Shown: piece after piece, positions 1-64,000 of the stretch | Position numbering within the stretch: the stretch's first letter is position 1 | Layout: every line of letters begins with the position of its first letter | From: Schaalia vaccimaxillae DSM 15804 | GTDB lineage: Bacteria > Actinomycetota > Actinomycetes > Actinomycetales > Actinomycetaceae | Direction: 5' to 3' | DNA length: 64,000 nucleotides | NCBI RefSeq assembly: GCF_000420425.1 | Contig: NZ_ATUX01000005.1 | Coordinates: 1 to 64,000, forward strand | Notes under the pieces: model-generated | What the model saw: the letters and a program-made list of their open reading frames with translations, nothing else | Databases searched by the model: none | Told to the model about the DNA's origin: nothing | Made by a program: the position numbers and the translations under genes

Positions 1-66
1 TGTAGCGTCACCTTGAAAGCCGTAACGTCGTTTCGAACGCATTCGTGGTGATGCTGCGGCCTAGGC

Positions 67-1665
67 CTATCCCCGGGAGAACTGCTCCTCGAGGTGCTCC
101 AGCGACGCCCCCCTCGTCTCAGGCACGATGAAAACGTAGAAGCACAGGGACACTACATTGATTGCGCCGAATACGGCGTAGGTCCATGCGGCGCCCAGAT
201 GCTCGATCATGACTGGGAAGATGTAGGTGACTACTGCGTTCATTAGCCAACCGCACCCTACGGCAAAACCTTGGGCGACGCCCCTAATCTTGGCGGGGAA
301 GATTTCCGACAGTAGCACCCAGTTCACGGTGCCTGACTGCTTGGCGAAGACGAATACCGACACCAACACCACAACCAGCCACGGCAAGAATGCCGGTACA
401 GCATCCGAAATCGTGCCATCGGCCAAGGTATATGGTGTGATACCCACGGCGAATACAACCGCCAGAGCGAAGAGTGACAGAGTCACACCCGTTTCTTGGT
501 AGATGCCGACGTGGCGGCGAGCAAAGCGGCTGACCAGCCACAATCCAAAGCCTGCGCCCACGCAGGCAACCGCGCCCGTAATCACATTGATCGAGATTGA
601 ATCCGCGGAAGAAAAACCTGCAGCATGCAATATCTTGGGCAGGTAATACATGGCCGTGTTAATGCCTGTCAGCTGGTCGAAACATGCCAGGCCAATACCA
701 ATGAATACCAGGCGCCGCGTCCATTCCACTGAGAATGTGTGCCGTAACGACCACTTGCCTTCGCGCTTGGCGACCTCGTGTAATTCCACCATTTCGCGAA
801 CTTCGTCGTGAATGTCATCGCGCTCAGGTTGGCGGATTCGCTTGAGTGCTCCGACAGCTTCCACGTACCGCAAATTTGCGGCATGCCAGCGGCCCGACTC
901 GGGCATCATCCGCATGCCGATCCACAAGCAGATCGCGGGGATGGTGGCCAGTACGAGCATCCACCGCCATGCTTGTCCGTTCCCGGCATCGACGAGGACG
1001 CCGCCAATCCTGGCGATTTGGTCCCATGAATACCATTGACCGGCTTCGAGAGTTCCTGTCGCGTCGGAGGCAACTTGGGCTTGTGGTCCGCCGTGTGCTT
1101 TGGACAGCATGGCGTTCATTGAGTAGGCGAGCAACTGTCCAAAGACAATCATGAATTGGTCGAGGGCGACCAGGGAGCCTCGTACCCGAGTGGGCGCAGA
1201 TTCGGAGAGGTAGACCGGAACCGTGGCCGAAGCGCCGCCCACTGCCCATCCGAGGATGAAACGGAAGAAATAGAGGACCCACACATTGGGTGAGAATGTG
1301 CAGCCGAGCGTTCCGATAATGAAGATTACGGCGAGCAGCAAGATGTTGTGGCGCCTGCCGTAGCGGTCTGAGAGGCGCCCGCCGAAGATAGCGCCGAAGG
1401 CCGCGCCGATAGCGAGGAAAGCTCCAACGAGGCCTTCTTCGAACTCGTTGATCCCCAGGCCGCCTGCTGTCTGGTCCATGTACATGTAGGGCAGGGCTCC
1501 GGCGATGACACCAGTGTCATAGCCAAAAAGCAGGGACCCGAAGGTTGCGACACCAGCCAGGAAGGCGATACGTCGTGACTTACCTGAGGCGGGTGTGGTG
1601 TCGACGAGGGCGTTGAGCTCGTCGTCGGTAATGCGCTCATGAGTCTGATGATTGTCAGAAACCAT
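67..1665 (-). CDS. MFS sugar porter
   Basis: Secondary transporter of the sugar porter branch of the major facilitator superfamily, likely importing a monosaccharide or polyol with protons at the cytoplasmic membrane. The protein is about 532 aa with the spacing of twelve membrane helices. Family marks are GGRLSDRYGRR after helix 2, PESGRW before the central loop, and the C-terminal PETRGASLEHLEEQF. The loop between helices 5 and 6 is longer than usual for the family (near TGTLEAGQWYSW). The frame also has a GTG at 1689, but a TATAAC -10-like box at 1690-1695 would place the transcript start about there, so the ATG at 1665 (MVSDNHQ) is preferred. Substrate cannot be told from sequence; XylE, AraE or IolT-like are all possible. 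It stands alone, tail to the left edge. Confidence 0.9.
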   Translation of the reverse strand: MVSDNHQTHERITDDELNALVDTTPASGKSRRIAFLAGVATFGSLLFGYDTGVIAGALPYMYMDQTAGGLGINEFEEGLVGAFLAIGAAFGAIFGGRLSDRYGRRHNILLLAVIFIIGTLGCTFSPNVWVLYFFRFILGWAVGGASATVPVYLSESAPTRVRGSLVALDQFMIVFGQLLAYSMNAMLSKAHGGPQAQVASDATGTLEAGQWYSWDQIARIGGVLVDAGNGQAWRWMLVLATIPAICLWIGMRMMPESGRWHAANLRYVEAVGALKRIRQPERDDIHDEVREMVELHEVAKREGKWSLRHTFSVEWTRRLVFIGIGLACFDQLTGINTAMYYLPKILHAAGFSSADSISINVITGAVACVGAGFGLWLVSRFARRHVGIYQETGVTLSLFALAVVFAVGITPYTLADGTISDAVPAFLPWLVVVLVSVFVFAKQSGTVNWVLLSEIFPAKIRGVAQGFAVGCGWLMNAVVTYIFPVMIEHLGAAWTYAVFGAINVVSLCFYVFIVPETRGASLEHLEEQFSRG

Positions 1666-1782
1666 GGTGACAATTCTGCGCTTTGTCACGTTATACGAGA
1701 ACTTTGTGAGACCGGCCTCACAGCCCTGTGCGTATTTGTGCTGAGAATACGGGGCGTGCCGACGCTCCTTCAGGTCACAGTG

Positions 1783-2232
1783 TCAGCGCAGTTGGTCTGC
1801 GAGTTCGTGGAGCTCAGTGTCGTTGAATCTATCGATCGACATATCGTTGAGCTTGAGGTATTCGTTCGGAATACCAGCTTCGATCGCGGTCTCATGGATC
1901 TTGAGTGCTTCACCAGACCCTCCGAGCACGTGGATGATACCTGATGTGAACTCGAAGGTTGTTGCGTCTGCCGCTGCGATGACAGCCGAACGGAGCTTGT
2001 CAGAGTTGATGGAGTCACCTGCGACCGAGATGGTGAGTCTGTAGTGGATTCCGTTTTCTCCGCGGCTTTCGTGTGTTGCTTCGGCTCCTGTGATTGGTGT
2101 GCCTAGTGCGGTGATGGCGTTTTCGATTTGAGTGAGTTGGGTTTCGTTGGCGATTGGGGTGCAGGCGGTGAGGCTGAGTCCGACTATCGCTGCGGAGGCG
2201 AGGGCTCCCAAGCTTTTACTGTGTGTGTTCAT
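1783..2232 (-). CDS. small lipoprotein, possible immunity partner of the adjacent lipase
   Basis: 149-aa secreted lipoprotein. Residues 1-24 form a type II signal peptide with lipobox LTAC, so Cys24 would be lipidated and the remainder anchored outside the membrane. The mature part is a small alpha/beta domain without a motif I recognise. The ribosome site AAGGA sits 6 nt before the ATG. It begins just 9 nt after the lipase gene ends, in the same direction, so both are probably co-transcribed. Lipoproteins encoded next to secreted T7SS lipase toxins can act as immunity proteins (the TslA/TilA pair of Staphylococcus aureus is the known case). That role here is inference from position and type only; there is no recognised sequence similarity. 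Confidence 0.75.
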   Translation of the reverse strand: MNTHSKSLGALASAAIVGLSLTACTPIANETQLTQIENAITALGTPITGAEATHESRGENGIHYRLTISVAGDSINSDKLRSAVIAAADATTFEFTSGIIHVLGGSGEALKIHETAIEAGIPNEYLKLNDMSIDRFNDTELHELADQLR

Positions 2233-2241
2233 GGAAAGTCC

Positions 2242-3282
2242 TTACTTATTTTCTAGTGCTTCGATCAGCGGTTCGAGGCCATGTGCGTCAAGTCGGTGTT
2301 TGAGAGCTGCCGCATTCCCCGCTGCAACCGCAGCCTGGTACTCCTCAGGTGCATGAATGTTTCCCTTACCGAGAGCCTGTTCGTAGGCTGCGCGGAAGGC
2401 CTCCTCGGGTGATCCTGCAGTGTCGATATTGTGCCTCGTTCCGTAGGCGTCCGGAGCGCGGGTGTTGTCTTGGAAGTCGTTGAGGATATCGTCCTCTGAT
2501 ACATAGGCATTGACCCGTGCTCGTTCATCCGATGCGGAGGAAGTTTCCGCGTACAAGTCAATACGCCTTTGCTGAGCAAAGTTGATGTCGTTTGCTCCAA
2601 GGCCTGCCGGGTTGAAGGTTGTCGCCGGAACCCCGGTTGAGATCGAAGCCATTGAAGCCAGGCCGCCGCCCAGGGAATGGCCGGTGAAATGCAGTTGCGA
2701 ATGGTCGATCCCATTGGCCTCGAGGGCTGAGCGCACTCGTGCGCCCAGTTCGGTTGCCTGCTTCTGTTGACGGGTAACCATCATGCTGCCGGTGAGGTTG
2801 TCGGACCAGTCATTCCATTCTTTATCGGAACCACGGAAAGCCAGAACGTACTGGCCATCCTCATTCACGAAGAGACTTGCGTTGGAACCTGAGCCGTCAT
2901 CGTTGAACATTGATGGATCGAGGCCAAGGGCCCGAAGCTCGTCCTCGTCGGCTTCCCGCCACCCCTGGGGAAGATTCTGGGGGCTTGAAGTTCCGTCGGC
3001 ATATGCTGAGTCTGAGAGCTTGGCGAAGGTTACTGGATCAATGGCAGTTGCCAAACTTCCATCCGCTGCCATACCACCGCCCTCGCCGTAGATCTTTGGC
3101 GCCTCCTCGGCGGCGATCTCCTGAAGCGCGGTCGAATAATCGTTCGCGACCGTTTGAGCTTGCGTAAGAGTCTCGCTCATTCGCTGCCGGATCGTCTCGG
3201 CATCCGCATCGATTATTGCGTTGGCTTCTTCGGCTTTGATCGTTCCGTCCGGTGTCGAAGTCGAAAAGTGGTAGATGTCCAA
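2242..3282 (-). CDS. class-3-lipase-like alpha/beta hydrolase (putative T7SS effector)
   Basis: 346 aa from a TTG start at 3282. The hydrolase core carries AFRGSDKEWNDW (oxyanion strand region, about residue 150) and the nucleophile elbow GHSLGG (about residue 202), the standard pair for lipase class 3 / Mbeg1-like hydrolases; a later Asp and His (DDILNDF, RHNI) are candidates for the rest of the triad. Residues 1-80 are helical and charged. The TTG start is doubtful: the preceding reading frame (GTG at 3443, overlapping the upstream gene) encodes a typical N-terminal helical targeting segment and is out of phase by one base. The native gene was probably about 400 codons long. A downstream lipoprotein and upstream EspC-like protein suggest a secreted effector cassette. 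Lipid substrate unknown. Confidence 0.8.
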   Translation of the reverse strand: MDIYHFSTSTPDGTIKAEEANAIIDADAETIRQRMSETLTQAQTVANDYSTALQEIAAEEAPKIYGEGGGMAADGSLATAIDPVTFAKLSDSAYADGTSSPQNLPQGWREADEDELRALGLDPSMFNDDGSGSNASLFVNEDGQYVLAFRGSDKEWNDWSDNLTGSMMVTRQQKQATELGARVRSALEANGIDHSQLHFTGHSLGGGLASMASISTGVPATTFNPAGLGANDINFAQQRRIDLYAETSSASDERARVNAYVSEDDILNDFQDNTRAPDAYGTRHNIDTAGSPEEAFRAAYEQALGKGNIHAPEEYQAAVAAGNAAALKHRLDAHGLEPLIEALENK

Positions 3283-3443
3283 AGTGCCATCATCGTTGAT
3301 TGAGATGTTGTGCTGACAACACGACCTTCTGCCGCATCAACATCATCCAGATATGAGGCTGCCTTGTCGCGAGTTCCACGCAGGTCTTCAGCAAGAGACT
3401 CCAGGTTTCCCGGATCCCAATCCTTGACGTCACTCCACAGCAC
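3283..3443 (-). pseudogene. frameshifted 5' part of the lipase/effector gene
   Basis: A GTG at 3443 preceded by AGAGG overlaps the stop of the upstream gene and opens VLWSDVKDWDPGNLESLAEDL, followed by DDVDAAEGRVVS. This resembles the N-terminal helical segment of actinobacterial ESX-type effector hydrolases (WSDV..WDP..L). The frame runs on into nonsense while the lipase frame is open only from a TGA at 3337-3339 downward, so the two parts are out of phase by one base somewhere between about 3339 and 3283. The W-x-G part usually following this helix is not seen, so a small deletion may accompany the shift. Either the gene is broken, a -1 slip joins the parts, or there is a sequencing error. 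Confidence 0.6.
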
Positions 3444-3741
3444 TGAGTGCCTCTGTACTCGCTTGAAGAGCAGACTCGGCGGCAGCCTCGTTGGCAATAT
3501 AATCGCGGGCCGCGAGACGCGCGTTCTCGGCGATTGAATCGAGGGCGCCGGACGCCGTTGACTGAGCTGTCGCAACCGTGTCCGTCGCGGATGGGAAGTC
3601 GGCAGCACAGGTAGTACCCGGCATCGAGGATGTGATCGCGCTGCCAGCATCGAAAGTTAACGCGCCGACGTCCTCGGATGCACCCTCCAGGGTTGCGGCG
3701 AAGGCTTCAAGGTCGCCGGAGACGATCTCTAAATCCGACAC
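3430..3741 (-). CDS. EspC/WXG100-like type VII secretion helper protein
   Basis: 103-aa, nearly all-helical protein rich in Ala, Ser, Asp and Glu, with the opening SDLEIVSGDLEAFAATLEGASEDV that matches the pattern of DUF2580/EspC-type and WXG100-like partners of ESX substrates. The GTG start at 3741 follows a strong AAGGAGG. Its stop overlaps the start of the next gene's 5' part by 14 nt, so the two are translationally coupled. Known role of such proteins: form a helical bundle with the effector's N terminus so the pair can be exported by a type VII system. No ESX core gene (eccC etc.) lies in the window. Family assignment is by pattern only; it could also be a generic small helical protein. 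Confidence 0.65.
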   Translation of the reverse strand: MSDLEIVSGDLEAFAATLEGASEDVGALTFDAGSAITSSMPGTTCAADFPSATDTVATAQSTASGALDSIAENARLAARDYIANEAAAESALQASTEALSAVE

Positions 3742-3830
3742 GAAACCTCCTTGTGGTCGGTTGACGCTACGTGTAGTTCTAGGTTATCGAAGGATTGGCT
3801 CCTGTAAAAGCTGAGGGGGTGAGGCATCGT

Positions 3831-3848
3831 GGCTCACGAGGGTGAGCC
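3831..3848 (-). terminator. hairpin after the DeoR gene
   Basis: Inverted repeat GGCTCAC / GTGAGCC with a 4-nt loop lies 10 nt past the stop of the DeoR-type gene and upstream of the type VII helper gene. There is no run of T after the stem on the minus strand, so it is a weak terminator at best. Confidence 0.3.
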
Positions 3849-3857
3849 GGGATTTCG

Positions 3858-4676
3858 TTAGTCCTCGACTTGGGTCGCCGCTGCCGGAGTGAGGAGCGTG
3901 ACATTGGCCGAGCGCAGGTTTTCACAGAGTTGTGGTGAAGGGGAAGTGTCAGTAATGAGGTAGTCGGCCAGGGATAGTGGGCCGATAGATGCGAAGAGTC
4001 GCCGTCCGGCTTTCGAAGAGTCCGCAAGGATCACGACATGCTTCGCTCGTTCTGCCATTTGGGCGAGCATCGCTGCTTCGTCCAGGTTGCTTGTTGAGAA
4101 TCCCTTTTCGTCGAAGGCGCCTACGGCGATGAAGGCTAGATCTGCCTGAATATCGTTCTCTGTTCCGGAGATTGAGCTTGCGAAAGTGATAGGTCCAATC
4201 GTCACTTGCCCAGAAACGCGGACGTGTCCTCCAAAGACGTAAAGGTCGCGGCATGAGTCCGGATTGAGCTCGGATGCTAGACGTAGATTGTTTGTTGCGA
4301 TGATGAGTTCTCGCTTGTTGGCCAATTCATGAATGAGGGGGAGTACTGTACTGCCCCCATTGATGAATAGAACGGCCCCGTCTGGTACGAGGTCGGCTGC
4401 GAGGGTGGCGATCGCCTTCTTCTGATGAGGCTGGAGGCGAAGTCTGTCGTCAATGCGGGTGTCGTGCCAAGGGACTGCAAAGGTGGACATTGCTCCGCCA
4501 TGCGTGCGAATTAGGGCACCGTCAGTGTCGAGTTGGTCGAGGTCACGACGAATTGTGTCCAGGGAAACATTGAAATTCTGGGCCAGGGTTGCGACCGTCA
4601 CCTGACCGAGGGAATTGACCTGCTGGATGATGGCTGCCTTGCGCCCTGCGGGGAGGCGATTTGAGAAGTGCTCCAT
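3858..4676 (-). CDS. DeoR-family transcriptional regulator of the sugar operon
   Basis: 272 aa. N-terminal DeoR helix-turn-helix at residues about 14-58 (QVTVATLAQNFNVSLDTIRR, DLDQLDTDGALIRTHGGA, the last being the DeoR signature). C-terminal DeoR sensor domain of the isomerase-like fold with INGGSTVLPL and LADSSKAGRR, which usually binds a phosphorylated sugar. It is divergent from the sugar ABC operon beginning at 4842; the 165-bp gap holds inverted repeats that can be its operators. The likely job, by family and position, is repression of the transporter/aldolase/kinase genes until a sugar phosphate intermediate accumulates. Confidence 0.93.
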   Translation of the reverse strand: MEHFSNRLPAGRKAAIIQQVNSLGQVTVATLAQNFNVSLDTIRRDLDQLDTDGALIRTHGGAMSTFAVPWHDTRIDDRLRLQPHQKKAIATLAADLVPDGAVLFINGGSTVLPLIHELANKRELIIATNNLRLASELNPDSCRDLYVFGGHVRVSGQVTIGPITFASSISGTENDIQADLAFIAVGAFDEKGFSTSNLDEAAMLAQMAERAKHVVILADSSKAGRRLFASIGPLSLADYLITDTSPSPQLCENLRSANVTLLTPAAATQVED

Positions 4677-4700
4677 GCGTGGAGCCTACCGTTTCAGCGC

Positions 4701-4726
4701 ACAATTACGTGTCGTTACGTAATTGT
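4701..4726. promoter_or_regulatory. inverted repeat, candidate DeoR operator
   Basis: Arms ACAATTACG and CGTAATTGT (9 bp, perfect) separated by 8 nt, between the divergent regulator and sugar operon, 25 bp upstream of the regulator's start. A second dyad GACATCAT / ATGATGTC (4777-4810) lies nearer the operon and ends 32 bp before the binding-protein start. Both are in AT-rich promoter DNA. Assignment to the DeoR protein is by position. Confidence 0.5.
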
Positions 4727-4841
4727 TATTTATATTAATCTAGAAAATCGAAGAAAACCGCTCTAATATTGCGTTAGACATCATAAAACCGCAAAAAAAT
4801 GCATGATGTCGCACCTTGCATCAACGACGATGGAGATGATC

Positions 4842-6134
4842 ATGCGCAATATTCGATGGCTTCTGCCCGTTTCTGTTGCGGCTGTAGCTTCAATGGGACT
4901 TGCAGCCTGCACCGCAGAAGGCTCAGGAAACAACCCAACGGCGTCCGGTGAATCCGCCGACGCTGTCACCCTCGAATTCGTCCAATGGTGGGAGCCTGAA
5001 CTGCCAGATGGTTCTTTCCGTGCACTCATGGATCAATTCGAGGAACAGAACCCCGGCATCAAAGTCAAACTCCTATCCGGACCCTACGCATCAACGAAGG
5101 AACAACTCATTGCCGCATCCGCATCGGGCACAATGCCCGATGTTGTCGGGCTCGATGGAGCATGGGTCTCCGACTTCTCCAAACAAGGGGCCATCGCGGA
5201 TCTCTCCGAGATGATGTCCAACAACAACTACGACGAATCCCAACTTGCCAGCCAAATCAAGATTGACGGATCAACGTACATGATCCCCGTCGTCAACTTC
5301 GTCTATCCGATGTTCGCGAACACAGCCCTCCTCGAACAGGCTGGGGTCTCAGCCATTCCGTCCAACCGGAGCGAATTTGAGGACGCAGCGAAAAAGATTC
5401 ACGCCGTAAGCCCTGATATCAGCGGATGGGCACTACCCCTATCCCTCGAGACTCCTAACGGAATCCAGAATGACGTCATGTCCTGGGTATGGGCATCGGG
5501 AGGGTCCATGCTCACCGACGACGGAAAACCGAATGTCACAAACGAGGACGTCAGAAGTGCCATCGAATACATCAAGGGACTGTGGGACGCCGGAGTCATT
5601 TCCCCCGGCGCCTTCACGATGAAAGAGCAGGATAAAGTCGAAGACTTCACGAACGGTCGCGTCGGCTTCATGATCGACTCTCTGGCCCACATCAACACGA
5701 TCCGGGAAGGAAATCCCGACCTCACCTTCGAAATCTCTGCAATCCCCGCACAAGACGGCTACACCGGGGAACGTGGAATGCCCTATGCCTCGTGGGGGAT
5801 CGGCGTCTCTGCGAACTCCCAACACCCCAAAGAGGCGTGGAAACTCGTCGAATTCCTTATGTCGCAAGACATAAACTCCGCCCTCGCCAACGACGCCAAA
5901 GCCTTCCCCGGGAACGCGCAAGCCGTGCCCGCATTCGTCAATGACGATGAACTCTTCAAGAAGGCATTTGACATCTGGAGCTCCGGTCAACCCGCTAACG
6001 AATTCACCGGACTGCCTGTCGCCGAAACGCTCATGCGCGAATTCGACGAACCATTCCAGCGATACCTCAACGGCGAAACAGACGCCGACACCATGCTCAA
6101 AGGCGTGCAGGACTCGTGGATGGAGAAGTTCTGA
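4842..6134 (+). CDS. sugar ABC transporter substrate-binding lipoprotein
   Basis: Extracytoplasmic binding protein of a CUT1-type sugar importer, about 430 aa. A signal peptide with lipobox LAAC precedes Cys. The mature protein begins FVQWWEPEL and continues with the ALMDQFEEQNPGIKVKL pattern typical of solute-binding family 1; GRVGFMIDS and a run of conserved Trp/Tyr positions follow. The frame is open from 4803, but GGAG at 4832-4835 is 6 nt ahead of the ATG at 4842, which also gives a proper signal peptide. First gene of an operon with two permeases, an aldolase and a kinase. No sugar specificity can be read from sequence. Confidence 0.93.
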   Translation: MRNIRWLLPVSVAAVASMGLAACTAEGSGNNPTASGESADAVTLEFVQWWEPELPDGSFRALMDQFEEQNPGIKVKLLSGPYASTKEQLIAASASGTMPDVVGLDGAWVSDFSKQGAIADLSEMMSNNNYDESQLASQIKIDGSTYMIPVVNFVYPMFANTALLEQAGVSAIPSNRSEFEDAAKKIHAVSPDISGWALPLSLETPNGIQNDVMSWVWASGGSMLTDDGKPNVTNEDVRSAIEYIKGLWDAGVISPGAFTMKEQDKVEDFTNGRVGFMIDSLAHINTIREGNPDLTFEISAIPAQDGYTGERGMPYASWGIGVSANSQHPKEAWKLVEFLMSQDINSALANDAKAFPGNAQAVPAFVNDDELFKKAFDIWSSGQPANEFTGLPVAETLMREFDEPFQRYLNGETDADTMLKGVQDSWMEKF

Positions 6135-6140
6135 TCGACA

Positions 6141-6175
6141 CTGTGGGGTTCTCTCCGCAGGAGAGAACCCCACAG
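6141..6175 (+). terminator. perfect 16-bp hairpin between binding-protein and permease genes
   Basis: Arms of 16 nt (6141-6156 and 6160-6175; CTGTGGGGTTCTCTCC and its exact complement) with a 3-nt loop, 7 nt after the binding-protein stop and 33 nt before the permease ATG. No T run follows. Such intercistronic stems usually protect the upstream mRNA or cause partial termination, so that the binding protein is made in excess over the permeases. Function inferred. Confidence 0.6.
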
Positions 6176-6208
6176 GAGACAACCACAGTCGACGACAGGC
6201 ACTCGAAC

Positions 6209-7150
6209 ATGACACCTCGAATAGACTTGCACGTGGAAAGCGACCGGCGCATCAAGCCTCGCCACTGCGTCACCGAGCACGTCAAACGGATAACGGTTCC
6301 ATACGCGTACCTCACACCGACACTTACTCTGCTCGCAGTACTCATGGCGGCCCCAATCCTCATGGTCGTCTGGTACTCGTTCCAAAGTGGTGCGATCACT
6401 GACAAGAACCCACACTTCGTCGGACTCGATAACTACTTCGACATCCTCACCGATCCGAAGTTCCATACAGCCCTCGCAAACACCGCATGGTTCGTCGCAA
6501 CCTCCGTCGTCGCCCACATGATCATCGGCCTCGCCTTCGCCATGCTCCTCAACGCTTCATGCCTGTCTGCAGTCACCAAGACGTTCTTCAGAACCCTCTT
6601 CGTCCTACCGTGGCTGCTCACCGTTGCGATCATCGCAATTCTGTGGAGACTGATCCTCAACCCCAACGGCGTTGCCAACGCACTGCTGTCCGGACTGGGC
6701 CTCGTCGAGCCGCACAAAGAATGGCTCGCCGACCCTCACCTAGCCCTCGCCGCAATCATCTTCATCAACATCTGGGCGGGATACCCGTTCTTCATGATCT
6801 CAATCCTCGCAGGCCTACAAGGAATCCCCGCCGATCTCTACGAGGCGGCCGAAGTAGACGGCGCCGGTCCCCTCCGCAGATTCTGGTCAATCACCCTGCC
6901 ACAACTCAAACCCATCATCATCTCGATGGCACTCCTGGACACTATCTGGACCTCCCAACAATTCGCCCTCATCTGGATGACGACCGGCGGAGGACCTCTC
7001 AATAAAACGGAAATGCTTTCGACATACACCTACAAGCTGGCCTTTGCTGAATACGCCTTCTCCTCTGCCTCAACCAGCGCCGCCATCATCCTCGTCCTGT
7101 CGATGGTCCTCGCCTTTTTCTACGTCCAGAGCCAGCGAACGAAGGACTGA
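6209..7150 (+). CDS. sugar ABC transporter permease (MalF-like)
   Basis: About 313 aa, six predicted membrane helices starting VPYAYLTPTLTLLAVLMAAPILMVV. The cytoplasmic EAA loop that docks the ATPase is present: EAAEVDGAGPLRRFWSITLP. The frame opens at 6116 (GTG inside the preceding gene) but that start would place the intercistronic hairpin within the coding region; the ATG at 6209 (MTPRIDLHV) lies past the stem and gives the usual family length. Pairs with the next gene to form the membrane channel. The operon has no ATPase gene, so a shared MsiK-type ATPase elsewhere is expected, as is common for actinobacterial CUT1 systems. Confidence 0.92.
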   Translation: MTPRIDLHVESDRRIKPRHCVTEHVKRITVPYAYLTPTLTLLAVLMAAPILMVVWYSFQSGAITDKNPHFVGLDNYFDILTDPKFHTALANTAWFVATSVVAHMIIGLAFAMLLNASCLSAVTKTFFRTLFVLPWLLTVAIIAILWRLILNPNGVANALLSGLGLVEPHKEWLADPHLALAAIIFINIWAGYPFFMISILAGLQGIPADLYEAAEVDGAGPLRRFWSITLPQLKPIIISMALLDTIWTSQQFALIWMTTGGGPLNKTEMLSTYTYKLAFAEYAFSSASTSAAIILVLSMVLAFFYVQSQRTKD

Positions 7151-7151
7151 C

Positions 7152-7994
7152 ATGCTCAGCAAGAAACAGCGCGCGCTCCTAACGCGCATCCTCACCTGGA
7201 TCGGACTGCTCATCGGTGCCGCATTCGCCGCGCTACCCGTCCTATGGATGCTCTCATCCTCGTTCAAGCCAAACCCAAAAATCTTCGCAACCCCTCCCAA
7301 ACTCATCGAAGAAGGAAGCTCGCTCAGCGCCTACCTATCGATCTTCCAGGACCCGGAGAAAATTCGCTTCTTCATCAACAGCTACATCGTCGCCCTCTCC
7401 GTCTCGGCGCTTACACTCATCGTCGCGATCCTCGCCGCCTTCGCATTCAGCCGTTTTGACTTCCCAGGCAAACGGATCCTCAACGTCATCATCATCTCAG
7501 TGCAGGCGGTTCCCCCGATCACGCTGCTGATCCCCTTCTTCGGTCTCATGGTCGCGCTCAAGCTGTACAACACGTACCACGGTCTGATCCTCACCTACAT
7601 GGTGTTCACACTGCCCTACGCAATCATCATGCTCACCGGCTACTTCAACACCCTCCCACGAGAACTCGATGAGGCCGCCAAAGTCGATGGAACAACCTCG
7701 TTCGGAGCCCTGTGGCGGGTGCTCGTACCAATCTCGATTCCCGGGATCGTATCGGTCGGCATCTACACCTTCATGATCGCGTGGAACGAATACCTCTTCG
7801 CACTCACATTGACCAGAACGAACGACATGCGCACCGTTCCCATCGGCATCCAACTCCTCATGGGACAGCACTCCTACGAATGGAACGAAATGATGGCGAT
7901 GTCTGTCCTTGGCTCAATCCCCGTGCTCCTACTCTTCATCTTCTTCCAGCGTTACTTCATCGGAGGTATGACCGCTGGATCCGTCAAGAACTGA
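7152..7994 (+). CDS. sugar ABC transporter permease (MalG-like)
   Basis: 280 aa, six membrane helices, EAA loop EAAKVDGTTSFGALWRVLVP and the C-terminal NEYLFALTL segment typical of MalG-type partners. ATG at 7152 has AAGGA 6 nt upstream and follows the stop of the previous permease by one base, so the two are coupled. The open frame extends upstream to 7044 inside the previous gene; that part is a shadow. Forms the heterodimeric channel with the 6209-7150 product. Confidence 0.93.
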   Translation: MLSKKQRALLTRILTWIGLLIGAAFAALPVLWMLSSSFKPNPKIFATPPKLIEEGSSLSAYLSIFQDPEKIRFFINSYIVALSVSALTLIVAILAAFAFSRFDFPGKRILNVIIISVQAVPPITLLIPFFGLMVALKLYNTYHGLILTYMVFTLPYAIIMLTGYFNTLPRELDEAAKVDGTTSFGALWRVLVPISIPGIVSVGIYTFMIAWNEYLFALTLTRTNDMRTVPIGIQLLMGQHSYEWNEMMAMSVLGSIPVLLLFIFFQRYFIGGMTAGSVKN

Positions 7995-8028
7995 TCTTGG
8001 CGTACCCATAGAAAGAAAGGTCCAAACA

Positions 8029-8889
8029 ATGTTGTGCACAGGCGACGAGATCCTGTCGGTTGCGAACACTCACGGCTTCGCTGTTCCCGCATTTAACATC
8101 TCGAGCTATTCGATGCTACGGGCGGTGGTCGAGACATGCGAGGAGAAACGATCGCCCCACATCATCGCGATCCACCCGGATGAGTTATCGCATATCGGTA
8201 CCGACATGCTTACCTCGATCATCCGGATTGCGCACAAGTCTTCGGTGCCCACCGCGATCCATCTTGATCACGGTGCCTCCTACGAGCAAGTTCTCCTCGC
8301 GATTCAGTCCGGCTTCACTTCAGTAATGATCGACAAATCCTTCGCTCCCTTTGAAGAGAACGTCGTACAGACCTCGCGCGTTGTTCAGGCCGCGCACGCG
8401 GTCGGCGTGTCAGTCGAGGCCGAACTTGGCACGATCGGCGTGTCAGACAAATACGGAGAGACAGGATCGGAGGAAATCCTTTACACCGATCCCGACGACG
8501 CTGAACGATTCATTGATGAGACCGGAGCCGATTCGCTCGCCATCGCCATCGGCACTCGACACGGCCTGTACCCATCCGAAGCTAAACCCGAACTCCGGCT
8601 CGATTTACTCGCCACGATCAAGGAACGCCTCGGGATCCCCTTCGTCCTCCACGGAGGATCGAACAACTCCGACACGGAAATCTCAGGTGCAGTCCATGGG
8701 GGTATCAACAAAATCAACATCTCGTCGGATATCAAAGCCGCCTACTTCCTCAGAATGAGACAGGTCCTGACTGACATCCATCTTCGTGAACCCAACGTCA
8801 TCGAACCTCCCTGTGAAGAGGCGCTGCGCGCATGCGCCGCGCAGAAGATCGACCTCTTCGAATCCGTCGATAAAGCCAGCCTTTACTGA
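8029..8889 (+). CDS. class II fructose/tagatose-bisphosphate-type aldolase
   Basis: 286-aa zinc-dependent aldolase of the FbaA/GatY/KbaY family, splitting a ketose 1,6-bisphosphate into dihydroxyacetone phosphate and an aldehyde. Visible marks: N-terminal AVPAFNISS, the zinc/catalytic AIHLDHG (about 83), VEAELGTIG (about 131), and the phosphate-binding LHGGSN followed by INKINISSD. The family motif HGGSG(I/T) reads HGGSNN here, a small departure. AAAGG lies before the ATG. It sits 34 nt after the transporter genes and 12 nt before a phosphosugar kinase, so the operon encodes uptake, second phosphorylation and cleavage of one sugar. Substrate (fructose-, tagatose- or sulfosugar-type) is not decidable here. 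Confidence 0.92.
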   Translation: MLCTGDEILSVANTHGFAVPAFNISSYSMLRAVVETCEEKRSPHIIAIHPDELSHIGTDMLTSIIRIAHKSSVPTAIHLDHGASYEQVLLAIQSGFTSVMIDKSFAPFEENVVQTSRVVQAAHAVGVSVEAELGTIGVSDKYGETGSEEILYTDPDDAERFIDETGADSLAIAIGTRHGLYPSEAKPELRLDLLATIKERLGIPFVLHGGSNNSDTEISGAVHGGINKINISSDIKAAYFLRMRQVLTDIHLREPNVIEPPCEEALRACAAQKIDLFESVDKASLY

Positions 8890-8901
8890 AAGCGCACAAC
8901 C

Positions 8902-10104
8902 ATGAACAGGGGAAGGATCGTCCTCGGCCTCGGCGGAACAGTCGATCACGAAGTCGTATGGAATCTGACGCAAGTGCAAGCGCTCGCGACCCAGATGGAA
9001 ATCACTATGGACGAGATCGAGGACGATCCGACCCCCGTTGCCACGGACGCCCGAGCCGCCCTCGTCTACCTGTTACAAATGATGCACCGGGGCAGGGGAG
9101 GAGAATGCCATGTCCGCAGCATTGACTCCCTGTCGGAACTTGACCGGCATTTCGACAGTCGCACGACTCTCGGCGGCACATGCGTGCGCGCTGCCGTTGC
9201 AATGGACAGGATCGGCATTGGATCCACTGTCCACCTCGTGTCGATCAACGACGACGTCAGGAACCTTCTCCCAGCCGCAGTCGCGTGGATCTGCAGCGCC
9301 GATCGGGACTCGTGCGAACCGCACGTCATCTTCCAGTTCCCCGCCGACGAAGACGTCAGGATCATCGGTGGAGTTGTGCACAGTTCGCGCCCGAACCGGG
9401 TGATCCTCGTCCACGACACCCCGAACGAACTCATGAGACTCAGCCCCGATCTGGGACCCGCTCTGGCACGTGCAGACGCAGTGATGATCTCTGGATTCAA
9501 CACGATGAAGTCGCCCGATCTCTTGCGGGAACGGCTCGACACCTTGCGACGAATGATTGAGAGCGTCGCCGCTGGGACGCCGATTGTCTACGAGGATGCA
9601 GGCTTCCACGACGAGGCAATGCGCGACATTGTTCTTGACAAGATCTGCGATCTCATCGACATCCACTCTCTCAATGAGGACGAGGCCGCAGCGTATGTGC
9701 AGAGATCGTTCGACCCTAAGGATGGAGCTGAGATTGCTCGTGTCATGGAGGAATTGAAAACCCGTCTGATGGCAAACAAAATCCTCCTCCACACGAGTCA
9801 CTATGCGGCGGTATTCGGAGAAGGAGCGGAGCGTTTTGCCAATGCCGCGGTCACGGGGTGCCTCATGGCATCAACGAGGTATGCGCATGGTGACTCCATG
9901 ACACGCAAAGACTTTGAGGAGATGCGAACTACTCCTCGAGACCCGATTGGGACGCATCTCGCAGAAGATCCGGATATCGTTCGACATGGAATCCACATTG
10001 TGCCCTCGTACGACGTTTACGCCCCGTCACCGACAACGATCGGACTCGGAGATTCGTTTATCGGCGGTCTCATGGCTGCCCTTGGAAGTGCTGAAGAACT
10101 GTAA
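8902..10104 (+). CDS. ADP-dependent phosphofructokinase/glucokinase family protein
   Basis: 400 aa, ribokinase fold. The pattern fits the ADP-dependent PFK/GK family (PF04587): GLGGTVDHEV at the start, GGTCVRAAVAMDRIG (sugar-site strand), IHSLNEDEAAA (family SLNEDE), LLHTSHYAAVFG, and the catalytic TIGLGDSFIGG near the C terminus (GxGD, Asp as base). These kinases use ADP in archaea; nucleotide choice of bacterial members varies. Directly follows the aldolase gene, so the likely reaction is phosphorylation of a hexose or hexose phosphate to feed it. This family is uncommon in actinobacteria. Family assignment is from motif memory and is fairly strong; donor and substrate are unknown. Confidence 0.8.
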   Translation: MNRGRIVLGLGGTVDHEVVWNLTQVQALATQMEITMDEIEDDPTPVATDARAALVYLLQMMHRGRGGECHVRSIDSLSELDRHFDSRTTLGGTCVRAAVAMDRIGIGSTVHLVSINDDVRNLLPAAVAWICSADRDSCEPHVIFQFPADEDVRIIGGVVHSSRPNRVILVHDTPNELMRLSPDLGPALARADAVMISGFNTMKSPDLLRERLDTLRRMIESVAAGTPIVYEDAGFHDEAMRDIVLDKICDLIDIHSLNEDEAAAYVQRSFDPKDGAEIARVMEELKTRLMANKILLHTSHYAAVFGEGAERFANAAVTGCLMASTRYAHGDSMTRKDFEEMRTTPRDPIGTHLAEDPDIVRHGIHIVPSYDVYAPSPTTIGLGDSFIGGLMAALGSAEEL

Positions 10105-10252
10105 GCCTCAGCAAAGCCGTGAAACAGACGCTCGATACCTACTAAAACCGCCGTCGGTCAGAAAGCCTTAGACCATACCTGTGCTCACCACAGCCCATCC
10201 ACAGGAACACCTGGCGAAATGAGATCAACAACCGCCAGCAAGGAGCACAGCT

Positions 10253-10879
10253 TTGACCGCAAACACTTTGATCATGATCGGGATCGACCTAGTCGCCATG
10301 ATCGCCCTGATCTTCGGACTCTACTTCCCTCGCCACCGCCGCGCAGACCTCGTCGCAGCATTCATGGGAGTCAACATTGGCGTCCTAGCCGTCGCCATGA
10401 TCTTGGCAAACTCCACCGTCTCCGCAGGCCTGGGACTGGGCCTCTTCGGTGTCCTCTCGATTATCCGCTTGCGCTCCGACGAAATCACCCAGCATGAAAT
10501 CGCCTACTACTTCGCCTCCCTGTCCATCGGCCTCCTGCTTGGGATGTCCACCGCTCCATCGGTGCTCATCGTCAGCCTCGTGGCGCTGATCCTGGTAGTC
10601 CTCGCCGTTGGCGATTCCAAGCGCATCTTTGGTTCCTTCCAGAACCAACAGATCCAACTCGACCGCGCGATCGTTGACTCCGATGAACTCGTCGCTGCTC
10701 TCGAACAACAATTGGGCGTCCGAGTACTGGGCACCCGCGTCATCCGCGTGGACCTTGTCAACGACCTGACTTTGGTGGATGTGCGCTTGCGTACCGATGC
10801 CGCACCACACACTGGAACCCAACCAGCACATGCCCACGTGACCGACTTGCCATCGCGGCGAACCGTACGAGTCGGATGA
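10253..10879 (+). CDS. DUF4956 membrane protein
   Basis: 208 aa with four likely membrane helices in the first 125 residues (TLIMIGIDLVAMIALIFGLYF; AAFMGVNIGVLAVAMIL; GLGLGLFGVLSIIRLRSDEI; YYFASLSIGLLLGM) and a cytoplasmic C-terminal domain (VRVLGTRVIRVDLVNDLTLVDVRL). The FGVLSIIRLRSDEI stretch is the hallmark of DUF4956, a family related to MgtC-type proteins. TTG start at 10253 after AAGGAG. Followed closely by a VTC-domain gene and a Cthe_2159-type lipoprotein; these three recur together in many bacteria, suggesting a shared role at the cell surface. Biochemical activity unknown. Confidence 0.85.
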   Translation: MTANTLIMIGIDLVAMIALIFGLYFPRHRRADLVAAFMGVNIGVLAVAMILANSTVSAGLGLGLFGVLSIIRLRSDEITQHEIAYYFASLSIGLLLGMSTAPSVLIVSLVALILVVLAVGDSKRIFGSFQNQQIQLDRAIVDSDELVAALEQQLGVRVLGTRVIRVDLVNDLTLVDVRLRTDAAPHTGTQPAHAHVTDLPSRRTVRVG

Positions 10880-10949
10880 CAAGGACTTGGTTGAAAACCA
10901 TACGACCAACCGGCGGAGACCGCATCGACCACGAATGGATGGAAAGACA

Positions 10950-11807
10950 ATGACAGCAGCGATGCAGGAAACAATGGACACACGTTTCATGGTCCAAGCC
11001 CTGGTCCCCGCAAACATGGCCTCCATTAGCTTGGAAGAGCTCAACGCTCAGGCACGGATGCTCACCCGCGTCGACCGCAAATACACCCTCCGCGTTGACG
11101 AAGTGCCCGCGATCCTGTCCGAACTAGACGTTGACACTCGCGTCCTCGAAATCAACGGCATCCGCGCCCAAGCGTATGAATCAACCTACTTCGACACGCG
11201 CAACCTCGACGCTTTCATGATGACGGCCCGCCCGCGCCGCCGCCGCTTCAAAGTGCGCACCCGCACCTACGTCGATTCAGACCTGGCTTTTCTGGAAGTG
11301 AAGACCCGTGCAGGCCGCGGCTTCACCGTCAAAGAACGTGCGCAGTACGGCGTCGAGGACGCGGCCGCGGGCCGGCTGACCGCTCGGGGGCGCCGGTGGG
11401 TATCCGGCATTCTTGGCTCCATTGGGTACGAGGACGCCGTTGCCGCAGAACTGAACCCCGTTCTGCGGGGTACTTACACCAGGCTGACCCTGGCGATGCC
11501 GTGCGGGCAGGGGCGAGCCACCCTCGATTCGGCTCTGACCTGGACTGACCTGCGTGGAACAGGTCAAGCGCCGTACGCGGCTGGAACAGGGAGCCCAAGC
11601 GGCCGGAGCATCCAAGCCCCCAACCTGGTGGTTGTTGAAACAAAGTCTGGGTCCTCGCCCTCGCAACTTGACCACCTACTGTGGGCTGCAGGACACCGGC
11701 CGACACGGATCTCCAAGTATGCGACCGGGCTGGCTGCGTTGGATCCCCAACTACCGACCAACCGGTGGCACCGCACCCTGGGCAGGCATTTTACCGACCT
11801 GTGCTGA
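10950..11807 (+). CDS. VTC-domain polyphosphate-polymerase-like protein
   Basis: 285 aa, a triphosphate-tunnel fold protein of the VTC family (PF09359). Marks: VDRKYTLRVDEV at the N terminus, the basic strand RRRRFKVRTRTYVDSDLAFLEVKTR, MSxxxNPVLRGTY-like segment AELNPVLRGTYTRLT, and the C-terminal VVVETKSG and RISKYATGL, which give the Arg/Lys/Glu tunnel residues. VTC homologues in eukaryotes make polyphosphate from ATP; bacterial ones next to DUF4956 are usually annotated by similarity only. The frame is open from 10887; the ATG at 10950 has GGAAAG upstream. Sits 70 nt after DUF4956. Confidence 0.85.
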   Translation: MTAAMQETMDTRFMVQALVPANMASISLEELNAQARMLTRVDRKYTLRVDEVPAILSELDVDTRVLEINGIRAQAYESTYFDTRNLDAFMMTARPRRRRFKVRTRTYVDSDLAFLEVKTRAGRGFTVKERAQYGVEDAAAGRLTARGRRWVSGILGSIGYEDAVAAELNPVLRGTYTRLTLAMPCGQGRATLDSALTWTDLRGTGQAPYAAGTGSPSGRSIQAPNLVVVETKSGSSPSQLDHLLWAAGHRPTRISKYATGLAALDPQLPTNRWHRTLGRHFTDLC

Positions 11808-11906
11808 AGGAAATCCGGGCAGTCGCCCCGCACACCAACCACGGTAAAGACACCGAAAAAACACCGATAGAGCACCACATCTACTGACTTACGAAAAGGA
11901 CTGACC

Positions 11907-13769
11907 ATGACGAACCCTCTGAAAAAATTCACCAAACGCACCGCTCTTAAAGTCGGCTCCCTAGCCGCAGTTGCAGCCCTAGCGCTCAGTGCCTGCACCG
12001 GCACCAACGCTGCCTCCGTAGCCACCAGCGGCACAACCGCCACAGCCTCTACAACTTCGGCAAGGACTGCGCAATCCACGGCCGAAGCGGGAAGTAACGG
12101 CGACACCACCGCTCCTCCCACATCCGCCGACGCTCTAGCCAATAACGCCGAAGCCTCCTACGTGGCCGATGACGAATGGTCCGCCGAGGACGCTCAGGCC
12201 ATCACCCTAACCGGAGACTCGGCCTCCACCGACGCCACAACCGTCACCGTTGATGGCTCCACCGTGACCATTACCGAAGCGGGCGTCTACAAGATTTCTG
12301 GAAAACTGGAAGGCCAGATCATCGTTGCTGCTGCCAAGGATGCAACAGTTGTCATCATTCTGGAAGATGCCACCATTACGAACTCAGGCGGATCGGCGAT
12401 CTACGTGCAGGCCGCCGACAATGTCGTCCTGTCATTGACTGGGACCTCCACAGTGTCAGACGCGTCCTCATATGACGAGTCTATCGATGACAATGCCGCC
12501 ATCTACGTCGATTGCGACCTGACAATCACCGGTGACGGTGAACTCATCGTCACCGGTAACGGCAATGACGGCATCACTTCGAAAGACGACCTGTACATCC
12601 TATCCGGCAAAATTAACGTAACTGCGGCTGATGACGGGCTGCGCGGCAAGGACTCGCTGACCATTGCCGGAGGTACCATCAATGTCGATTCAGGTGGCGA
12701 CGGTCTCAAAGCCGACCAGGACAGTGACGACACCAAGGGATATGTGGCTGTCATGGGCGGAACCGTCACCATCGTTTCTGACGGCGATGGGATCGCGGCT
12801 TACACCGATGCGGTGCTAACCGGCGGAACAGTAGACATCGAAGCTGGCGGCGGAGCCTCAGCTGGAAAGAACGACGAGACTTCGACCAAGGGCATTAAAG
12901 CCGGAACCTACCTGATCGTTGACGGCGCGACCATCGATATTGACTCCGGTGATGATGGCCTGCACTCGGACGGAGCCCTGAGACTGACCTCTGGCACCAT
13001 CACGATTGCGTCTGGTGATGACGGTATCCACGCGGAAGTTGCCGCTGTGCTCGATGGTGCTGATGCCACAGTTTCGCAATCCGTAGAAGGGCTGGAGGCC
13101 GGGCTGATCACCGTGGCTGCGGGCGACATCGACCTGACTGCCTCTGATGATGGCGTCAATGCTTCTGGCTCAATCACCGTTGAGGACGGCCTCGCAGCCA
13201 CAACAGAGACCTCAGATGCTGCTGATACAGCTGAAGGACGAGGCGGCATGGGCGCAATGGGCGGCGGTGAACAGGATACCGGTGAACAACTGACAATCAC
13301 CGGAGGAACCCTGACCGTTAACGCCGGTGGTGACGGCCTGGACTCCAACGGATCCATCACCATAACGGGTGGAACCACCACTGTCTACGGACCCGAGTCG
13401 GGAGCCAACGGTTCGCTGGACTACATGGGCACTGGGACGATCACCGGCGGAACGCTGCTTGCGGTTGGCACCAACGGGATGGTCCAGACACTGTCATCCA
13501 CAGATGGACAGGGGTGGGTGAGTGCAACGATTTCCGGTTCGGTAGGTTCGACCGTGACGATCACAGATTCGAGCGGTAACGAGATCGCTTCCTATACGTC
13601 GGCGAAGTCCTTCGGTTCGGTGATTTTCTCTACCGAAGGGATGACGACCGGCGAAACCTACACGGTCACTGTGGATGGGAATTCTGTTGAGGTGACGGCC
13701 GGTGAATCTGCCGGCGGTGGCATGGGTGGCGGTATGGGACCCGGAGGCGGCCAGGCTCCCCGAGGCTAG
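11907..13769 (+). CDS. Cthe_2159-type carbohydrate-binding beta-helix lipoprotein
   Basis: 620 aa. Signal peptide ends in the lipobox LSAC, so the protein is a membrane-anchored lipoprotein. After a Thr/Ser/Ala-rich linker (about 30-85), residues 90-560 consist of short parallel-beta-helix rungs with the recurring GGDGLKAD, GDDGLHSDGAL, GDDGIHAE, GGDGLDSNGS pattern that marks the PF14262 domain, first described as a cellulose/acidic-sugar-binding protein. The C terminus is very rich in Gly/Met (GGGMGGGMGPGGGQAPRG). Acidic, probably calcium-binding loops. Third gene of the DUF4956-VTC group, 99 nt after the VTC gene. A CotH kinase often accompanies this set but is not present here. The last codons lie in a 33-bp tandem repeat. 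Confidence 0.85.
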   Translation: MTNPLKKFTKRTALKVGSLAAVAALALSACTGTNAASVATSGTTATASTTSARTAQSTAEAGSNGDTTAPPTSADALANNAEASYVADDEWSAEDAQAITLTGDSASTDATTVTVDGSTVTITEAGVYKISGKLEGQIIVAAAKDATVVIILEDATITNSGGSAIYVQAADNVVLSLTGTSTVSDASSYDESIDDNAAIYVDCDLTITGDGELIVTGNGNDGITSKDDLYILSGKINVTAADDGLRGKDSLTIAGGTINVDSGGDGLKADQDSDDTKGYVAVMGGTVTIVSDGDGIAAYTDAVLTGGTVDIEAGGGASAGKNDETSTKGIKAGTYLIVDGATIDIDSGDDGLHSDGALRLTSGTITIASGDDGIHAEVAAVLDGADATVSQSVEGLEAGLITVAAGDIDLTASDDGVNASGSITVEDGLAATTETSDAADTAEGRGGMGAMGGGEQDTGEQLTITGGTLTVNAGGDGLDSNGSITITGGTTTVYGPESGANGSLDYMGTGTITGGTLLAVGTNGMVQTLSSTDGQGWVSATISGSVGSTVTITDSSGNEIASYTSAKSFGSVIFSTEGMTTGETYTVTVDGNSVEVTAGESAGGGMGGGMGPGGGQAPRG

Positions 13770-13809
13770 GTTCTTCGAGGCGGCCAAGCTTCCCGAGGCT
13801 AGGTTCCCG
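13744..13809 (+). repeat. 33-bp tandem duplication across a stop codon
   Basis: Two copies (13744-13776, 13777-13809) starting GAGGCGGCCA and containing CCCGAGGCTAGG. Because 33 is a multiple of three and the copies include the stop TAG, the second copy repeats the last codons and stop of the lipoprotein gene just outside the frame. Four mismatches or fewer by eye. Confidence 0.75.
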
Positions 13810-14085
13810 GATACTCATGTTCTGGCGGTGACTTTCTCGAACTGATCTCGGCGGCAAGAAATCGAAAGAACCTATATTGGCAAGTCGCCATTGAGAAGTC
13901 TCCCGGGTTGCTGAGTCAACTTGGGGGACGATCTCGCGCGTAAAAGAGCAGGGAACGCATAGCGCAGGGTACAGGGATGAAATGTTCCACGCGGTTAGCT
14001 TGAAGAATCCCGTACGCTGAACACGTCTCCAACTTTTTCATCAGGTGCTCACCGTTTTATGCACCTGGCTAGAAAGGACCCCACC
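13810..14085. other. gene-free stretch before the RidA-like gene
   Basis: No gene or clear terminator seen. The last 60 bp, AT-richer, should hold the promoter and ribosome site (AGAAAGGA) of the RidA-like gene at 14086. Confidence 0.5.
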
Positions 14086-14550
14086 ATGACATTGCCTTCA
14101 GAAAAGCTTGCAGAGCTTGGCCTTTCGTTGCCTCCGGTTGCGACTCCAGTCGCCGCGTATGTTCCTGCAGTTGAGGATCGTGGAGTCATCCGCACCTCCG
14201 GACAAATCCCAGTGGTTGACGGCGAGCCTGTCTGCAATGGCGCGGTCGGCGAAGATGGCGCTGATCCTGAAGACGCCAAGGACGCTGCACGTGTTTGTGC
14301 CCTCAACGCACTGGCGGCTGCGGCTGCGCTCGCGGGTGGAGTCGACCGTCTCGCGGGTGTCGTCAAGGTGACGGGTTTTGTTGCTTCCTTGCCGGACTTC
14401 TATGGCCAGGCTGGTGTCATCAATGGGGCGTCCGAGCTCTTTGGTGAAATTTTTGGAAGCGCACACGCGCGTTCGGCTGTTGGGGTTGCCGCCTTGCCTC
14501 TCAATGTGTCTGTTGAGGTAGAAGCGGAGTTTGCTCTGCGCGAGGACTGA
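14086..14550 (+). CDS. RidA/YjgF-like protein (long type)
   Basis: 154 aa. Belongs to the RidA (YjgF/YER057c/UK114) superfamily, small trimeric proteins with enamine/imine deaminase or related activity. The stretch RTSGQIPVVDGE, AARVCALNALAAAAALAGGVDRLAGVVKVTGFVAS and the C-terminal SAVGVAALPLNVSVEVEAEFAL match the long (about 150 aa) subgroup. The canonical RidA arginine (R105 in E. coli, in IEIEA-type context) is replaced around ARSAVGV; true deaminase activity is thus unsure. The start at 14086 has AGAAAGGA upstream. Stands alone. Confidence 0.88.
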   Translation: MTLPSEKLAELGLSLPPVATPVAAYVPAVEDRGVIRTSGQIPVVDGEPVCNGAVGEDGADPEDAKDAARVCALNALAAAAALAGGVDRLAGVVKVTGFVASLPDFYGQAGVINGASELFGEIFGSAHARSAVGVAALPLNVSVEVEAEFALRED

Positions 14551-14774
14551 AAACCGCCTGGTCGTTTGGGGCGGCGGTAAATGGAGTGGAGGCCGCTCGC
14601 TTGGGGAACTAACTTGAGTCCGAATGTGGTTTGCCCAGTTGAGAGTGCTAATCGACGCAGGCTCCAGCTAGGCGTCGGCATACCTTGGAGGGGCCCTTCT
14701 GGTCGGCGTTACATGGGGAATGTGGTCACGTCGGGGTATGAGCTCACGTCGGAGGCATGTGGCTTATTCGATTC
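14551..14774. other. gene-free stretch after the RidA-like gene
   Basis: Begins with ACCGCC...GGCGGT, a GC-rich dyad with no T run that may act as a weak terminator. No convincing ORF in either strand. Confidence 0.4.
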
Positions 14775-14900
14775 ACCCGCAAAATTAGACACAGTCGTTC
14801 CCAGCGACTGTCTGCGCCTAGATATGAATCGTTGGAATTTCAACGTTTCATGTGAATGGTGCTTCCAACCCGACCGACGACTGTGTCTGTTTTTGCGGGT
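14775..14900. repeat. 126-nt imperfect palindrome
   Basis: Outer arms of 23 nt (14775-14797 and 14878-14900) pair at 21 of 23 positions (ACCCGCAAAA... with ...TTTTTGCGGGT). A central dyad at 14824-14851 (ATGAATCGTTGGAA / TTTCAACGTTTCAT) has the same axis, 14837.5, so the whole block can fold as one long hairpin with an open middle part. It lies in the 461-bp gap between the RidA-like and DUF2249 genes and looks less GC-rich than its neighbours. It may be a MITE-like palindromic element, a structured small RNA or a bidirectional terminator; no ORF lies within. Confidence 0.7.
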
Positions 14901-14941
14901 TAGATCCTTAAGTTGAAGGTATTTCACTGTGACGACGTGGC

Positions 14942-14975
14942 TAGGCGCGCCTAAACTGGGTACCCCAGCGGGGTA
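14942..14975 (+). promoter_or_regulatory. palindromes upstream of the DUF2249 gene, CsoR-like operator
   Basis: Two dyads in a row: TAGGCGCGCCTA (14942-14953, perfect) and TACCCC-AGC-GGGGTA (14961-14975). The second resembles the C/G-run operators of CsoR-family repressors, including the perfect one at 38785-38802 in this window. It lies 36 bp before the start of a CxC/His-rich protein gene, so copper- or persulfide-responsive control is plausible. Not proven. Confidence 0.45.
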
Positions 14976-15011
14976 TCCCGCGTCTCAACACTTCTACACG
15001 AAGGACCCATC

Positions 15012-15647
15012 ATGGTTGACACTCTGCCCGAGGCCGCTCCCGGCGGCGAACACCAGACTTTCAAGCTTGTAGACGCGCGCACGGGTAGTGAGGACGTCAA
15101 ACCTCAGGGTGGCTGCGGATGCGGCGGCTACGGGGATGGACGCGGACACGGAGGTAGTGGTTGTGGCTGTGGAGGACATGGCGGAGGTCGCGATCATGGA
15201 GACAGCCAAGGACATGCTGGTGGCCACGGGGCAGGCCAAGCCGGAGGCTGCGGATGCGGCGGTCACGGAGGCGGACACGGTGCTTCGCAGGTCCAGGCAG
15301 ATCAGAGTGCGGTTGCCGATGCTTCAAAGTCAACGGTTGGAGGTTGCGGTTGTGGCGGGCATGGACGCGGTTATGGTGTAGAACAGTCTCGAAGTGGAGT
15401 AGCAGGCGTTCAACACCAGCCCGGAGCTGACGAGCTCGTTATCCACTCCATCCCCCGCGTTGTTCGCCACGCAGTTCTTTTCGCCGCCGTCGATAAACTG
15501 CCGGTGGGCGAGAACCTCCAGATTTGTGCACCCCACCAGCCTGAACCACTGTTTGCCCGCCTCCAGAACTCGCAGTTCCACTACCGCGTTGAGACCATTG
15601 AAGCTGGCCCCGTGGATTGGCGTTACCGTATCACTCGTCTGAGCTAA
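15012..15647 (+). CDS. DUF2249 protein with Cys/Gly/His metal-binding-like repeats
   Basis: 211 aa in two parts. Residues 1-125 are low-complexity with four CGCGG(H/Y)G motifs at 35-41, 51-57, 80-86 and 112-118, with many His and Asp between (GGRDHGDSQGHAGGHG). Eight of the Cys are in four CxC pairs, a pattern suited to soft metal or cluster binding. Residues 140-211 are a DUF2249 domain (IPRVVRHAVLFAAVDKLPVGENL, PHQPEPLFARLQ, DWRYRITR), a fold often met beside nitric-oxide or denitrification proteins. No signal peptide, so cytoplasmic. A GAAGGA ribosome site precedes the ATG. A CsoR-like palindrome lies upstream. Function unknown; metal storage or chaperoning is inference. Confidence 0.85.
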   Translation: MVDTLPEAAPGGEHQTFKLVDARTGSEDVKPQGGCGCGGYGDGRGHGGSGCGCGGHGGGRDHGDSQGHAGGHGAGQAGGCGCGGHGGGHGASQVQADQSAVADASKSTVGGCGCGGHGRGYGVEQSRSGVAGVQHQPGADELVIHSIPRVVRHAVLFAAVDKLPVGENLQICAPHQPEPLFARLQNSQFHYRVETIEAGPVDWRYRITRLS

Positions 15648-15656
15648 CTGACTTCT

Positions 15657-15741
15657 CCGCCGAGAGCAGACTTTATGGTCAAAAATCTGCCAAAAATGGG
15701 CGAAAAACGACCATAAGGTCTGCTCTCGGCGGGGGGGGGGG
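15657..15741. terminator. bidirectional terminator-like inverted repeat with G tract
   Basis: 24-nt arms (15657-15680, 15709-15732) with one mismatch flank a 28-nt loop that is A-rich and contains a smaller stem. It lies exactly between the converging DUF2249 and pntB genes, so it probably ends both transcripts. It is followed by 11 consecutive G (15731-15741), then G7 a little later, a homopolymer prone to length change. Confidence 0.75.
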
Positions 15742-15756
15742 AAGAGAGTGGGGGGG

Positions 15757-17298
15757 CTAGGCCTTTTGAAGTGGCCGGTTGATCTCTACTGCCCGATCGA
15801 TTGCCTCGACCGTGTCCTTCGCATCTCCAAAGAGCATCGACGTATTTTCCTTGAAGAACAGCGGATTTTGCACGCCGGCGTATCCGGTCGCCATCGAACG
15901 CTTAAAGACGATAACCTTGCCTGCGTTCCACACCTTGAGCACAGGCATACCGGCAATAGGTGAGCCGGGTTCTTCGGCCGCAGGATTGACCGTGTCATTG
16001 GCCCCGATGACCAGAACAACGTCAATGTTCTCGAAATCGTCATTGACCTCATCCATTTCCAGGACAACGTCATAGGGAACTTTTGCCTCAGCCAGCAACA
16101 CATTCATGTGCCCGGGTAGGCGCCCGGCGACCGGATGAATACCGAAAGTCACCTCAACGCCCCGATCCACCAGGTCTTCGACCAAAGCGGCAACCGGATA
16201 CTGAGCCTGCGCAACAGCCATACCGTATCCGGGGGTAATCATCACCCGCTTGGCATCCAGTAGCAGATCAGCCACGGTATTGGCGTCGACCTCGTGAATC
16301 TCGCCCTGCTCCTGGTCGCTCCCAGCGTCGGCCGTCGACGAGTCCGTCCCGAAGCCGCCGAGCAGCACGTTCATGAAGGAACGATTCATGGCCTGGCACA
16401 TCAGGTATGACAGGAACGCGCCCGAGGATCCGACGATCGCGCCGGTGATAATCAGCAGATCGTTGTTCACTAAGAATCCGGTGAACGCCGAGGCCCAACC
16501 GGAATAGGAATTCATAATCGACACAACCACAGGCATGTCGCCGCCACCGATGGCCAGCACCAGGTGAATGCCCAGGGCCAAGGCCAGCAGTGTCATAACA
16601 ACCAGGCACGTCCACGCGGCCACAGAGTGTTCCTCAACATTGGCGAAGATAACACCCAGGATCACCGATGCCAGGATGATTCCCAAGTTGAGCCAATTCC
16701 TGGCAGGCAACAGGATTGGGCGGCCGGGAATCTTGCCGGAGAGTTTGAGGCCAGCTGTGATTGATCCGGTGAAGGTCACGGCTCCAACAAACGTGGATAG
16801 GAAGACTTCCCCGTAGTGGAACCCTCCCAGGGCCGCCGATGAAGCGTCCGGCGAAGCGTAGGAGTTGTAGCCGACCATGACGGCGGCAAGGCCGACAAGG
16901 CCATTAAAGATCGCGATGAGCTGCGGCATACCAGTCATTTCCACGCGCCGTGCCAGCACCAGACCGATGACTCCACCGATGCCGATGGCTAGTGCAATGA
17001 GGATGGCCGTGGTCATGACCCCATAGTGGGGATCAGAAACGAGGGCGATCGCGATGGCCGCAACAGCGGCAATGGCCATGCCGCCCGCCCCAGCGATATT
17101 GCCCAGGACCGCTGATTCGTGCCGGGAAAGCCCTGCACATGCCGCAATGAAGAGAGCTGCTGCCAGAATGTAGGCGACGGTCACTGGCTGGTTGAGGTCA
17201 GCGACCGACAGGGAGGCTGCTCGGGCTAGTCCTGCGCCGAAGAGCCGCGGGCTAGCTGCAAGATCTGCGTTGAAAAGGTGAACGTGGGTGAGAATCAT
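15757..17298 (-). CDS. pntB: NAD(P) transhydrogenase, beta subunit
   Basis: 513-aa PntB: moves hydride between NADH and NADP with proton flow across the membrane. About nine membrane helices in the first 280 residues, then the NADP-binding domain III with the [10 protein letters not shown] (about 345), [20 protein letters not shown], and [23 protein letters not shown] motifs. Starts 13 nt after the end of pntA, and its ATG is close to the subunit's usual beginning. Co-transcribed with pntA. Confidence 0.96.
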
Positions 17299-17311
17299 CG
17301 TCGGATTCGCC

Positions 17312-18856
17312 TCACTTCTTAAACATCGACAGCATGCGGTGAGTAACCGCGAAACCGCCGAAGATATTGATGGATGCCAAAACGATCGACAAGAAACTGA
17401 TCGCGGCGATGAAAGGATTGGCGTTACCGATCTGCGAGATCGCGCCCACCAGGATGATGCCGGAAATCGCGTTAGTCACCGACATCAGTGGCGTGTGCAG
17501 TGCCGGCGTGACATTCGAGATCACGTAGAAGCCCAGCAGAACTGCCAGCAGCAGCACGATGTAGTGGCCGGTTGTCGCCGCCGGTGTCACCAGAATCAAA
17601 GCAACGAGGGCCAGCACCGCCACCGCGGAAAAAATCATGAGGTTGCGCCTCGAACGCTTCTTCTGCGCGGCCTTTTCGGCCTCGTGCCGGGCGAGTTCTT
17701 CAGCGGTGGGGCCAGTGGGTGCGGCCGGGGCCGCCGAAACCTTGATGGGGGGCGGTGGCCACGTGATGTTTCCGTCCACGGTCACGGCGATGCCGCGCAC
17801 GACCTCGTCTTCTAAATCGATGACAAGTTGGCCGTCTTTGCCCGGTGTCATGAGTGTCAGCAGGTTGACGATATTGCGCCCGTATAGCTGGGATGCTTGG
17901 GCGGGGAGGCGACCTGCGAGGTCCTTGAAACCGATGATGGTCACGCCGTTGGCCGTTACGGTGACTTCTCCGGGCACGGTCATCGTCGTGTTTCCGCCGT
18001 TAGCCGCTGCCATATCGACGATGACGGATCCGGGTGCCATAGCTGCGATGGCTGCGTCGTCAAGGAGGATGGGCGCAGTCCGCCCGGGGATGTTTGCGGT
18101 GGTGATGATGATGTCGGACTTGGCGGCTTGGGCTGCGTAGAGGCTCATAGCTGCGGCAGCCTCGTCCTCGTTCATGGCTTTGGCGTATCCGTCGCTGGAT
18201 TCTTCTTGGGCGGTGGGTAGTGCCACGAAGGAGGCGCCCATGGATTCGACTTGTTCGGCGACTTCGGGGCGCACGTCGGTGGCGAATACTTGTGCGCCCA
18301 TGGAGTTTGCGGTGCCGATGGCGGCCAGGCCTGCCACGCCCGCTCCGATGACGTACACCTTGGCGGGCGGCATTTTGCCGGCGGCGGTGACTTGGCCTGT
18401 GAAGACTCGGCCGAAGTGGGTGGCGGCTTCGATGACGGCGCGGTATCCGGCGACGTTGGCTTGCGAGGACAGGACGTCCATGGCTTGGGCGCGCGAAATG
18501 CGTGGGACGGCGTCCATGGCCAGGGCGGTGATGCCGGTGGGTTCAAGGCGCGAAGCGAGTTTGGTGTCTTTGCGGGGTGCGAGCCTGGCGATGAGGGTGG
18601 CTCCGGGGTGCATGGTGGCGATGAGTTCGTCGGCGGGGGTGTCCAGTGTGGTGACGATGTCTGATTGCCAGACTTCGGCGGCGTCGACGAGGGCGGCTCC
18701 GGCTTCTTCGTAGGCGGAGTCGGGGAATTGGGCTGAGTGTCCTGCTCCGTGTTGGACGGCGACCTCGTATCCGAGTTTGGTCAGGAGGCCGACGGTGTGG
18801 GGAGTCGCTGCGACCAGTGGTTGGTCGGGACCCTCTGCGGGGACTCCGATGCGCAT
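17312..18856 (-). CDS. pntA: NAD(P) transhydrogenase, alpha subunit
   Basis: 514-aa fused PntAA/PntAB. Residues 1-370 form the NAD-binding domain I: RIGVPAE start, [43 protein letters not shown] (Rossmann), [12 protein letters not shown] linker with Pro/Ala and a [10 protein letters not shown] stretch leads to four C-terminal membrane helices (about 410-510). Some actinobacteria split this gene into pntAA and pntAB; here it is one. It makes the proton-translocating enzyme with PntB and supplies NADPH. Confidence 0.96.
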
Positions 18857-19159
18857 GGTGGCTCCTTCGGTTGTTTGTTTGATGTTTGCTCGGGGTGTCC
18901 GCCGAATGGTTGGTTGGGGCCTGCAAACACCGTTGACTTTGGTTGCTCTTATGGGAAAATTTGGAATTTCTTGAACCTTTCAAGGGTTCGAGAAAACCTT
19001 ATTGCCCAAAAGTGTCGTCATTCGGGACTTGTGGCCCCATATGGTGAGACGAAAGCAAATAAATGTCAGTGACAAAGAGGCCGGTTAAGCCTTATGGCCC
19101 AGATAAACGACCAGATAAATCGCCTGCCGAATTCGATCTAGTGCGGCTACCGTTGGGGT
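18857..19159. promoter_or_regulatory. divergent promoter region of pntAB and the SRPBCC gene
   Basis: About 300 bp without a gene. It contains an imperfect dyad CTTGAACC / GGTTCGAG (18970-18992) in an AT-rich part that may be an operator. No other feature recognised. Confidence 0.4.
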
Positions 19160-19636
19160 ATGAACTTCTTCGACAACGATGCAGATACTCAGGTAGAGAA
19201 TGATTTCGATCGCGTCGAGGGCACGGTCGTCATCGACGCACCCCTTGAAAAGGTCTGGATGATGGTGTCCGAGCCGGGATGGTGGATCAACGATGGGCCG
19301 CTCGGTGACCACGAGGTTACCCAAGGTGACGACGGTGTATACACGGTTGTTGATCCGGAGGCTGGCGAGTGGCTCGTAGAAAAGGCTGATGAGGACCCGA
19401 TGGATGTCGTGTCGTTCCGCTGGTATCCGGTGGCCGGTGACGAGCTCCCAGACGAGCATGCGACCCGTGTCGAAATCTCCCTGTCAGACGAGGATGGCGC
19501 TACTGCCGTTCACGTTGAAGAATCCGGGTTGTCGTCGGTGTCTGATGACGAGGACGAGGCGCGTCAGGTGTGGGACGACGAGGCCGGCTTATGGGATGAG
19601 GTCTTAGTCGGACTTAAGAAGCACTTGGAGTCCTAA
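19160..19636 (+). CDS. SRPBCC (AHSA1/START-like) family protein
   Basis: 158 aa, very acidic. The N-terminal VEGTVVIDAPLEKVWMMVSEPGWWINDGPLG is the start of the SRPBCC fold (polyketide cyclase / Aha1-type hydrophobic-cavity proteins); the C-terminal helix WDDEAGLWDEVLVGLKKHL is also typical. Known members bind hydrophobic ligands or help chaperones; no specific function can be given. Start at the ATG 19160 with weak GGGG upstream. Stands alone and converges on the DUF2218 pseudogene. Confidence 0.85.
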   Translation: MNFFDNDADTQVENDFDRVEGTVVIDAPLEKVWMMVSEPGWWINDGPLGDHEVTQGDDGVYTVVDPEAGEWLVEKADEDPMDVVSFRWYPVAGDELPDEHATRVEISLSDEDGATAVHVEESGLSSVSDDEDEARQVWDDEAGLWDEVLVGLKKHLES

Positions 19637-19677
19637 CTCCCGCTCTTCCCTGCCCTCCTCCTCCCCATCCCCGCGAA

Positions 19678-19735
19678 GGACGCACAAAAGTCTCGCGAGG
19701 GACGCCCGTAACTTTCCCGAGGGACGCACAAACGT
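19678..19735. repeat. 22-nt module array, locus 1
   Basis: Three units in minus-type orientation with GGACGC at 19678, 19700 and 19722, exactly 22 nt apart, between converging genes. First and third are GGACGCAC variants. Confidence 0.85.
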
Positions 19736-19764
19736 CCTCTCAACTGCTGCCCGTTGCTTTGTCT

Positions 19765-20193
19765 CTACTGAGAGGTGGACTGTTCAGCCTCCCGCGCCGA
19801 ACGCTTTTGATGCGAGTGGGCTTCGACCTCGTCGCAACTGAGCGTCCCCTGCGTAGTTCCGGAAGTGCCGTCGCTGCGAACCCGTGCGATCTTGAGTGAG
19901 TATTTGGCGCCAAATCTGGCGATATGAATTCCGGCCACATACTCCAACTTGTCGACGAAGTTGGTTGTAGTCGTCAGATGAAGAACGAGGGCATCGTCCT
20001 CGCAAGAAATGAGAAATTGCCCGATGCTTGGGCCTTCTTGATTGAAATCCATTGTGTCTGTCAACGATTCTGCGTCCCACGTTGCACTGATTTTGTGGCC
20101 CATATGGCTGTTGAGCTGGCGACCTTAACGTTCAGGCGGGGAAGTTTTCACGCGAGCGACGGATGTAACTGCTGCAACTGTAGGCGAGGTCAT
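19765..20193 (-). pseudogene. DUF2218 protein broken by an in-frame stop
   Basis: An ATG at 20193 follows GGAG by 6 nt and opens MTSPTVAAVTSVARVKTSPPER, then a TAA at 20125-20127, then the same frame goes on as GRQLNSHMGHKISATWDAESL to 19765. The joined protein (about 142 codons) has the DUF2218 pattern, in which PERYLRQL..H..HK is conserved. The stop therefore sits where the family has Tyr, and TAC/TAT to TAA is a single change. The rest of the frame (FLISCEDDALVLHL, AGIHIARFG) is intact, so the loss is recent or read through. A shorter product from the ATG at 20103 would lack the first strand. Confidence 0.7.
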
Positions 20194-20272
20194 AAGGATC
20201 TCCTTACCTAAGTTTGAGCATCTCATATCTTGGGCTGGCATCCGGGAGATCTACTGTCGACCGGCTGTACAT

Positions 20273-20338
20273 GGGCGTCCCTCGGCAAACTTATGTGCGT
20301 CCCTCGCGGAAGTTTTGGGCGTCCCTCGCGGGGAAGGC
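20273..20338. repeat. 22-nt module array, locus 2
   Basis: Three plus-type units with GGGCGTCC or GTGCGTCC at 20273, 20295 and 20317, period 22. Lies between the DUF2218 pseudogene and the CycA-like permease, in a 262-bp divergent gap. Confidence 0.85.
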
Positions 20339-20455
20339 GACAAGGAGGGGTGACGGGCTAGGAAGAAGGGAGATTGGGCGGCTGGCGGGTGCAGGAGTAG
20401 CGTTTACCCGTCTTACGGCGCAAGCCGGACGAGGCATATCAGAAGGGGACCGCCG

Positions 20456-21910
20456 ATGAATCCGAAGGAACAGCACAGCGCGAGGACGCAACCGCAAAGC
20501 ATCGTCCTCGCTGCAGCGGAGGAAGGACCACATCTGCAGCGAACCCTGAAAAACCGCCACGTCCAACTCATCGCAATCGGCGGCGCCATCGGCACAGGCC
20601 TATTCATGGGCTCAGGCAAAACAATCTCAGTCGCCGGTCCCTCGGTCCTCCTCGTCTACATCATCATCGGTGCTGTGCTCTTCCTCTTCATGCGAGCGAT
20701 GGGCGAACTCCTCCTCTCCGACCACCGATACTCAACCTTCGCCGACATTGCCCGCGACCTCATCGGGCCGTGGGCGGGATTTGTCACCGGATGGACCTAC
20801 TGGATGTGCTGGGTCGTCACCGGCGTCGCCGACATGGTTGCTATCACCGGTTATGTGCGTTTTTGGTGGCCGGCCACGCCAGCATGGATCCCCATCGTCA
20901 TCACGACAGCGCTGCTCTTTGCCCTCAACGCAATGACCGTCAAAGCCTTCGGAGAAACCGAATTCTGGTTCGCCCTGATCAAAATCGTCGCCATTTTGGC
21001 CCTAGTTGTCGTCGGCTTTGCCATGGTGACCATCGGCGTAACAGGAGAAAGCGGCACACCCGCAGCCATATCGAACCTGTGGGCTCACGGCGGATTCTTC
21101 CCCACGGGTTTCGACGGATTCCTCGGCGGCTTCCAGATCGCTCTCTTCGCTTTTGTCGGCATCGAACTGGTAGGCACCACGGTCGCCGAAACAGCCGACC
21201 CTGAAACCACCTTGCCAAAAGCCGTTAATTCCATTCCGATCCGCATCATGCTGTTCTATGTCGCAGCCTTGGCGGCCATCATGATGGTCACACCATGGGA
21301 CGAGGTCGACCCCAACGCCTCCCCCTTCGTCACTATGTTCTCCATGACGGGACTGGGCGCGGCGGCCACCATCGTCAATCTGGTGGTCCTCACGTCGGCA
21401 GCGTCCTCGGCAAATTCGGGGATCTACTCGACCTCGCGCATGCTCTACTCACTTGCCGGACGAGGCGACGCGCCCCAGATTTTCAACCGGCTATCCAAGC
21501 GCCACGTACCCCGCAACGCCCTTTTCCTGTCCTGCGTCTTCTTGCTGTCCGGCATCGTCATTATCGGAACGGGCGGCTCAATTTCTGAAGCCTTTACGCT
21601 GGTCACGTCCATGTCTGCAACCCTCTTCATGGGCGTGTGGGTGGTCATTGTCGTTGCCTACCTGATCTTTGTCCGCCGACGTCCTCACCTGCACGCGGCC
21701 TCGTCTTTCAAGGCACCGGGTGGCCAAGTGAGCGCCTGGGTGGTGCTGGTGTTCATGGTGGCCATGGTGGCGGTGTTGGCATCGAGGCCGGACACCCGCG
21801 TCGGCTTGGTGGCTTCGCTCGTGTGGATTCTGTTCATCGTGGGGGCCGCGTTGGTGACGCGCCATCGGATGCTGCGTCGGGCGCAGGAGTCAGCTTCGGT
21901 GGATGAATGA
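20456..21910 (+). CDS. amino acid permease, D-serine/D-alanine/glycine transporter-like
   Basis: 484 aa, twelve membrane helices, APC superfamily, amino-acid-transporter family. The N-terminal HLQRTLKNRHVQLIAIGGAIGTGLFMGSG is the family signature; the MGELLL and GPWAGFVTGWTYWMCWV segments fit CycA. The start ATG at 20456 has AAGGGG upstream. Probable proton symporter of small neutral amino acids; CycA is the closest in pattern but other AAT-family substrates cannot be excluded. Confidence 0.9.
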   Translation: MNPKEQHSARTQPQSIVLAAAEEGPHLQRTLKNRHVQLIAIGGAIGTGLFMGSGKTISVAGPSVLLVYIIIGAVLFLFMRAMGELLLSDHRYSTFADIARDLIGPWAGFVTGWTYWMCWVVTGVADMVAITGYVRFWWPATPAWIPIVITTALLFALNAMTVKAFGETEFWFALIKIVAILALVVVGFAMVTIGVTGESGTPAAISNLWAHGGFFPTGFDGFLGGFQIALFAFVGIELVGTTVAETADPETTLPKAVNSIPIRIMLFYVAALAAIMMVTPWDEVDPNASPFVTMFSMTGLGAAATIVNLVVLTSAASSANSGIYSTSRMLYSLAGRGDAPQIFNRLSKRHVPRNALFLSCVFLLSGIVIIGTGGSISEAFTLVTSMSATLFMGVWVVIVVAYLIFVRRRPHLHAASSFKAPGGQVSAWVVLVFMVAMVAVLASRPDTRVGLVASLVWILFIVGAALVTRHRMLRRAQESASVDE

Positions 21911-22090
21911 CGGTGCCTGAGGAAAGGGCCTGCTCAAGGTAACCGCCGCCGGTGCCCGCCACCGATACCTACAGAAGATGCGTCTGCCTGAGCGGCGGCC
22001 TGGAATTTTAACGCTCCCAGACCGGGTGATCGGCCTCGTGCACCTACGTCCATTCGCCGTAGTACTCTTCTTCGGCTACTCTCTTGCCCA
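21911..22090. other. gene-free stretch ahead of the TPP riboswitch
   Basis: No gene seen. It should hold the promoter for the riboswitch-controlled operon; no clear -35/-10 pair can be given. Confidence 0.4.
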
Positions 22091-22184
22091 GTGCCACGGG
22101 AACCCGGAGAGACCGGGTTGAGAGGGAGGCTGCCCAGCCTTCGACCGTAGAACCTGAACCGGATCATGCCGGCGTAGGAAGGCT
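22091..22184 (+). promoter_or_regulatory. TPP riboswitch (THI element)
   Basis: Matches the conserved parts of the thiamine-pyrophosphate aptamer: CCGGGTTGAGAGGGAGGC (22113-22130) with its partner GCCT, and the strongly conserved CTGAACCGGATCATGCC then GGCGTAGGAAGG (22154-22182). The 3' GGC can close the outer stem with the GCC near 22094. It lies 45 bp before the ykoE-like gene, so TPP should shut down this operon, probably by hiding the ribosome site because no T-rich terminator follows. Confidence 0.93.
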
Positions 22185-22229
22185 CTTCACTCGTGCGCAC
22201 CGTGCTGCAACGAGAGGAGAAGCTTCAGC

Positions 22230-22868
22230 ATGGTCAGCAACACCACCCCCACTTCACCCACCTCGCCCTCGGGCACACCCGCACCCAAGCTCGGCTGGCG
22301 CGTCGTCGACATGGTGACCGCCGCAATCCTGGGCGTCGCCTGCGGCATGATTTTCCTGGTGTGGAACCAGATCGGCGGACTTGGTACCGACGTCCTGGAC
22401 GCCGTAACGCCTGGTTTGGGTGGCCTCGCTTTGGGCATTTGGCTGCTCGGAGGCACCCTGGGGGGCCTGATTATCCGCAAGCCTGGCGCTGCGATCCTCG
22501 TCGAGGTCATTGCTGCATCCGTGTCCGCCGCACTGGGGTCACAGTGGGGCATCGGAACCCTGTATTCGGGAATTGCTCAGGGCTTGGGCGTCGAAATCAT
22601 CCTCGCTATTTTCCTGTACCGCCGCTACAACGTGATCGTTGCGCTGCTTTCTGGTGCAGGAGCCGGTGTTGCCGCTTGGGTCCTGGAACTGTTCATGTAC
22701 GGCAACATTGAAAAGGGCTCGGCCTTCCTGATCATCTACTTCATTGGCTGCGTTATTTCCGGTGCGATCCTGGGCGGCATGGTTGCTTGGCTGTTGGTCA
22801 AAGCGCTGGCGAAGACGGGTGCGTTGGATCGTTTCGCCGCTGGACGCGAGGCGCGCACGCGTGTCTGA
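22230..22868 (+). CDS. ykoE: YkoE-like ECF transporter S component (thiamine precursor)
   Basis: 212 aa with about six membrane helices (MVTAAILGVACGMIFLVWNQIG, GLALGIWLLGGTLGGLIIRKPGAAILVEVIAA, etc.). The RKPGAA..VE..AA segment and the order S component - double ATPase - EcfT match the YkoEDC group, which imports hydroxymethylpyrimidine or thiamine. The TPP riboswitch directly upstream supports that substrate. GGAG precedes the ATG. Its end overlaps the next gene's GTG by 8 nt. Confidence 0.9.
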   Translation: MVSNTTPTSPTSPSGTPAPKLGWRVVDMVTAAILGVACGMIFLVWNQIGGLGTDVLDAVTPGLGGLALGIWLLGGTLGGLIIRKPGAAILVEVIAASVSAALGSQWGIGTLYSGIAQGLGVEIILAIFLYRRYNVIVALLSGAGAGVAAWVLELFMYGNIEKGSAFLIIYFIGCVISGAILGGMVAWLLVKALAKTGALDRFAAGREARTRV

Positions 22869-25338
22869 ATCAAATCCCGATACCAGCGCGGGCTTACCAA
22901 TGGGCGCCCGAGTCGACATCTCTGGGTGGGGTTGGCGCCACGGCGGGCGTAAAGCCTGGACCTTAGACGGTGTGGATCTGGCCATCGCCCCAGGTGAGCG
23001 TGTGCTGGTATTGGGGCCCTCGGGGTCGGGCAAGTCGACCCTCATGGCTGGTTTAGCTGGCCTGCTTGGTGGCGAGGACGAGGGTGAGGCCCGCGGTTCC
23101 TTGACCGTTGACGGTGCCGATCCGACCCTCATGCGCGGGCGAATCGGCCTGGTTATGCAAGACCCGGAAGCCCAGGTTGTGCTGGCCCGCTGCGGTGACG
23201 ACGTGGCTTTCGGCATGGAAAACCTGCGTGTGCCGCGTGAAGAAATTTGGCCTCGCGTCAGGGCATCTATTGACGAGGTCGGCCTCGACGTTGCGCTCGA
23301 CCGTTCCACTTCGGCTCTGTCGGGTGGGCAAAAACAGAGGCTTGCCCTCGCGTCGGTTATGACAATGCAACCGGGACTGCTGCTGTTGGACGAGCCCACC
23401 GCAAACCTTGATCCGGCTGGCGTGGTGGGAGTGCGTGACGCGGTCGAGCGTGTTTTGGCTGACTCGCAGGCGACGCTGGTAGTCATTGAGCACCGGGTGG
23501 ATGTGTGGAAGGACCTGGTTGACCGGGTTGTGGTGGTCCTCGATGGACGGATTGCCGCCGATGGGCCTGTTGAGTTGGTGCTGGCCGAGCAGGGCCAGGT
23601 GTTGCGTGAGCGCGGCATTTGGTTGCCCGGTGACGATGTCGCGGCCGAAGCCCTGGCAACGAATCACGAAGGGCAGCAACAACCTTCGGAGTTCTTGGCA
23701 GATGACCCGATCATGACTCTTCGAGGCCTGTCGATTGGGTATTCTCCGCTGCACCCGGTTCGCAGTGACATCAACTTGGATATTCCCAGGGGAGTGTCAA
23801 CCTGCATCGTCGGTGCCAACGGTTTAGGAAAGTCGACGCTGGCGTTGACGATTGCGGGCCTGCTGGAGTCTTTGGCCGGCACCGTAGCGATGCACCCGAG
23901 TACCGCGGCGGACACTTCACCGACTTCTACGCTGGCGGGCGCGCCCTCGTCACAAGATCCCCACGACTGGAAATCCGCGGAACTACTGGGCCGCATTTCG
24001 ATGGTGTTCCAAGAGCCTGAATATCAGTTTGTGGCGCGAACCGTGCGTGAAGAACTTGAGGTTGGGCCGCGCAAGGCTGGTATCGACGGCGACCAACTGG
24101 CTGCTCTGGTGGATGAACACCTGTCGGCTTTGGGTTTGTTGGCCCTTGCGGGTGCGAACCCCATGACGCTGTCCGGTGGTGAGAAGCGGCGTCTGTCTGT
24201 GGCGACGGCGCTTATTAGCGCCCCCGAGTTGTTGATTTTGGATGAGCCAACCTTTGGCCAGGATCGGCGCACCTGGTTGGAGTTAGTGCGTTTGCTGAGG
24301 CGGGCCCGTCAGTCTGGCACGACCCTGGTGTCAATCACCCACGACCCGGCTTTCGTCGCGGCCATGGGCGATAACGTCATCGACTTTGCCGATTACGGCA
24401 CGGCGGTAGGGGCGGGTGTGGCCGGTGAGCCGAGCAACTCCGGCACCCCCCAAAAACCTGCCACCCCCACACCTCCCGCGAAGGACGCCCAAAACCCCCG
24501 CGAAGGACGCCCAAAACTTCCGCGAAGGACGCCCAAAACTTTCGCGAGGGACGCCCAAACGGCGGCAACCACCCGTAAGCGGCGCAGCCTCCTCGACCTC
24601 GTCAATCCTGTGACCCAGGTGCTCGCGCTGATGATCATAACGACGCCCCTGCTCATCACTATCGACGCAGTGTCAGCTGGAACCGCCCTCGCCCTGGAGA
24701 TGATTCTCCTAGTCGTATCGCGAATCCCCCTGAAAAAATTCGCACTGCGCATGATTCCGCTGTTCATCGCGGCCCCGCTTGCGGCGCTGTCGATGCTGCT
24801 GTACGCGAACCCGGGCGGCGATATCCACTGGCAATTTGGCCCGGCCATCATCTCCGACCGCTCGATGCTATTGGCCATGGGGATCCTCGTGCGTGTGCTC
24901 GCGGTGGGAACGCCAGCGATTGTCTTGCTGTCGCGCATTGATCCGACGGATATGGGCGACGGGATGGCCCAAGTGCTCCGCCTTCCGGCGCGCCCGGTCC
25001 TGGCCACGCTGGCCGCTGCCCGCATGACCGGACTCATGGCCGCTGATTGGAAGGCCTTGGAGCAGGCCCGCCGAATCCGCGGCATTGGAGACGCGCATAA
25101 AATCATTTCCGCCGTGCGAGGATCCTTTTCACTCCTGGTGTTTGCGCTTCGACGTTCGGCAAAACTATCGCTGACCATGGAAGCGCGGGGTTTTGGAGCG
25201 GCCAAAGAGCGGACGTGGGCGCGTGAGTCCCGCGTCGGAGTGGCCGACGCAGTCATGCTGGCGATTGCCGTCGCCATTCCCGCGATTGCTCTGACGGCTG
25301 CGATTGTTACCGGCAATTTCGAACTCATCGGCAGGTGA
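22861..25338 (+). CDS. fused ECF ATPase-ATPase-EcfT (YkoD-YkoC-like)
   Basis: 825 aa from the GTG at 22861, which overlaps the ykoE stop (the frame is open from 22744, but the extra N terminus is shadow). Residues 15-260: first ABC ATPase (Walker A GPSGSGKST, Q-loop VMQDPEAQ, signature LSGGQKQR, Walker B LLLLDEPT). Residues 285-535: second ATPase (GANGLGKST, VFQEPEYQ, LSGGEKRR, LLILDEPT). Residues 545-567 are encoded by a 22-nt module array. Residues 575-825: EcfT-type membrane domain with TKLSLTMEARGFGA-like RSAKLSLTMEARGFGAAKER (ARG coupling helix). YkoD and YkoC are separate proteins in Bacillus; the fusion point falls at the repeat. Confidence 0.92.
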   Translation: MSESNPDTSAGLPMGARVDISGWGWRHGGRKAWTLDGVDLAIAPGERVLVLGPSGSGKSTLMAGLAGLLGGEDEGEARGSLTVDGADPTLMRGRIGLVMQDPEAQVVLARCGDDVAFGMENLRVPREEIWPRVRASIDEVGLDVALDRSTSALSGGQKQRLALASVMTMQPGLLLLDEPTANLDPAGVVGVRDAVERVLADSQATLVVIEHRVDVWKDLVDRVVVVLDGRIAADGPVELVLAEQGQVLRERGIWLPGDDVAAEALATNHEGQQQPSEFLADDPIMTLRGLSIGYSPLHPVRSDINLDIPRGVSTCIVGANGLGKSTLALTIAGLLESLAGTVAMHPSTAADTSPTSTLAGAPSSQDPHDWKSAELLGRISMVFQEPEYQFVARTVREELEVGPRKAGIDGDQLAALVDEHLSALGLLALAGANPMTLSGGEKRRLSVATALISAPELLILDEPTFGQDRRTWLELVRLLRRARQSGTTLVSITHDPAFVAAMGDNVIDFADYGTAVGAGVAGEPSNSGTPQKPATPTPPAKDAQNPREGRPKLPRRTPKTFARDAQTAATTRKRRSLLDLVNPVTQVLALMIITTPLLITIDAVSAGTALALEMILLVVSRIPLKKFALRMIPLFIAAPLAALSMLLYANPGGDIHWQFGPAIISDRSMLLAMGILVRVLAVGTPAIVLLSRIDPTDMGDGMAQVLRLPARPVLATLAAARMTGLMAADWKALEQARRIRGIGDAHKIISAVRGSFSLLVFALRRSAKLSLTMEARGFGAAKERTWARESRVGVADAVMLAIAVAIPAIALTAAIVTGNFELIGR
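24483..24562. repeat. 22-nt module array inside the ECF fusion gene, locus 3
   Basis: Minus-type units with GGACGCCC at 24483, 24505, 24527 and 24549, exact 22-nt period. It is read in frame as the linker between the second ATPase and EcfT (DAQNPREGRPKLPRRTP). Since 22 is not a multiple of three, each unit is read in a different phase, with no stop. Confidence 0.9.
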
Positions 25339-25474
25339 GTGGAAAGCGGTGTGCAGACGAGGACGAGGGCGGGCCAACGTCAGGTATGAGGTCGGGCCAA
25401 GTCACGTGCAACCAACCAAGGCCGGGCGACGCCGGCCTGGGTGCGCCCTCCTGGATGTCAGGCACAATAGCGAG

Positions 25475-26098
25475 ATGACGAGTCAAGAGATTTCGTGGGT
25501 TCAAGGTAGTGAATTGCCAGCTGAGATTGTCTCGGCCGCTGCCCGCGCGGTGAGATCGTCGCGGCTTTCGGCCTCGGAGAATACCCGCGACGTACGGCTG
25601 ACCCGCATCGTCCTCATCGACGGACTCTCAGGCGCGGGCAAAACTTCATTCGAGCGTGCACTGCGGCTCGCCCTCGCCGAAAAGCTAGATGAACCCATCC
25701 AGCACATCAGCGTGGACTTGTGGTACCCCGGCTGGGACGGGCTCGACGAGGGTATCCGCGAGGCCGAACGTATCGTCGCCGACCTCAACTCTGACCGCGA
25801 CACCTGGTATCAACCCTGGGATTGGGCCGCGTCTACCCCGCTTCCTCCAAAGCAGATCCACGCTGGGGGAGTGGCCATTGTTGAAGGCTGCGGTGCCCTG
25901 ACCTCGTCGACGAGGGCGTGCGCCGACTTTGCGTTCTGGGTGGAGGCTGCGGGCGGCCACGATAGCCGCCGCAAACGTGCTTTGAACAGGGACGGCGACA
26001 TTTACCGGCCGCATTGGGATCGCTGGGCCGCCCAGGATCAGGCAAGGGTGGATCGGGATCGGCCTCGCGAACTTGCGGATGTGATTGTGTGGACGTGA
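25475..26098 (+). CDS. P-loop nucleotide-kinase-like protein
   Basis: 207 aa from the ATG at 25475 (MTSQEISWV); the frame is open from 25304. Walker A GLSGAGKTS at about 51-59 and RIVLIDGLSG before it; a following Asp/Trp-rich stretch (ISVDLWYPGWDG) and a late Walker-B-like VAIVEGCGAL fit a small uridine-kinase/phosphoribulokinase-like fold. A C-terminal basic lid (RRKRALNRDGD) is visible. Substrate unknown. Lies after the ECF genes with a 136-bp gap. Confidence 0.75.
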   Translation: MTSQEISWVQGSELPAEIVSAAARAVRSSRLSASENTRDVRLTRIVLIDGLSGAGKTSFERALRLALAEKLDEPIQHISVDLWYPGWDGLDEGIREAERIVADLNSDRDTWYQPWDWAASTPLPPKQIHAGGVAIVEGCGALTSSTRACADFAFWVEAAGGHDSRRKRALNRDGDIYRPHWDRWAAQDQARVDRDRPRELADVIVWT

Positions 26099-26175
26099 TT
26101 GCGCAGACGTGGCGCACGTGCCGTGGCGATGTTACGCGGATAGTTCAACGTGCTGGCCGGTAGGATTCCCGGGTG

Positions 26176-26952
26176 ATGAACGAGGACGAGGCCGCACCCA
26201 CCAACCCCTTTGCTGTCCCCGCGCCCAAGTATGCGCAGGTGAGGCCCGACTACCCGCCCTCGATCATTGACCATGTGCTGCGCGTGTGTGGCCAGGGGAT
26301 CGCTGCACGCCCAACGAAAGCTGCAGACATTGGCGCGGGCACAGGCAAAATGGCGGTTCTGCTGGCTGAGCGCGGCCTCGTAATTGACGCTGTCGAACCA
26401 TCCGAAGCGATGCGCGACCAAATGGCTCAGGCCTTACCCGACGTGATTGCAAACGGCCAGGTCAGAGCCCACGATGCCACGGCCGAACGCACAGGATTGG
26501 CCGATTCGTCGGTGGAATTGGTGGTTGCCGCACAGTCGTGGCATTGGGTTGACGCCGCCCTTGCCGCCCAGGAGGCCGCGCGGATCCTGGTGCCGGGCGG
26601 CACCCTGGCGGTGGTGTGGAATCAGATGGATGTGTCGATTCCTTGGGTGAAGCGTCTGACCCGGATCATGCGGTCGGGCGACGTTCACCGGCCCGATAAC
26701 CCGCCGTCTTTTGGGCCGAGGTTCACCACGCCCGCCCTCGTGGTCGAGTCGTGGGAAGATACGATGACCACTGAGCAGATCCTGGAGCTGGGCACGACGA
26801 GGTCGTCGTATCTGCGGCAGGACGAGGCCGGGCGGGCGCGCATGCAGGCGAATTTGCGTTGGTACCTGCACGAGCATTTGGGCTATGCGCCGGGTAGTAG
26901 CGTGGTTTTGCCGTACTCGACGTTGGCGTGGACTGGCGTCCGGTGGGATTGA
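26176..26952 (+). CDS. class I SAM-dependent methyltransferase
   Basis: 258 aa. Rossmann-like methyltransferase: motif I AADIGAGTGKMAVLLAERG (about 50-68), acidic VIDAVEPSEAMRDQM, motif for the fourth strand VELVVAAQSWHWVD, ARILVPGGTLAVVWN. HWVD and the later WNxMD resemble the methyltransferase-11 / Crg1-type small-molecule group. A GTG at 26173 is possible but the ATG at 26176 is chosen. Substrate unknown. Confidence 0.9.
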   Translation: MNEDEAAPTNPFAVPAPKYAQVRPDYPPSIIDHVLRVCGQGIAARPTKAADIGAGTGKMAVLLAERGLVIDAVEPSEAMRDQMAQALPDVIANGQVRAHDATAERTGLADSSVELVVAAQSWHWVDAALAAQEAARILVPGGTLAVVWNQMDVSIPWVKRLTRIMRSGDVHRPDNPPSFGPRFTTPALVVESWEDTMTTEQILELGTTRSSYLRQDEAGRARMQANLRWYLHEHLGYAPGSSVVLPYSTLAWTGVRWD

Positions 26953-26998
26953 CGAGGGGTCGGCAGAACTGATGAGGGCCAGCGGGATTGACGAGGAC

Positions 26999-27056
26999 GT
27001 GCGTCCCTCGAGAAAAACATGTGCGTCCCTCGAGGGACTTTTGGGCGTCCTTCGCG
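26999..27056. repeat. 22-nt module array, locus 4
   Basis: Plus-type units at 26999, 27021 and 27043, period 22; the last is GGGCGTCCTTCG. Lies between a methyltransferase gene and a convergent oxidoreductase, ending next to the oxidoreductase stop. Confidence 0.85.
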
Positions 27057-27057
27057 G

Positions 27058-28146
27058 TTACTTTTCCCAGGGGTAGACGAGGCCGATCTCGGCGCGCATC
27101 TGATCCATGAGATCCATAACCTTCAACGTGTCGTCCAGCGGCATTGTGTCCGACTCGGTCTTGCCAGCGGCCAAGCAGCGAGCCACCTCGGCCGCCTGAT
27201 ACTGGAAACCACCGGGAACCGTTGCATCCCAATCAGTCAGGGTGCCGTTGTCTCCCGCACGCCCCTCGCCGAAGCTGCGCAGGCGCAGGCCGGATGCGCG
27301 GTAGAACTGCTCGGGCAATTCGATGACGCCCTTTTGGAACACGACTTCGCCGTAGGTGGCGGATTTGCCGTTAAAGTTCGAGGTCGCAGTGGCGACAGCG
27401 CCATCACTCTTCAGTAGCGCCGCCGAAGCAATATCGACGCCCAGCTTAGTCATCTTCGCTGTGGAGGCGACAAGCTCAACGTCGGGGAGGAGCTGCTGGA
27501 CGAAGGACATGGAGTAGACGCCCAAATCCAGCAGTGCGCCGCCGCCAAGCTCAGGATCCCAGGTGCGCTGGATGTGTTCGAGAGCCTGACCGTGGTCGGC
27601 GTGGATGGTCACAATGTCGCCGAGCAGCCCATTGCGTGCAATTTGGGTGAGGACCTTCTGGTGGGGAAGGTGACGGGTCCACATGGCTTCCATGCAGAAC
27701 ACGCCCTTTGCTCGGGCCGCTTCGACGATGCGTCGCGCAGCAGCGGCGTCAACGGTGAAAGGCTTTTCGACGAGGACGTGCTTGCCTGCGTTGATGGCTA
27801 ACAGGGCGGCGTCCTCGTGCTTGGGGTGAACGGTGGCGATGTAGACGGCGTCAATGTTGGGATCGGCAACAAGATCTTCGTACGAGTCAAAAGCCCGAGC
27901 AACGCCGAAATCTTCAGCGAACTTCTGTGCGCGCTGCGGAACCCGAGCGGCAACGCCAGCCATAATTCCAGAGGAATAGGCGGCGACGTCCTGTGCGAAC
28001 ACGGAACCGATCCAACCGGCTCCAATGATGCCCCAGCGGATGGGGGGAGCATCCATGGGGTCGAGTAGTTCAACGCCTTCGGCGAGGCGGGCGATTTCTT
28101 CGGGCAGGGGCGCAAGCGCCGCGTGGGGATTCGACGTCGATGTCAT
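27058..28146 (-). CDS. Gfo/Idh/MocA family oxidoreductase
   Basis: 362 aa. NAD(P)-binding Rossmann fold: IRWGIIGAGWIGSVFAQDV (about 36-54), VYIATVHPKHEDAALLAINAGKHVLVEKPF, the last being the EKP signature, then a C-terminal domain with GGALLDLGVY. The ORF continues upstream to 28227 only through a 22-nt module; the natural start is ATG 28146 (MTSTSNPHAAL). Probably oxidises or reduces a sugar or inositol-type ring; substrate unknown. Confidence 0.92.
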   Translation of the reverse strand: MTSTSNPHAALAPLPEEIARLAEGVELLDPMDAPPIRWGIIGAGWIGSVFAQDVAAYSSGIMAGVAARVPQRAQKFAEDFGVARAFDSYEDLVADPNIDAVYIATVHPKHEDAALLAINAGKHVLVEKPFTVDAAAARRIVEAARAKGVFCMEAMWTRHLPHQKVLTQIARNGLLGDIVTIHADHGQALEHIQRTWDPELGGGALLDLGVYSMSFVQQLLPDVELVASTAKMTKLGVDIASAALLKSDGAVATATSNFNGKSATYGEVVFQKGVIELPEQFYRASGLRLRSFGEGRAGDNGTLTDWDATVPGGFQYQAAEVARCLAAGKTESDTMPLDDTLKVMDLMDQMRAEIGLVYPWEK

Positions 28147-28190
28147 GAGGCCAGTTTTGCACGGTTGCGTCGTTCTTGTCTTTTCCTTCC

Positions 28191-28308
28191 GCGAGGGACG
28201 CCCAAAAGTCTGCCGAGGGACGCCCAAAACTTCCGCGAGGGACGCCCATCTTTGCTGGCTATTTCAACTTGTGCGTCCCTCGCGAGTAACTTGTGCGTCC
28301 CTCGTGGA
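28191..28308. repeat. 22-nt module array, inverted halves, locus 5
   Basis: Three minus-type units (GGACGC at 28196, 28218, 28240) followed, after a 28-nt gap, by two plus-type GTGCGTCCCTCG units (28271, 28293), each with 22-nt spacing. The two orientations face each other and could pair as a long hairpin. In the gap between divergent genes. Confidence 0.85.
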
Positions 28309-28353
28309 TGTGGGAAGGGCGGATCGAGAGAAAACTGGCAGAATAGACCCATC

Positions 28354-30075
28354 ATGGAGCCATCACTGCTCGGACTGGTCGCCGCCCTCGCAATGTACGC
28401 GGTATCTGTGTCCCCATCACTCATGGCCCGACTCTGGTGGTGGCACGCAGCAGCCTCCGGCATCCTCATGGCTGTCGGCTACATCACCGGCGTGACGATG
28501 CAACGCCTCGGCGCAAGAGTCATCGCATGGACAGACCTGCAAGTCACCGCATCCGAAGCCGTCGAAACAGGTTTCCAAGTCGCGCTGACAGGGATCTTCC
28601 TCATCTGGTGGCTGTACTCCGTCATCAGCTCATACTTTCGAGCACGCCGCGCCGCCGACCTCGTCGATATGCCCCGACAAACCTTCCCCGGATACGTGCT
28701 TGGCGCACTGGGATCCATCGGCGTAGCTGCACTCATCATCTCTTTCTTCGACGCCCTGCAAAGCATTGGCCAGCAAGTGCTCAGGGTGCTCGACCAGTGG
28801 TTACCGACATGGGTGGCGTACGCGGCCGCCTTCGTCATCGTATGGACCGGCGTCATCCTCTTAACCTCCCGAGTCATTCTGCGAGGAGGCATCGGCTTTT
28901 TCACCCGCCAAGCCGAAAAGATGAACCTACGCACGGCCCGAGGCATCCGACAGCCGGTGACCTCTTCACGATCAGGATCTGAACATTCCCAAGCGACGTG
29001 GGAATCGGTTGGCGGCCAAGGCCGAGTCTTCCTCGGCCGAGGGCCCTCGCAAGACGACATCGCCGCGGTCACGGGCCGGCCCGCCTTCGAACCCATTCGT
29101 GTCTACGCCGGAATGCCAACGGGCGGTGCGACTTTGGCTGACCGCGCCGACCTGCTGGTCGCCGAATTGGAACGAACCGGTGCCTTCGACCGGTCGGTGA
29201 TCTCCTTGATGATGTCCACCGGATCGGGGTGGGTGGACGAATGGCAGGTACAACCCCTGGAGTATCTGACCGGCGGCGACTGCGCCACAGCCTCGATGCA
29301 GTATTCCTACGTCCCATCGGCGATCAACTTCCTCACTGGCTTGGAGGTTTCCGAGGAGGCGGCGCGCGAAATGTTTACTCGCGTCCGTCAAGCGATCCAG
29401 TCGCGTCCGGAAGGTCAACGCCCGGCGCTCTACGTGTGCGGGGAGTCCTTGGGTGCTTTCGCGTCCCAATCGGTGTTTGCTGATGGGGACGAGGTCGTCG
29501 CTTCTGTCGATGGTGCTCTTTGGGTGGGAACCCCTGCTTTTACGCCGATGCACCGAGCCTTGACTCAGGCTCGCCACCGGGGCAGTCCCGAGGTCGCGCC
29601 CGTCTTTGATAACGGACGGCATATTCGCTTCGTTAATCGGCCGGAGGATCGCCGTAAAGACGTGTATGGCAGGGAGTTGGGGCGCTGGGATTTCCCACGC
29701 GTGCTTTTTGCTCAGCATCCCTCTGACCCTGTCGTGTGGTGGAATTCGAAGCTCATTTGGACTCAACCGGATTGGCTGCGTGAGAGGGCCGGCTTCGATG
29801 TGTCTGACGATGTTGAGTTCACGAGGTTTGCCACTTTCATTCAGCTTTTGGCCGATTTGCCTGTGGCCGGTATGGCACCTGGTGGGCACGGTCATACCTA
29901 TCAAGAGGAACTGATCCCGTTGTGGGAGTCGCTGCTGGGCTTTGATCGGCTAGCAGACGAGTCGGCGCTGCATCCTCGGGTTGCTTCTTTGGGAGGGACT
30001 TGGGTGAATGACCAGATGCGCGAGAGAATCAGCTTGGCGATCAATGCGAATCTGGCGCTGTCGGATCGTCAGTAG
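28354..30075 (+). CDS. PF10081-type alpha/beta hydrolase membrane protein
   Basis: 573 aa. Four to five membrane helices in residues 1-190 (Abhydrolase_9 N-terminal part), then a cytoplasmic or exposed catalytic domain. Marks: GRVFLGRGPS, PIRVYAGM, YVCGESLGAFASQSVF (GESLG elbow with nucleophile Ser, about 380), WVGTPAF, RHIRFVNRPEDRR, GHGHTYQEELIPLW at the C terminus carrying a likely His. This hydrolase family is limited to actinobacteria and close kin and its substrate is unknown. ATG 28354 preferred; the frame is open upstream through the module array. Confidence 0.88.
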   Translation: MEPSLLGLVAALAMYAVSVSPSLMARLWWWHAAASGILMAVGYITGVTMQRLGARVIAWTDLQVTASEAVETGFQVALTGIFLIWWLYSVISSYFRARRAADLVDMPRQTFPGYVLGALGSIGVAALIISFFDALQSIGQQVLRVLDQWLPTWVAYAAAFVIVWTGVILLTSRVILRGGIGFFTRQAEKMNLRTARGIRQPVTSSRSGSEHSQATWESVGGQGRVFLGRGPSQDDIAAVTGRPAFEPIRVYAGMPTGGATLADRADLLVAELERTGAFDRSVISLMMSTGSGWVDEWQVQPLEYLTGGDCATASMQYSYVPSAINFLTGLEVSEEAAREMFTRVRQAIQSRPEGQRPALYVCGESLGAFASQSVFADGDEVVASVDGALWVGTPAFTPMHRALTQARHRGSPEVAPVFDNGRHIRFVNRPEDRRKDVYGRELGRWDFPRVLFAQHPSDPVVWWNSKLIWTQPDWLRERAGFDVSDDVEFTRFATFIQLLADLPVAGMAPGGHGHTYQEELIPLWESLLGFDRLADESALHPRVASLGGTWVNDQMRERISLAINANLALSDRQ

Positions 30076-30109
30076 CGGGGGTGTTGTGCGGTCTGACGAG
30101 GGTGAGGAT

Positions 30110-30147
30110 GGGCGTCCTTCGGCAAACTTATGGGCGTCCTTCGGGGA
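30110..30147. repeat. 22-nt module array, locus 6
   Basis: Two plus-type units at 30110 and 30132 (GGGCGTCCTTCG form), period 22, between converging genes. Confidence 0.85.
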
Positions 30148-30150
30148 ATA

Positions 30151-32751
30151 TCAGATGAGGTCGCGCTTTTCCATGTACTTCATGGCGACCCAGCCGAAGG
30201 GAATGCGCCCATAGAACGTCATCAGACGATAGATGATCGCCGTTGGCAAACCGATAGACAGTGGAATACCCGCCACCTGCAAACCAGCAGTCAGGGCCGT
30301 CTCAACCGGGCCAATACCGCCTGGCGAAGGAATGACCGACCCCAAGGTGTTTGACGCCAAATAGGTTATCGCCAAATTCGACAGGCTCATCGACCCACCC
30401 ATCGCCTCAAGGGCTGCCCAGAAGCAACCGATGTAGCCAATATTCATCACGAGGTTGCCGCCGACCACCGCTGCAATCCGGCGCGGCTGACCCACGATCC
30501 ACAGCAAGCGTGGGTAAATCTGCTGCCACGTGGGAAGAACCTTCGCAATGATCCACCGGCGAATCTTGGGTACCGCCAAGGCGACCCCCGTACCAATAGC
30601 AACGACGATCACCACGGCCAAAATCGTTCCGTAGGGCAGGGATACCGAAAGCGACGACCCGGACACCACCATCACCAGCAAAAGCAAGATCACCGTGATG
30701 ACCACCTGCGAAATCTGCTGCATCGTCACGGTTGTCACTGACATCGCCGTTGACATCTTTTTCTTCTTGAGGAAGCGCATATTGAGGGCGGCAGGACCAA
30801 CCCCGGCAGGCGCCACAATCGTGATGATTGAAGCCGCCACCTGAGCAATTAACGACTCAGAGAACTTCAATTTCTCTGTGCTCAGCGCCATCAGCGGGAT
30901 CGCACTACCCGCCCACGTCAAACACGCCAAGCCGAAGGAAGCAGCCAGCCACACGGGGTTAGCGTGGGTGACTGCGGCAATGATGTCCTCGAAGTTCATC
31001 GAACCCAAAACCACAACCAATGCCACGAACAAAATGGCGGAGGTCAGCAGTGTTCGAGGCCTAAAGCGCTGCAAGTTCGCGGGCTGCGTGGCTCCAGAAC
31101 TCTCTTCGTCAGCCACCAAATCCGCTCGCAGGTCTTCGAGCAGACTTGTGCGTCGTAACGACTGGTTGACTGAGAATGGCAGGACTGGGCCTTGCAGCAC
31201 TGGAGCGCACGAGGCCAAACGTTCTTCCGGCAGGCTTCGGCGAGCCATCTCAAGGGCCCTCTCGGCACCCACAGTTGAAGCTTGAAGCACCAGCATTTGA
31301 GCAATGTCGATCCGGTGATTGAGGTCAGTGGTGGCGACTTCGCCGCGCTCCCAATCCACGATCCACACCTGCTGGTTGGCGTCGACGAGGACCGAATCGA
31401 AAGATAAGTTCCGGTGTGCCACACCTTGTTGATGCGCGGATAGAAGCTGGTCCCAGGCCTGTGTGAGCATGTCGTCGGTGACGACCTCGGCGTCCACAGA
31501 ATGCAGTGGAGTGGATGCGGGCAGTGCTCGACTTACCGACAGGACGGAGTCACCCGCTTGAGCGATCCCCACTGGTTCGGGGGTGCGTACCCCGCCGCGC
31601 CTGGCAGTCAGAATGGTCAAAGTGGAGCGTTCTGCAGAGGCTTTGACTGACGGTGAAATCCACCGGCTTATCCCGCGAAGACGAATGTTGTTCCACACCT
31701 CGACCAGGGTGCCGGTCAATTCTCGGCCAGGATCAAGGACCGTCACTTCTAAACCAATTCCGCTGTGATCCCATGCTTGATAGTGGCGGTTCCCATCTGG
31801 ATCAGGGCGACGCGTAACCGTGTAGTCAACGGAGTCCATCGGCCCTGAGGACTGGCGTAGTTGCCCGTCCTCGTCCTCGTCAATCGACCAGGTTGTCAGC
31901 GGTTCATCTTCGGTATCTAAGTCAGCGCGGATGATGCGCGAGGGCGTGACTCCAATCGATAACAAGCCTTCGACAATGTCGACGCCGTCGGCTCGCCGGT
32001 CCTGGAAACCAAAGATCCACCTGGCCGCTGACCCGAAAATGCGGCCGATCAGAACCGAAATGAAAGCGCCGGGCAAGGTCATGGATGAACGCATGACACC
32101 CAGGAAAAGAATGACCCACAGGCCAATCCACGACCAGCGAACCGTCCTCATGTTCTGGATTTCGCCTGCGGTAGTGAAAAGGGCTGTCAATGTGACGATC
32201 ACCAGGTTGATGCCAATGGCTGTGTCCGTGTTGCCCGACTGTCCGGCGACTGCGGTGGCCACACGCAGGGGCGCGGTGATGGATTCGGGTAGCAGAGCAA
32301 CGAGGGCGAGGATGCCCCAGCCGCCCAATGCCGCAACAATTGCCGTGGAGATGGCGTGAGTGATGGTTTGGAGGCGGCGCCGAAGAGCCAGGGCCACGAC
32401 AATGCCGATGGGAGCAATGAGCACCACCATGCCCTCGATGAGGGTGACGGGCAAGAGGAGGACTTCGCGGATCACCTGGAAACGCAGGACGTCCTCGGTC
32501 ACGCCCTGGGTGGTGGCGTTAGCGAAAACTCCAACCACCCACACCGCGACGATGCCCAGAAGAGCGACGATGATGTCAACGAGGTCTTCTCGGCGGCGTT
32601 GACGCGGCGTCGCTCGGTCCGCAAAGTGGACGGAACGTGTGAGTCTTGGCATGCGTTTTTTTGTCGGCAACGAGGGCGAGAGGGCTTTTTCGGCGGCGGC
32701 GCGCGAAATGCCCGCTTCCCGGGCTGCGTCCTCGTCCTCGCGCATCTCCAT
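30151..32751 (-). CDS. lysylphosphatidylglycerol-synthase-like TM protein with kinase-like domain
   Basis: 866 aa from ATG 32751. The N-terminal third has about eight membrane helices (LVDIIVALLGIVAVWVVGVF, etc.). Residues about 260-520 resemble a protein kinase fold with AHRNLSFDSVLVDANQQVWIVDWERGE: the catalytic HRD Asp is Asn here and the metal Asn is Ser, so it is a pseudokinase-like domain. The C-terminal 300 residues are a second membrane domain with the GVGPAALNMRFLKK and SPGGIGPVETALTAGLQVAG marks of the UPF0104/AglD/MprF-like (LPG_synthase_TM) family. Length close to mycobacterial homologues of this two-part type. The frame is open upstream to 33039 but that part overlaps the divergent DedA gene. 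Starts only 70 bp from it. Confidence 0.85.
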   Translation of the reverse strand: MEMREDEDAAREAGISRAAAEKALSPSLPTKKRMPRLTRSVHFADRATPRQRRREDLVDIIVALLGIVAVWVVGVFANATTQGVTEDVLRFQVIREVLLLPVTLIEGMVVLIAPIGIVVALALRRRLQTITHAISTAIVAALGGWGILALVALLPESITAPLRVATAVAGQSGNTDTAIGINLVIVTLTALFTTAGEIQNMRTVRWSWIGLWVILFLGVMRSSMTLPGAFISVLIGRIFGSAARWIFGFQDRRADGVDIVEGLLSIGVTPSRIIRADLDTEDEPLTTWSIDEDEDGQLRQSSGPMDSVDYTVTRRPDPDGNRHYQAWDHSGIGLEVTVLDPGRELTGTLVEVWNNIRLRGISRWISPSVKASAERSTLTILTARRGGVRTPEPVGIAQAGDSVLSVSRALPASTPLHSVDAEVVTDDMLTQAWDQLLSAHQQGVAHRNLSFDSVLVDANQQVWIVDWERGEVATTDLNHRIDIAQMLVLQASTVGAERALEMARRSLPEERLASCAPVLQGPVLPFSVNQSLRRTSLLEDLRADLVADEESSGATQPANLQRFRPRTLLTSAILFVALVVVLGSMNFEDIIAAVTHANPVWLAASFGLACLTWAGSAIPLMALSTEKLKFSESLIAQVAASIITIVAPAGVGPAALNMRFLKKKKMSTAMSVTTVTMQQISQVVITVILLLLVMVVSGSSLSVSLPYGTILAVVIVVAIGTGVALAVPKIRRWIIAKVLPTWQQIYPRLLWIVGQPRRIAAVVGGNLVMNIGYIGCFWAALEAMGGSMSLSNLAITYLASNTLGSVIPSPGGIGPVETALTAGLQVAGIPLSIGLPTAIIYRLMTFYGRIPFGWVAMKYMEKRDLI

Positions 32752-32821
32752 GCGTCCAATCCTAAACGCGGGCGCCCTGCCGGTAGTGTTGAGACCACAC
32801 CGACAATCAGGAGGACCATTC

Positions 32822-33574
32822 GTGATCTGGCCGACTCTACTGATAGCTGCGAGCGATTCTTCGTGGCTCAGCACCGTCATCGGATGGTTCCATGACCCCG
32901 AATCCTTACTGGTGGCTATGGGCCCGTGGGTGTGGATCGGCACGCTGCTGATTGTCCTGATCGAATCGGGTGTTCTCTTCCCGGTTCTGCCCGGCGACTC
33001 GCTGCTTTTCACAGCGGGACTTTTGCACGATCGCCTCAACCTGCCGTTACCTGCTTTTGTTGCGACTGTGTTTGTTGCGGCCTTTGTCGGTGCTCAGATT
33101 GGCTACTGGATTGGAGCTAAGTGGGGGCGCCGCCTCTTCAAGCCTGATGCGCGTTTCCTTAAGACCGAGCACCTGGAAAAAGCCGAATCCTATTTCGATG
33201 CTTACGGTGGCCGTTCCTTGGTGATCGGCCGTTTCATCCCCTTCGTACGCACGTTCATTCCTTTGGCTGCTGGTATTGCCCGCTACCCGTACGGCAAATT
33301 CTTGGCCTTTAACTCATTGGGTTCGCTGCTGTGGGGTGTAGGAATTACGTGGCTTGGTTCGGTGTTGGGCGGCGTTGAGTTCGTCCACGACAACCTTTCC
33401 ATGATCATCATTGCCATCGTGCTGGTCTCGCTGCTGCCCATGGTGGTTGAGGTGGTTCTCCAGCGCCGCAAAGCCCGCAAAGAGGTTGTTGCTGCGGCTG
33501 AATCCGTCGATGTGGATCCGGCCGGTTCTGCAGCGACTTCGGTGAGTGAAACAGTGGTTGCCGAAGGGGAATGA
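32822..33574 (+). CDS. DedA family membrane protein
   Basis: 250 aa, SNARE-associated/VTT domain. AGGAGGA at 32809-32815 is 6 nt before the GTG at 32822, so the start is secure. Marks: GVLFPVLPGDSLLFTAGLL (family FPVPGE-like), GRFIPFVRTFIPLAAGIARYPYGKFLAFNSLGS (family GRF.P..R). Such proteins flip lipids (undecaprenyl phosphate or phospholipids in known members) or sustain membrane potential. The last 30 residues are a charged/Ala tail. The stop overlaps the next start (ATGA). Confidence 0.95.
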   Translation: MIWPTLLIAASDSSWLSTVIGWFHDPESLLVAMGPWVWIGTLLIVLIESGVLFPVLPGDSLLFTAGLLHDRLNLPLPAFVATVFVAAFVGAQIGYWIGAKWGRRLFKPDARFLKTEHLEKAESYFDAYGGRSLVIGRFIPFVRTFIPLAAGIARYPYGKFLAFNSLGSLLWGVGITWLGSVLGGVEFVHDNLSMIIIAIVLVSLLPMVVEVVLQRRKARKEVVAAAESVDVDPAGSAATSVSETVVAEGE

Positions 33575-35970
33575 CGCCTGCGATGCTCGGAGAACTGGGG
33601 GAGTGGTGGCCGTTCATCCCATCCTTCACTGCGCTCCTCGTCGCTTCGATCCTGCCCGGATGGTTCTGGCTGCGATCAACCGTCCACTCGTCGGTAGTGG
33701 CAATTGGCGCTGCCCCGGCCTTCTCTTTCGGCATTGTTGTTATCTGCTCGCTCCTCTTTGATCAGGCAGGAGTGGAGTGGGAAGCATCCAAGGTGATGCC
33801 GGTCCTGGGGTTGTTTGCCCTACTCGGCGCAGTCACCTGGTTCTTCAATCATGCGCGGCGCACCACTGGCACAATTCCGCGCCCCGGGCGCCTTGTTGAA
33901 GCTATCGGACCGCGTCGACCTTTAGGCGCCCACCAGATCCGTGTGCGCACAGCGACGTGGGCCATGATCTTTGTTGGCTTTGTCTTGGCTGCGCTTCCAA
34001 TGCTGCTGCGTGCCGACCCCCAAGATCCCGTCCAACAATGGGATTCGACTTTCCACCTCAACGGTGTGCGCTCCATCCTGTCGACGAAGAATGCCAGCCC
34101 CTTTGGGGGATTGCAGGAACTTTACGGGGGGCGCGAGGTTTTCTATCCGACCGGCTGGCATGCCTTTGTTTCGATCTTCGTGACGTCGCGAACCGTGATC
34201 GAAGTGTCGAATGTGTCGTCCCTGGTTCTTATGGCCATCTGGGTCGTGGGGGCAACGGCCTTCGTCAGTGTGATTACCACGTCGCGTGCCGCGATCCTTT
34301 CGGCACCGGTGCTGGCGGGCACTTTGTTAAATATGCCCGCCGACGCGTTGACTATGTACAACCAGTGGCCCCACGCGATGGGTATTGCCGTACTGCCCGG
34401 TCTAGCGTCTGCAGCGATCACTGTGGGACGGCGAGTGCGTGACACCTGGGGCCAGGGCGTGCGGCCACAGCTACCCAGCCTTGGGCCTGCAGTGTTCATT
34501 GCGGTCAGTGTCGTTGGTGCTGTTGGTGCCCACCCGAGTTCAGCCTTCACCCTGGTAGCGATGTTGGCCGCACCGCTATTGGTCTCTTTGGGTTGCTTCT
34601 TCAAGAATGCTGTGAGGGCGAAGTCCTTACTTGCCTCAGCCGGATGGTTTGTGGCGATGGCCGCCGTCGTTGTTGTTCCTCTGGCGGTGCTCAGCGTCGA
34701 CAAAATCCAAGCGATGGGGAACTATCCGAGGTCGGGAATCTCCTGGTCAGTGGCCTTTTCTCATGCGTTTGTTCCGTATCCGCCATTTAGCCAGACTGCT
34801 GGGCTGACCATGTTGGTACTCGTCCAACTTGTCCTGGTTGCTCTTGGATCTTCGTTGATGCTGCGCGTTGGCCCTGCATTCAGGCGATGGTGGGGCGCTA
34901 GGCCCCTTGACGAGGATGCTGCTGGTGCTGCGCTGCGTGCGGAAGTGTCCGACACGGTTGGGCACATGGATCTGACAGGCGGCGTCAATACAGAGAGTGG
35001 TCGTGTCGATGAAGGAACGGCAGTCCTCGTCGATGACAAAGCCGCAACGATGATCGGCCAGCCCGAAGCTGCCCCCGTGCCCGTGCCCAAAGCCGCACCC
35101 GTGCCGACAACTGCATCGATACTCGCAGACCCCGACCTCGACCCCGAAGCCGAGGCCGCGCCCGTCCTCGTCGACGGCGCGCACATACCCGCCTGGCCGG
35201 TCGCCTCCTACCTCGTGTTCTGCGCGCTCACCTTCATCGCCTACATGCCCGACAATCCATTGCGGGAATACTTGCTTGCTCCCTGGTACATGGACGCGCG
35301 AAGAATTATGGGCATACACGGGCTGATGATGGTGCCACTTATGGCTGTTGGTTTCTCATACGTGACAGAAAAGATCCATGGCCTCGTCATTGCAATCAAG
35401 CCCGAACATCGACTGTCGGTGCGGTGGATCATCGATGTCTTGGTCGGACTGATCCTGATAGTCCTGTCTGCTTTCGGAGCGATTGATGCCCGTGTCAAAG
35501 CCACCGACTACGTCTATGACTCCATGAATCTGGGTAAACCTGGGATGGCTACAAAAGCCGAGTTGGCAATGCTTCGGCGAGCCCGCCTCATCCTGCCCAA
35601 TGAAGCCCTCGTCGTCGGTGATCCCATTGCCGGCGAAGCATACATCGAAGTAATTGCCGACAAAGATACGGTTTTCCCCCAGCTCACCATGGCCAACGAG
35701 GACAAGTACTCCCAGGAAATCCTGTCCCAACACTTCAACGAAATCCACACCAATCCGCAGGTGTGCGAGGTCGTTCGAGATCTTGGCATCACCCACTTTT
35801 ACGAGGACGAAGACGGCATGTACTACAACTTCATGCGCTCCTCGCGTTCGCCCGGCCTCTACAACGTCGACACGTCAACAGGTTTCGAACTGGTTGACGA
35901 GGGCGGCACAGCCAAGATCTGGAAAATCACCGCATGCGGCGAAGTTGAAGGCGGAGGCAAGAAAGGCTGA
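33571..35970 (+). CDS. DUF6541 polytopic membrane protein
   Basis: 799 aa with about 13 membrane helices, translationally coupled to the DedA gene by ATGA. A periplasmic motif QWDSTFHLNGVRSIL (about 155) after helix 4 and EVFYPTGWHAFVSIF match the DUF6541 family, whose architecture (multi-TM plus extracytoplasmic C-terminal domain) resembles glycosyltransferase C-type enzymes (GT39-like). A D..H..N signature near the first loop is what would carry the catalytic acid. Two Ala/Pro-rich linkers near 440-500 contain repeated VPVPKAAPVP. Role in wall glycan is inference. Confidence 0.85.
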   Translation: MTPAMLGELGEWWPFIPSFTALLVASILPGWFWLRSTVHSSVVAIGAAPAFSFGIVVICSLLFDQAGVEWEASKVMPVLGLFALLGAVTWFFNHARRTTGTIPRPGRLVEAIGPRRPLGAHQIRVRTATWAMIFVGFVLAALPMLLRADPQDPVQQWDSTFHLNGVRSILSTKNASPFGGLQELYGGREVFYPTGWHAFVSIFVTSRTVIEVSNVSSLVLMAIWVVGATAFVSVITTSRAAILSAPVLAGTLLNMPADALTMYNQWPHAMGIAVLPGLASAAITVGRRVRDTWGQGVRPQLPSLGPAVFIAVSVVGAVGAHPSSAFTLVAMLAAPLLVSLGCFFKNAVRAKSLLASAGWFVAMAAVVVVPLAVLSVDKIQAMGNYPRSGISWSVAFSHAFVPYPPFSQTAGLTMLVLVQLVLVALGSSLMLRVGPAFRRWWGARPLDEDAAGAALRAEVSDTVGHMDLTGGVNTESGRVDEGTAVLVDDKAATMIGQPEAAPVPVPKAAPVPTTASILADPDLDPEAEAAPVLVDGAHIPAWPVASYLVFCALTFIAYMPDNPLREYLLAPWYMDARRIMGIHGLMMVPLMAVGFSYVTEKIHGLVIAIKPEHRLSVRWIIDVLVGLILIVLSAFGAIDARVKATDYVYDSMNLGKPGMATKAELAMLRRARLILPNEALVVGDPIAGEAYIEVIADKDTVFPQLTMANEDKYSQEILSQHFNEIHTNPQVCEVVRDLGITHFYEDEDGMYYNFMRSSRSPGLYNVDTSTGFELVDEGGTAKIWKITACGEVEGGGKKG

Positions 35971-36127
35971 GCATAGGCCGACGGCGGCTCGGCATCTAAC
36001 CGACGTCCTGTTTTAACGACTTTGCCTCCGGTGGATACGCCCACCCCACGTCCTCGTCGCCTTCGCTGAAGGCCCTCGCCAATCGGACTGAACTGCCCGG
36101 CGGGGGCGACCTCGCTAATCTGGCAGC

Positions 36128-37144
36128 ATGGAGCACAACGCCACCACGATCCCCGGTCCTCAGCCCAACGGCGAACACATGCGCATCGCGTTCCTGGGGC
36201 CATTTGGAACCTTCACCGAACAAGCCGTGCGCCAAATCGCGCCCGCTGACGCCGAACTGCTGCCCATGACTTCTGCGCCGCAGGCGCTCGCGGCTGTGCG
36301 TCGGGGGGAAGCAGACCGAGCTGTTGTGCCCATCGAAAACTCCATCGAGGGCGGAGTTAATGCAACGCTTGACTCCCTGTCGCACGGCGAACCGCTGGTG
36401 ATTGTTGCCGAAATGGTCGTATCCGTGGTGTTCCAATTCGCTGTCCGCCCGGGTACTCGTCCCGAAGACATCAAACGCATCGGCACGCACCCCCACGCCT
36501 GGGCTCAGTGCCGCAATTGGGTCGAAGCCACTTTCCCCGGCGCGGTGCATGTGCCCGCAACATCGACTGCCGCTGCCGCCCAGCTTTTAGCTGAGGGAGA
36601 TGCCGGGTTTGAGGCTGCCCTTTGCAATGACGTATCTGTTCAAAGCTACGGACTGCAGGCCATGCACCGCGACGTCGCAGACAATCCGGGAGCTGTCACG
36701 CGATTTGTGCTCGTGTCTAAGCCGGGCGTGATTCCGCCAGCCACGGGGGCTGATAAGACAACGATCCAGGTGGCGTTGCCCGTGAACGAGGCGGGCGCTC
36801 TGCTCAAGATCCTCGAACAGTTTGCGGCGCGCGGCGTGGACCTGTCGCGGATCGAGTCGCGTCCGTCGGGCGATGGTCTGGGGGATTACACCTTCAGCAT
36901 TGACATCGTCGGGCACATTCATGAAGAACGCGTGCAGGCAGCTTTGGTGGGGCTTCACCGTAATTCGCCGGAAGTGCGCTTCATTGGGTCCTATGCGCGC
37001 ACTGATGGGGTCCCTGCGCGGGTGTTGTCTGGCACCAGCGATGAGGCCTTCCGTAATGGTCGGGCGTGGGTTGCCTCGATTCTGGGTGGGGGCGATGGTG
37101 TGAGTGTTCCCGAGGGCGAGGCGCCGGGCTGGCCGCTGCGCTGA
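36128..37144 (+). CDS. pheA: prephenate dehydratase
   Basis: 338 aa; converts prephenate to phenylpyruvate in phenylalanine synthesis. PDT domain residues 18-205: MRIAFLGPFGTFTEQAVRQ, ENSIEGGVNATLDSL, NPGAVTRFVLVSK. ACT regulatory domain about 210-295 with ESRPSGDGLGDYTFSIDIVGH (ESRP phenylalanine-binding signature). A second start at 36179 (MRIAFL) is equally consistent with domain start; ribosome sites are weak at both. Stands alone after DUF6541. Confidence 0.95.
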   Translation: MEHNATTIPGPQPNGEHMRIAFLGPFGTFTEQAVRQIAPADAELLPMTSAPQALAAVRRGEADRAVVPIENSIEGGVNATLDSLSHGEPLVIVAEMVVSVVFQFAVRPGTRPEDIKRIGTHPHAWAQCRNWVEATFPGAVHVPATSTAAAAQLLAEGDAGFEAALCNDVSVQSYGLQAMHRDVADNPGAVTRFVLVSKPGVIPPATGADKTTIQVALPVNEAGALLKILEQFAARGVDLSRIESRPSGDGLGDYTFSIDIVGHIHEERVQAALVGLHRNSPEVRFIGSYARTDGVPARVLSGTSDEAFRNGRAWVASILGGGDGVSVPEGEAPGWPLR

Positions 37145-37426
37145 GGTGTGTGGGCTTGACCTTGTGGGCCTGGCCTGGAGGCTTGTGGCTGTTGGCCGGA
37201 TACAGATTCCGCGGTGAACGCAAGGCCTTACGTCTAACTGTGGTCATGCACCCACGCTTTAACTGTGTGCGACTAGCCGCAGGTGTGCGCGTTTTTTGCG
37301 TTGTACAGGGTTAGAGCAGTTTTACCCCTGTGTGGCCGTGTGTAACAGGCTGTAAGTGTGTCCAATACGAGGACTGGGCTCGCGGAGTAACCGCTTTACA
37401 GGACTGAGGGTTTCTTGCCTGAGCGT
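37145..37426. other. gene-free stretch between pheA and the lipid-kinase-like gene
   Basis: Converging 3' ends. No gene, clear hairpin or 22-nt module seen. Confidence 0.5.
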
Positions 37427-38680
37427 TCAGTCAACTCCTGGCACAGCAATATCGATGGCCATATGGTCAATGCGCGCGTGAATGGTGCGAGCCAATCCCA
37501 AGGCGTCGCCATCAACCTGCACAACCTGTGGGGTTTCGGCTGTAACCGATGAGCCCTTGGCTTGGCGGAAGGCGATTTTGCCGACCGACGTAGGCAGGTT
37601 CACTGTTTTAATACCCAGGCCTTGGCCGAGGATTTTCCAGGACAGGTCCGCCCAGCCCAGGACACCTGCTTGAGTGTCCACGGCGATCACATCGATCAAA
37701 CCATCATCGGGCTTGGCGGCGTACGCCAGGGTGAGTGACTGCAGGTCAGAGCAGATGGCGAACATAATGGACTTCGCGGTGAGCCAGGTGATTTCGTCTT
37801 CGTTGCTCGGAGACGAGGAGGTTTCTCCCTGGAGCATCCCGGATTTGTCGCCGTCGTGATCTTGGGGAGATTCGGGGGAACGCAAAGTGAGTCTGGCTTT
37901 AATGGGCTTGGTAGCTATTGATGCAACACCCGACAGGACGTACGCCAGCCAGCCAATCTTCTTCTTGAGGTCAGAGTCGGTGTTGGCCATCGTTTCGCCG
38001 TCAAAACCCATGCCTGCGATGACGACGAAGGCGTATTCGTCAGCTTCCATGGCAGCGCCTTCATCGGTGCCGTGTTTTTTACGTGCATCTAGTACGAGTG
38101 TTCCTTCGGCAGGCATGTCGGAGGGTTCGGCGACGTCGGCGACGCGCAGCCAGCCCACGTCGAGCCCGCGGTGATTAGCTCCAAGGGCAATGCGCGTAGC
38201 TTTGGCTACGTCGCCGATGGGCAGTCCGAGGTTGCCGGCCAGGACATTGCCGGTGCCAGCCGGGATGATGCCCATCCGTACGCCGGTTCCGGCTAGGCCT
38301 GCTGCTACGGCTCGCACGGTTCCGTCTCCGCCCGAGGCGATCACGATGGAAGCGCCTTTGGCGAGGGCTTCGACGGCTTGGCCCGCTCCTGGATCTTCGG
38401 CAGTGGTTTCGTTCCAGTGGACTTCGTCGATTCCGAGGTCCTTGGCGGTATCGGTGACGATTTTCTTGAAGGCGTCCAGGTCGTCGTGCTTGGAGGGGTT
38501 GACGATGACCCATGGGTGTGGTCGCCCGCTTGACGGGTCGTCAGCGGTCGCGGGGGTGAGGAGGGCGTCGGCGATCTCTTGTCGTTTGGAGAAGCGTCGG
38601 CGCAGCCACATCCAGATGAGTGCGGCTACGGCGCATACGGCGATGACAACAATGAGGGCGATCCATGCTTCGGCTGGCAT
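37427..38680 (-). CDS. diacylglycerol-kinase-like lipid kinase
   Basis: 417 aa. An N-terminal membrane helix (WIALIVVIAVCAVAALIWMWL) precedes the DagK catalytic domain: WVIVNPSKHDDLDAF (family NP.K), ASGGDGTVRAVAAGLAGTGVRMGIIPAGTGNVLAGNLGLP, the GGDGT and GTGN(D/V)LA nucleotide-binding motifs, then the C-terminal beta-sandwich with GMGFDGETM. Members phosphorylate diacylglycerol or related lipids; substrate not proven. ATG 38680. Confidence 0.92.
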   Translation of the reverse strand: MPAEAWIALIVVIAVCAVAALIWMWLRRRFSKRQEIADALLTPATADDPSSGRPHPWVIVNPSKHDDLDAFKKIVTDTAKDLGIDEVHWNETTAEDPGAGQAVEALAKGASIVIASGGDGTVRAVAAGLAGTGVRMGIIPAGTGNVLAGNLGLPIGDVAKATRIALGANHRGLDVGWLRVADVAEPSDMPAEGTLVLDARKKHGTDEGAAMEADEYAFVVIAGMGFDGETMANTDSDLKKKIGWLAYVLSGVASIATKPIKARLTLRSPESPQDHDGDKSGMLQGETSSSPSNEDEITWLTAKSIMFAICSDLQSLTLAYAAKPDDGLIDVIAVDTQAGVLGWADLSWKILGQGLGIKTVNLPTSVGKIAFRQAKGSSVTAETPQVVQVDGDALGLARTIHARIDHMAIDIAVPGVD

Positions 38681-38711
38681 GAGATCAGCTTAGGGCCGCC
38701 GTGCCTTCCCC

Positions 38712-38750
38712 GCCGAGGGACGCCCAAAACTTCCGCGAGGGACGCCCAAA
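38712..38750. repeat. 22-nt module array, locus 7
   Basis: Two minus-type units with GGACGCCC at 38718 and 38740, period 22, just upstream of the lipid-kinase start and near the cdr-type promoter. Confidence 0.85.
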
Positions 38751-38784
38751 CAAAAATGTGAGCTTCTGCAAAACGAAGTACGTA

Positions 38785-38802
38785 TATACCCCTAGGGGTA
38801 TA
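38785..38802. promoter_or_regulatory. CsoR/CstR-type operator
   Basis: Perfect 18-bp palindrome TATACCCCTAGGGGTATA. This is the known operator form for CsoR/CstR repressors (symmetric C4/G4 runs in A/T flanks). It lies 80 bp before the CoA-disulfide-reductase-rhodanese gene, whose operon ends in a CstR-like regulator, giving autoregulation. Confidence 0.85.
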
Positions 38803-38881
38803 GTCTGTAAATCAAACGAAACGAAGGGCGCGCGTCCTCGACCTCGTCACATCAGCAGGACAACCAAGGAAGATTACCGAC

Positions 38882-40591
38882 ATGACTCACCCCACCACAG
38901 GCCAATGCCCGCACAGGCTCGTCGTTGTCGGCGGCGTCGCAGGAGGCATGAGCTGCGCCGCGCGAGCCCGCAGACTCAACGAAGACGCCGAAATCATCGT
39001 CCTCGATCGCGGCCAGCACGTGTCCTTCGCCAACTGTGGACTGCCCTACTACGTCGGTGGCGAAATTGAATCCGCCGACGACCTCCTCGTCCAAACGCCT
39101 CAAAAACTGCGTGAATGGCTCAACCTCGACGTGCGCACAGGCCACGATGTCACCGGCATCGATCCAGACGCCCACGAAGTCACCGTCCGCACCGCTCAAG
39201 GTGAACAGCAGATCGGCTATGACGCCCTCGTCCTCGCACCTGGAGCAAAAGCCGCCACGCCACCTATCGACGGACTCGACTCGCCTCGCGTATCCACACT
39301 TCGCACCGTCGAAGATGCCGTTCATCTGCGCGAACACGTGGATGACGGAGTCACGAGTGCCGTCGTCTTAGGCGCAGGATTTATTGGTGTCGAAGCCGCC
39401 GAAGTGCTCGCCAAACGAGGCATGCGAACCACTCTCGTTGAGTTTGCCGAACACGTCCTGCCTCCGCTGGACGAAGAACACGCGTACGTCATCACTCAAG
39501 AACTGCGCGCCCTCGGCGTGGATGTGCGGGCCGGGACAGCCGCCGAATCCATCGTGCGCGGCGGGGGCGGCGAGGACGAGCACGAACTTCACCTCTCCGA
39601 CGGAACAACCATCAGCGCAGGCCTCATCGTGTTGGCGGCAGGTGTACGCCCAGACACTCAGGTGTTCGAAGCATCCGGTCTCGAAATGGAAGGCGGAGCC
39701 ATCGTCGTAGACGAGCACGGCCGCACCAACTTACCCGACGTGTACGCGGTGGGCGACGCGACCGTGTCAACCGACCCGGTGACGGGAGTACGCCGACCCG
39801 TCGCACTGGCTGGGCCCGCAAACAGGGCGGGCCGCCTCGCCGCAGACTTCATCATGGACCCCGACCACGCGCGTCCCATCCCCGCGCCCCTGGGCACGGC
39901 AATTGTGCGGGTTGGGACAATGACGGCAGCCATGACCGGAGCCAACCGGGCCTCCCTGGACGCTGCCGGCATCGACTACACGACGATTCACCTGCACCCC
40001 AACCAGCATGCCGGTTACTTCCCGGGTGCAGTCCAGATGAACCTATCCGTGAATTTTGCTCCCGACGGGCGCATCCTTGGCGCGCAGTGTGTAGGCCGTG
40101 ACGGCGTTGATAAGCGCATTGACGTGCTGGCCACTGCCATACGGGGCGGGTTGACTGTCGACGATTTGATCGACCTTGATCTGTCTTATGCTCCGCCGTT
40201 TGGGCAGGCTAAGGACGCTGTGAACCTGGTGGGAATGCTCGCCTCGAATGTGCTCAACGGGACCGTGGACGTGTGGGATGTGCGCGACTTGGAAGATGTA
40301 CGCGCCTCACATCTGATCTTGGATGTGCGCACTCCGGGTGAGGTTGCCAAGGGGATGGTGCCCGGTGCGCTCAATGTTCCCCACACGCAGTTGCGCGACC
40401 GTATTGAAGAGGTACGCGAGGCTGCAGCTGGTCGACCCATTGGTGTCATCTGCCAGGTGGGGGTGCGGGCGAATATTGCTCACAGGATCTTGGTGCAAAA
40501 CGGGTTTGAATCATCCATCCAGACCGGTGGCATGCTGACGCTGCGCGCCTGGCTCGGTGACCGCGCCGATTCGTTTCTGATCAAGGGGTGA
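38882..40591 (+). CDS. CoA-disulfide reductase with C-terminal rhodanese domain
   Basis: 569 aa. FAD/NAD(P)H-binding flavoprotein: VVVGGVAGGMSCAARARRL (FAD dinucleotide fold, about 15), active-site SFANCGLPYYVGG with Cys about 45, NAD fold VLGAGFIGVEAAEVLAKRG, GDATVS before the dimer domain. Residues about 470-565 are a rhodanese domain (LILDVRTPGEVAKGMVPGALNVPHTQLRDR). The expected sulfurtransferase Cys is in ICQVGVRAN. Such Cdr-rhodanese fusions reduce per/polysulfide of CoA and handle sulfide stress. The CstR-type operator upstream and CstR-like gene downstream agree with this. Confidence 0.93.
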   Translation: MTHPTTGQCPHRLVVVGGVAGGMSCAARARRLNEDAEIIVLDRGQHVSFANCGLPYYVGGEIESADDLLVQTPQKLREWLNLDVRTGHDVTGIDPDAHEVTVRTAQGEQQIGYDALVLAPGAKAATPPIDGLDSPRVSTLRTVEDAVHLREHVDDGVTSAVVLGAGFIGVEAAEVLAKRGMRTTLVEFAEHVLPPLDEEHAYVITQELRALGVDVRAGTAAESIVRGGGGEDEHELHLSDGTTISAGLIVLAAGVRPDTQVFEASGLEMEGGAIVVDEHGRTNLPDVYAVGDATVSTDPVTGVRRPVALAGPANRAGRLAADFIMDPDHARPIPAPLGTAIVRVGTMTAAMTGANRASLDAAGIDYTTIHLHPNQHAGYFPGAVQMNLSVNFAPDGRILGAQCVGRDGVDKRIDVLATAIRGGLTVDDLIDLDLSYAPPFGQAKDAVNLVGMLASNVLNGTVDVWDVRDLEDVRASHLILDVRTPGEVAKGMVPGALNVPHTQLRDRIEEVREAAAGRPIGVICQVGVRANIAHRILVQNGFESSIQTGGMLTLRAWLGDRADSFLIKG

Positions 40592-40596
40592 ATGAC

Positions 40597-41001
40597 GTGT
40601 CTGAAGGTTCAGATTCGGCGATCGGCGGCTTCGATTGCGATGCCGACACCAAACGCAAGATTGTCAATCGGCTCAAACGTGCGCGGGGCCAGCTCGATGC
40701 TGTGATTGCTGCGGCTGAGAAGGGGGAATCGTGCAAGAACACGATCACTCAGCTCTCTGCCGTGACTCATGCCCTCAACCGCGCGGGATTTGTCATTATT
40801 GCCACCGCCATGCGCCAGTGTGTCATTGACGAGGTCGAGGGCGAAGCTGGCGCGGGAGCAGCCGCCGTGGGTGAGGGCACTGCACGTGAGGGGGCTGCAC
40901 GTGAGGGGGTCCCGGCTGGCAGCCCAGCTGAAGCAGAGTCTTTGCCTACAGAGTCTTTAACCACCGAGGAATTGGAAAAGATTTTCCTGTCCCTGGTGTG
41001 A
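40597..41001 (+). CDS. CsoR-family (CstR-like) persulfide-sensing repressor
   Basis: 134 aa. DUF156 helical bundle at residues 15-85 (KRKIVNRLKRARGQLDAVI, ESCKNTITQL, TAMRQCVID). The two thiols align with the CsoR copper ligands, but the residue four before the second Cys is Ala rather than the copper-binding His, as in CstR, which senses polysulfide with two Cys. A 40-residue Ala/Gly/Glu tail with two tandem AREG copies (DNA repeat 40880-40909, 15 bp x 2) is unusual. Start: AAGGGG is 8 nt before the GTG at 40597; another GTG lies at 40588 overlapping the Cdr stop. Likely binds the palindrome at 38785. Confidence 0.9.
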   Translation: MSEGSDSAIGGFDCDADTKRKIVNRLKRARGQLDAVIAAAEKGESCKNTITQLSAVTHALNRAGFVIIATAMRQCVIDEVEGEAGAGAAAVGEGTAREGAAREGVPAGSPAEAESLPTESLTTEELEKIFLSLV

Positions 41002-41076
41002 GTTTCTGGCCCGGCATTTTCACGATTGCCTGGCCAAACTCGTCGTCCGATTCGAAAACGATTAAGGAGAATAGAA

Positions 41077-41265
41077 ATGTGCAGAAAAGTCACATGCAAG
41101 AAATGTGGAAAAGCAACGTGGGCAGGCTGCGGACAGCACATTGAGCAGGCGCTCGCTGGAGTGCCCAAGGGGCGGCGTTGCCAAGGGCACGCTGGTGAAG
41201 AGTCTGAGGATAACGCTTTGAGTGGCGCCTCGAATGTTTTGCTGAAGCTTTTCGGCCGCAAGTAG
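41077..41265 (+). CDS. small Cys-rich protein (MCRKVTCKKCGKATWAGCG type)
   Basis: 62 aa. Start ATG with AAGGAG 7 nt before. The first 20 residues carry CRKVTCKKCGK..WAGCGQH: Cys at 2, 7, 10, 18 and 35 and a His at 21 resemble a zinc-ribbon-like metal site. A family of similar short proteins is widespread in bacteria and fungi with no known role. The C-terminal half (EDNALSGASNVLLKLFGRK) is specific. It follows the CstR-like gene by 75 nt. Confidence 0.8.
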   Translation: MCRKVTCKKCGKATWAGCGQHIEQALAGVPKGRRCQGHAGEESEDNALSGASNVLLKLFGRK

Positions 41266-41349
41266 GTTGGCCCAGTTTAAGAGCTTGAAGTGTTTGTGTT
41301 TGGCTCTGATTGTGTCAGCAGCGGGCCTGCTCGTTATCCTCTTTCGGTG

Positions 41350-42012
41350 ATGTCGAACAACGAGTCAAACGAGGCCGTTGAGGCTACGCGTTTAGCGGCC
41401 CAACAGTGGGAAACCCGCTATGCCGCCAGTGAGCAGACCTGGTCTGGCCGCGCCAACCCCGTCCTCGTCGATGTAGTGACTGATCTGGTGGCGGGTAGGG
41501 CGCTTGATGTTGGCTGCGGTGAGGGCGCGGACGCAATTTGGCTGGCGTCCCAGGGTTGGAGCGTCGACGGTTTAGATTTTTCTGCGACGGCGATTGCACG
41601 TGCCGCGGCTGCGGCCGAAGCTGACGGCATGATCGGCGTTCGTTTTCACGAGGGCGAGCTCGCGTCTTGGGGAAATGGGTACGAGGGCGGCTATGACCTT
41701 GTGACGGCGATGTTCATCCAAGCCTATGACGGGCAGGACCGTGCGAAGCTCTTGTCTGTTGCGGCACGCATGGTTGCGCCCGGTGGTCGTTTATTGGTGG
41801 TGTCGCATGCGAGCCCGCCGCCGTGGTCATCTCATGCGTTGCGCGATGATGTGCAGTCTTTGAAGGTCACGCCCGAGGGCGACCGGCGGATCGTAGATCC
41901 CGAGGCAACGTGGCATGTGGAGCTGTGTGAGGTTCGGGCGCGCGAAGTTGTTGGACCTGACGGTGTGGTCGGTGAGCTGGAGGATTCGGTGCTACTGGTG
42001 CGGCGGCGGTGA
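41350..42012 (+). CDS. class I SAM-dependent methyltransferase (TehB/UbiE-like)
   Basis: 220 aa. Motifs: WETRYAASEQTWSGRANPVLVD, ALDVGCGEGADAIWLASQGWSVDGLDFS (motif I and acidic loop), DLVTAMFIQAYD, VAPGGRLLVVSHA. Fits small-molecule/thiopurine-type methyltransferases; substrate unknown. The open frame starts at 41290 but ATG 41350 begins the conserved part. Last gene before the CRISPR region. Confidence 0.88.
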   Translation: MSNNESNEAVEATRLAAQQWETRYAASEQTWSGRANPVLVDVVTDLVAGRALDVGCGEGADAIWLASQGWSVDGLDFSATAIARAAAAAEADGMIGVRFHEGELASWGNGYEGGYDLVTAMFIQAYDGQDRAKLLSVAARMVAPGGRLLVVSHASPPPWSSHALRDDVQSLKVTPEGDRRIVDPEATWHVELCEVRAREVVGPDGVVGELEDSVLLVRRR

Positions 42013-42440
42013 TGTGTTGTTTCGCTGATAAGTAGGAACTTCAAAACTTCTTTGCTTGGCAACTGAGGAGCCTCGTAGATGGTTACTGCAGTTGCTGGCC
42101 GGACGGATGTAATCATGCACTTTATGTGCCTTTTAATTGAAGAGCTTTTCCTCGAGGTAGGCTCGCCTGATATCTGATTGCGCTGGATCCTGACGCTTTT
42201 TAATCGACGTTCTGTGCCTTCATCGAGAGTTGGCTTCCCGAGTGTTCGAGGCTATCTTTTGAAGTCCGGAATGGAAGGATCCGAATTGGACGATGACCGA
42301 TGTTCTGGAACTTTTCAAAAGCAGGCAGTCGTATGGGTTCGTCGAGGCTGTCAAGGTCTTATAGAAAAACGACAGGATAGTCTCAGTTTAGTTAGATTGG
42401 CACCGCCCCTGATTTTGCTCAGAAGTGCTTGAATCCGGTT
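42013..42440. other. AT-richer gene-free DNA at the distal end of the CRISPR array
   Basis: No convincing gene. An 84-codon frame at 42178-42432 and a 22-codon stretch near 42289 look like noise or remnants; I see no transposase motif or terminal repeats. Composition is less GC-rich than 41 kb, as in the cas region. Confidence 0.45.
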
Positions 42441-42529
42441 GCCTTATCCCCGCTTACGCGGGGTCAACTGGGGGAGCCTATCCAGAACTCTGTACCAATG
42501 AGGATCATCCCTGCCCCCGCAGGGTCAAA
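42441..42529 (-). CRISPR. two decayed CRISPR repeats beyond the array
   Basis: 42441-42468 and 42502-42529 keep the stem and the CGGGGTCAAC / CAGGGTCAAA end of the repeat but have several changes (GCCTTATCCCC; CCCTGCCCCCGC). The 33-nt gap between them equals the spacer length, so this is an old spacer with decayed repeats. A 160-nt piece without repeats then separates them from the main array. Confidence 0.75.
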
Positions 42530-42689
42530 GCTCCCTGGAGAAATATCGTAATCTGTTGGAGGATTTCTGCCTAAGCGGCTGACAATCCTAAAGCATGCGA
42601 GCGGCCACGGCGCCGTCCAGAGAGAGCGTACTTATTTACGTTTGTGCGAGCGTAACCACCCCCTTTGGCCGCGCATTTTATTGTGCGTG

Positions 42690-43510
42690 GGATGATGCGC
42701 GCTCACGCGGGGTCAACCACAGATCGGACGAATCGCATGGTTTCTTCTCCGGATCATCCCCGCTCACGCTGGGTCAACCATGCGAGTGTTCCAAGTGGTG
42801 TGCGTCGGCCAGGATCATCCCCGCTCACGCGGGGTCAACCGAAGCCCTCGACGGGGGCATATTCACGCCCTGGGATCATCCCCGCTCACGCGGGGTCAAC
42901 TTAGAAACAGAAGATATTGAAGATTCTTTAGTCGGATCATCCCCGCTCACGCGGGGTCAACCGGAGTAGGCGAGGGTTCGTGTTTCGCCTCCGGGGATCA
43001 TCCCCGCTCACGCGGGGTCAACGAGATTCCGGATACGGCTGAGCTGAGGGCTGAGGGATCATCCCCGCTCACGCGGGGTCAACTCGGCGGCTGTGGCGAT
43101 CATGCGTGGCGCAGCGGGATCATCCCCGCTCACGCGGGGTCAACTCCTCCGAGCATCGAGGTGATCATTGCGATCCAGGATCATCCCCGCTCACGCGGGG
43201 TCAACCGCCCCTTCCATCGCCGCGAGACCTGAGATTGGGGATCATCCCCGCTCACGCGGGGTCAACGGTATAACCGGCAGGCGTTCGACATAGCCAACCG
43301 GATCATCCCCGCTCACGCGGGGTCAACTGTGTTTGGCGTGTCCTCTGCAGCGTTCACTCAGGATCATCCCCGCTCACGCGGGGTCAACCGCCGCTTCTTC
43401 TTCCTCGCGGTGGTCGAATGCGGATCATCCCCGCTCACGCGGGGTCAACCCAGCTACACACTCTCAGTAGCCATCAACCAGCGGATCATCCCCGCTCACG
43501 CGGGGTCAAC
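42690..43510 (-). CRISPR. type I-E CRISPR array, 14 repeats, 13 spacers
   Basis: Repeats of 28 bp begin GGATCATCCCC and end ACGCGGGGTCAAC on the plus strand; the centre pairs CCCCGC with GCGGGG. All 13 spacers are 33 nt (61-bp period from 42690 to 43483). Repeats 3-14 agree with the consensus; the first (42690-42717) has GGATGATGCGC and the second (42751-42778) one G-to-T change. Transcription is expected on the minus strand, away from the cas genes, reading GTTGACCCCGCG first. The changes increase toward 42.69 kb, as expected for the leader-distal end. Cas6e would cut within the repeat stem. Confidence 0.98.
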
Positions 43511-43566
43511 ACTTCTAGATCGTTAAGATCTCAACGCAACGGAACTCTATCAAAGGAGGATTTCGT
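43511..43566 (-). promoter_or_regulatory. CRISPR leader
   Basis: Only 56 bp lie between the stop of cas2 and the first repeat. The segment is A/T-rich compared with the array (TTGATAGAGTTCCG and TTAACGATC on the minus strand). It is expected to hold the array promoter and integration signal; no clear -35/-10 pair can be named, and the promoter may extend into cas2. Confidence 0.6.
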
Positions 43567-43959
43567 TTACTGCTGACCTAGCGAACGCTCGGCGGAATTA
43601 TGAAAGCGCCTTCGGCGAGCGGCAATGGACCATGACTCCTTCGCAGGCCTGACAGCTCCCGGCATCGTCACTGATTCTTCGGAGTCTCGATAGGAGGTGC
43701 GCATGACAAGACAGCCTTCGATGTCTACAGGTTCTCGATCATGTCCGAGAGATGCTACAGAGAAGTGTTGCTCCGACCGTTCCGACCAGATCAATAAGGC
43801 GCGACCGTCGCCGATGTACGTACGCACCAGCTCCCAAACTTGTTCTCGTACTCGCTTGGACAGGTGGCCGACAAAAACCCCGGGGGAAACCTCCAGCAGC
43901 CACCGTGTCATCGAACCACGTAAGGATGCTGGTGCTGCTGACAGAACCAGGACTACCAA
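43567..43959 (-). CDS. cas2: CRISPR-associated endonuclease Cas2 (type I-E)
   Basis: 130 aa from a TTG at 43959 that overlaps the last codons of cas1; GAGGAGG lies about 8 nt before it. Marks of Cas2e: VVLVLSAAPASLRGSMTRWLLEVSPGVFVGHLSKRVREQVW. It is about 30 residues longer than the E. coli protein, with a basic tail (RRRRFHNSAERSLG). Forms the integrase complex with Cas1. Confidence 0.93.
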   Translation of the reverse strand: MVVLVLSAAPASLRGSMTRWLLEVSPGVFVGHLSKRVREQVWELVRTYIGDGRALLIWSERSEQHFSVASLGHDREPVDIEGCLVMRTSYRDSEESVTMPGAVRPAKESWSIAARRRRFHNSAERSLGQQ

Positions 43960-44888
43960 TCCTCGGCCTCCTCTGCATAATTCTCTCCACCAGCAACAGC
44001 TCTCTTCTGGTAGTCCCAAAGAGAGACCACGTTAATGCCCAGGTCTTCTGCCTCATCAGCACCAAGCAACTGGTGGATATCCCTCACGCAGCGTTCGATA
44101 ACCTTCATGGCAAATATCTGGTCCCTAACGCGTCGGCGGGTTGTACCTGTCAGATCTTCCATTCCCTCAGCGACGACATCGAAAGCTATTGGGATGGTGA
44201 TCTCGGCCTTGTAGAGGTCAGCGATGTCGTAGACGAACGATCTTTCATGCCCAGTGTGCACAAACCCAAGCCCGGGTGAGCATCCTAGAGAGACGATGAC
44301 ACCGTGGACGATACCGTATAGTGCTGCATGCGCCGCCGAGAGAGCTTGGTTGATCGGATCTGAAGCTTCGAAGTCATCAGGACGATAGTCTCTTCGGTTC
44401 CATGGGATTCCGGTTCGTCGAGACTGTTCTCGGTACACCTCACGAATTCGTGCCCCTTCTCTGCCACGCAACTGTTGCATAGTGAGCCCGTCTACTTGCT
44501 CGCCGGAAAAACGCATGCAGTACATTTCACGTGCCACCTTGAGCCGCTTTTGAGGAGATGAGACACGCATTGCTTGCTCAATGAGTAGCCGGGTTGACGT
44601 TGCTAAGGAACGGCCATGGGCGTAGTAGCGAACACCGCGTTCGCCAACCCAGACAGCAGTGGTCCCACATTCTCCCAGCAGTGTCATAGCTTGGTGACTC
44701 ACAGAGGTGCCGGGACCAAGGAACACCGCGACGAGTGAAGCAGCCGGAACACGGATGGTCCCCTGAGCATCGCGTGCTGTCAGAGCTCCATCCTCCCGAT
44801 GCACAACACAGTGCTCCAGATAAAGGAAAGACATTCGATCCTGAACCCGAGGGAGCGCTGTGACTGAGACCGGCAGAATCCTGGTCAT
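43953..44888 (-). CDS. cas1: CRISPR-associated integrase Cas1 (type I-E)
   Basis: 311 aa. Cas1e pattern: RVQDRMSFLYLEHCVVHREDGAL start, LLGECGTTAVWVGERGVRYYAHG, SAAHAALYGIVHGVIVSLGCSPGLGFVHTGHERSFVYDIADLYK with metal ligands Glu (in the LREQ/REVYREQ region), His (VHTGH) and Asp (YDIADLYK). Makes the spacer integrase with Cas2. Two bases after cas6e; overlaps cas2 by 7 nt. Confidence 0.96.
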   Translation of the reverse strand: MTRILPVSVTALPRVQDRMSFLYLEHCVVHREDGALTARDAQGTIRVPAASLVAVFLGPGTSVSHQAMTLLGECGTTAVWVGERGVRYYAHGRSLATSTRLLIEQAMRVSSPQKRLKVAREMYCMRFSGEQVDGLTMQQLRGREGARIREVYREQSRRTGIPWNRRDYRPDDFEASDPINQALSAAHAALYGIVHGVIVSLGCSPGLGFVHTGHERSFVYDIADLYKAEITIPIAFDVVAEGMEDLTGTTRRRVRDQIFAMKVIERCVRDIHQLLGADEAEDLGINVVSLWDYQKRAVAGGENYAEEAEDW

Positions 44889-44890
44889 CG

Positions 44891-45580
44891 TTAGCTCTCT
44901 CTAACCTTTGCGAGAGTCATGAGACCGCACCCGTAAGCTTTAGACCTCCCAATTCCTGCCGTGAGGGAGTTTCGAAAAACCTCAACATCTGTCACACGAA
45001 GTAGGCCTTCATAAACTGTCTTGTTGATAGTGACTCGATCACGCACGTGATTATGAGGGTTATCTCTGCCGAACACGGGGCGTGATCTTTGAGTGACAGT
45101 GACGGAATAAGTCGACTCATCTGGCGACTCACGATTTACTGTGTTCAGCGCGAAACCGAGTCTGTCAGCACGCTCAATAAGCCACTGACGTTGTTGTTCA
45201 ACGGTGACATGCCCGTGGAGTTTTCCGCGCTTTCCAATCCCGTTGGACACAGAACGTGAAGGATTTGCTGTGAGTCGAAAAACCCAAGTTTGTCCCGATT
45301 CCAGTTTGTTTAGGAATGGGTTGTAATCGAGACTTACGGCTTGGGTCATGGACAAGCCTGCGTCTGTGACGATTTGGGAACAGTCCGGACGATCTGGCGA
45401 TAAAAGGAATAGTCTTGTCGAGGCCATCGAGCGATCAACTCGCCACAGCACCCTTCCTGATGGATTTGGTCCACCACTCTGTGCTGCCTTCATGATGACC
45501 GCGTGCATCACCTGAGGTGAAGCCAGGTACTTCCGCGCGAGCCTACGGCTCGGGTCGAGGTCGATCTTTGTTAGGAACAC
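44891..45580 (-). CDS. cas6e: CRISPR RNA endonuclease Cas6e (CasE/Cse3)
   Basis: 229 aa from GTG 45580 (VFLTKIDLDPSRR) with GGAGGAGG upstream; overlaps the end of cas5 by 10 nt. The frame is open to 45829 but that is shadow. Cas6e marks: early VMHAVIMKAA with a likely catalytic His (about 26), HGHVTVEQQRQWL, and the C-terminal glycine-rich loop GIGRSKAYGCGLMTL. It cuts the pre-crRNA and stays bound in Cascade. Confidence 0.95.
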   Translation of the reverse strand: MFLTKIDLDPSRRLARKYLASPQVMHAVIMKAAQSGGPNPSGRVLWRVDRSMASTRLFLLSPDRPDCSQIVTDAGLSMTQAVSLDYNPFLNKLESGQTWVFRLTANPSRSVSNGIGKRGKLHGHVTVEQQRQWLIERADRLGFALNTVNRESPDESTYSVTVTQRSRPVFGRDNPHNHVRDRVTINKTVYEGLLRVTDVEVFRNSLTAGIGRSKAYGCGLMTLAKVRES

Positions 45581-46287
45581 CGAGCAGCCTCCTCCAGTTC
45601 TTCCATTGGGTCGTGTGTATCTTCGCCAATGCTTGCTCCCAGGTGGAGAGTGATCCTTTCGACTTGGCGGAATCCGTACTCGCGCCGACGGGGATCGAAG
45701 GAATGGGGAACGTCGTTGTTGCCGTTCGAGAAACCGTTCCGATCGGCAACGGGAACGGCTTCCTGATCGATGAGGATCTCGGAATCGATGCCACGGTGGC
45801 GGCGGCGGAACCAATCGGAGGCTTGCCACGGTTCATCACGAAGAGCCTCAAACAGAGATCTCTCTCTTATTCCCAACGTTACCGGCTGAGTCGGCGGACA
45901 TGACCTTCTGCCGAGATACAAGGGGAATACCGGACGACAAAGGGCTTCGCTCAGTCCTTCGAGCAGGGAATAATCTCCTTCGATCCCAGCGAGGAATACT
46001 GTGTCGGAAAGGTAATAACGCTGGGAGAGCGGCATGGACGTTTTTCCATCCAGAGTTCGGGCTGTATGAAAGTCTCGAAGCACCGGGCCTGGCTGATCCT
46101 TTCTCACACCGAAACTCAGGGCCATCAGATCCTCAATGGGTGCGGTCCGCCGCCGACCTTGCGCAGCGGCTAGCATCCCAATGACGCCACTTTTAGTCGG
46201 TGCAGTTTCAGTACCACGAACGGTGAATCGTGAAGAACAACCCCATGCTTGCAACGGTCCTGCAAGTCTCAAAAGCAAGACTGACAT
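45571..46287 (-). CDS. cas5e: Cascade subunit Cas5e (CasD)
   Basis: 238 aa. Starts SVLLLRLAGPLQAWGCSSRFTVRGTETAPTKSGVIGMLAAAQGRRR, the Cas5 ferredoxin-like opening. Binds the crRNA 5' handle. The ATG at 46287 overlaps the Cas7 stop (TGATG). Confidence 0.95.
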   Translation of the reverse strand: MSVLLLRLAGPLQAWGCSSRFTVRGTETAPTKSGVIGMLAAAQGRRRTAPIEDLMALSFGVRKDQPGPVLRDFHTARTLDGKTSMPLSQRYYLSDTVFLAGIEGDYSLLEGLSEALCRPVFPLYLGRRSCPPTQPVTLGIRERSLFEALRDEPWQASDWFRRRHRGIDSEILIDQEAVPVADRNGFSNGNNDVPHSFDPRRREYGFRQVERITLHLGASIGEDTHDPMEELEEAARCS

Positions 46288-47414
46288 CAGTTCTGCTCCG
46301 CAGTGAGCATTCGTGAGCTAACGATCTCTCGAACCTTGCCAGTCAAGTCTGCAAAGGAAACTCGGTGGCCGAGCGATGTGACGGCGTCGGAATCCTCTAG
46401 GGATACGACAAAACTCGCAAGAGGCTCAAGGCCGTAGTTTTTCTCAATATTTTGTGCATACTTTGCAAGCCTATCGATGGATCGATCCACATAGCCAGAA
46501 TCAGTACGGGAAGGAACTGCTTCTTCGAAGGCGCCGACGAAGGATACCGGCTGGTCATTTCGAATCGTTACGGCTACGGCGTCGGGGATCGTTCGATTGG
46601 CAAAGGTGTTTTGTTTGCCGGTTGGCATCGAAAGACAGAATGCCTCGATAAAAACTTCGATGGCGCGCAGCGTGGCGTTGACGTCGCCGAGGTTTTTAGT
46701 GAGCATATCGACGTTTAAGGTGGCATAGCGGTACATCGTTGCGGATGAAAACTCAACAGTTCCCATCATCCCAGCTCCTGCATCCTCTTCCGAGGAGGCT
46801 GCTTTCTGGTCGTCAACTGCCGTGAAGAAGTCGTACTCATTCTCGGCCGCATGGGTCGAGATCGCGTGTGCGACCTGGCAAGCTGCGTCAACATTAAGGT
46901 CAGTGTCGTCGGCGACCATACGGCCAAATAAGGCGATATCGACGGCGTGATTCTCCTTAAATATGCTCTTAATCTTCTTAGAGTCGAGTTCTTCTCCGCT
47001 TCGGGCCGAGTCAATGACGAGGTCAGCGATGCGGGCAAGCTGACTCGTGGCAAGGAACAAGAGATAACCGGATTCCGGGGGAGCATCTTTCTTGCCTCGA
47101 GGAGGGCTTAGCTTGATCTTCGCTGCCTTAAAGACTTCCTCTGCCATAGACACAGCCGACTCGCCCATCTCAGGCGCAACTTCGACGATCTTCTCTGCAA
47201 GTAACTCAGCGACCCTTTTGGTGCGGATCCCGATGTCGTTAGCAGTTAACAGGTTATTGAAGTAGAGACGCATGGCGCGCTTCCAGGATTGACTGGATAC
47301 GCGCAGACGTCGCACGCCTCCATAGACTGCTGACTTTGGAGAACCTGAGTCGTCACGGTTCACGCACGACGGAGGGATGCTCTGGATGATGTGAAGGTCA
47401 ATGTAGGTGTTCAT
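46287..47414 (-). CDS. cas7e: Cascade backbone subunit Cas7e (CasC/Cse4)
   Basis: 375 aa. Opening YIDLHIIQSIPPSCVNRDDSGSPKSAVYGGVRRLRVSSQSWKRAMR and central DDTDLNVDAACQVAHAISTH are typical of Cas7e, which coats the spacer part of the crRNA in six copies. Six nucleotides after cse2 stop; in the same operon. Confidence 0.96.
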   Translation of the reverse strand: MNTYIDLHIIQSIPPSCVNRDDSGSPKSAVYGGVRRLRVSSQSWKRAMRLYFNNLLTANDIGIRTKRVAELLAEKIVEVAPEMGESAVSMAEEVFKAAKIKLSPPRGKKDAPPESGYLLFLATSQLARIADLVIDSARSGEELDSKKIKSIFKENHAVDIALFGRMVADDTDLNVDAACQVAHAISTHAAENEYDFFTAVDDQKAASSEEDAGAGMMGTVEFSSATMYRYATLNVDMLTKNLGDVNATLRAIEVFIEAFCLSMPTGKQNTFANRTIPDAVAVTIRNDQPVSFVGAFEEAVPSRTDSGYVDRSIDRLAKYAQNIEKNYGLEPLASFVVSLEDSDAVTSLGHRVSFADLTGKVREIVSSRMLTAEQN

Positions 47415-47420
47415 AACGGT

Positions 47421-48104
47421 TTAGTTCTCCAAATTCTCAATAGGATCGTTGAGATCGACTTCTAGGTATGAATCAGCAGGGTAGGGAAAGGAAGCATATT
47501 GACGCGACCAACGTAGACGGACTGATTTAGTACCGCCAGGAGTTTGGAAGCGAACGAGGTCATCGGCCAGTGATGCGTAGTCCAACGCAATTCCGGCTGC
47601 CCTGAGTTGAGAGATGAACGCCCTTAGGTGATGACGAAGCTCAGAAAAGGTCGAAGACGTGACGAGAGAGTTGAAGCGTGCCCGCGTGGAAGAGTTCTCA
47701 TCGTTTGTGCCGACTAGTCTTCGCGCAGCGTATCCGAGTCCTTGGCCGGGTTTGTACATCGCTTCAGTACGCGACTGCTGATGGAGCGCGTAGAGCGTCA
47801 TTGATGTGTGGACGGCAAGCTCTTCTTTTGTCGGTTCGTCACCAGTGAAATGAGGAACTCGCACTTGAGTCAGTTCCCAAATTTCAGGTGATTCTCCAGG
47901 TGCTAGGTTCAGTGCTTTACGCAGGATTGCGACGCTGGCACGCCCCCCGGACTCGTTCTTCAAATAGCGAGCCTGGAGGCCGTGGGAACCCCCGATGCGA
48001 GAATGGATCAATCGGCCTATCTCATGGAGGGGGGCTCTTCGAGGTGTGAATGATGTAGCTGCCGTGTCCTCGTCCTTGGGGATTTTGTCTTCCGAAGTTG
48101 TCAC
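47421..48104 (-). CDS. casB: Cascade small subunit Cse2 (CasB)
   Basis: 227 aa from the GTG at 48104, which overlaps the cse1 stop (GTGA) and has AAAGGA about 7 nt upstream. The frame is open to 48134. Marks: ALHEIGRLIHSRI..., RASVAILRKALNLAPGE, WELTQVRVPHF, TLYALHQQS, ALDYASLADDLVRFQTPGGTKSVRLRW..QY, the last typical of Cse2. Dimer that holds the non-target strand. Confidence 0.93.
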   Translation of the reverse strand: MTTSEDKIPKDEDTAATSFTPRRAPLHEIGRLIHSRIGGSHGLQARYLKNESGGRASVAILRKALNLAPGESPEIWELTQVRVPHFTGDEPTKEELAVHTSMTLYALHQQSRTEAMYKPGQGLGYAARRLVGTNDENSSTRARFNSLVTSSTFSELRHHLRAFISQLRAAGIALDYASLADDLVRFQTPGGTKSVRLRWSRQYASFPYPADSYLEVDLNDPIENLEN

Positions 48105-49753
48105 AAAATGTCCTTTCGTCTTTGGGACTGCCACTGTTCAGTTTGGGGAGGAACAGCTTTGTTCAGGGCGGACCGGAAATAAATGAGTGCTTCGCTGACG
48201 TCCATATGCCCGTTCCTCTCGCCGCGTCCTGAGAACGCTGTATTAGGCACTTGAGTGGCGAGAATTTCCTGTTGTCGCCAGGCTTCGCTGCGAAGCAGAG
48301 CTCGCCAACCGTCACGTGCACTGGAAGGGTTCGCTCCGTTCAAGGAAGCGAGCCATTGTGGAAACTTTTGATCAATGACTTGATAGAACGCCTGTCCTGC
48401 GCGTTCTCTGGCGGAGTTTGCGGTATCTGGACTCCCGCCGCAAGCACGATCGAGATTGGCAGATAAATTGCGCAACGCAGATCCAACTTGCTCTGTGGAT
48501 TCCATTGCATCTTTGACGACTCTGAGGAGTCTTAGGTTCCTAGAATCAAGGAGCCCAACTGGGAGTGAGAGAACGTCATTTACAAGCTCAGTAACCACTG
48601 CTTCTTGAGCGCCGTACTCCATGCCGATAGCGTGGAGAGGAATAATTCCACGCTGCTCTATTATGCCGTCGTAGAGGAGAGCCTGGTAGAAAGTAACGAC
48701 ACCAGGTGGGCGGTATCGGGGGACAGAGACTGAGCCTTTCACTGAAACTGAAGGGCTAAGCTGGGGGATGATAGTTGACAGGCCTCTCCAAAGGGCACGA
48801 TCTGTCGGATGCTTCCTCGGCATGTAGACAGTCGTTTTGAATTTCTTGGTTTGTGGATCGGAATAACGCCACGCCGTCATAGGTTCAACTGAGTAGCGAT
48901 TCTGAGGGGATGCCTTGTCGCCGTTTCCAAGGAAAACTCCGGTGACTCGGTTTGTGTCTCCATGTAAGAGCACACGTCGGCTCTGCCAGGTATAACAAGA
49001 CACAGGACCGTGTGGTTCTTTGTCGGTTGCCCCAGCTGGGGAATCGGAATCTTTTTCCCAGGGGGCTAGATCAAGTTCAGGAATAGCATTCAAACCCTCG
49101 ACCATGGAATGAACGACAGTGTTCAAGAGTAGTGTGCGCTCGAGATTACGCTCAGCTACTGCTACGACGCCGATCTGACCAGTCCATCCTGGTCCGATCG
49201 GGTACCCCTTTCCGCCCTTGACAGCGGGATCCCCGACAGCTCCAGAGCGAATACCCGAGGGGTCAAACGCCTGTACGTGAATGAGCCATCTTGCTGCTTC
49301 TGACCATGAGATTGAGTTCAACCCATTGCCTAGGCGTGTCGTGAACAAAGGCTTGTTATTAGGAACGTCTGCAATGAGTACATCGATACCGGAGATTTTT
49401 CCTGATGCTGAATGAATTCCAGAAACCTGAAAGAAAGGCCGTTCAGAGTCGGAAAGATCAAATCGGTCGCGGTAACTCTCGAGATATTCGCACGCGTCAC
49501 GACCGAGACTCCCAGGCTCCTCCCAATATCTCCTCCATGTTTCAAGATCCTTGGGACCGTCCATCGTTCGATGACATATCGCCAACAATAATCGCAAAAT
49601 CGCCATGTCCTGACTAGCGATCTCCCCATGTATTCCTTCGATCTGTTGAGCCTCATGGAAGAGCGAAAGTAAGGAAATTTCGTCAGGCGAACCATCGAGC
49701 CTGGTCACCCGGATCCAATTCTCGTCGAGAAGATTGAAACTGTGTGCCGTCAT
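48101..49753 (-). CDS. casA: Cascade large subunit Cse1 (CasA)
   Basis: 550 aa. ATG 49753 (MTAHSFNLLDENWIRV) follows AAGGAGG and overlaps the cas3 stop (ATGA). Cse1 marks: FNLLDENWIRV opening, ERPFFQVSG, AVKGGKGYPIGPGWTGQIGVV (loop region), TAWRYSDPQTKK. Recognises the PAM and recruits Cas3. Length agrees with family. Confidence 0.96.
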   Translation of the reverse strand: MTAHSFNLLDENWIRVTRLDGSPDEISLLSLFHEAQQIEGIHGEIASQDMAILRLLLAICHRTMDGPKDLETWRRYWEEPGSLGRDACEYLESYRDRFDLSDSERPFFQVSGIHSASGKISGIDVLIADVPNNKPLFTTRLGNGLNSISWSEAARWLIHVQAFDPSGIRSGAVGDPAVKGGKGYPIGPGWTGQIGVVAVAERNLERTLLLNTVVHSMVEGLNAIPELDLAPWEKDSDSPAGATDKEPHGPVSCYTWQSRRVLLHGDTNRVTGVFLGNGDKASPQNRYSVEPMTAWRYSDPQTKKFKTTVYMPRKHPTDRALWRGLSTIIPQLSPSVSVKGSVSVPRYRPPGVVTFYQALLYDGIIEQRGIIPLHAIGMEYGAQEAVVTELVNDVLSLPVGLLDSRNLRLLRVVKDAMESTEQVGSALRNLSANLDRACGGSPDTANSARERAGQAFYQVIDQKFPQWLASLNGANPSSARDGWRALLRSEAWRQQEILATQVPNTAFSGRGERNGHMDVSEALIYFRSALNKAVPPQTEQWQSQRRKDIL

Positions 49754-52704
49754 GTCAAATGGACCTCCTTGAGGCCGGTGATTGGGGAATATTCCAGAGT
49801 GACGCCTCCGAGTTCCGCCCGATTGTTGATGAGTGGAAGGAAAAGTTGGCCGCGGAGTTGGGGATCGTCCTGCCAAGCGGAAACATGATGTTTCTCAAGT
49901 TCATTTATTACTGTATCAATGGTTCGAGCATTTGTGAAGCGTGGTGGAAGTCGTACTGCTGACATCGCCATCGCGCGTATAGTCGTGTTCTCTGGAAGAC
50001 GGTCCGTAGGGATAAGAACTCCTGGCGCGTCAGGAGCGTTGGGGAGTGTCAGTAATTCCCTCTGGCCTCCCTCACGACGGAGGTCTAAAAGGATGACTTC
50101 CAACGAATCTTCGCCGTCGCGTACCTGAGCGCGACAAGACTCATCATCATCTGAGGCAGTTGAGTGAAGCCAACCGACTAAAGACTTAGACTTTCCTGCA
50201 GAGGGCGGTTCTTCCAGTAGGAACCCTTGCGCGTCCCGCTGCTTTTGTTGATACTCCCGGGCCGCTTTTTCCTGTGCCTGCTCAAGGGCTTCTCGCCGAG
50301 AAGGGGGAGCCTCGAAAGCTTGTCCGTATACCTCCTCAATAAGTTTGTGAACATCGTCGGGCACTGTGATAGCGCCACTGCCTGAAATGACTCGATCCAG
50401 TGCGGCGGCGCTTAGGAGCATGTCATGTTCTCCATAGATTGCTTTTGCGCCGGGTTCAATTGAAGGATTGCGTGTGGAAGATGAGGGCAAGCAGTCGATA
50501 TAGCAAGTCGGCTCGACGAGTGTTGACGGGCGCATACGTTTATGGCGATGTAAGCGGCCCATACGCTGCAGGATGAGATCAATTGGAGCCAAGTCGGTTA
50601 CGAGTAGATCGAAGTCAACATCGAGGGACTGTTCAACTACCTGCGTCGCAACGATGATCGCGCGATCCGGCCGTTTTCGAGAGCTTCGCGGAGGGCCGAA
50701 TCGGTTAAGCAGGTCGCGATCTTTCTCTAAACGGTCGCCTAGAGTAAACCGCGCGTGATTCAGACTCACGTCATCACCAAAGAAATTCTTAAGTTCCTCG
50801 TATGTTTCCTGTGCTCGACTTACCGTATTGCGCACCACGAGGACACAGCCACCTTCTGAGAGATGGTCCGTGAGGAGGGGAACGAGGCCGTCGTATTCCA
50901 CCCGTTTGACACGGACGAGTGAGTGGCGTCCGCTTGATGCTGTTTCAGTGATGTTGACACCTTGGCGGCCAGCGGTGATTAGACAGGGGAACGGGGTGTT
51001 GAGTGATTCCGGTACAACGTCCTCGGAACTCTCCCCGGAGGCTAGCCGTAAACCACGTCTGTATGCCTGAACCATTGTCGAACATCGAGCTTCAGATAGG
51101 GTCGCTGATAACAGAACCACGGGTACGCCGTAGGCTGCGAGCCACGTTAATGCTCGGTCTAGGTAAACATTCATGTAGGTCGAATAAGAGTGAACTTCGT
51201 CGACGATGACCACTTTTCGGGATAGGCCAAGATGACGCATAGCGAGGTGCGGGGAACGCATCGCTCCGAAGAGAAGATGATCAATCGTGGTGACAACGAA
51301 ATCAGAAAGCATTGCTTTCTTTCGACCGGAGAACCATGACATGATGGCGATATCGGCGCGCCGTCGAGCCTGAGGCGTCGTCAACGGACCGGTTCTGGCT
51401 TCTTCCTCGTCCCAACCGATATTGGATGGGGCCGCTATCGAATCTTCCGTGATATCACCCCCACCGAGAGAACCAAGAAGCCGGTCGCGAATCTCGTATC
51501 CGCGTCGGCGCAGTGGCTTAGCCTCTTCGTTCATCCGTGCTCGACCGTGAGTAAGTTGGACGGCGAAATTCGATGGAGCGCCACCATGAGAATAGGCTTT
51601 TTCGATCTTCTCCAGCCATGAGATTTCCCGAGCGAACATTGCGTCCGTAGTGGCTTGTGTTGGGAGCGCGAATAAAACTCCAGAACGTCCGGTACGGGCG
51701 GCAAGAATCTCTGCTGCCATGAGTGCGGCCTCAGTCTTTCCTCCTCCGGTGGATTCTTCGACAATGAGGATGCCTGGCAACTCCATAGATCGTGCTGCCT
51801 CGACGGCACGAGATTGTATGTCGGTGGAAGAAGCCCCTTCGGGAAGGTTAAAACGACTAGCAAGTAGGGAGTCTGGATCTTGGCCATCGTCGCGCGGACA
51901 CCATGGTGTTGGGAGTTCCACTTTTCTCAACCCTAAAGACGCGCGCTTCGCGTATACCTGAGGATCCAATAGAGAGGTTCCATCATCACTAGCGCAGATC
52001 AAGGGGAAATAGGCTTCCGTCGAAGCAATCCAGTCGGCAACGATGATCAGTCCTGAGAGGTCCACGAGGAAAGCGAGCGACCAGGATCTTTGTGACCAAC
52101 TATCTATAAGAGTCTGGGCGCCTGTTTTCTCCGTAACAAACGACAATAGTTCTCTTTGTACATTGGTCCAGGGTGTGTCGTCACCGATGAGGTGCTCACG
52201 GCCCGCGCATTCGTTAAGTGAAGCGTGGGTGGGGGGAATGCCGTGATGGGCACCAACGAGAGACGCCACTAAGTCCGCCTGGCCATGAGTCCATCCATGA
52301 TCATCCACGAGCCAGTTTTTGGTGATAATGTGCCCGGCTAAGCCATGGGGCACTTTACGACGTTCGATGCTGTCGACGTGCTCATGATTAAGACCGTATT
52401 CTTTCATCTGATCGTCTAGTCTTTTAACCTTGCTCGCAAAAGCCGGTGAGCACTTGCCGATGTCGTGCATCGCGGCAATCCATGCGGATAAGACGCAGAA
52501 CTCTTCTGTAGCGGTCAATCCTGAATCGGAGTCGGCGAATTCTTGCTCAAGAAGATTGCCGATGGTGGGAGCGAGCCAACTGTGAGCAAGATGTTCTGCC
52601 ACAGCAGCAGTATCGAGAAGGTGTACCCAGAGTGGTAGCCACTCTTCGCGTTCTGGAACGTAACCAGACTTTGCCCAGACTCGACGCGCAGCAGGTGATA
52701 GCAC
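49750..52704 (-). CDS. cas3: CRISPR-associated helicase/nuclease Cas3
   Basis: 984 aa from GTG 52704 with GGAGGGAG upstream. HD nuclease domain in the first 230 residues: His28 (LWVHLLDTA), His80-Asp81 (AAMHDIGK), later HGLAGH and GAHHGIPP. SF2 helicase: Walker A ESTGGGKTEAALMAAE (about 313), DEVHSYSTYMNVYLDRAL motif II (about 500), VATQVVEQSLDVDFDLLVTDLAPIDLILQRMGRLHRH motif VI. The first gene of the type I-E operon. Degrades target DNA after Cascade binding. Confidence 0.97.
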   Translation of the reverse strand: MLSPAARRVWAKSGYVPEREEWLPLWVHLLDTAAVAEHLAHSWLAPTIGNLLEQEFADSDSGLTATEEFCVLSAWIAAMHDIGKCSPAFASKVKRLDDQMKEYGLNHEHVDSIERRKVPHGLAGHIITKNWLVDDHGWTHGQADLVASLVGAHHGIPPTHASLNECAGREHLIGDDTPWTNVQRELLSFVTEKTGAQTLIDSWSQRSWSLAFLVDLSGLIIVADWIASTEAYFPLICASDDGTSLLDPQVYAKRASLGLRKVELPTPWCPRDDGQDPDSLLASRFNLPEGASSTDIQSRAVEAARSMELPGILIVEESTGGGKTEAALMAAEILAARTGRSGVLFALPTQATTDAMFAREISWLEKIEKAYSHGGAPSNFAVQLTHGRARMNEEAKPLRRRGYEIRDRLLGSLGGGDITEDSIAAPSNIGWDEEEARTGPLTTPQARRRADIAIMSWFSGRKKAMLSDFVVTTIDHLLFGAMRSPHLAMRHLGLSRKVVIVDEVHSYSTYMNVYLDRALTWLAAYGVPVVLLSATLSEARCSTMVQAYRRGLRLASGESSEDVVPESLNTPFPCLITAGRQGVNITETASSGRHSLVRVKRVEYDGLVPLLTDHLSEGGCVLVVRNTVSRAQETYEELKNFFGDDVSLNHARFTLGDRLEKDRDLLNRFGPPRSSRKRPDRAIIVATQVVEQSLDVDFDLLVTDLAPIDLILQRMGRLHRHKRMRPSTLVEPTCYIDCLPSSSTRNPSIEPGAKAIYGEHDMLLSAAALDRVISGSGAITVPDDVHKLIEEVYGQAFEAPPSRREALEQAQEKAAREYQQKQRDAQGFLLEEPPSAGKSKSLVGWLHSTASDDDESCRAQVRDGEDSLEVILLDLRREGGQRELLTLPNAPDAPGVLIPTDRLPENTTIRAMAMSAVRLPPRFTNARTIDTVINELEKHHVSAWQDDPQLRGQLFLPLINNRAELGGVTLEYSPITGLKEVHLT

Positions 52705-53000
52705 GTGTGCTCCCTCCGTTGGATGTCTCTACGGTAAAACGCGTCATAGGCATTTGGGGCACAACAGGGGTATTCAAGTTGGTTAATTAAATTAGTCTTT
52801 GTGTGACGTTACTATTTCACTTCAAGCTTCAGCCAATTCTTTGTTAGTGAGGCATCATTCCCAGCGTGAGACGATCATATTTTTGTGGCCTGGCACCACG
52901 TTTCCGTTCGAGGATTCTGCGAAGGCCACTTGAATTCTGGGGAACTGGGTTAATTCTTTGCTGAAAAACATATGCTCCGGAATCGACTCGGGGGAGCCCG
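52705..53000. promoter_or_regulatory. promoter region of the cas operon
   Basis: About 300 bp, AT-rich near 52780-52850 (GGTTAATTAAATTAG). It separates cas3 from the hicB stop, both on the minus strand. Should hold the cas promoter; no -35/-10 assignment is safe. Confidence 0.4.
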
Positions 53001-53381
53001 TCACCCCTTCGCTAGCTGTGACACTCGTTGCGGGGAGATTCCCATGAGTGTGGCAATGTCGCGCATGGGCAAGCCGTCTTGACGCATTGTTTTGACGGCC
53101 TCGCGAGAGGCTTGAGCGGCTGTCTCTTCTGCGATTTGAGCGGCCTCCGCGTGCTCTTTGTATCGGGTGACGATGGCGTCATATTTCGTTGGCGAAACGG
53201 CGAGGCTAACAGAGAAGTCTGATTTTGGGCGTTCGGCCATGAGTGATGCGGCGTCTAGGATCATGTCCTCAAGCTGATCAATCCGCTTTGCTTGTGTTCC
53301 ACATTCGTGTCCATCGATGTCGAAGAAAGCAATCCACCAACGTTCTCCTCGTTCAACTCGCGCGTTGATTTGGGTCTTCAT
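53001..53381 (-). CDS. hicB: HicB-like antitoxin with C-terminal HTH
   Basis: 126 aa from ATG 53381 with GGAG upstream; overlaps the hicA stop (ATGA). N-terminal 60 residues are HicB-like (YWIAFFDIDGHE-like ERWWIAFFDIDGHECGTQA, then a helix and MILDAASLM). The C-terminal half has a coiled helix and a helix-turn-helix MRDIATLMGISPQRVSQLAKG for autoregulation. Would neutralise HicA. Confidence 0.8.
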   Translation of the reverse strand: MKTQINARVERGERWWIAFFDIDGHECGTQAKRIDQLEDMILDAASLMAERPKSDFSVSLAVSPTKYDAIVTRYKEHAEAAQIAEETAAQASREAVKTMRQDGLPMRDIATLMGISPQRVSQLAKG

Positions 53382-53581
53382 GAGTTCTCCTGCAGTGTCG
53401 ATTCGCAATTTCGGATGATGGCCTTGGCTAGGGTTTCGTCAATCTCGCGGTGCCGCGGGACTGTTGTCTTCCAAGTACCAATTTGAGCCTTGGTGTGGTT
53501 GCCGCCTTCTTTGAGGGCGACTGTCAAACCATGGCGTGTAGTGATGAGTCTGAGTGTGCGGATCAGATCGCGTCTTTTCAT
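53378..53581 (-). CDS. hicA: HicA-like mRNA interferase toxin
   Basis: 67 aa, ATG 53581 (a TTG at 53584 is adjacent). HicA double-stranded-RNA-binding-like fold: KRRDLIRTLRLITTRHGLTVALKEGGNHTKAQIGTWKTTVPRH, with the catalytic His in GGNHTKAQIG and RHREIDETLAKAI. Cleaves mRNA when the antitoxin is lost. Order toxin-antitoxin, next to a CRISPR-Cas locus. Confidence 0.88.
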   Translation of the reverse strand: MKRRDLIRTLRLITTRHGLTVALKEGGNHTKAQIGTWKTTVPRHREIDETLAKAIIRNCESTLQENS

Positions 53582-53830
53582 CAAAGTCTACCCCTCTTGA
53601 GTATGGCAGCAAGGCCTATAGACTGGAATCCTCTAGTAACTCCGTTGTCCGGTGAACTTCTGCCGAATCTCCTCTGACGTGACACTACGAAACACCGCTT
53701 GAAAGCGGCATTCCATCAGCTTTGCCTGTGTAAAACCAATCCCCGTCCACCCCTGTGCACAACTCGCCCCAACCCACCACCCGGCCGCCTCGGCCTCGTA
53801 ATGCACACGCCCTGGCCTAGGATGGAACAC

Positions 53831-55105
53831 ATGATTGATGTGCGTGCACTGCGTGAAGACCCTGAACCCGCCCGCGCCTCCCAGCGCGCCCGTGGCGGCG
53901 ACGTCGAACTGGTCGACCGAATTATCGAGGCCGACGCCCTGCGGCGAACCGCCCTCCAAGAATTCGAAGCTCTGCGAGCCACCCAAAAAGACGTCTCCAA
54001 GTCAGTTGGCAAAGCCTCTCCTGAAGAGCGTCCAGCAGTCCTCGCCAAAGCCAAAGAACTGGCCGAACAGGTCAAAGCTGCCGAAGCCAAAGCTAACGAG
54101 GCTGACGCCGAAGCCGACCGCCTCGCCCGCCTGCTGCCCAACCTCATCGTTGACGGCGTCCCCACCGGCGGAGAAGACGACTACGTTGAGCTGCGCAAAG
54201 AAGGCCCCCAGCCTCGTGACTTCGCCGCAGAAGGCTTCGAACCGCAAGACCACCTCGCTATCGGCGAGGGCTTGGACGCCATCGACACCAAGCGCGGCGC
54301 AAAGGTTTCCGGCGCGCGCTTCTACTACCTCAAAGGCATCGGCGCCCGCCTCGAACTAGCCCTCATGAACATGGCCCTTGACCAGGCCGTCTCCGAAGGC
54401 TTCACCCCCATGATGACCCCCACACTGGTCACGCCAGCCGTCATGGGAGGCACCGGGTTCCTCAACGAACACTCCGACGAGATCTACTATCTGCCCGCCG
54501 ACGACCTCTACTTGACTGGAACCTCCGAGGTCGCCCTCGCCGGCTACCACGCAGACGAAATTCTTGACCTTGCCGACGGGCCCAAACGCTACCTCGGCTG
54601 GTCCACCTGCTATCGACGCGAAGCCGGATCTGCAGGCAAAGACACGCGAGGCATCATCCGAGTTCACCAGTTCAACAAGGCTGAAATGTTCTCCTACTGC
54701 CGCCCAGAAGACGCCGCAGAAGAACACCAGCGCTTTCTCGCCTGGGAAGAAGCCATGCTCGCCAAAGTTGAGCTGCCCTACCGGATCATCGACACCGCTG
54801 CGGGTGACCTCGGAACCTCCGCCGCGCGCAAGTTTGACTGCGAAGCCTGGCTGCCCACGCAAAACCGCTGGATGGAAGTCACCTCCACCTCCAACTGCAC
54901 CACCTTCCAGGCACGGCGCCTCGGTATTCGTGAACGCCGCGACGGCCAAATGTTCCCCGTCGCTACCCTTAACGGAACCCTGGCCACCACTCGCTGGCTG
55001 GTTGCCCTCTTCGAAAACCACCAGCAGGCAGACGGATCCGTGTACGTGCCCGAAGCGATGCGGCCTTACATGGGTGGGCTCGAAGTCCTCGAACCCGTCA
55101 AGTGA
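53831..55105 (+). CDS. serS: seryl-tRNA synthetase
   Basis: 424 aa. ATG 53831 ([11 protein letters not shown]) is the usual family start, with AGGATGG upstream; the frame is open from 53699. N-terminal antiparallel coiled coil that contacts tRNA-Ser (about 30-105, Ala/Glu-rich), class II core with motif 2 [26 protein letters not shown] and motif 3 [26 protein letters not shown] is the serine-specific loop. Confidence 0.98.
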
Positions 55106-55129
55106 ACGACTGCGAAAGACTCTGAGCAC

Positions 55130-56077
55130 ATGCTCGAAGCTGACCCGTCGCTGGCCGACGAGCCAATCATCCGGAATATGGTGTCGCCGCCCCTATCAGG
55201 TGAAGCGCCCATTGATTTCCGGTTTCTCGTCGCACAAGCGGCCGGGGCCCTGCCCCAAGGTATGCCCACCGACCCATCCAAAATCCTGATCGCCCTGGAT
55301 CTAGATGGAACCGTCATGACGCTAGAAGGCGTGTCCGACCGGGTTCGCGAAACCATCGCGGCCTGCGCGGCCACGGGCATCCACATTGTCATCGCGACGG
55401 GCAGGTCCCTGGAGGCGACCCACCCTGTCCTCGATCAGCTTGGTGACCCAGAATCGTGGGCAGTGTGTTCCAATGGCGCGATTCGAGCGCACTTCTCGCC
55501 CTCGTACCCGTCAGGTTTTGAATCCGACGAACCCTTGTATTTTGACGCCTCAGAAATCATCGACCTACTAACCGATCAGGTCCCCGGTGTGTTGATCGGC
55601 ATTGAAACCGTGGGCAAGTTCCTCATCTCAGGTGACTTCCCTAGCGGGGAACTGATTGAAGAGCATCAGGTTGTGCCCTTGGATGTTCTGCGGGCAATCC
55701 CCGCAATCAAGTTGGTCGTGCGCGTGCCAGATATGACGAGGTCGCAGTTTTGCCAGGTCTTAGACCGGTTGGATCTGGGGAAGGCCTGGGAATGTTCTGT
55801 TGGCTGGACGTCGTGGGCCGACATTTCTCCGCGTGGAGTCACCAAGGCCTTTGGCTTGCAGGGGCTGTGTGACCAGTTGGGCGTGCCCAGCGAGGGGACC
55901 GTGGCCATTGGCGACGGGACCAATGACATTTCGATGATTCGTTGGGCTGCGCTCGGTGTCGCGATGGGTTCGGCAACTCCTGACGTCAAGGATGTGGCCG
56001 ACCTCGTCACCGGTGCGGTAGAGAACGAGGGCGCGGCTGCGGTTATGCAGGCCGTCCTCGAACACGTGACCGCCTAG
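55130..56077 (+). CDS. Cof-type HAD hydrolase
   Basis: 315 aa. HAD motif I ALDLDGTV (about 56-63), motif II ATGRS, cap domain of the C2B/Cof type, motif III/IV AIGDGTNDISMIRWAALGVAMGSA. Sugar or nucleotide phosphatase of unknown substrate. A start at 55262 (MPTDPSKI) would remove a 44-residue N-terminal extension not typical of the family; AAGG precedes it. Follows serS by 25 nt. Confidence 0.88.
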   Translation: MLEADPSLADEPIIRNMVSPPLSGEAPIDFRFLVAQAAGALPQGMPTDPSKILIALDLDGTVMTLEGVSDRVRETIAACAATGIHIVIATGRSLEATHPVLDQLGDPESWAVCSNGAIRAHFSPSYPSGFESDEPLYFDASEIIDLLTDQVPGVLIGIETVGKFLISGDFPSGELIEEHQVVPLDVLRAIPAIKLVVRVPDMTRSQFCQVLDRLDLGKAWECSVGWTSWADISPRGVTKAFGLQGLCDQLGVPSEGTVAIGDGTNDISMIRWAALGVAMGSATPDVKDVADLVTGAVENEGAAAVMQAVLEHVTA

Positions 56078-56114
56078 CATCCCTGCCTAGCGCCGTTCTC
56101 TGCCCCGACTTCCC

Positions 56115-56174
56115 ACGAGGGACGCACAAAAGTTCGCCGAGGGACGCACATCTTTCCCGCGAAGGATGCCCAAG
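56115..56174. repeat. 22-nt module array, locus 8
   Basis: Minus-type units with GGACGCAC at 56120 and 56142 and GGATGCCC at 56164, period 22, between the converging HAD and NAD-binding genes. Confidence 0.85.
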
Positions 56175-56250
56175 TGCTGGCCTGACCGTGCTCACCCATC
56201 GAGATCCACAGTTATACGCCGATGGGGGTCGGGGCACGAACCGCCGTCGC

Positions 56251-56290
56251 CGCGTAACCGTGGGTTTCGTCGCGTAACTGTGGGTTTCGC
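56251..56290. repeat. 20-bp tandem repeat and inverted relatives
   Basis: Two tandem 20-bp units starting CGCGTAAC(C/T)GTGGGTTTCG. Inverted, partial copies CACAGTTATACGC (about 56209) and CACAGTTGCGAG (about 56305) flank them. Use unknown. Confidence 0.6.
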
Positions 56291-56364
56291 TGCATGGTGA
56301 TCACAGTTGCGAGCACGTCCGGGCGCCCTCGTAGGCAGGAAAGCAGGCAATAGGGGAAAATGAA

Positions 56365-56979
56365 CTAGGCGGAGGCGACGGTGAACCGCTTGCCCCGGTG
56401 AGCGTCCTTTTCGGCCTCGTCAATCAATGCGATCGCCAGATCGGCAGCGGACAGATTCTCGCCTGCGGCACTATCAGCTGCCTCAACGTACGCCCCGCTA
56501 GATTCCTCAACCGGATAGTTCGGCGAGGGGGACACAAAAGTCCATGCTAACTTGTCTCCGGCCTCGCGCAGAAGGTCAAGAATCTTCGCAAAAGCAAGTC
56601 CTTCAGGACGGTAATCCTCGGGAAAATTGGGCGAATCAACCAGGCGATTTCCTTCTTCGTCAAGCAGAGACCCGGCACCGCCCACAACAATCATGCGACC
56701 TACAGGACGCGCGGCGAAAAGGTGCTCGAAGGCCTCGATGATTGGACGAGTTGGGCCGCCTGTGCGATCAGTGGGGACGGCGATGATGGTGACATCTGAA
56801 CCATTAACGAGGTCGACAATGGCACGTGTGTCGGCCAGGTCAGCGCGAGCATCAACTGTCGCTCCTGCTGCATGTTTGGCCGAACGAGACACAGAGACTA
56901 CTTCGTGGCCGCGACGCGCGGCTTCGGTGACGGCTGCTGAACCGGTTGCTCCGGTTCCACCGATAACAGTGATCTTCAT
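56365..56979 (-). CDS. NAD(P)-binding SDR-like protein (atypical, NmrA/NAD_binding_10 type)
   Basis: 204 aa. MKITVIGGTGATGSAAVTEAARRGHEVVSVSR is the N-terminal Rossmann GxxGxxG of the NAD(P)H-binding family (PF13460). No catalytic YxxxK. Family members serve as flavin reductases or NADPH sensors. The next-strand VVGGAGSLLDEEG fits. Substrate unknown. Confidence 0.9.
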   Translation of the reverse strand: MKITVIGGTGATGSAAVTEAARRGHEVVSVSRSAKHAAGATVDARADLADTRAIVDLVNGSDVTIIAVPTDRTGGPTRPIIEAFEHLFAARPVGRMIVVGGAGSLLDEEGNRLVDSPNFPEDYRPEGLAFAKILDLLREAGDKLAWTFVSPSPNYPVEESSGAYVEAADSAAGENLSAADLAIALIDEAEKDAHRGKRFTVASA

Positions 56980-57065
56980 AAGATGTCCTTTACATTTAAC
57001 TGATCATCGGATTGTCTCGCTTTTGCATACTTTCCGCCACCTGGAATCGGTTCTTGAGCCAAACT

Positions 57066-57104
57066 GGGCGTCCCTCGCCGGACTTTTGGGCGTCCCTCGC
57101 GGCG
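57066..57104. repeat. 22-nt module array, locus 9
   Basis: Two plus-type GGGCGTCCCTCG units at 57066 and 57088, period 22, in the divergent gap upstream of the FGGY kinase. Confidence 0.85.
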
Positions 57105-57171
57105 GATTGGGGGGCGATGGGTGTCGTCGCTAAAAAATTAGAGAGAAAAACAAGCAACTACCGGCGTGTTA

Positions 57172-57187
57172 GCGATAACATTATCGC
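57172..57187. promoter_or_regulatory. operator-like palindrome before the FGGY kinase
   Basis: GCGATAA-CA-TTATCGC, perfect 7-bp arms with 2-nt centre, about 70 bp before the kinase ATG. LacI/AraR-type or GntR-type repressors use similar TTA-core dyads. The regulator is not in the window. Confidence 0.5.
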
Positions 57188-57254
57188 ACTTGCGAGCCGA
57201 CTCCGACCTCGTGAAAGATAAAGACACGTCAACGACGACTTCTCTGGAGGACAC

Positions 57255-58850
57255 ATGACCACTACAGACATCCGGGCAGCGATCGAATCCGGAGACACAG
57301 CACTAGGAATTGAGTTCGGCTCAACCCGAATCAAAGCCGTACTTATTGGCCCGGACCATCAGCCCATCGCATCCGGAGGTTTCTCCTGGGAAAACAAGCT
57401 CGTTGACGGCCTATGGTCATACGACCTCGAGGACGTGCGAAAAGGGTTACAAACCGCCTACGCCGACCTCGTTGAAGATGTCCGCACCAAATACGACGTC
57501 ACCCCCACCACCTACGGCTCCCTCGGCATCTCAGCCATGATGCACGGCTACCTCGCCTTCGACGCCGCCGGAAACCAGCTCGTCCCCTTCCGCACCTGGC
57601 GCAACACCAACACCGGGCCCGCCGCCGAAGAACTCATCAAAACCTTCGACTTCAACATCCCGCTGCGCTGGTCCATTGCCCACCTGCACCAGTGCATCAT
57701 CGACAACGACCCGCACGTCGTCAACCTCGCGTCCATCAACACGCTGGCTGGCTGGGTCCACGAAGAACTGACCGGCCGCCATGTCCTGGGAATCGGCGAT
57801 GCCTCCGGCATGTTCCCCATCGACTCCACCGCCCTCGACTATGACCAAGCGCGAGTCGACGCGTACGACGCCCTCGTCGCAGACCGCGGGTACTCATGGA
57901 AACTGCGCGACCTACTGCCCCAGGTCCTGCCCGCAGGCGCCGACGCCGGCACACTGACTGCCGAGGGCGCCGCCCTCCTCGACCCCACGGGCACCCTGCG
58001 CCCCGGGATTGCGATGTGCCCGCCCGAGGGTGACGCCGGCACTGGCATGGTGGCCACCAACTCCGTTGCGCAGCGTTCAGGCAATATTTCTTGTGGCACT
58101 TCCGTGTTCCTCATGGTGGTGCTTGAGAAGGCCCTCGAGCGGCTGCACACTGAAATCGACATGGTCACCACGCCCGATGGCTCGCCCGTTGCCATGGTGC
58201 ACTCCAACAATGGCGCGTCTGAGATCGATGCCTGGGTGTCAATGTTCGTTGAGTTCGCCAAGCTTGCCGGCATCGACATGTCCGTCCCGCAGATTTATGA
58301 CGCCCTGTACTTCAACGCAATGAAGGGCGCAGCTGACGGTGCGGGCCTGTTGGCGTACAACACTTTGAGTGGCGAACCGTTGATGGGGCTCGAGGGCGGC
58401 CGCCCGCTTTTCATGCACACCCCTGATGCTGACTTCACCCTGGCCAATGCATTCCGCGTGCAGCTCATGAGCATCTTCGCGTCAATCCGAATCGGGATGG
58501 ACATTCTTGCCGACGAGGACGTGGCCCTGGATCGGCTCTTCGGTCATGGTGGCCTGTTCAAGACTGAGGGTGTCGCGCAGAAGGTCCTGGCCGATGCCCT
58601 CGACATTCCGGTTTCTGTTGGTGCGACCGCCGGTGAGGGCGGGGCCTGGGGTATTGCGGTCCTCGCACGTTTTGCGGTGTGCGGGAACGAGGGTGAGACG
58701 CTGCCGCAGTACCTGGATTCTCGTGTGTTTGCTGACGCTGAGGCGAGCGTGGTTGAACCGGATGCTGGCGATCACGAGGGTTACAACCGTTTCCTTGAGC
58801 GGTACCGTCGCGCATTGCCGACTGTGCAGTCGGCTGCTGATAACAGCTGA
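57255..58850 (+). CDS. FGGY-family carbohydrate kinase
   Basis: 531 aa, ASKHA fold. N-terminal ALGIEFGSTRIKAVLIGPDHQPIASGG is the ATP phosphate-binding strand; GISAMMHGYLAFD, SINTLAGWVHEELTGRHVLGIGDASGMFPID and the C-terminal GHGGLFKTEGVAQKVLADAL, AGEGGAWGIAVLA match the FGGY group, probably a pentulose/hexulose kinase (xylulose- or ribulose-like). GGAGG lies 7 nt before the ATG. Standing alone behind a repressor-type palindrome, it is likely sugar-induced. The exact sugar is unresolved. Confidence 0.9.
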   Translation: MTTTDIRAAIESGDTALGIEFGSTRIKAVLIGPDHQPIASGGFSWENKLVDGLWSYDLEDVRKGLQTAYADLVEDVRTKYDVTPTTYGSLGISAMMHGYLAFDAAGNQLVPFRTWRNTNTGPAAEELIKTFDFNIPLRWSIAHLHQCIIDNDPHVVNLASINTLAGWVHEELTGRHVLGIGDASGMFPIDSTALDYDQARVDAYDALVADRGYSWKLRDLLPQVLPAGADAGTLTAEGAALLDPTGTLRPGIAMCPPEGDAGTGMVATNSVAQRSGNISCGTSVFLMVVLEKALERLHTEIDMVTTPDGSPVAMVHSNNGASEIDAWVSMFVEFAKLAGIDMSVPQIYDALYFNAMKGAADGAGLLAYNTLSGEPLMGLEGGRPLFMHTPDADFTLANAFRVQLMSIFASIRIGMDILADEDVALDRLFGHGGLFKTEGVAQKVLADALDIPVSVGATAGEGGAWGIAVLARFAVCGNEGETLPQYLDSRVFADAEASVVEPDAGDHEGYNRFLERYRRALPTVQSAADNS

Positions 58851-58878
58851 TTGGTTGACCCCTCGAAGGATGTGCGTT

Positions 58879-58962
58879 GTGCGTCCTTCGAGGGGTGACT
58901 TGTGCGTCCTTCGTGGGAAAGATGGGCGTCCTTCGGGAGAGTTTTGGGCGTCCTTCGCGGGA
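58879..58962. repeat. 22-nt module array, locus 10
   Basis: Four plus-type units with GTGCGTTG/GTGCGTCC at 58879 and 58902 (23 nt apart, the only departure seen) and GGGCGTCC at 58924 and 58946. A minus-type TCGAAGGA fragment precedes them. In the gap between the FGGY kinase and DUF5926 genes. Confidence 0.8.
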
Positions 58963-58993
58963 TGTGGGTGTTGGGGGCTGTACGATGGCGCCC

Positions 58994-59875
58994 ATGGGTA
59001 AAGCAAGCCGCCGCAAGAAGGTCACCAATCCTGACAAACTCGCCGCCTACCGGGCGCCGATCCCCTTCGTCGCACGCCCCTTCGAGGGTTTGCCGAAAGA
59101 GGTTGAACTCGTCGCCATGCGCGAAATCATCCCCTGCGCGACGATGACGGCAGTCACCAACAAAGAGCACGGCGGCGTCGAATTCGACCTCGTCACCCTT
59201 CTGCCCGACGGTCACCCTGCGATGGTTCGCCCCGACGGACGCATCCTCGTGGCTCTGCAAACCCGCTTCAACTCCGCGGACCTGTCCCACGACGTTGCCG
59301 CCGCAGTTCTGGCAGCCATCGCCGCAAAAGATAACGGCGATGAAGGTGTCATCGACTTTGACGTGCGCGAGCCTTCAGAGCGCCTCCAAGACATCATCGA
59401 CCCCGAGTCCTTCACTGCGATGGTCATCGCCGAAGACTTCTCCTACTGGTTCTCGCCCGACGAAGACATCGACGAGCAGACTCAGCGGGCCCTGCAGCAA
59501 AACCGTGAAGAGATCATCCCCACCGAAGCCATTGCCGAAGTCCCGGGTATGTTCTGGTGCGAGATGAACCGCAACTTCGTGCGCTTCGTGACTGACATTG
59601 ATGAGTCGCCCCTGTTCAACGGACTAGCTCGCCTGGCTGTCGCCGGCAAGGCTCACGTCGGCGAAGGATCGCGTTTTGTGGGTGCCTTCCGCGCCTGCGG
59701 CATTGCTATCCCCGTCTTTGAACTGGCTGAGGACGCGACAGCTTCCGACGTTGCCGCTGATGCCAAGGCTTTTGCTGACGAGCTGGATCAGGCGCTCAAG
59801 GTCGACGAACCGTTGAGTGCGGACGAGCGTCGCATCCGTCAGGGCCTCGTGTCCAGGCAGGTCACAATACGCTAA
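58994..59875 (+). CDS. DUF5926 family protein
   Basis: 293 aa. MGKASRRKKVTNPDKLAAYRAPIPFVARPFEGL is the lead of an actinobacterial family (DUF5926) that is cytoplasmic with no known function. The basic tail at the N terminus suggests nucleic-acid or ribosome contact, which is inference. ATG 58994 gives MGKASRRKK; an in-frame ATG at 58985 is also possible, and the long open frame from 58877 arises from the stop-free repeat. Confidence 0.85.
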   Translation: MGKASRRKKVTNPDKLAAYRAPIPFVARPFEGLPKEVELVAMREIIPCATMTAVTNKEHGGVEFDLVTLLPDGHPAMVRPDGRILVALQTRFNSADLSHDVAAAVLAAIAAKDNGDEGVIDFDVREPSERLQDIIDPESFTAMVIAEDFSYWFSPDEDIDEQTQRALQQNREEIIPTEAIAEVPGMFWCEMNRNFVRFVTDIDESPLFNGLARLAVAGKAHVGEGSRFVGAFRACGIAIPVFELAEDATASDVAADAKAFADELDQALKVDEPLSADERRIRQGLVSRQVTIR

Positions 59876-59961
59876 GCGCAGGTGACTGTGCCGAGGACGA
59901 CCCAGGTTGCCCTCGGTGCAGTGCGTTTTCACCGCGCTTAATTCCCCTAATAGTGATCGCG

Positions 59962-60035
59962 GCTTCTTAACAGCGCTTCCTGGTCTAGGCCGTGCGCGAT
60001 GGTCTCGGCCATACGCGCTGCTTCTTAACAGCGCT
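59962..60035. repeat. 16-nt direct repeat with related inner repeats
   Basis: GCTTCTTAACAGCGCT occurs at 59962-59977 and 60020-60035, with GGTCTAGGCCGTGCGCGA and GGTCTCGGCCATACGCGC between. No gene in this 177-bp piece. Confidence 0.6.
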
Positions 60036-60052
60036 CGCTCAGTGGAGTCCCC

Positions 60053-60565
60053 TTAGTTATCGGAAGGGACAACATCCGCGATCAAGCCAGTGCTCGGCCA
60101 TGTTTCCAAAGTGAAGCGCTCCTCGGCCTCGTCGCATGATTGCATGATCCGAAGGCCGAAGCCTTCTTCCCAAAAATCTGGACCCTGTGCCCGTTGGATC
60201 TCCACACGGCGCGCGCCGTCAGGTGTCGTGTACTCCATGCGGGTGCCGCCAGCGCTATAGCGACTCTTGAATGGTTGACGAGCGAGCTCATTGCAGAGCG
60301 CATCATGGGTGATCGTCGTGCCTGAAACAGCATCAGAACCCACCTTCAACAGGTGGAAACCTGACAGGCAAACCAAGCCGACCTGAACCACCATCACCAA
60401 ATACACCACCGGTCTGATCCAGCTCGTCACAAACTGGTGGTGATCCCGATTTGACTGACCGATAACCTGGTCAAGGCGAGGCCGAGAGAACCACCACTGC
60501 GCCAACGGCAACATTAACGTGGCGACAACCAGCGGGAGACACCAGCGCAGCGCATATGAAGCCAA
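60053..60565 (-). CDS. small membrane protein with unsettled start
   Basis: 170 aa as drawn (TTG start 60565, MASYALRW). Helices at about 5-25 and 50-72 then an extracytoplasmic domain with DALCNELARQPFKSRYSAGGTRMEYTTPDG. The same frame is open with good membrane-protein sequence (KRTYIALFALFVAICVVV, another helix) up to a TGA near 60711, but has no ATG/GTG/TTG there, and an ATG at 60710 is one base out of phase. A 1-nt indel near the start, or a start not recognised here, is likely. Function unknown. Confidence 0.6.
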   Translation of the reverse strand: MASYALRWCLPLVVATLMLPLAQWWFSRPRLDQVIGQSNRDHHQFVTSWIRPVVYLVMVVQVGLVCLSGFHLLKVGSDAVSGTTITHDALCNELARQPFKSRYSAGGTRMEYTTPDGARRVEIQRAQGPDFWEEGFGLRIMQSCDEAEERFTLETWPSTGLIADVVPSDN

Positions 60566-60821
60566 CAGCAGCCCACCGTGGTGCCAGCGAACATCGGCTG
60601 CGACAACTACGCAGATGGCAACGAAAAGCGCGAATAAAGCGATGTAAGTGCGCTTGACAAAACTTTTCGGCCTCGCGGATTTTTGGGAGCTGAATCGAGC
60701 ATGAGTTCATACGTTCCTGACAAACATTATCCTGGCCAAAACCCTAGTGGCTTTGATGACCACACTGACTCTGAGATGGACATTCCCGCGTAATTGGAAG
60801 CGTAGGAATAGAATCGTTGAC

Positions 60822-61649
60822 GTGAGAACCGCAGGCATTGGAGCCGACAACCAGAAATCACCCCAACGCGTCGCCGCCATCATGCCCGCGTACAACGTGG
60901 AACGCGATGTCGCCTCCACCGTGCGAGCCTGCCGAGCCATCCCCGGCGTTGACCTCCTCATCGTCGTAGACGATGGGTCCGAGGACGAAACGGGACGCGC
61001 GGCGCGGGCTGCAGGCGCCGTCGTAGTCCGCCATTCTCTGCATCGAGGGCGAGCCTCGGCCATTGAAACCGGGGTGAAAGTTGCTGCCATGCGTGACCGC
61101 GTTGACGCTCCCGCCAGGCACCTGCTGTTCATCTCGCCTGACCTGGGCGAATCCGCGGTGGAAGCGACCGCCCTCGTCGAAGCTGTTACCACCGGCCTAG
61201 CAGACTGTGCATGTTCAGTACCACCCCTGGACCCAGCTGAATACCGTGGGCACGCCCAAAATGTTGCGCGCGCAGCGATCCGGCGAATCACCGGGTGGAA
61301 CCCGACCTATCCACTGTCATCCCAGCGTTGTATCACGCGGGAAGCGGTTACTGCGGCCATGCCTTTCTTAAGTGGCTACGGCCTGGAGGTTGCGATGACT
61401 ATGGACATCCTGGTCGCGGGTCTGTCCATGATTGAGATTCCCTGCAACTTCGTCCACTCTGGCGCTGATCAATTTATCGGCCGGCATAACCGTTCGGCTC
61501 GCTTCACCGAAGCATCTTTGGCGTCGGCTCGCATGATTTTGCACCGTAAGCGGATGCCGTTCAAAGATCGTCTTCAAGGGCTCAAGATCCAGGGGATCGG
61601 CGAACCGTATCCTCGGGCGGCTTTCGAGCGCGAGACTAGCGAAAACTAA
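60822..61649 (+). CDS. glycosyltransferase family 2-like protein
   Basis: 275 aa from GTG 60822. GT-A fold: VAAIMPAYNVERDVASTVRACRAIPGVDLLIVVDDGSEDETGRAARAAGAVVVRH, with the D-D-G nucleotide-binding motif, then HRGRASAIETGVK. The usual DxD acceptor motif is weak (SPDLGES takes its place). Ends in a basic helix (RKRMPFKDRLQG). Sugar donor unknown. Start uncertain because the ribosome site is weak; divergent from the membrane-protein gene. Confidence 0.78.
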   Translation: MRTAGIGADNQKSPQRVAAIMPAYNVERDVASTVRACRAIPGVDLLIVVDDGSEDETGRAARAAGAVVVRHSLHRGRASAIETGVKVAAMRDRVDAPARHLLFISPDLGESAVEATALVEAVTTGLADCACSVPPLDPAEYRGHAQNVARAAIRRITGWNPTYPLSSQRCITREAVTAAMPFLSGYGLEVAMTMDILVAGLSMIEIPCNFVHSGADQFIGRHNRSARFTEASLASARMILHRKRMPFKDRLQGLKIQGIGEPYPRAAFERETSEN

Positions 61650-61723
61650 GGCAGGAATTCGGGGAAACCGAGGGTTGACGCGGTGTTGCCCTCGTCGGTG
61701 GTCCGGCTCCTAGTACATCGCCC

Positions 61724-64000
61724 TTACTTTGCCCCGCGGAGACGCAGCGAATTCGTCACGACGAACACCGACGAGCACGCCATCGCCAGAGCCGACAGCA
61801 TCGGGTTGAGCAAGCCAGTGATGGCTAGTGGCACCATGATGACGTTGTAGAAGAACGCCCAGAAGAGGTTCTGCTTGATGACGCGCAGGGTTCGCCGTGA
61901 CACTCGGATTGCAGTAGCTGCGGTGGTGAGCTCGGAGTTCACCAGCGTGATATCAGAAACTTCAATCGCAATGTCCGTGCCTGAGCCCATGGCTATGCCC
62001 AGTCCGTTGGTGCTGGCTTGAGCTAGTGCTGCTGCGTCATTGACACCATCGCCGACCATGGCGACGGTGCGGCCCTCATCTTGTAAAGACTTGATGACGT
62101 CGCGTTTGTCCGAGGGCATGACCTGTGCGATGACGCGGTCGATGCCGACTTGGTTGGCGACGTGGCGGGCGGCGTCCTCGTTGTCCCCGGTGAGAAGGAC
62201 GGGTTCGATACCGAGGTTTCGTAGCTGCTCGATTGCTGGTTTGGAAGAGTCTTTGACGGTGTCGCGGACAACCAGTACCGCTACAACCTTCGCGATAGTA
62301 ACCTCCGCCGTAGCAACGTCCGCGAGGGACGCCCAAAACGCTGGCGAGGGACGCCCAAAAGTTCCGCGAGGGACGCCCAAAAGTTTGCCGAGGGACGCCC
62401 ATCTTTCCCCCGAGGGACGCCCATCTTCGACCACAAGAGCATCTGAGTCTGCGGAGACGACAGCTTCAGGAGTGCGGCGATCCACAACCGTCCCCTCATA
62501 CCCCGCGTTGCGGACAACCTGCTCCAATTCCTCATCCGTGTGGGGCTGCGTCAACGTGATCGTCGCCGACTCCGTTGCAAGATTGGCTGCCGCCGTTACG
62601 CCAGGAAGTTTGCGAAGCTTGCGCTCCACGCGCCCCACGCAAGACGCGCAGGTCATGCCTTGAACATCCATCGAGATGACCGCAAGTGGGTGCGCGAGGT
62701 CACTGGCCGCTGTCCCACCATCGCCATTTGGGCGTCCCTCGCCAGAGTTTTGGGCGTCCCTCGCGAGTTCGGGCGTGTCATGCGAGGACGCGCTCTGCGT
62801 CGTGTCACCGTGCGTCGTGCCTCCCGCATCTTCGGACGCGGACGAGGACGAGCCAGCATCAACGTCCCAATTCGGCACCACTGCAGCGATAACTGCTGAT
62901 GCGCCCGTCTGTTCAGCCGCCGACGCGGCCTCCAAAGAAGCTACAGGAATCTGGACTCCCAATTCAGACAACCACGATGCTCGGCCTACCAAGACAAGGT
63001 CAGTTCCGCCGTCCTCGCCCGCAACCAGCCCGGAAACACCCAAGCTCGCATGATTCGTAAAACTCTCAACGGGCGGCAACAACACGGACCTGGCTTGAGC
63101 ACCGGCGAAAATTGCGCGAGCAACCGGATGTTCTGATGCCGCCTCGACTGCTGCGGCTAGTGCGAGGGCGTCGTCCTCGTCAATGGGCGTCCCTCGAGAG
63201 AAAGATGGGCGTCCCTCGGCAAACTTTTGGGCGTCCCTCGCGAGGGAAGACGGGACGATCACCGACTCCAGCGACATTTTGCCCGTCGTCACAGTGCCGG
63301 TCTTATCCAGAACCATCGTGTCGATTGTCCGAGTCTGCTCCAAAATCTCAGCGGACTTAATGACAATGCCCAACTGCGAAGCCCGACCCGACCCCACCAA
63401 CAAAGCCGTGGGCGTCGCCAAACCCAAAGCACACGGGCACGCCACCACCAAAACGGCCACCGCAGCCGTAAACGCAGCCTGCACCGAGCCGCCCGTAACC
63501 AGCCACCCCACCAAAGTCAGGATCGCCACGACAATGACAACCGGCACAAACACCGCAGAAATACGGTCCGCCAAACGCTGGACCGGAGCTTTCCCGGCCT
63601 GCGCCTCCGTGACCATCCGGCCAATTTGAGCCAAAGTCGTCTCAGACCCCACGCGGGTCGCACGAACTGTCAAGGCACCCCACGTATTCACGGTTGCTCC
63701 AGTGACCTCATCGCCCGCCGCGACATCAACGGGTACAGACTCACCGGTCAGAAGAGACGTATCGAGGGCGGAATTGCCTTCCTCAATGCGCCCGTCGGTG
63801 GCGACCTTTTCGCCTGGGCGCACCACAAACAGGTCGCCAACTTTCAACGACGAGGCCGCAACCCGCTTTTCCTGACGTTCACCCGTTACCGGGTCTGCCA
63901 CCACCAAAGTTGCTTCTTTTGCTCCCAATTCGAGAAGCGAACGTAAAGCATCGCCGGCGCGGTACTTAACGCGGGCCTCCATCCACCTGCCGATGAGTAG
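61724..64000 (-). CDS. copper-type P1B ATPase, partial at right edge
   Basis: Heavy-metal translocating ATPase; about 760 codons in the window, the N-terminal part lies beyond 64000. A domain TGES, VACPCALGLATPTALLVGSGRA (CPC metal site), DKTGTVTTGK (phosphorylated Asp), AASEHPVARA (HP loop) and VGDGVNDAAALAQA all present. Two peculiarities: a complete HMA metal-binding domain, MDVQGMTCASCVGRVERKLRK, sits inside the N-domain region (about residue 440 counted from the ATG at 63982) rather than at the N terminus, and three arrays of 22-nt modules are in frame near residues 246-266, 405-417 and 519-553. Metal probably Cu(I) from CPC and CxxC. Confidence 0.92.
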   Translation of the reverse strand, partial: LLIGRWMEARVKYRAGDALRSLLELGAKEATLVVADPVTGERQEKRVAASSLKVGDLFVVRPGEKVATDGRIEEGNSALDTSLLTGESVPVDVAAGDEVTGATVNTWGALTVRATRVGSETTLAQIGRMVTEAQAGKAPVQRLADRISAVFVPVVIVVAILTLVGWLVTGGSVQAAFTAAVAVLVVACPCALGLATPTALLVGSGRASQLGIVIKSAEILEQTRTIDTMVLDKTGTVTTGKMSLESVIVPSSLARDAQKFAEGRPSFSRGTPIDEDDALALAAAVEAASEHPVARAIFAGAQARSVLLPPVESFTNHASLGVSGLVAGEDGGTDLVLVGRASWLSELGVQIPVASLEAASAAEQTGASAVIAAVVPNWDVDAGSSSSASEDAGGTTHGDTTQSASSHDTPELARDAQNSGEGRPNGDGGTAASDLAHPLAVISMDVQGMTCASCVGRVERKLRKLPGVTAAANLATESATITLTQPHTDEELEQVVRNAGYEGTVVDRRTPEAVVSADSDALVVEDGRPSGERWASLGKLLGVPRGTFGRPSPAFWASLADVATAEVTIAKVVAVLVVRDTVKDSSKPAIEQLRNLGIEPVLLTGDNEDAARHVANQVGIDRVIAQVMPSDKRDVIKSLQDEGRTVAMVGDGVNDAAALAQASTNGLGIAMGSGTDIAIEVSDITLVNSELTTAATAIRVSRRTLRVIKQNLFWAFFYNVIMVPLAITGLLNPMLSALAMACSSVFVVTNSLRLRGAK
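62323..62427. repeat. 22-nt module array inside the P1B ATPase, locus 11
   Basis: Five minus-type units with GGACGCCC at 62327, 62349, 62371, 62393 and 62415, exact period 22. Translated in the gene as DGRPSGERWASLGKLLGVPR and further, between the HMA domain and the second half of the P domain. Confidence 0.9.
62730..62766. repeat. 22-nt module array inside the P1B ATPase, locus 12
   Basis: Two plus-type units at 62730 and 62752, opposite to locus 11. Read in the gene as LARDAQNSGEGRPNG, ahead of the HMA domain. Confidence 0.9.
63185..63246. repeat. 22-nt module array inside the P1B ATPase, locus 13
   Basis: Three plus-type units at 63185, 63207 and 63229, exact period 22. Read as LARDAQKFAEGRPSFSRGTP, just after the DKTGT motif region. 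Confidence 0.9.

Follow-up and report, generated by a model that had tools for sequence, protein, structure and literature searches.

The window analysed here is a stretch of 64,000 nucleotides from Schaalia vaccimaxillae DSM 15804 (contig NZ_ATUX01000005.1; the source genome, hereafter G000), in which short phased arrays of a 22-nt repeat lie between and within genes. A search for GGGCGTCCCTCG allowing at most one mismatch returned 37 matches in the window, against an expectation of 0.71 derived from 100 dinucleotide shuffles, none of which exceeded 4. The degenerate core GKGCGTCCYTCG gives 40 exact cores which, together with a one-mismatch unit at 56160, make up 41 units in 14 arrays of 2–5 units each. 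A previous sequence-only reading of the window had listed 13 loci; all were recovered, and the locus at 28191 consists of two back-to-back arrays, hence the count of 14. As that reading had stated, the step between cores is 22 nt throughout the window save for one of 23 nt (58879 to 58902), and two spellings are mixed: among 108 units from the 42 G000 arrays in hand for array-level measures, core position 2 is G in 80, T in 27 and A in 1. Position 9 of the core is a second two-way position in the same units (C 79, T 29).

Between convergent genes, arrays often sit close to stop codons. The 3' end of the three-unit array at 26999..27054 (+) lies 3 nt short of an oxidoreductase stop codon (gene 27058-28146, −), that of the two-unit array at 30110..30143 (+) lies 7 nt short of the stop codon of 30151-32751 (−), and the three units at 56116..56171 (−), the 5'-most of which carries one mismatch, turn the side with a purine tract towards the stop at 56077. 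Similarly, the purine-tract side (19654-19673) of the three-unit array at 19674..19729 (−) points towards the stop of a + strand gene ending at 19636. Four units at 58879..58957 (+; first step 23 nt, the rest 22) separate an FGGY kinase gene, which ends at 58850, from a DUF5926 gene, which starts at 58985. Divergent gaps hold a head-to-head (5'-5') pair, with 28192..28247 (−, three units) as the left arm and 28271..28304 (+, two units) as the right arm across a gap of 23 nt; the two units at 38714..38747 (−), between the start of a diacylglycerol-kinase-like gene (37427-38680, −) and the gene at 38882-40591 (+); and the two units at 57066..57099 (+), which precede the FGGY kinase gene (57255-58850). 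Lastly, three units at 20273..20328 (+) lie upstream of an amino-acid permease gene (20456-21910).

Independent gene calls place 4 of the 14 window arrays inside genes, in agreement with the sequence-only reading. Three fall in a P-type ATPase ORF (61724-63982): 62323..62422 (−, five units), in frame at amino acids 521-554, and two that are antisense to the gene and likewise in frame, 62730..62763 (+, two units; amino acids 407-418) and 63185..63240 (+, three units; amino acids 248-266). At the place matching the last of these, a related genome (G146) has an array with a different core in equal orientation. The fourth, 24479..24556 (−, four units), falls within the linker that joins the ABC ATPase and CbiQ parts of a fused ECF-transporter ORF (22900-25338), and corresponds to amino acids 579-605 of a longer version of the ORF starting at 22744. 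The suggestion that the arrays are stop-free in all six frames, so that they can enter coding DNA, stands only in part. It is true of the consensus tandem, of 9 of the 14 window arrays and of 30 of the 42 G000 arrays, against a background of 51 among 420 length-matched random stretches, but it fails for the class as a whole: no array is open in six frames among 25 in G146, 27 in G151 and 14 in G027, which excludes stop-free design as a general rule. These three dialects hold in-frame stops, yet 6 of the 25 G146 arrays lie inside predicted genes (4 of 42 in G000 and 11 of 163 across six genomes).

Each unit joins a constant core to a variable spacer. In the 108 G000 units, 10 of the 12 core positions are at most 2% non-consensus, a figure that is inflated because the arrays were gathered via core matches; the 70 internal spacers comprise 42 distinct sequences with up to 47% non-consensus per position. 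Array edges in G000 are sharp, the adjoining in-register 12-mers having 8.17 and 8.45 mismatches versus 8.28 for random sequence, and apart from the purine tract no conserved flanking sequence was found there. Lone cores are rare: in 240 kb (the window plus array-centred loci), 106 of 107 exact cores are in arrays. Among the first 100 listed of 248 cores in the genome, 7 lack an exact partner; 2 of these have a one-mismatch partner and 5 have no partner seen, 4 of them uninspected for imperfect partners, while the reversed-pattern control gives 3 cores genome-wide. DNA uptake sequences are abundant isolated copies, and we rejected this identity because such copies are lacking here (1 of 107 in 240 kb). 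Folding of the 42 G000 arrays shows no excess over shuffles (mean z −0.14 on the array strand and −0.42 on the other), which excludes an RNA-structure element for G000. G151 arrays also fold little, and in G027 (−2.06, −1.38) and G146 (−0.74, −1.70) array folding somewhat exceeds that of shuffles. In-register modified leader units, present in G146, G151 and partly G027, were left out of the array counts for G146 and G151; G146 additionally has composite tandem modules.

A genome-wide search, which the sequence-only reading had proposed, found 141 exact phased pairs in G000 and none with the reversed pattern. The window contains 25 of these pairs (18% in 2.7% of the genome), and the pairs occur on many contigs, each time in differing flanking sequence. 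This spread excludes an assembly artefact or ordinary coding sequence, to which we assign a negligible probability: 4 of the 14 window arrays do lie within reading frames, but 38 of the 42 G000 arrays fall outside predicted genes and other genomes hold array families of their own. The G000 phased-pair pattern was absent from the 212 other genomes of the family, and a scan of genome contigs with the array pattern gave only four single matches in unrelated organisms, which we take as chance. Four patterns searched in viral contigs gave 0, 0, 0 and one match (L109), a repeat overlapping a phage gene that was judged to be chance, and carriage by phage or prophage was rejected. A plasmid search with the FGGY-DUF5926 region returned only two partial matches and was uninformative.

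The G000 arrays belong to a wider class, of which they represent a single dialect: relatives share the layout and use other cores. Arrays with a period of 21-23 nt and other cores were found in G146 and G151 (overlapping dialects), G170, G157 and G156, and in G027, which belongs to another genus; with G000 this makes five dialects in seven genomes, with 2-6 copies per array and a unit period that is 22 nt in G000 and 23 nt in G157 and G156. Phased pairs number 76 in G170 (at most three mismatches), 393 in G157 and 189 in G156 (at most two mismatches), and reversed controls were 0 in these as in G146, G151 and G027. Several G156 stretches are cut at an array, which makes their unit numbers minimum values and hides the outer flanks. 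In the sister species G156 and G157, place and orientation are kept in 5 of 6 syntenic locus pairs, and the intergene beyond one such place-conserved array is near the shuffled level (0.55 versus 0.50). Core bases are identical at 68 of 70 positions between these two genomes, but the count carries little weight because it is restricted to intact cores, at most two substitutions away from the core in either genome, in the best of three registers, and leaves out the two-way position, where 6 of 7 agree. Between G000 and G151 (42 and 27 arrays), about seven loci have orthologous array neighbours and three of them equal geometry. The FGGY-DUF5926 intergene holds different repeat types in several species, and G172, the nearest relative by its FGGY gene, carries a private REPIN-like palindrome.

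One flank of the arrays is a purine-rich tract of about 20 nt in the six genomes measured. The purine fraction of the 3' flank is 0.76, 0.77, 0.69 and 0.64 in G000, G151, G146 and G027, compared with 0.50, 0.49, 0.49 and 0.50 for the 5' flank; in G157 and G170, where the tract is on the opposite strand to the search core, it is 0.71 versus 0.55 and 0.74 versus 0.48. Four G156 arrays (L233), two of them inside predicted genes, show no tract on the expected side (0.64 versus 0.68) and were left out of the pooled placement counts. Using a simple purpose-written gene caller on loci chosen around arrays, we found that, of the gene ends at most 60 nt away from the 163 arrays of six genomes, 103 are stop ends and 26 are start ends, two G157 arrays that duplicate others (L215 and L218) being counted. 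Stops within 60 nt lie on the tract side in 78 cases and on the other side in 25 (P = 1.6 × 10−7, pooled), with 21 start codons on the tract side; this polarity is pronounced in G157 (19 versus 1) and weak in G000 (17 versus 12). Judged by eye, a replichore polarity is suggestive in G027 and absent in G151.

Between the stop and the array, a C/T-rich tract is present in G157, G170, G000 and G151 (P ≤ 0.002); the excess is not significant in G146 (P = 0.2) and G027 (P = 0.3). In a test window that the array itself partly fills, hairpins are weaker at array-bearing than at array-free gene ends in G157 (P = 0.0003), G027 (0.0005), G170 (0.035) and G151 (0.049), with no difference in G000 (0.30) and G146 (0.65); for convergent ends only, P values are 0.29 (G000), 0.019 (G151), 0.17 (G146) and 0.052 (G027). 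Beyond the array, going by medians only, array-bearing ends have weaker hairpins than array-free ones in five genomes, and in G146 they have stronger ones. Intrinsic terminators were rejected on these grounds, hairpins at array-bearing ends being no stronger than elsewhere and G000 arrays having no excess folding.

Several known systems share part of this anatomy. The ends of Mu and Tn7 carry repeated in-phase 22-bp sites bound by one transposase, which resembles in-phase units of about 22 bp bound by a putative protein; unlike those ends, the arrays mostly stand alone with no element body, and no transposase was found among 28 proteins scanned with Pfam. Rho-dependent termination sites are C-rich, G-poor RNA just past a stop codon, which the C/T-rich tract of four genomes would resemble once transcribed, but to our knowledge they do not carry phased sequence-specific repeats or species dialects, as the arrays do. 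REP and REPIN elements, in the parts of their descriptions drawn on here, are often species-specific, abundant, mostly downstream of genes and sometimes inside them, all of which holds for the arrays as well; REPs are palindromic, with the GTAG type tied to RAYT (PMC3733652; PMC3116915), whereas the arrays are direct repeats in a genus whose examined genomes gave no RAYT. The RAYT family (PF01797), the one family covered in a check for a co-occurring transposase that the sequence-only reading had called for, occurs in 5 of 213 family genomes and is absent from G000, 34 genomes of the same genus and G027. Together with the direct repeats and the lack of excess folding in G000, this excludes a RAYT/REP system for the genus.

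BrickBuilt, a minisatellite MITE of Porphyromonas gingivalis, is, as far as the portions cited here describe it, a 23-nt tandem unit without separate spacers at many loci (19 in one strain), always intergenic and known from strains of one species, with 1 to about 23 imperfect copies that have conserved and variable parts, and a long leader and tail with inverted-repeat ends (PMC4596501). The arrays are like it in unit length, lack of separate spacers, scatter over many loci, imperfect copies, placement near genes and in being known from one species. They differ in that G000 arrays are sharp-ended and leaderless, with 2-5 units and a purine tract on one side, arrays also occur in genes and relatives share the layout with other cores; a leader or tail with inverted-repeat ends was not found at G000 arrays. 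A survey of prokaryotic satellites covered tandem repeats of 10-200 nt, some dispersed, and in the part cited here notes that non-coding satellites only rarely transpose (Leptospira interrogans and Methanocella conradii); it would miss arrays of two or three units because at least four repeats were required (PMC6749651). BrickBuilt, the REP elements and the satellites of this survey were the nearest systems to emerge from topic searches of the literature. Papers containing the motif strings were unrelated, judged by title and the start of the abstract.

We narrowly favor, at a probability of roughly 0.37, a reading of the arrays as gene-end cassettes bound by a putative lineage-specific protein and limiting read-through. 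Such a cassette would comprise 2-6 copies of a site of about 22 bp in phase, plus the tract of about 20 nt that is purine-rich on the array strand, often ordered along transcription as stop codon, tract (C/T-rich on the other strand) and array. Two or more phased sites would be occupied by adjacent molecules of a putative DNA-binding protein with lineage-specific specificity, which would block RNA polymerase just past the gene end; release of the polymerase may be aided, via Rho or pausing, by the C/U-rich stretch of RNA that separates the stop codon from the array. Arrays upstream of starts or in genes would be copies that are merely tolerated or that act locally in some other way. The observed support comprises the anatomy, the placement and polarity bias in six genomes, the low core variation and sharp ends in G000, the dialects and the mostly shared G156/G157 positions; from it we infer the protein, the block, the role of Rho and a joint change of sites and reader. 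Weaker hairpins at array-bearing ends in four genomes speak for this reading as well. Against it stand the lack of a hairpin difference in G000 and G146, the weak polarity in G000, the arrays inside genes, the start codons on tract sides, the four tractless G156 arrays, the non-significant C/T excess in G146 and G027, the folding of G027 and G146 arrays and the small number of loci shared between G000 and G151. The sequence-only reading had already proposed protein-bound arrays from the period. Phasing, a constant core beside a variable spacer, few lone cores, sharp ends, no folding excess in G000 and a period of 21-23 nt in relatives agree with it, but binding is still something we infer because no binding protein was found: array neighbours, whose shared members are housekeeping genes, transporters and S4-domain proteins, include no convincing reader among the 28 proteins scanned.

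A near-equal rival sees the arrays as inert, selfish miniature elements of minisatellite type, akin to REPIN or BrickBuilt, which an enzyme recognising the core copies and each lineage amplifies, with gene-end copies tolerated because they do least harm there. Their limitation to one or few species, the different repeat types in the FGGY-DUF5926 intergene and the private palindrome of G172 all favor it, as do the element-like leader units and composite modules of G146 and the finding that, among ten oppositely oriented pairs less than 400 bp apart in 108 arrays, nine are head-to-head and one tail-to-tail. It fits poorly with the stop-side polarity, the positions kept between G156 and G157, the missing RAYT in the genus, and intact cores with variable spacers and no decayed units adjoining G000 arrays, although core-based collection biases the last point.

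Improbable in our view is that a global regulator, or a chromosome-organising protein, binds the arrays without any role in termination, and that they lie at gene ends where they are tolerated. Phasing near two helical turns (21-23 bp), low core variation, an apparent need for at least two sites and arrays upstream of starts and in genes would suit it, but it predicts neither purine tract nor stop-side polarity, and the sites of a regulator are not expected to differ so strongly among congeneric species. Still less probable is an RNA-level 3'-UTR element, a transcribed C/U tract and repeats bound linearly by Rho or another RNA-binding protein; a transcript that would be C/U-rich past the stop in four of the six genomes and the little folding in G000 and G151 speak for it, but it leaves unexplained the strict near-helical phasing, the copies in opposite orientation and the head-to-head pairs in divergent gaps. 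An extended form of the gene-end cassette reading, which we think rather unlikely but more plausible than these last two, is a lineage-private address code: arrays in a species' own dialect would mark scores of gene boundaries at which a fast-diversifying putative reader terminates or insulates, code and reader being replaced together.

The arrays may thus represent a fast-changing, so far unrecognised signal at gene boundaries, or else selfish repeats of a new kind. If they are boundary signals, they would form a cis-acting code that is mostly kept in place between two sister species while its wording differs in more distant congeners, turnover of a sort normally associated with selfish elements or genetic conflict, and they might contribute to keeping adjacent genes apart where strong end hairpins are lacking. 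Should they be selfish, they would represent a class of direct-repeat element copied by a putative mobilising enzyme. Either way, the dialects and their genomes provide material for comparative searches for the reader or the mobiliser.

The window holds 14 arrays built on a 22-nt unit with the core GKGCGTCCYTCG. Matches to GGGCGTCCCTCG at no more than one mismatch number 37 against 0.71 expected, which bears out the array family proposed in a sequence-only reading, and a degenerate version of the core finds 40 exact copies and one unit with a single mismatch. The step between units is 22 nt throughout apart from a 23 at 58879, as that reading had stated, and its count of four arrays in genes also holds: 4 of the 14 lie in ORFs, three of them in one P-type ATPase ORF with in-frame Pfam domains on either side and one in a fused ECF-transporter ORF, where it separates the ATPase part from the CbiQ part.

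Several other features were recorded here. In the P-type ATPase ORF (61724-63982), a heavy-metal-associated domain spans aa 438-496, flanked by the E1-E2 part and a hydrolase stretch further on, and the DNA there is partly conserved in the relatives G172, G146 and G167. In these three genomes the gap from the DUF5926 gene to the glycosyltransferase gene is <200 nt, compared with ~1 kb in the window (59876-60860). A TPP riboswitch (RF00059, 59.5 bits) at 22086-22197 lies upstream of an ORF at 22230-22868 and of the fused ECF ATPase-CbiQ ORF, suggesting that this transporter may be thiamine-related. At 43055-43510 there is a CRISPR-like array with a 61-nt period, which is probably type I-E to judge by its repeat, with long ORFs adjoining (about 43953-52704).

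A scan of the source assembly (G000; 2.34 Mb, 13 contigs) yielded 68 forward and 73 reverse exact phased pairs (141 in all), against none in the whole genome for a reversed control pattern. The window is a hot spot, with 25 of the 141 in its 64 kb. Units seldom stand alone: across 240 kb (the window plus array-centred loci), 106 of the 107 exact cores fell within arrays. The genome contains 248 exact cores (reversed control, 3); among the first 100 listed, 7 lacked an exact partner within 46 nt, 2 of them having a one-mismatch partner (imperfect partners were checked in 3 of the 7). Over 108 units, six core positions are invariant, four vary in ≤2% and two are two-way, while the 70 internal spacers comprise 42 different sequences. 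The in-register 12-mers immediately flanking the arrays show 8.17 and 8.45 mismatches versus 8.28 at random places, and the array ends are therefore sharp.

The search was extended to related Actinomycetaceae, where the G000 wording was absent from all 212 other family genomes, which include 34 same-genus ones, and differently worded arrays were found through comparison of orthologous loci. A motif-free tandem-lag search covered samples of ~104-120 kb from eight same-genus genomes. The relaxed frame GKGNNNNYYTCG-N10 had matches in 55 of 213 genomes, only four of which contained repeated families (G000, 148; G151, 53; G146, 43; G027, from another genus, 26; others, 0-4), with reversed controls of 0, 4, 5 and 0, respectively; a tighter pattern gave 51, 39 and 23 matches in G151, G146 and G027 and none in controls. 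The array wordings, or dialects, of G146 and G151 overlap in GTGATGCTYTCG, and G151 additionally uses GTGATGAYCTCG. G170 has GAGATTCGTCCGTC-N7 with period 21 (76 pairs at ≤3 mismatches), which occurs in none of 34 other genomes of the genus, and the sister species G157 and G156 have in common GARGTCCGCTC-NNTTC-N7 with period 23 (393 and 189 pairs, respectively, at ≤2 mismatches); G173 has 4 such pairs and the remaining 32 genomes have none. In total, this non-exhaustive search saw five dialects in seven genomes of two genera. Related units occur just 5' of arrays in G146, G151 and partly G027. Relative to shuffles, RNA folding of the arrays was somewhat raised in G146 (mean z -0.74, -1.70) and G027 (-2.06, -1.38), with little or no excess in G000 (-0.14, -0.42) and G151 (-0.77, -0.77).

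Three further observations were made alongside these families. Array-adjoining modules of ~72, 94 and 138 bp, tandem or dispersed, occur in G146 (L044, L139, L140, L141, L147, L148); one set of two phased pairs appears at G151:C1 8674 and again at 2608952, near both contig ends, which probably reflects terminal redundancy of the assembly; and phage contig L109 has an iteron-like direct repeat of 22-23 nt (10935-11003) that overlaps a gene and the core of which happens to match GTGATGATTTCG.

The families resemble one another in layout: with the pyrimidine tract first, a C/T-rich tract is followed by CGC or similar and then by units starting with GAR every 21-23 nt. Units start with GAGGGACGCCC in G000, GARAGCATCAC in G146, also GAGGTCATCAC in G151, GAARTAACCAC in G027, GAGATTCGTCCGTC in G170 and GARGTCCGCTC in G157. 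By inspection we read this as a grammar that the families may share, a likeness of layout that does not imply common descent. On the array strand, the purine share of the 20-nt tract flank versus the opposite flank is 0.76 versus 0.50 in G000, 0.77 versus 0.49 in G151, 0.69 versus 0.49 in G146, 0.64 versus 0.50 in G027, 0.74 versus 0.48 in G170 and 0.71 versus 0.55 in G157; four G156 arrays had no purine tract (0.64 versus 0.68). By gene context, tract purine is 0.79 (other), 0.76 (stop), 0.72 (start) and 0.64 (inside genes) in G000, 0.59, 0.74, 0.77 and 0.68 in the same order in G146, 0.76-0.80 in G151 and 0.63-0.64 in G027. Because of this content across contexts, the tract seems to belong to the cassette of phased units plus tract, at least in G000 and G151. 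Among 21 genomes compared by eye at the end of the FGGY gene, a C-rich tract stands out in G151 and G170, the two in which an array faces the stop, and none was seen in the others. After tract-side stops, the best 15-nt pyrimidine content is higher than at array-free ends in G157 (P = 6e-6), G170 (0.002), G000 (2e-5) and G151 (8e-6), with no significant excess in G146 (0.2) or G027 (0.3).

Placement was assessed for 163 arrays from six genomes, 11 of them within genes. Stop codons within 60 nt lie on the tract side in 78 cases versus 25 on the other side (P = 1.6e-7), and start codons in 21 versus 5 (P = 0.002); at 150 nt the counts are 86 versus 44 (P = 3e-4) and 35 versus 22 (P = 0.11). Per genome, the 60-nt stops are 19 versus 1 (G157), 17 versus 5 (G151), 11 versus 3 (G027), 6 versus 0 (G146), 8 versus 4 (G170) and 17 versus 12 (G000). 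Ten array pairs in opposite orientation lie ≤400 bp apart (four genomes), and nine of these are head-to-head and face outward. Local hairpins are weaker at array-bearing than at array-free ends in G157 (P = 0.0003), G027 (0.0005), G170 (0.035) and G151 (0.049), with no such difference in G000 (0.30) or G146 (0.65). A control beyond the array gave a mixed picture by medians: compared with array-free ends, G157 and G170 had weaker hairpins there, G000, G151 and G027 slightly weaker ones and G146 stronger ones.

G000 and G151 (42 and 27 arrays compared) have different cores. The genes flanking arrays are orthologous at about seven loci, and only three of these, including the end of dnaE, have identical geometry. 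The P-type ATPase array at 63185 has a differently worded counterpart in G146 at the matching place and orientation. For G156 and G157, which use one dialect (35 and 31 arrays compared), BLAST connected eight pairs of loci, of which two weak ones (68-69% identity) were set aside. Place and orientation are kept in five of the remaining six (L246 and L249 by order and coordinates), the five excluding L248, which contains a duplication; one G156 array in L249 is without a G157 counterpart. Three pairs have interior arrays; there, among units that are both ≤2 substitutions from the core, taken in the best of three registers, 68 of 70 core positions agree when the two-way position (6 of 7) is left out, as do 50 of 84 spacer positions. 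Identity of the intergene past one array is near the shuffled level (0.55 versus 0.50). Arrays therefore mostly persist in place within that one dialect. Separately, L215 and L218 contain G157 arrays in duplicate, the copies including at least the adjacent DNA and lying ~3.0 and 1.6 kb from each other.

The nearest described element found was BrickBuilt of Porphyromonas gingivalis (PMC4596501). REP elements (PMC3733652) are like the arrays in gene-end placement and unlike them in being palindromic; the REP-linked RAYT was not found in G000 or same-genus genomes. A prokaryotic satellite survey set a minimum of four repeats (PMC6749651). Searches of the open-access literature with the motif strings returned only papers unrelated by title and opening of the abstract, so a description may exist elsewhere in print. 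A MITE-like element with inverted ends around AAATGTCGCAYGYAATT was seen by eye in the FGGY-DUF5926 intergene of G163, G169, G165 and G162 (L012, L016, L018, L022).

Strict phasing, the need for at least two units, cores that vary little beside freely varying spacers, the sharp array ends and persistence in place lead us to favour arrays as sites that a protein would bind and that selection would keep. Stop-side polarity together with the C/U-rich tract suggests that they may act in ending or insulating transcription. The best overall explanation, to which we give a probability of about 0.37, is that the arrays are gene-end cassettes bound by a putative lineage-specific protein through a proposed mechanism. 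It is tempered by the core comparison of G156 and G157, which counted only units with intact cores. Weighed nearly equal to it is a selfish element of minisatellite type, consistent with dialects confined to single or sister species and with the different repeats that occupy one intergene, FGGY-DUF5926. REPIN-like elements in G172 point the same way: this nearest relative by the FGGY gene yielded no such array family, one 19-nt tandem pair apart, and has a private palindrome (TTTCCCCCGAAAACGAACATTTCC plus inverse; L174-L193, L035) with 40 matches at ≤1 mismatch, none in 34 other genomes of the genus; no RAYT was found in its genome. A further alternative, sites of a global regulator or chromosome-organising protein with no part in termination, we consider distinctly improbable. 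A bolder and rather unlikely proposal is that the arrays form a lineage-private address code for gene ends, at which a fast-diversifying DNA-binding reader would terminate or insulate transcription, code and reader being replaced together.
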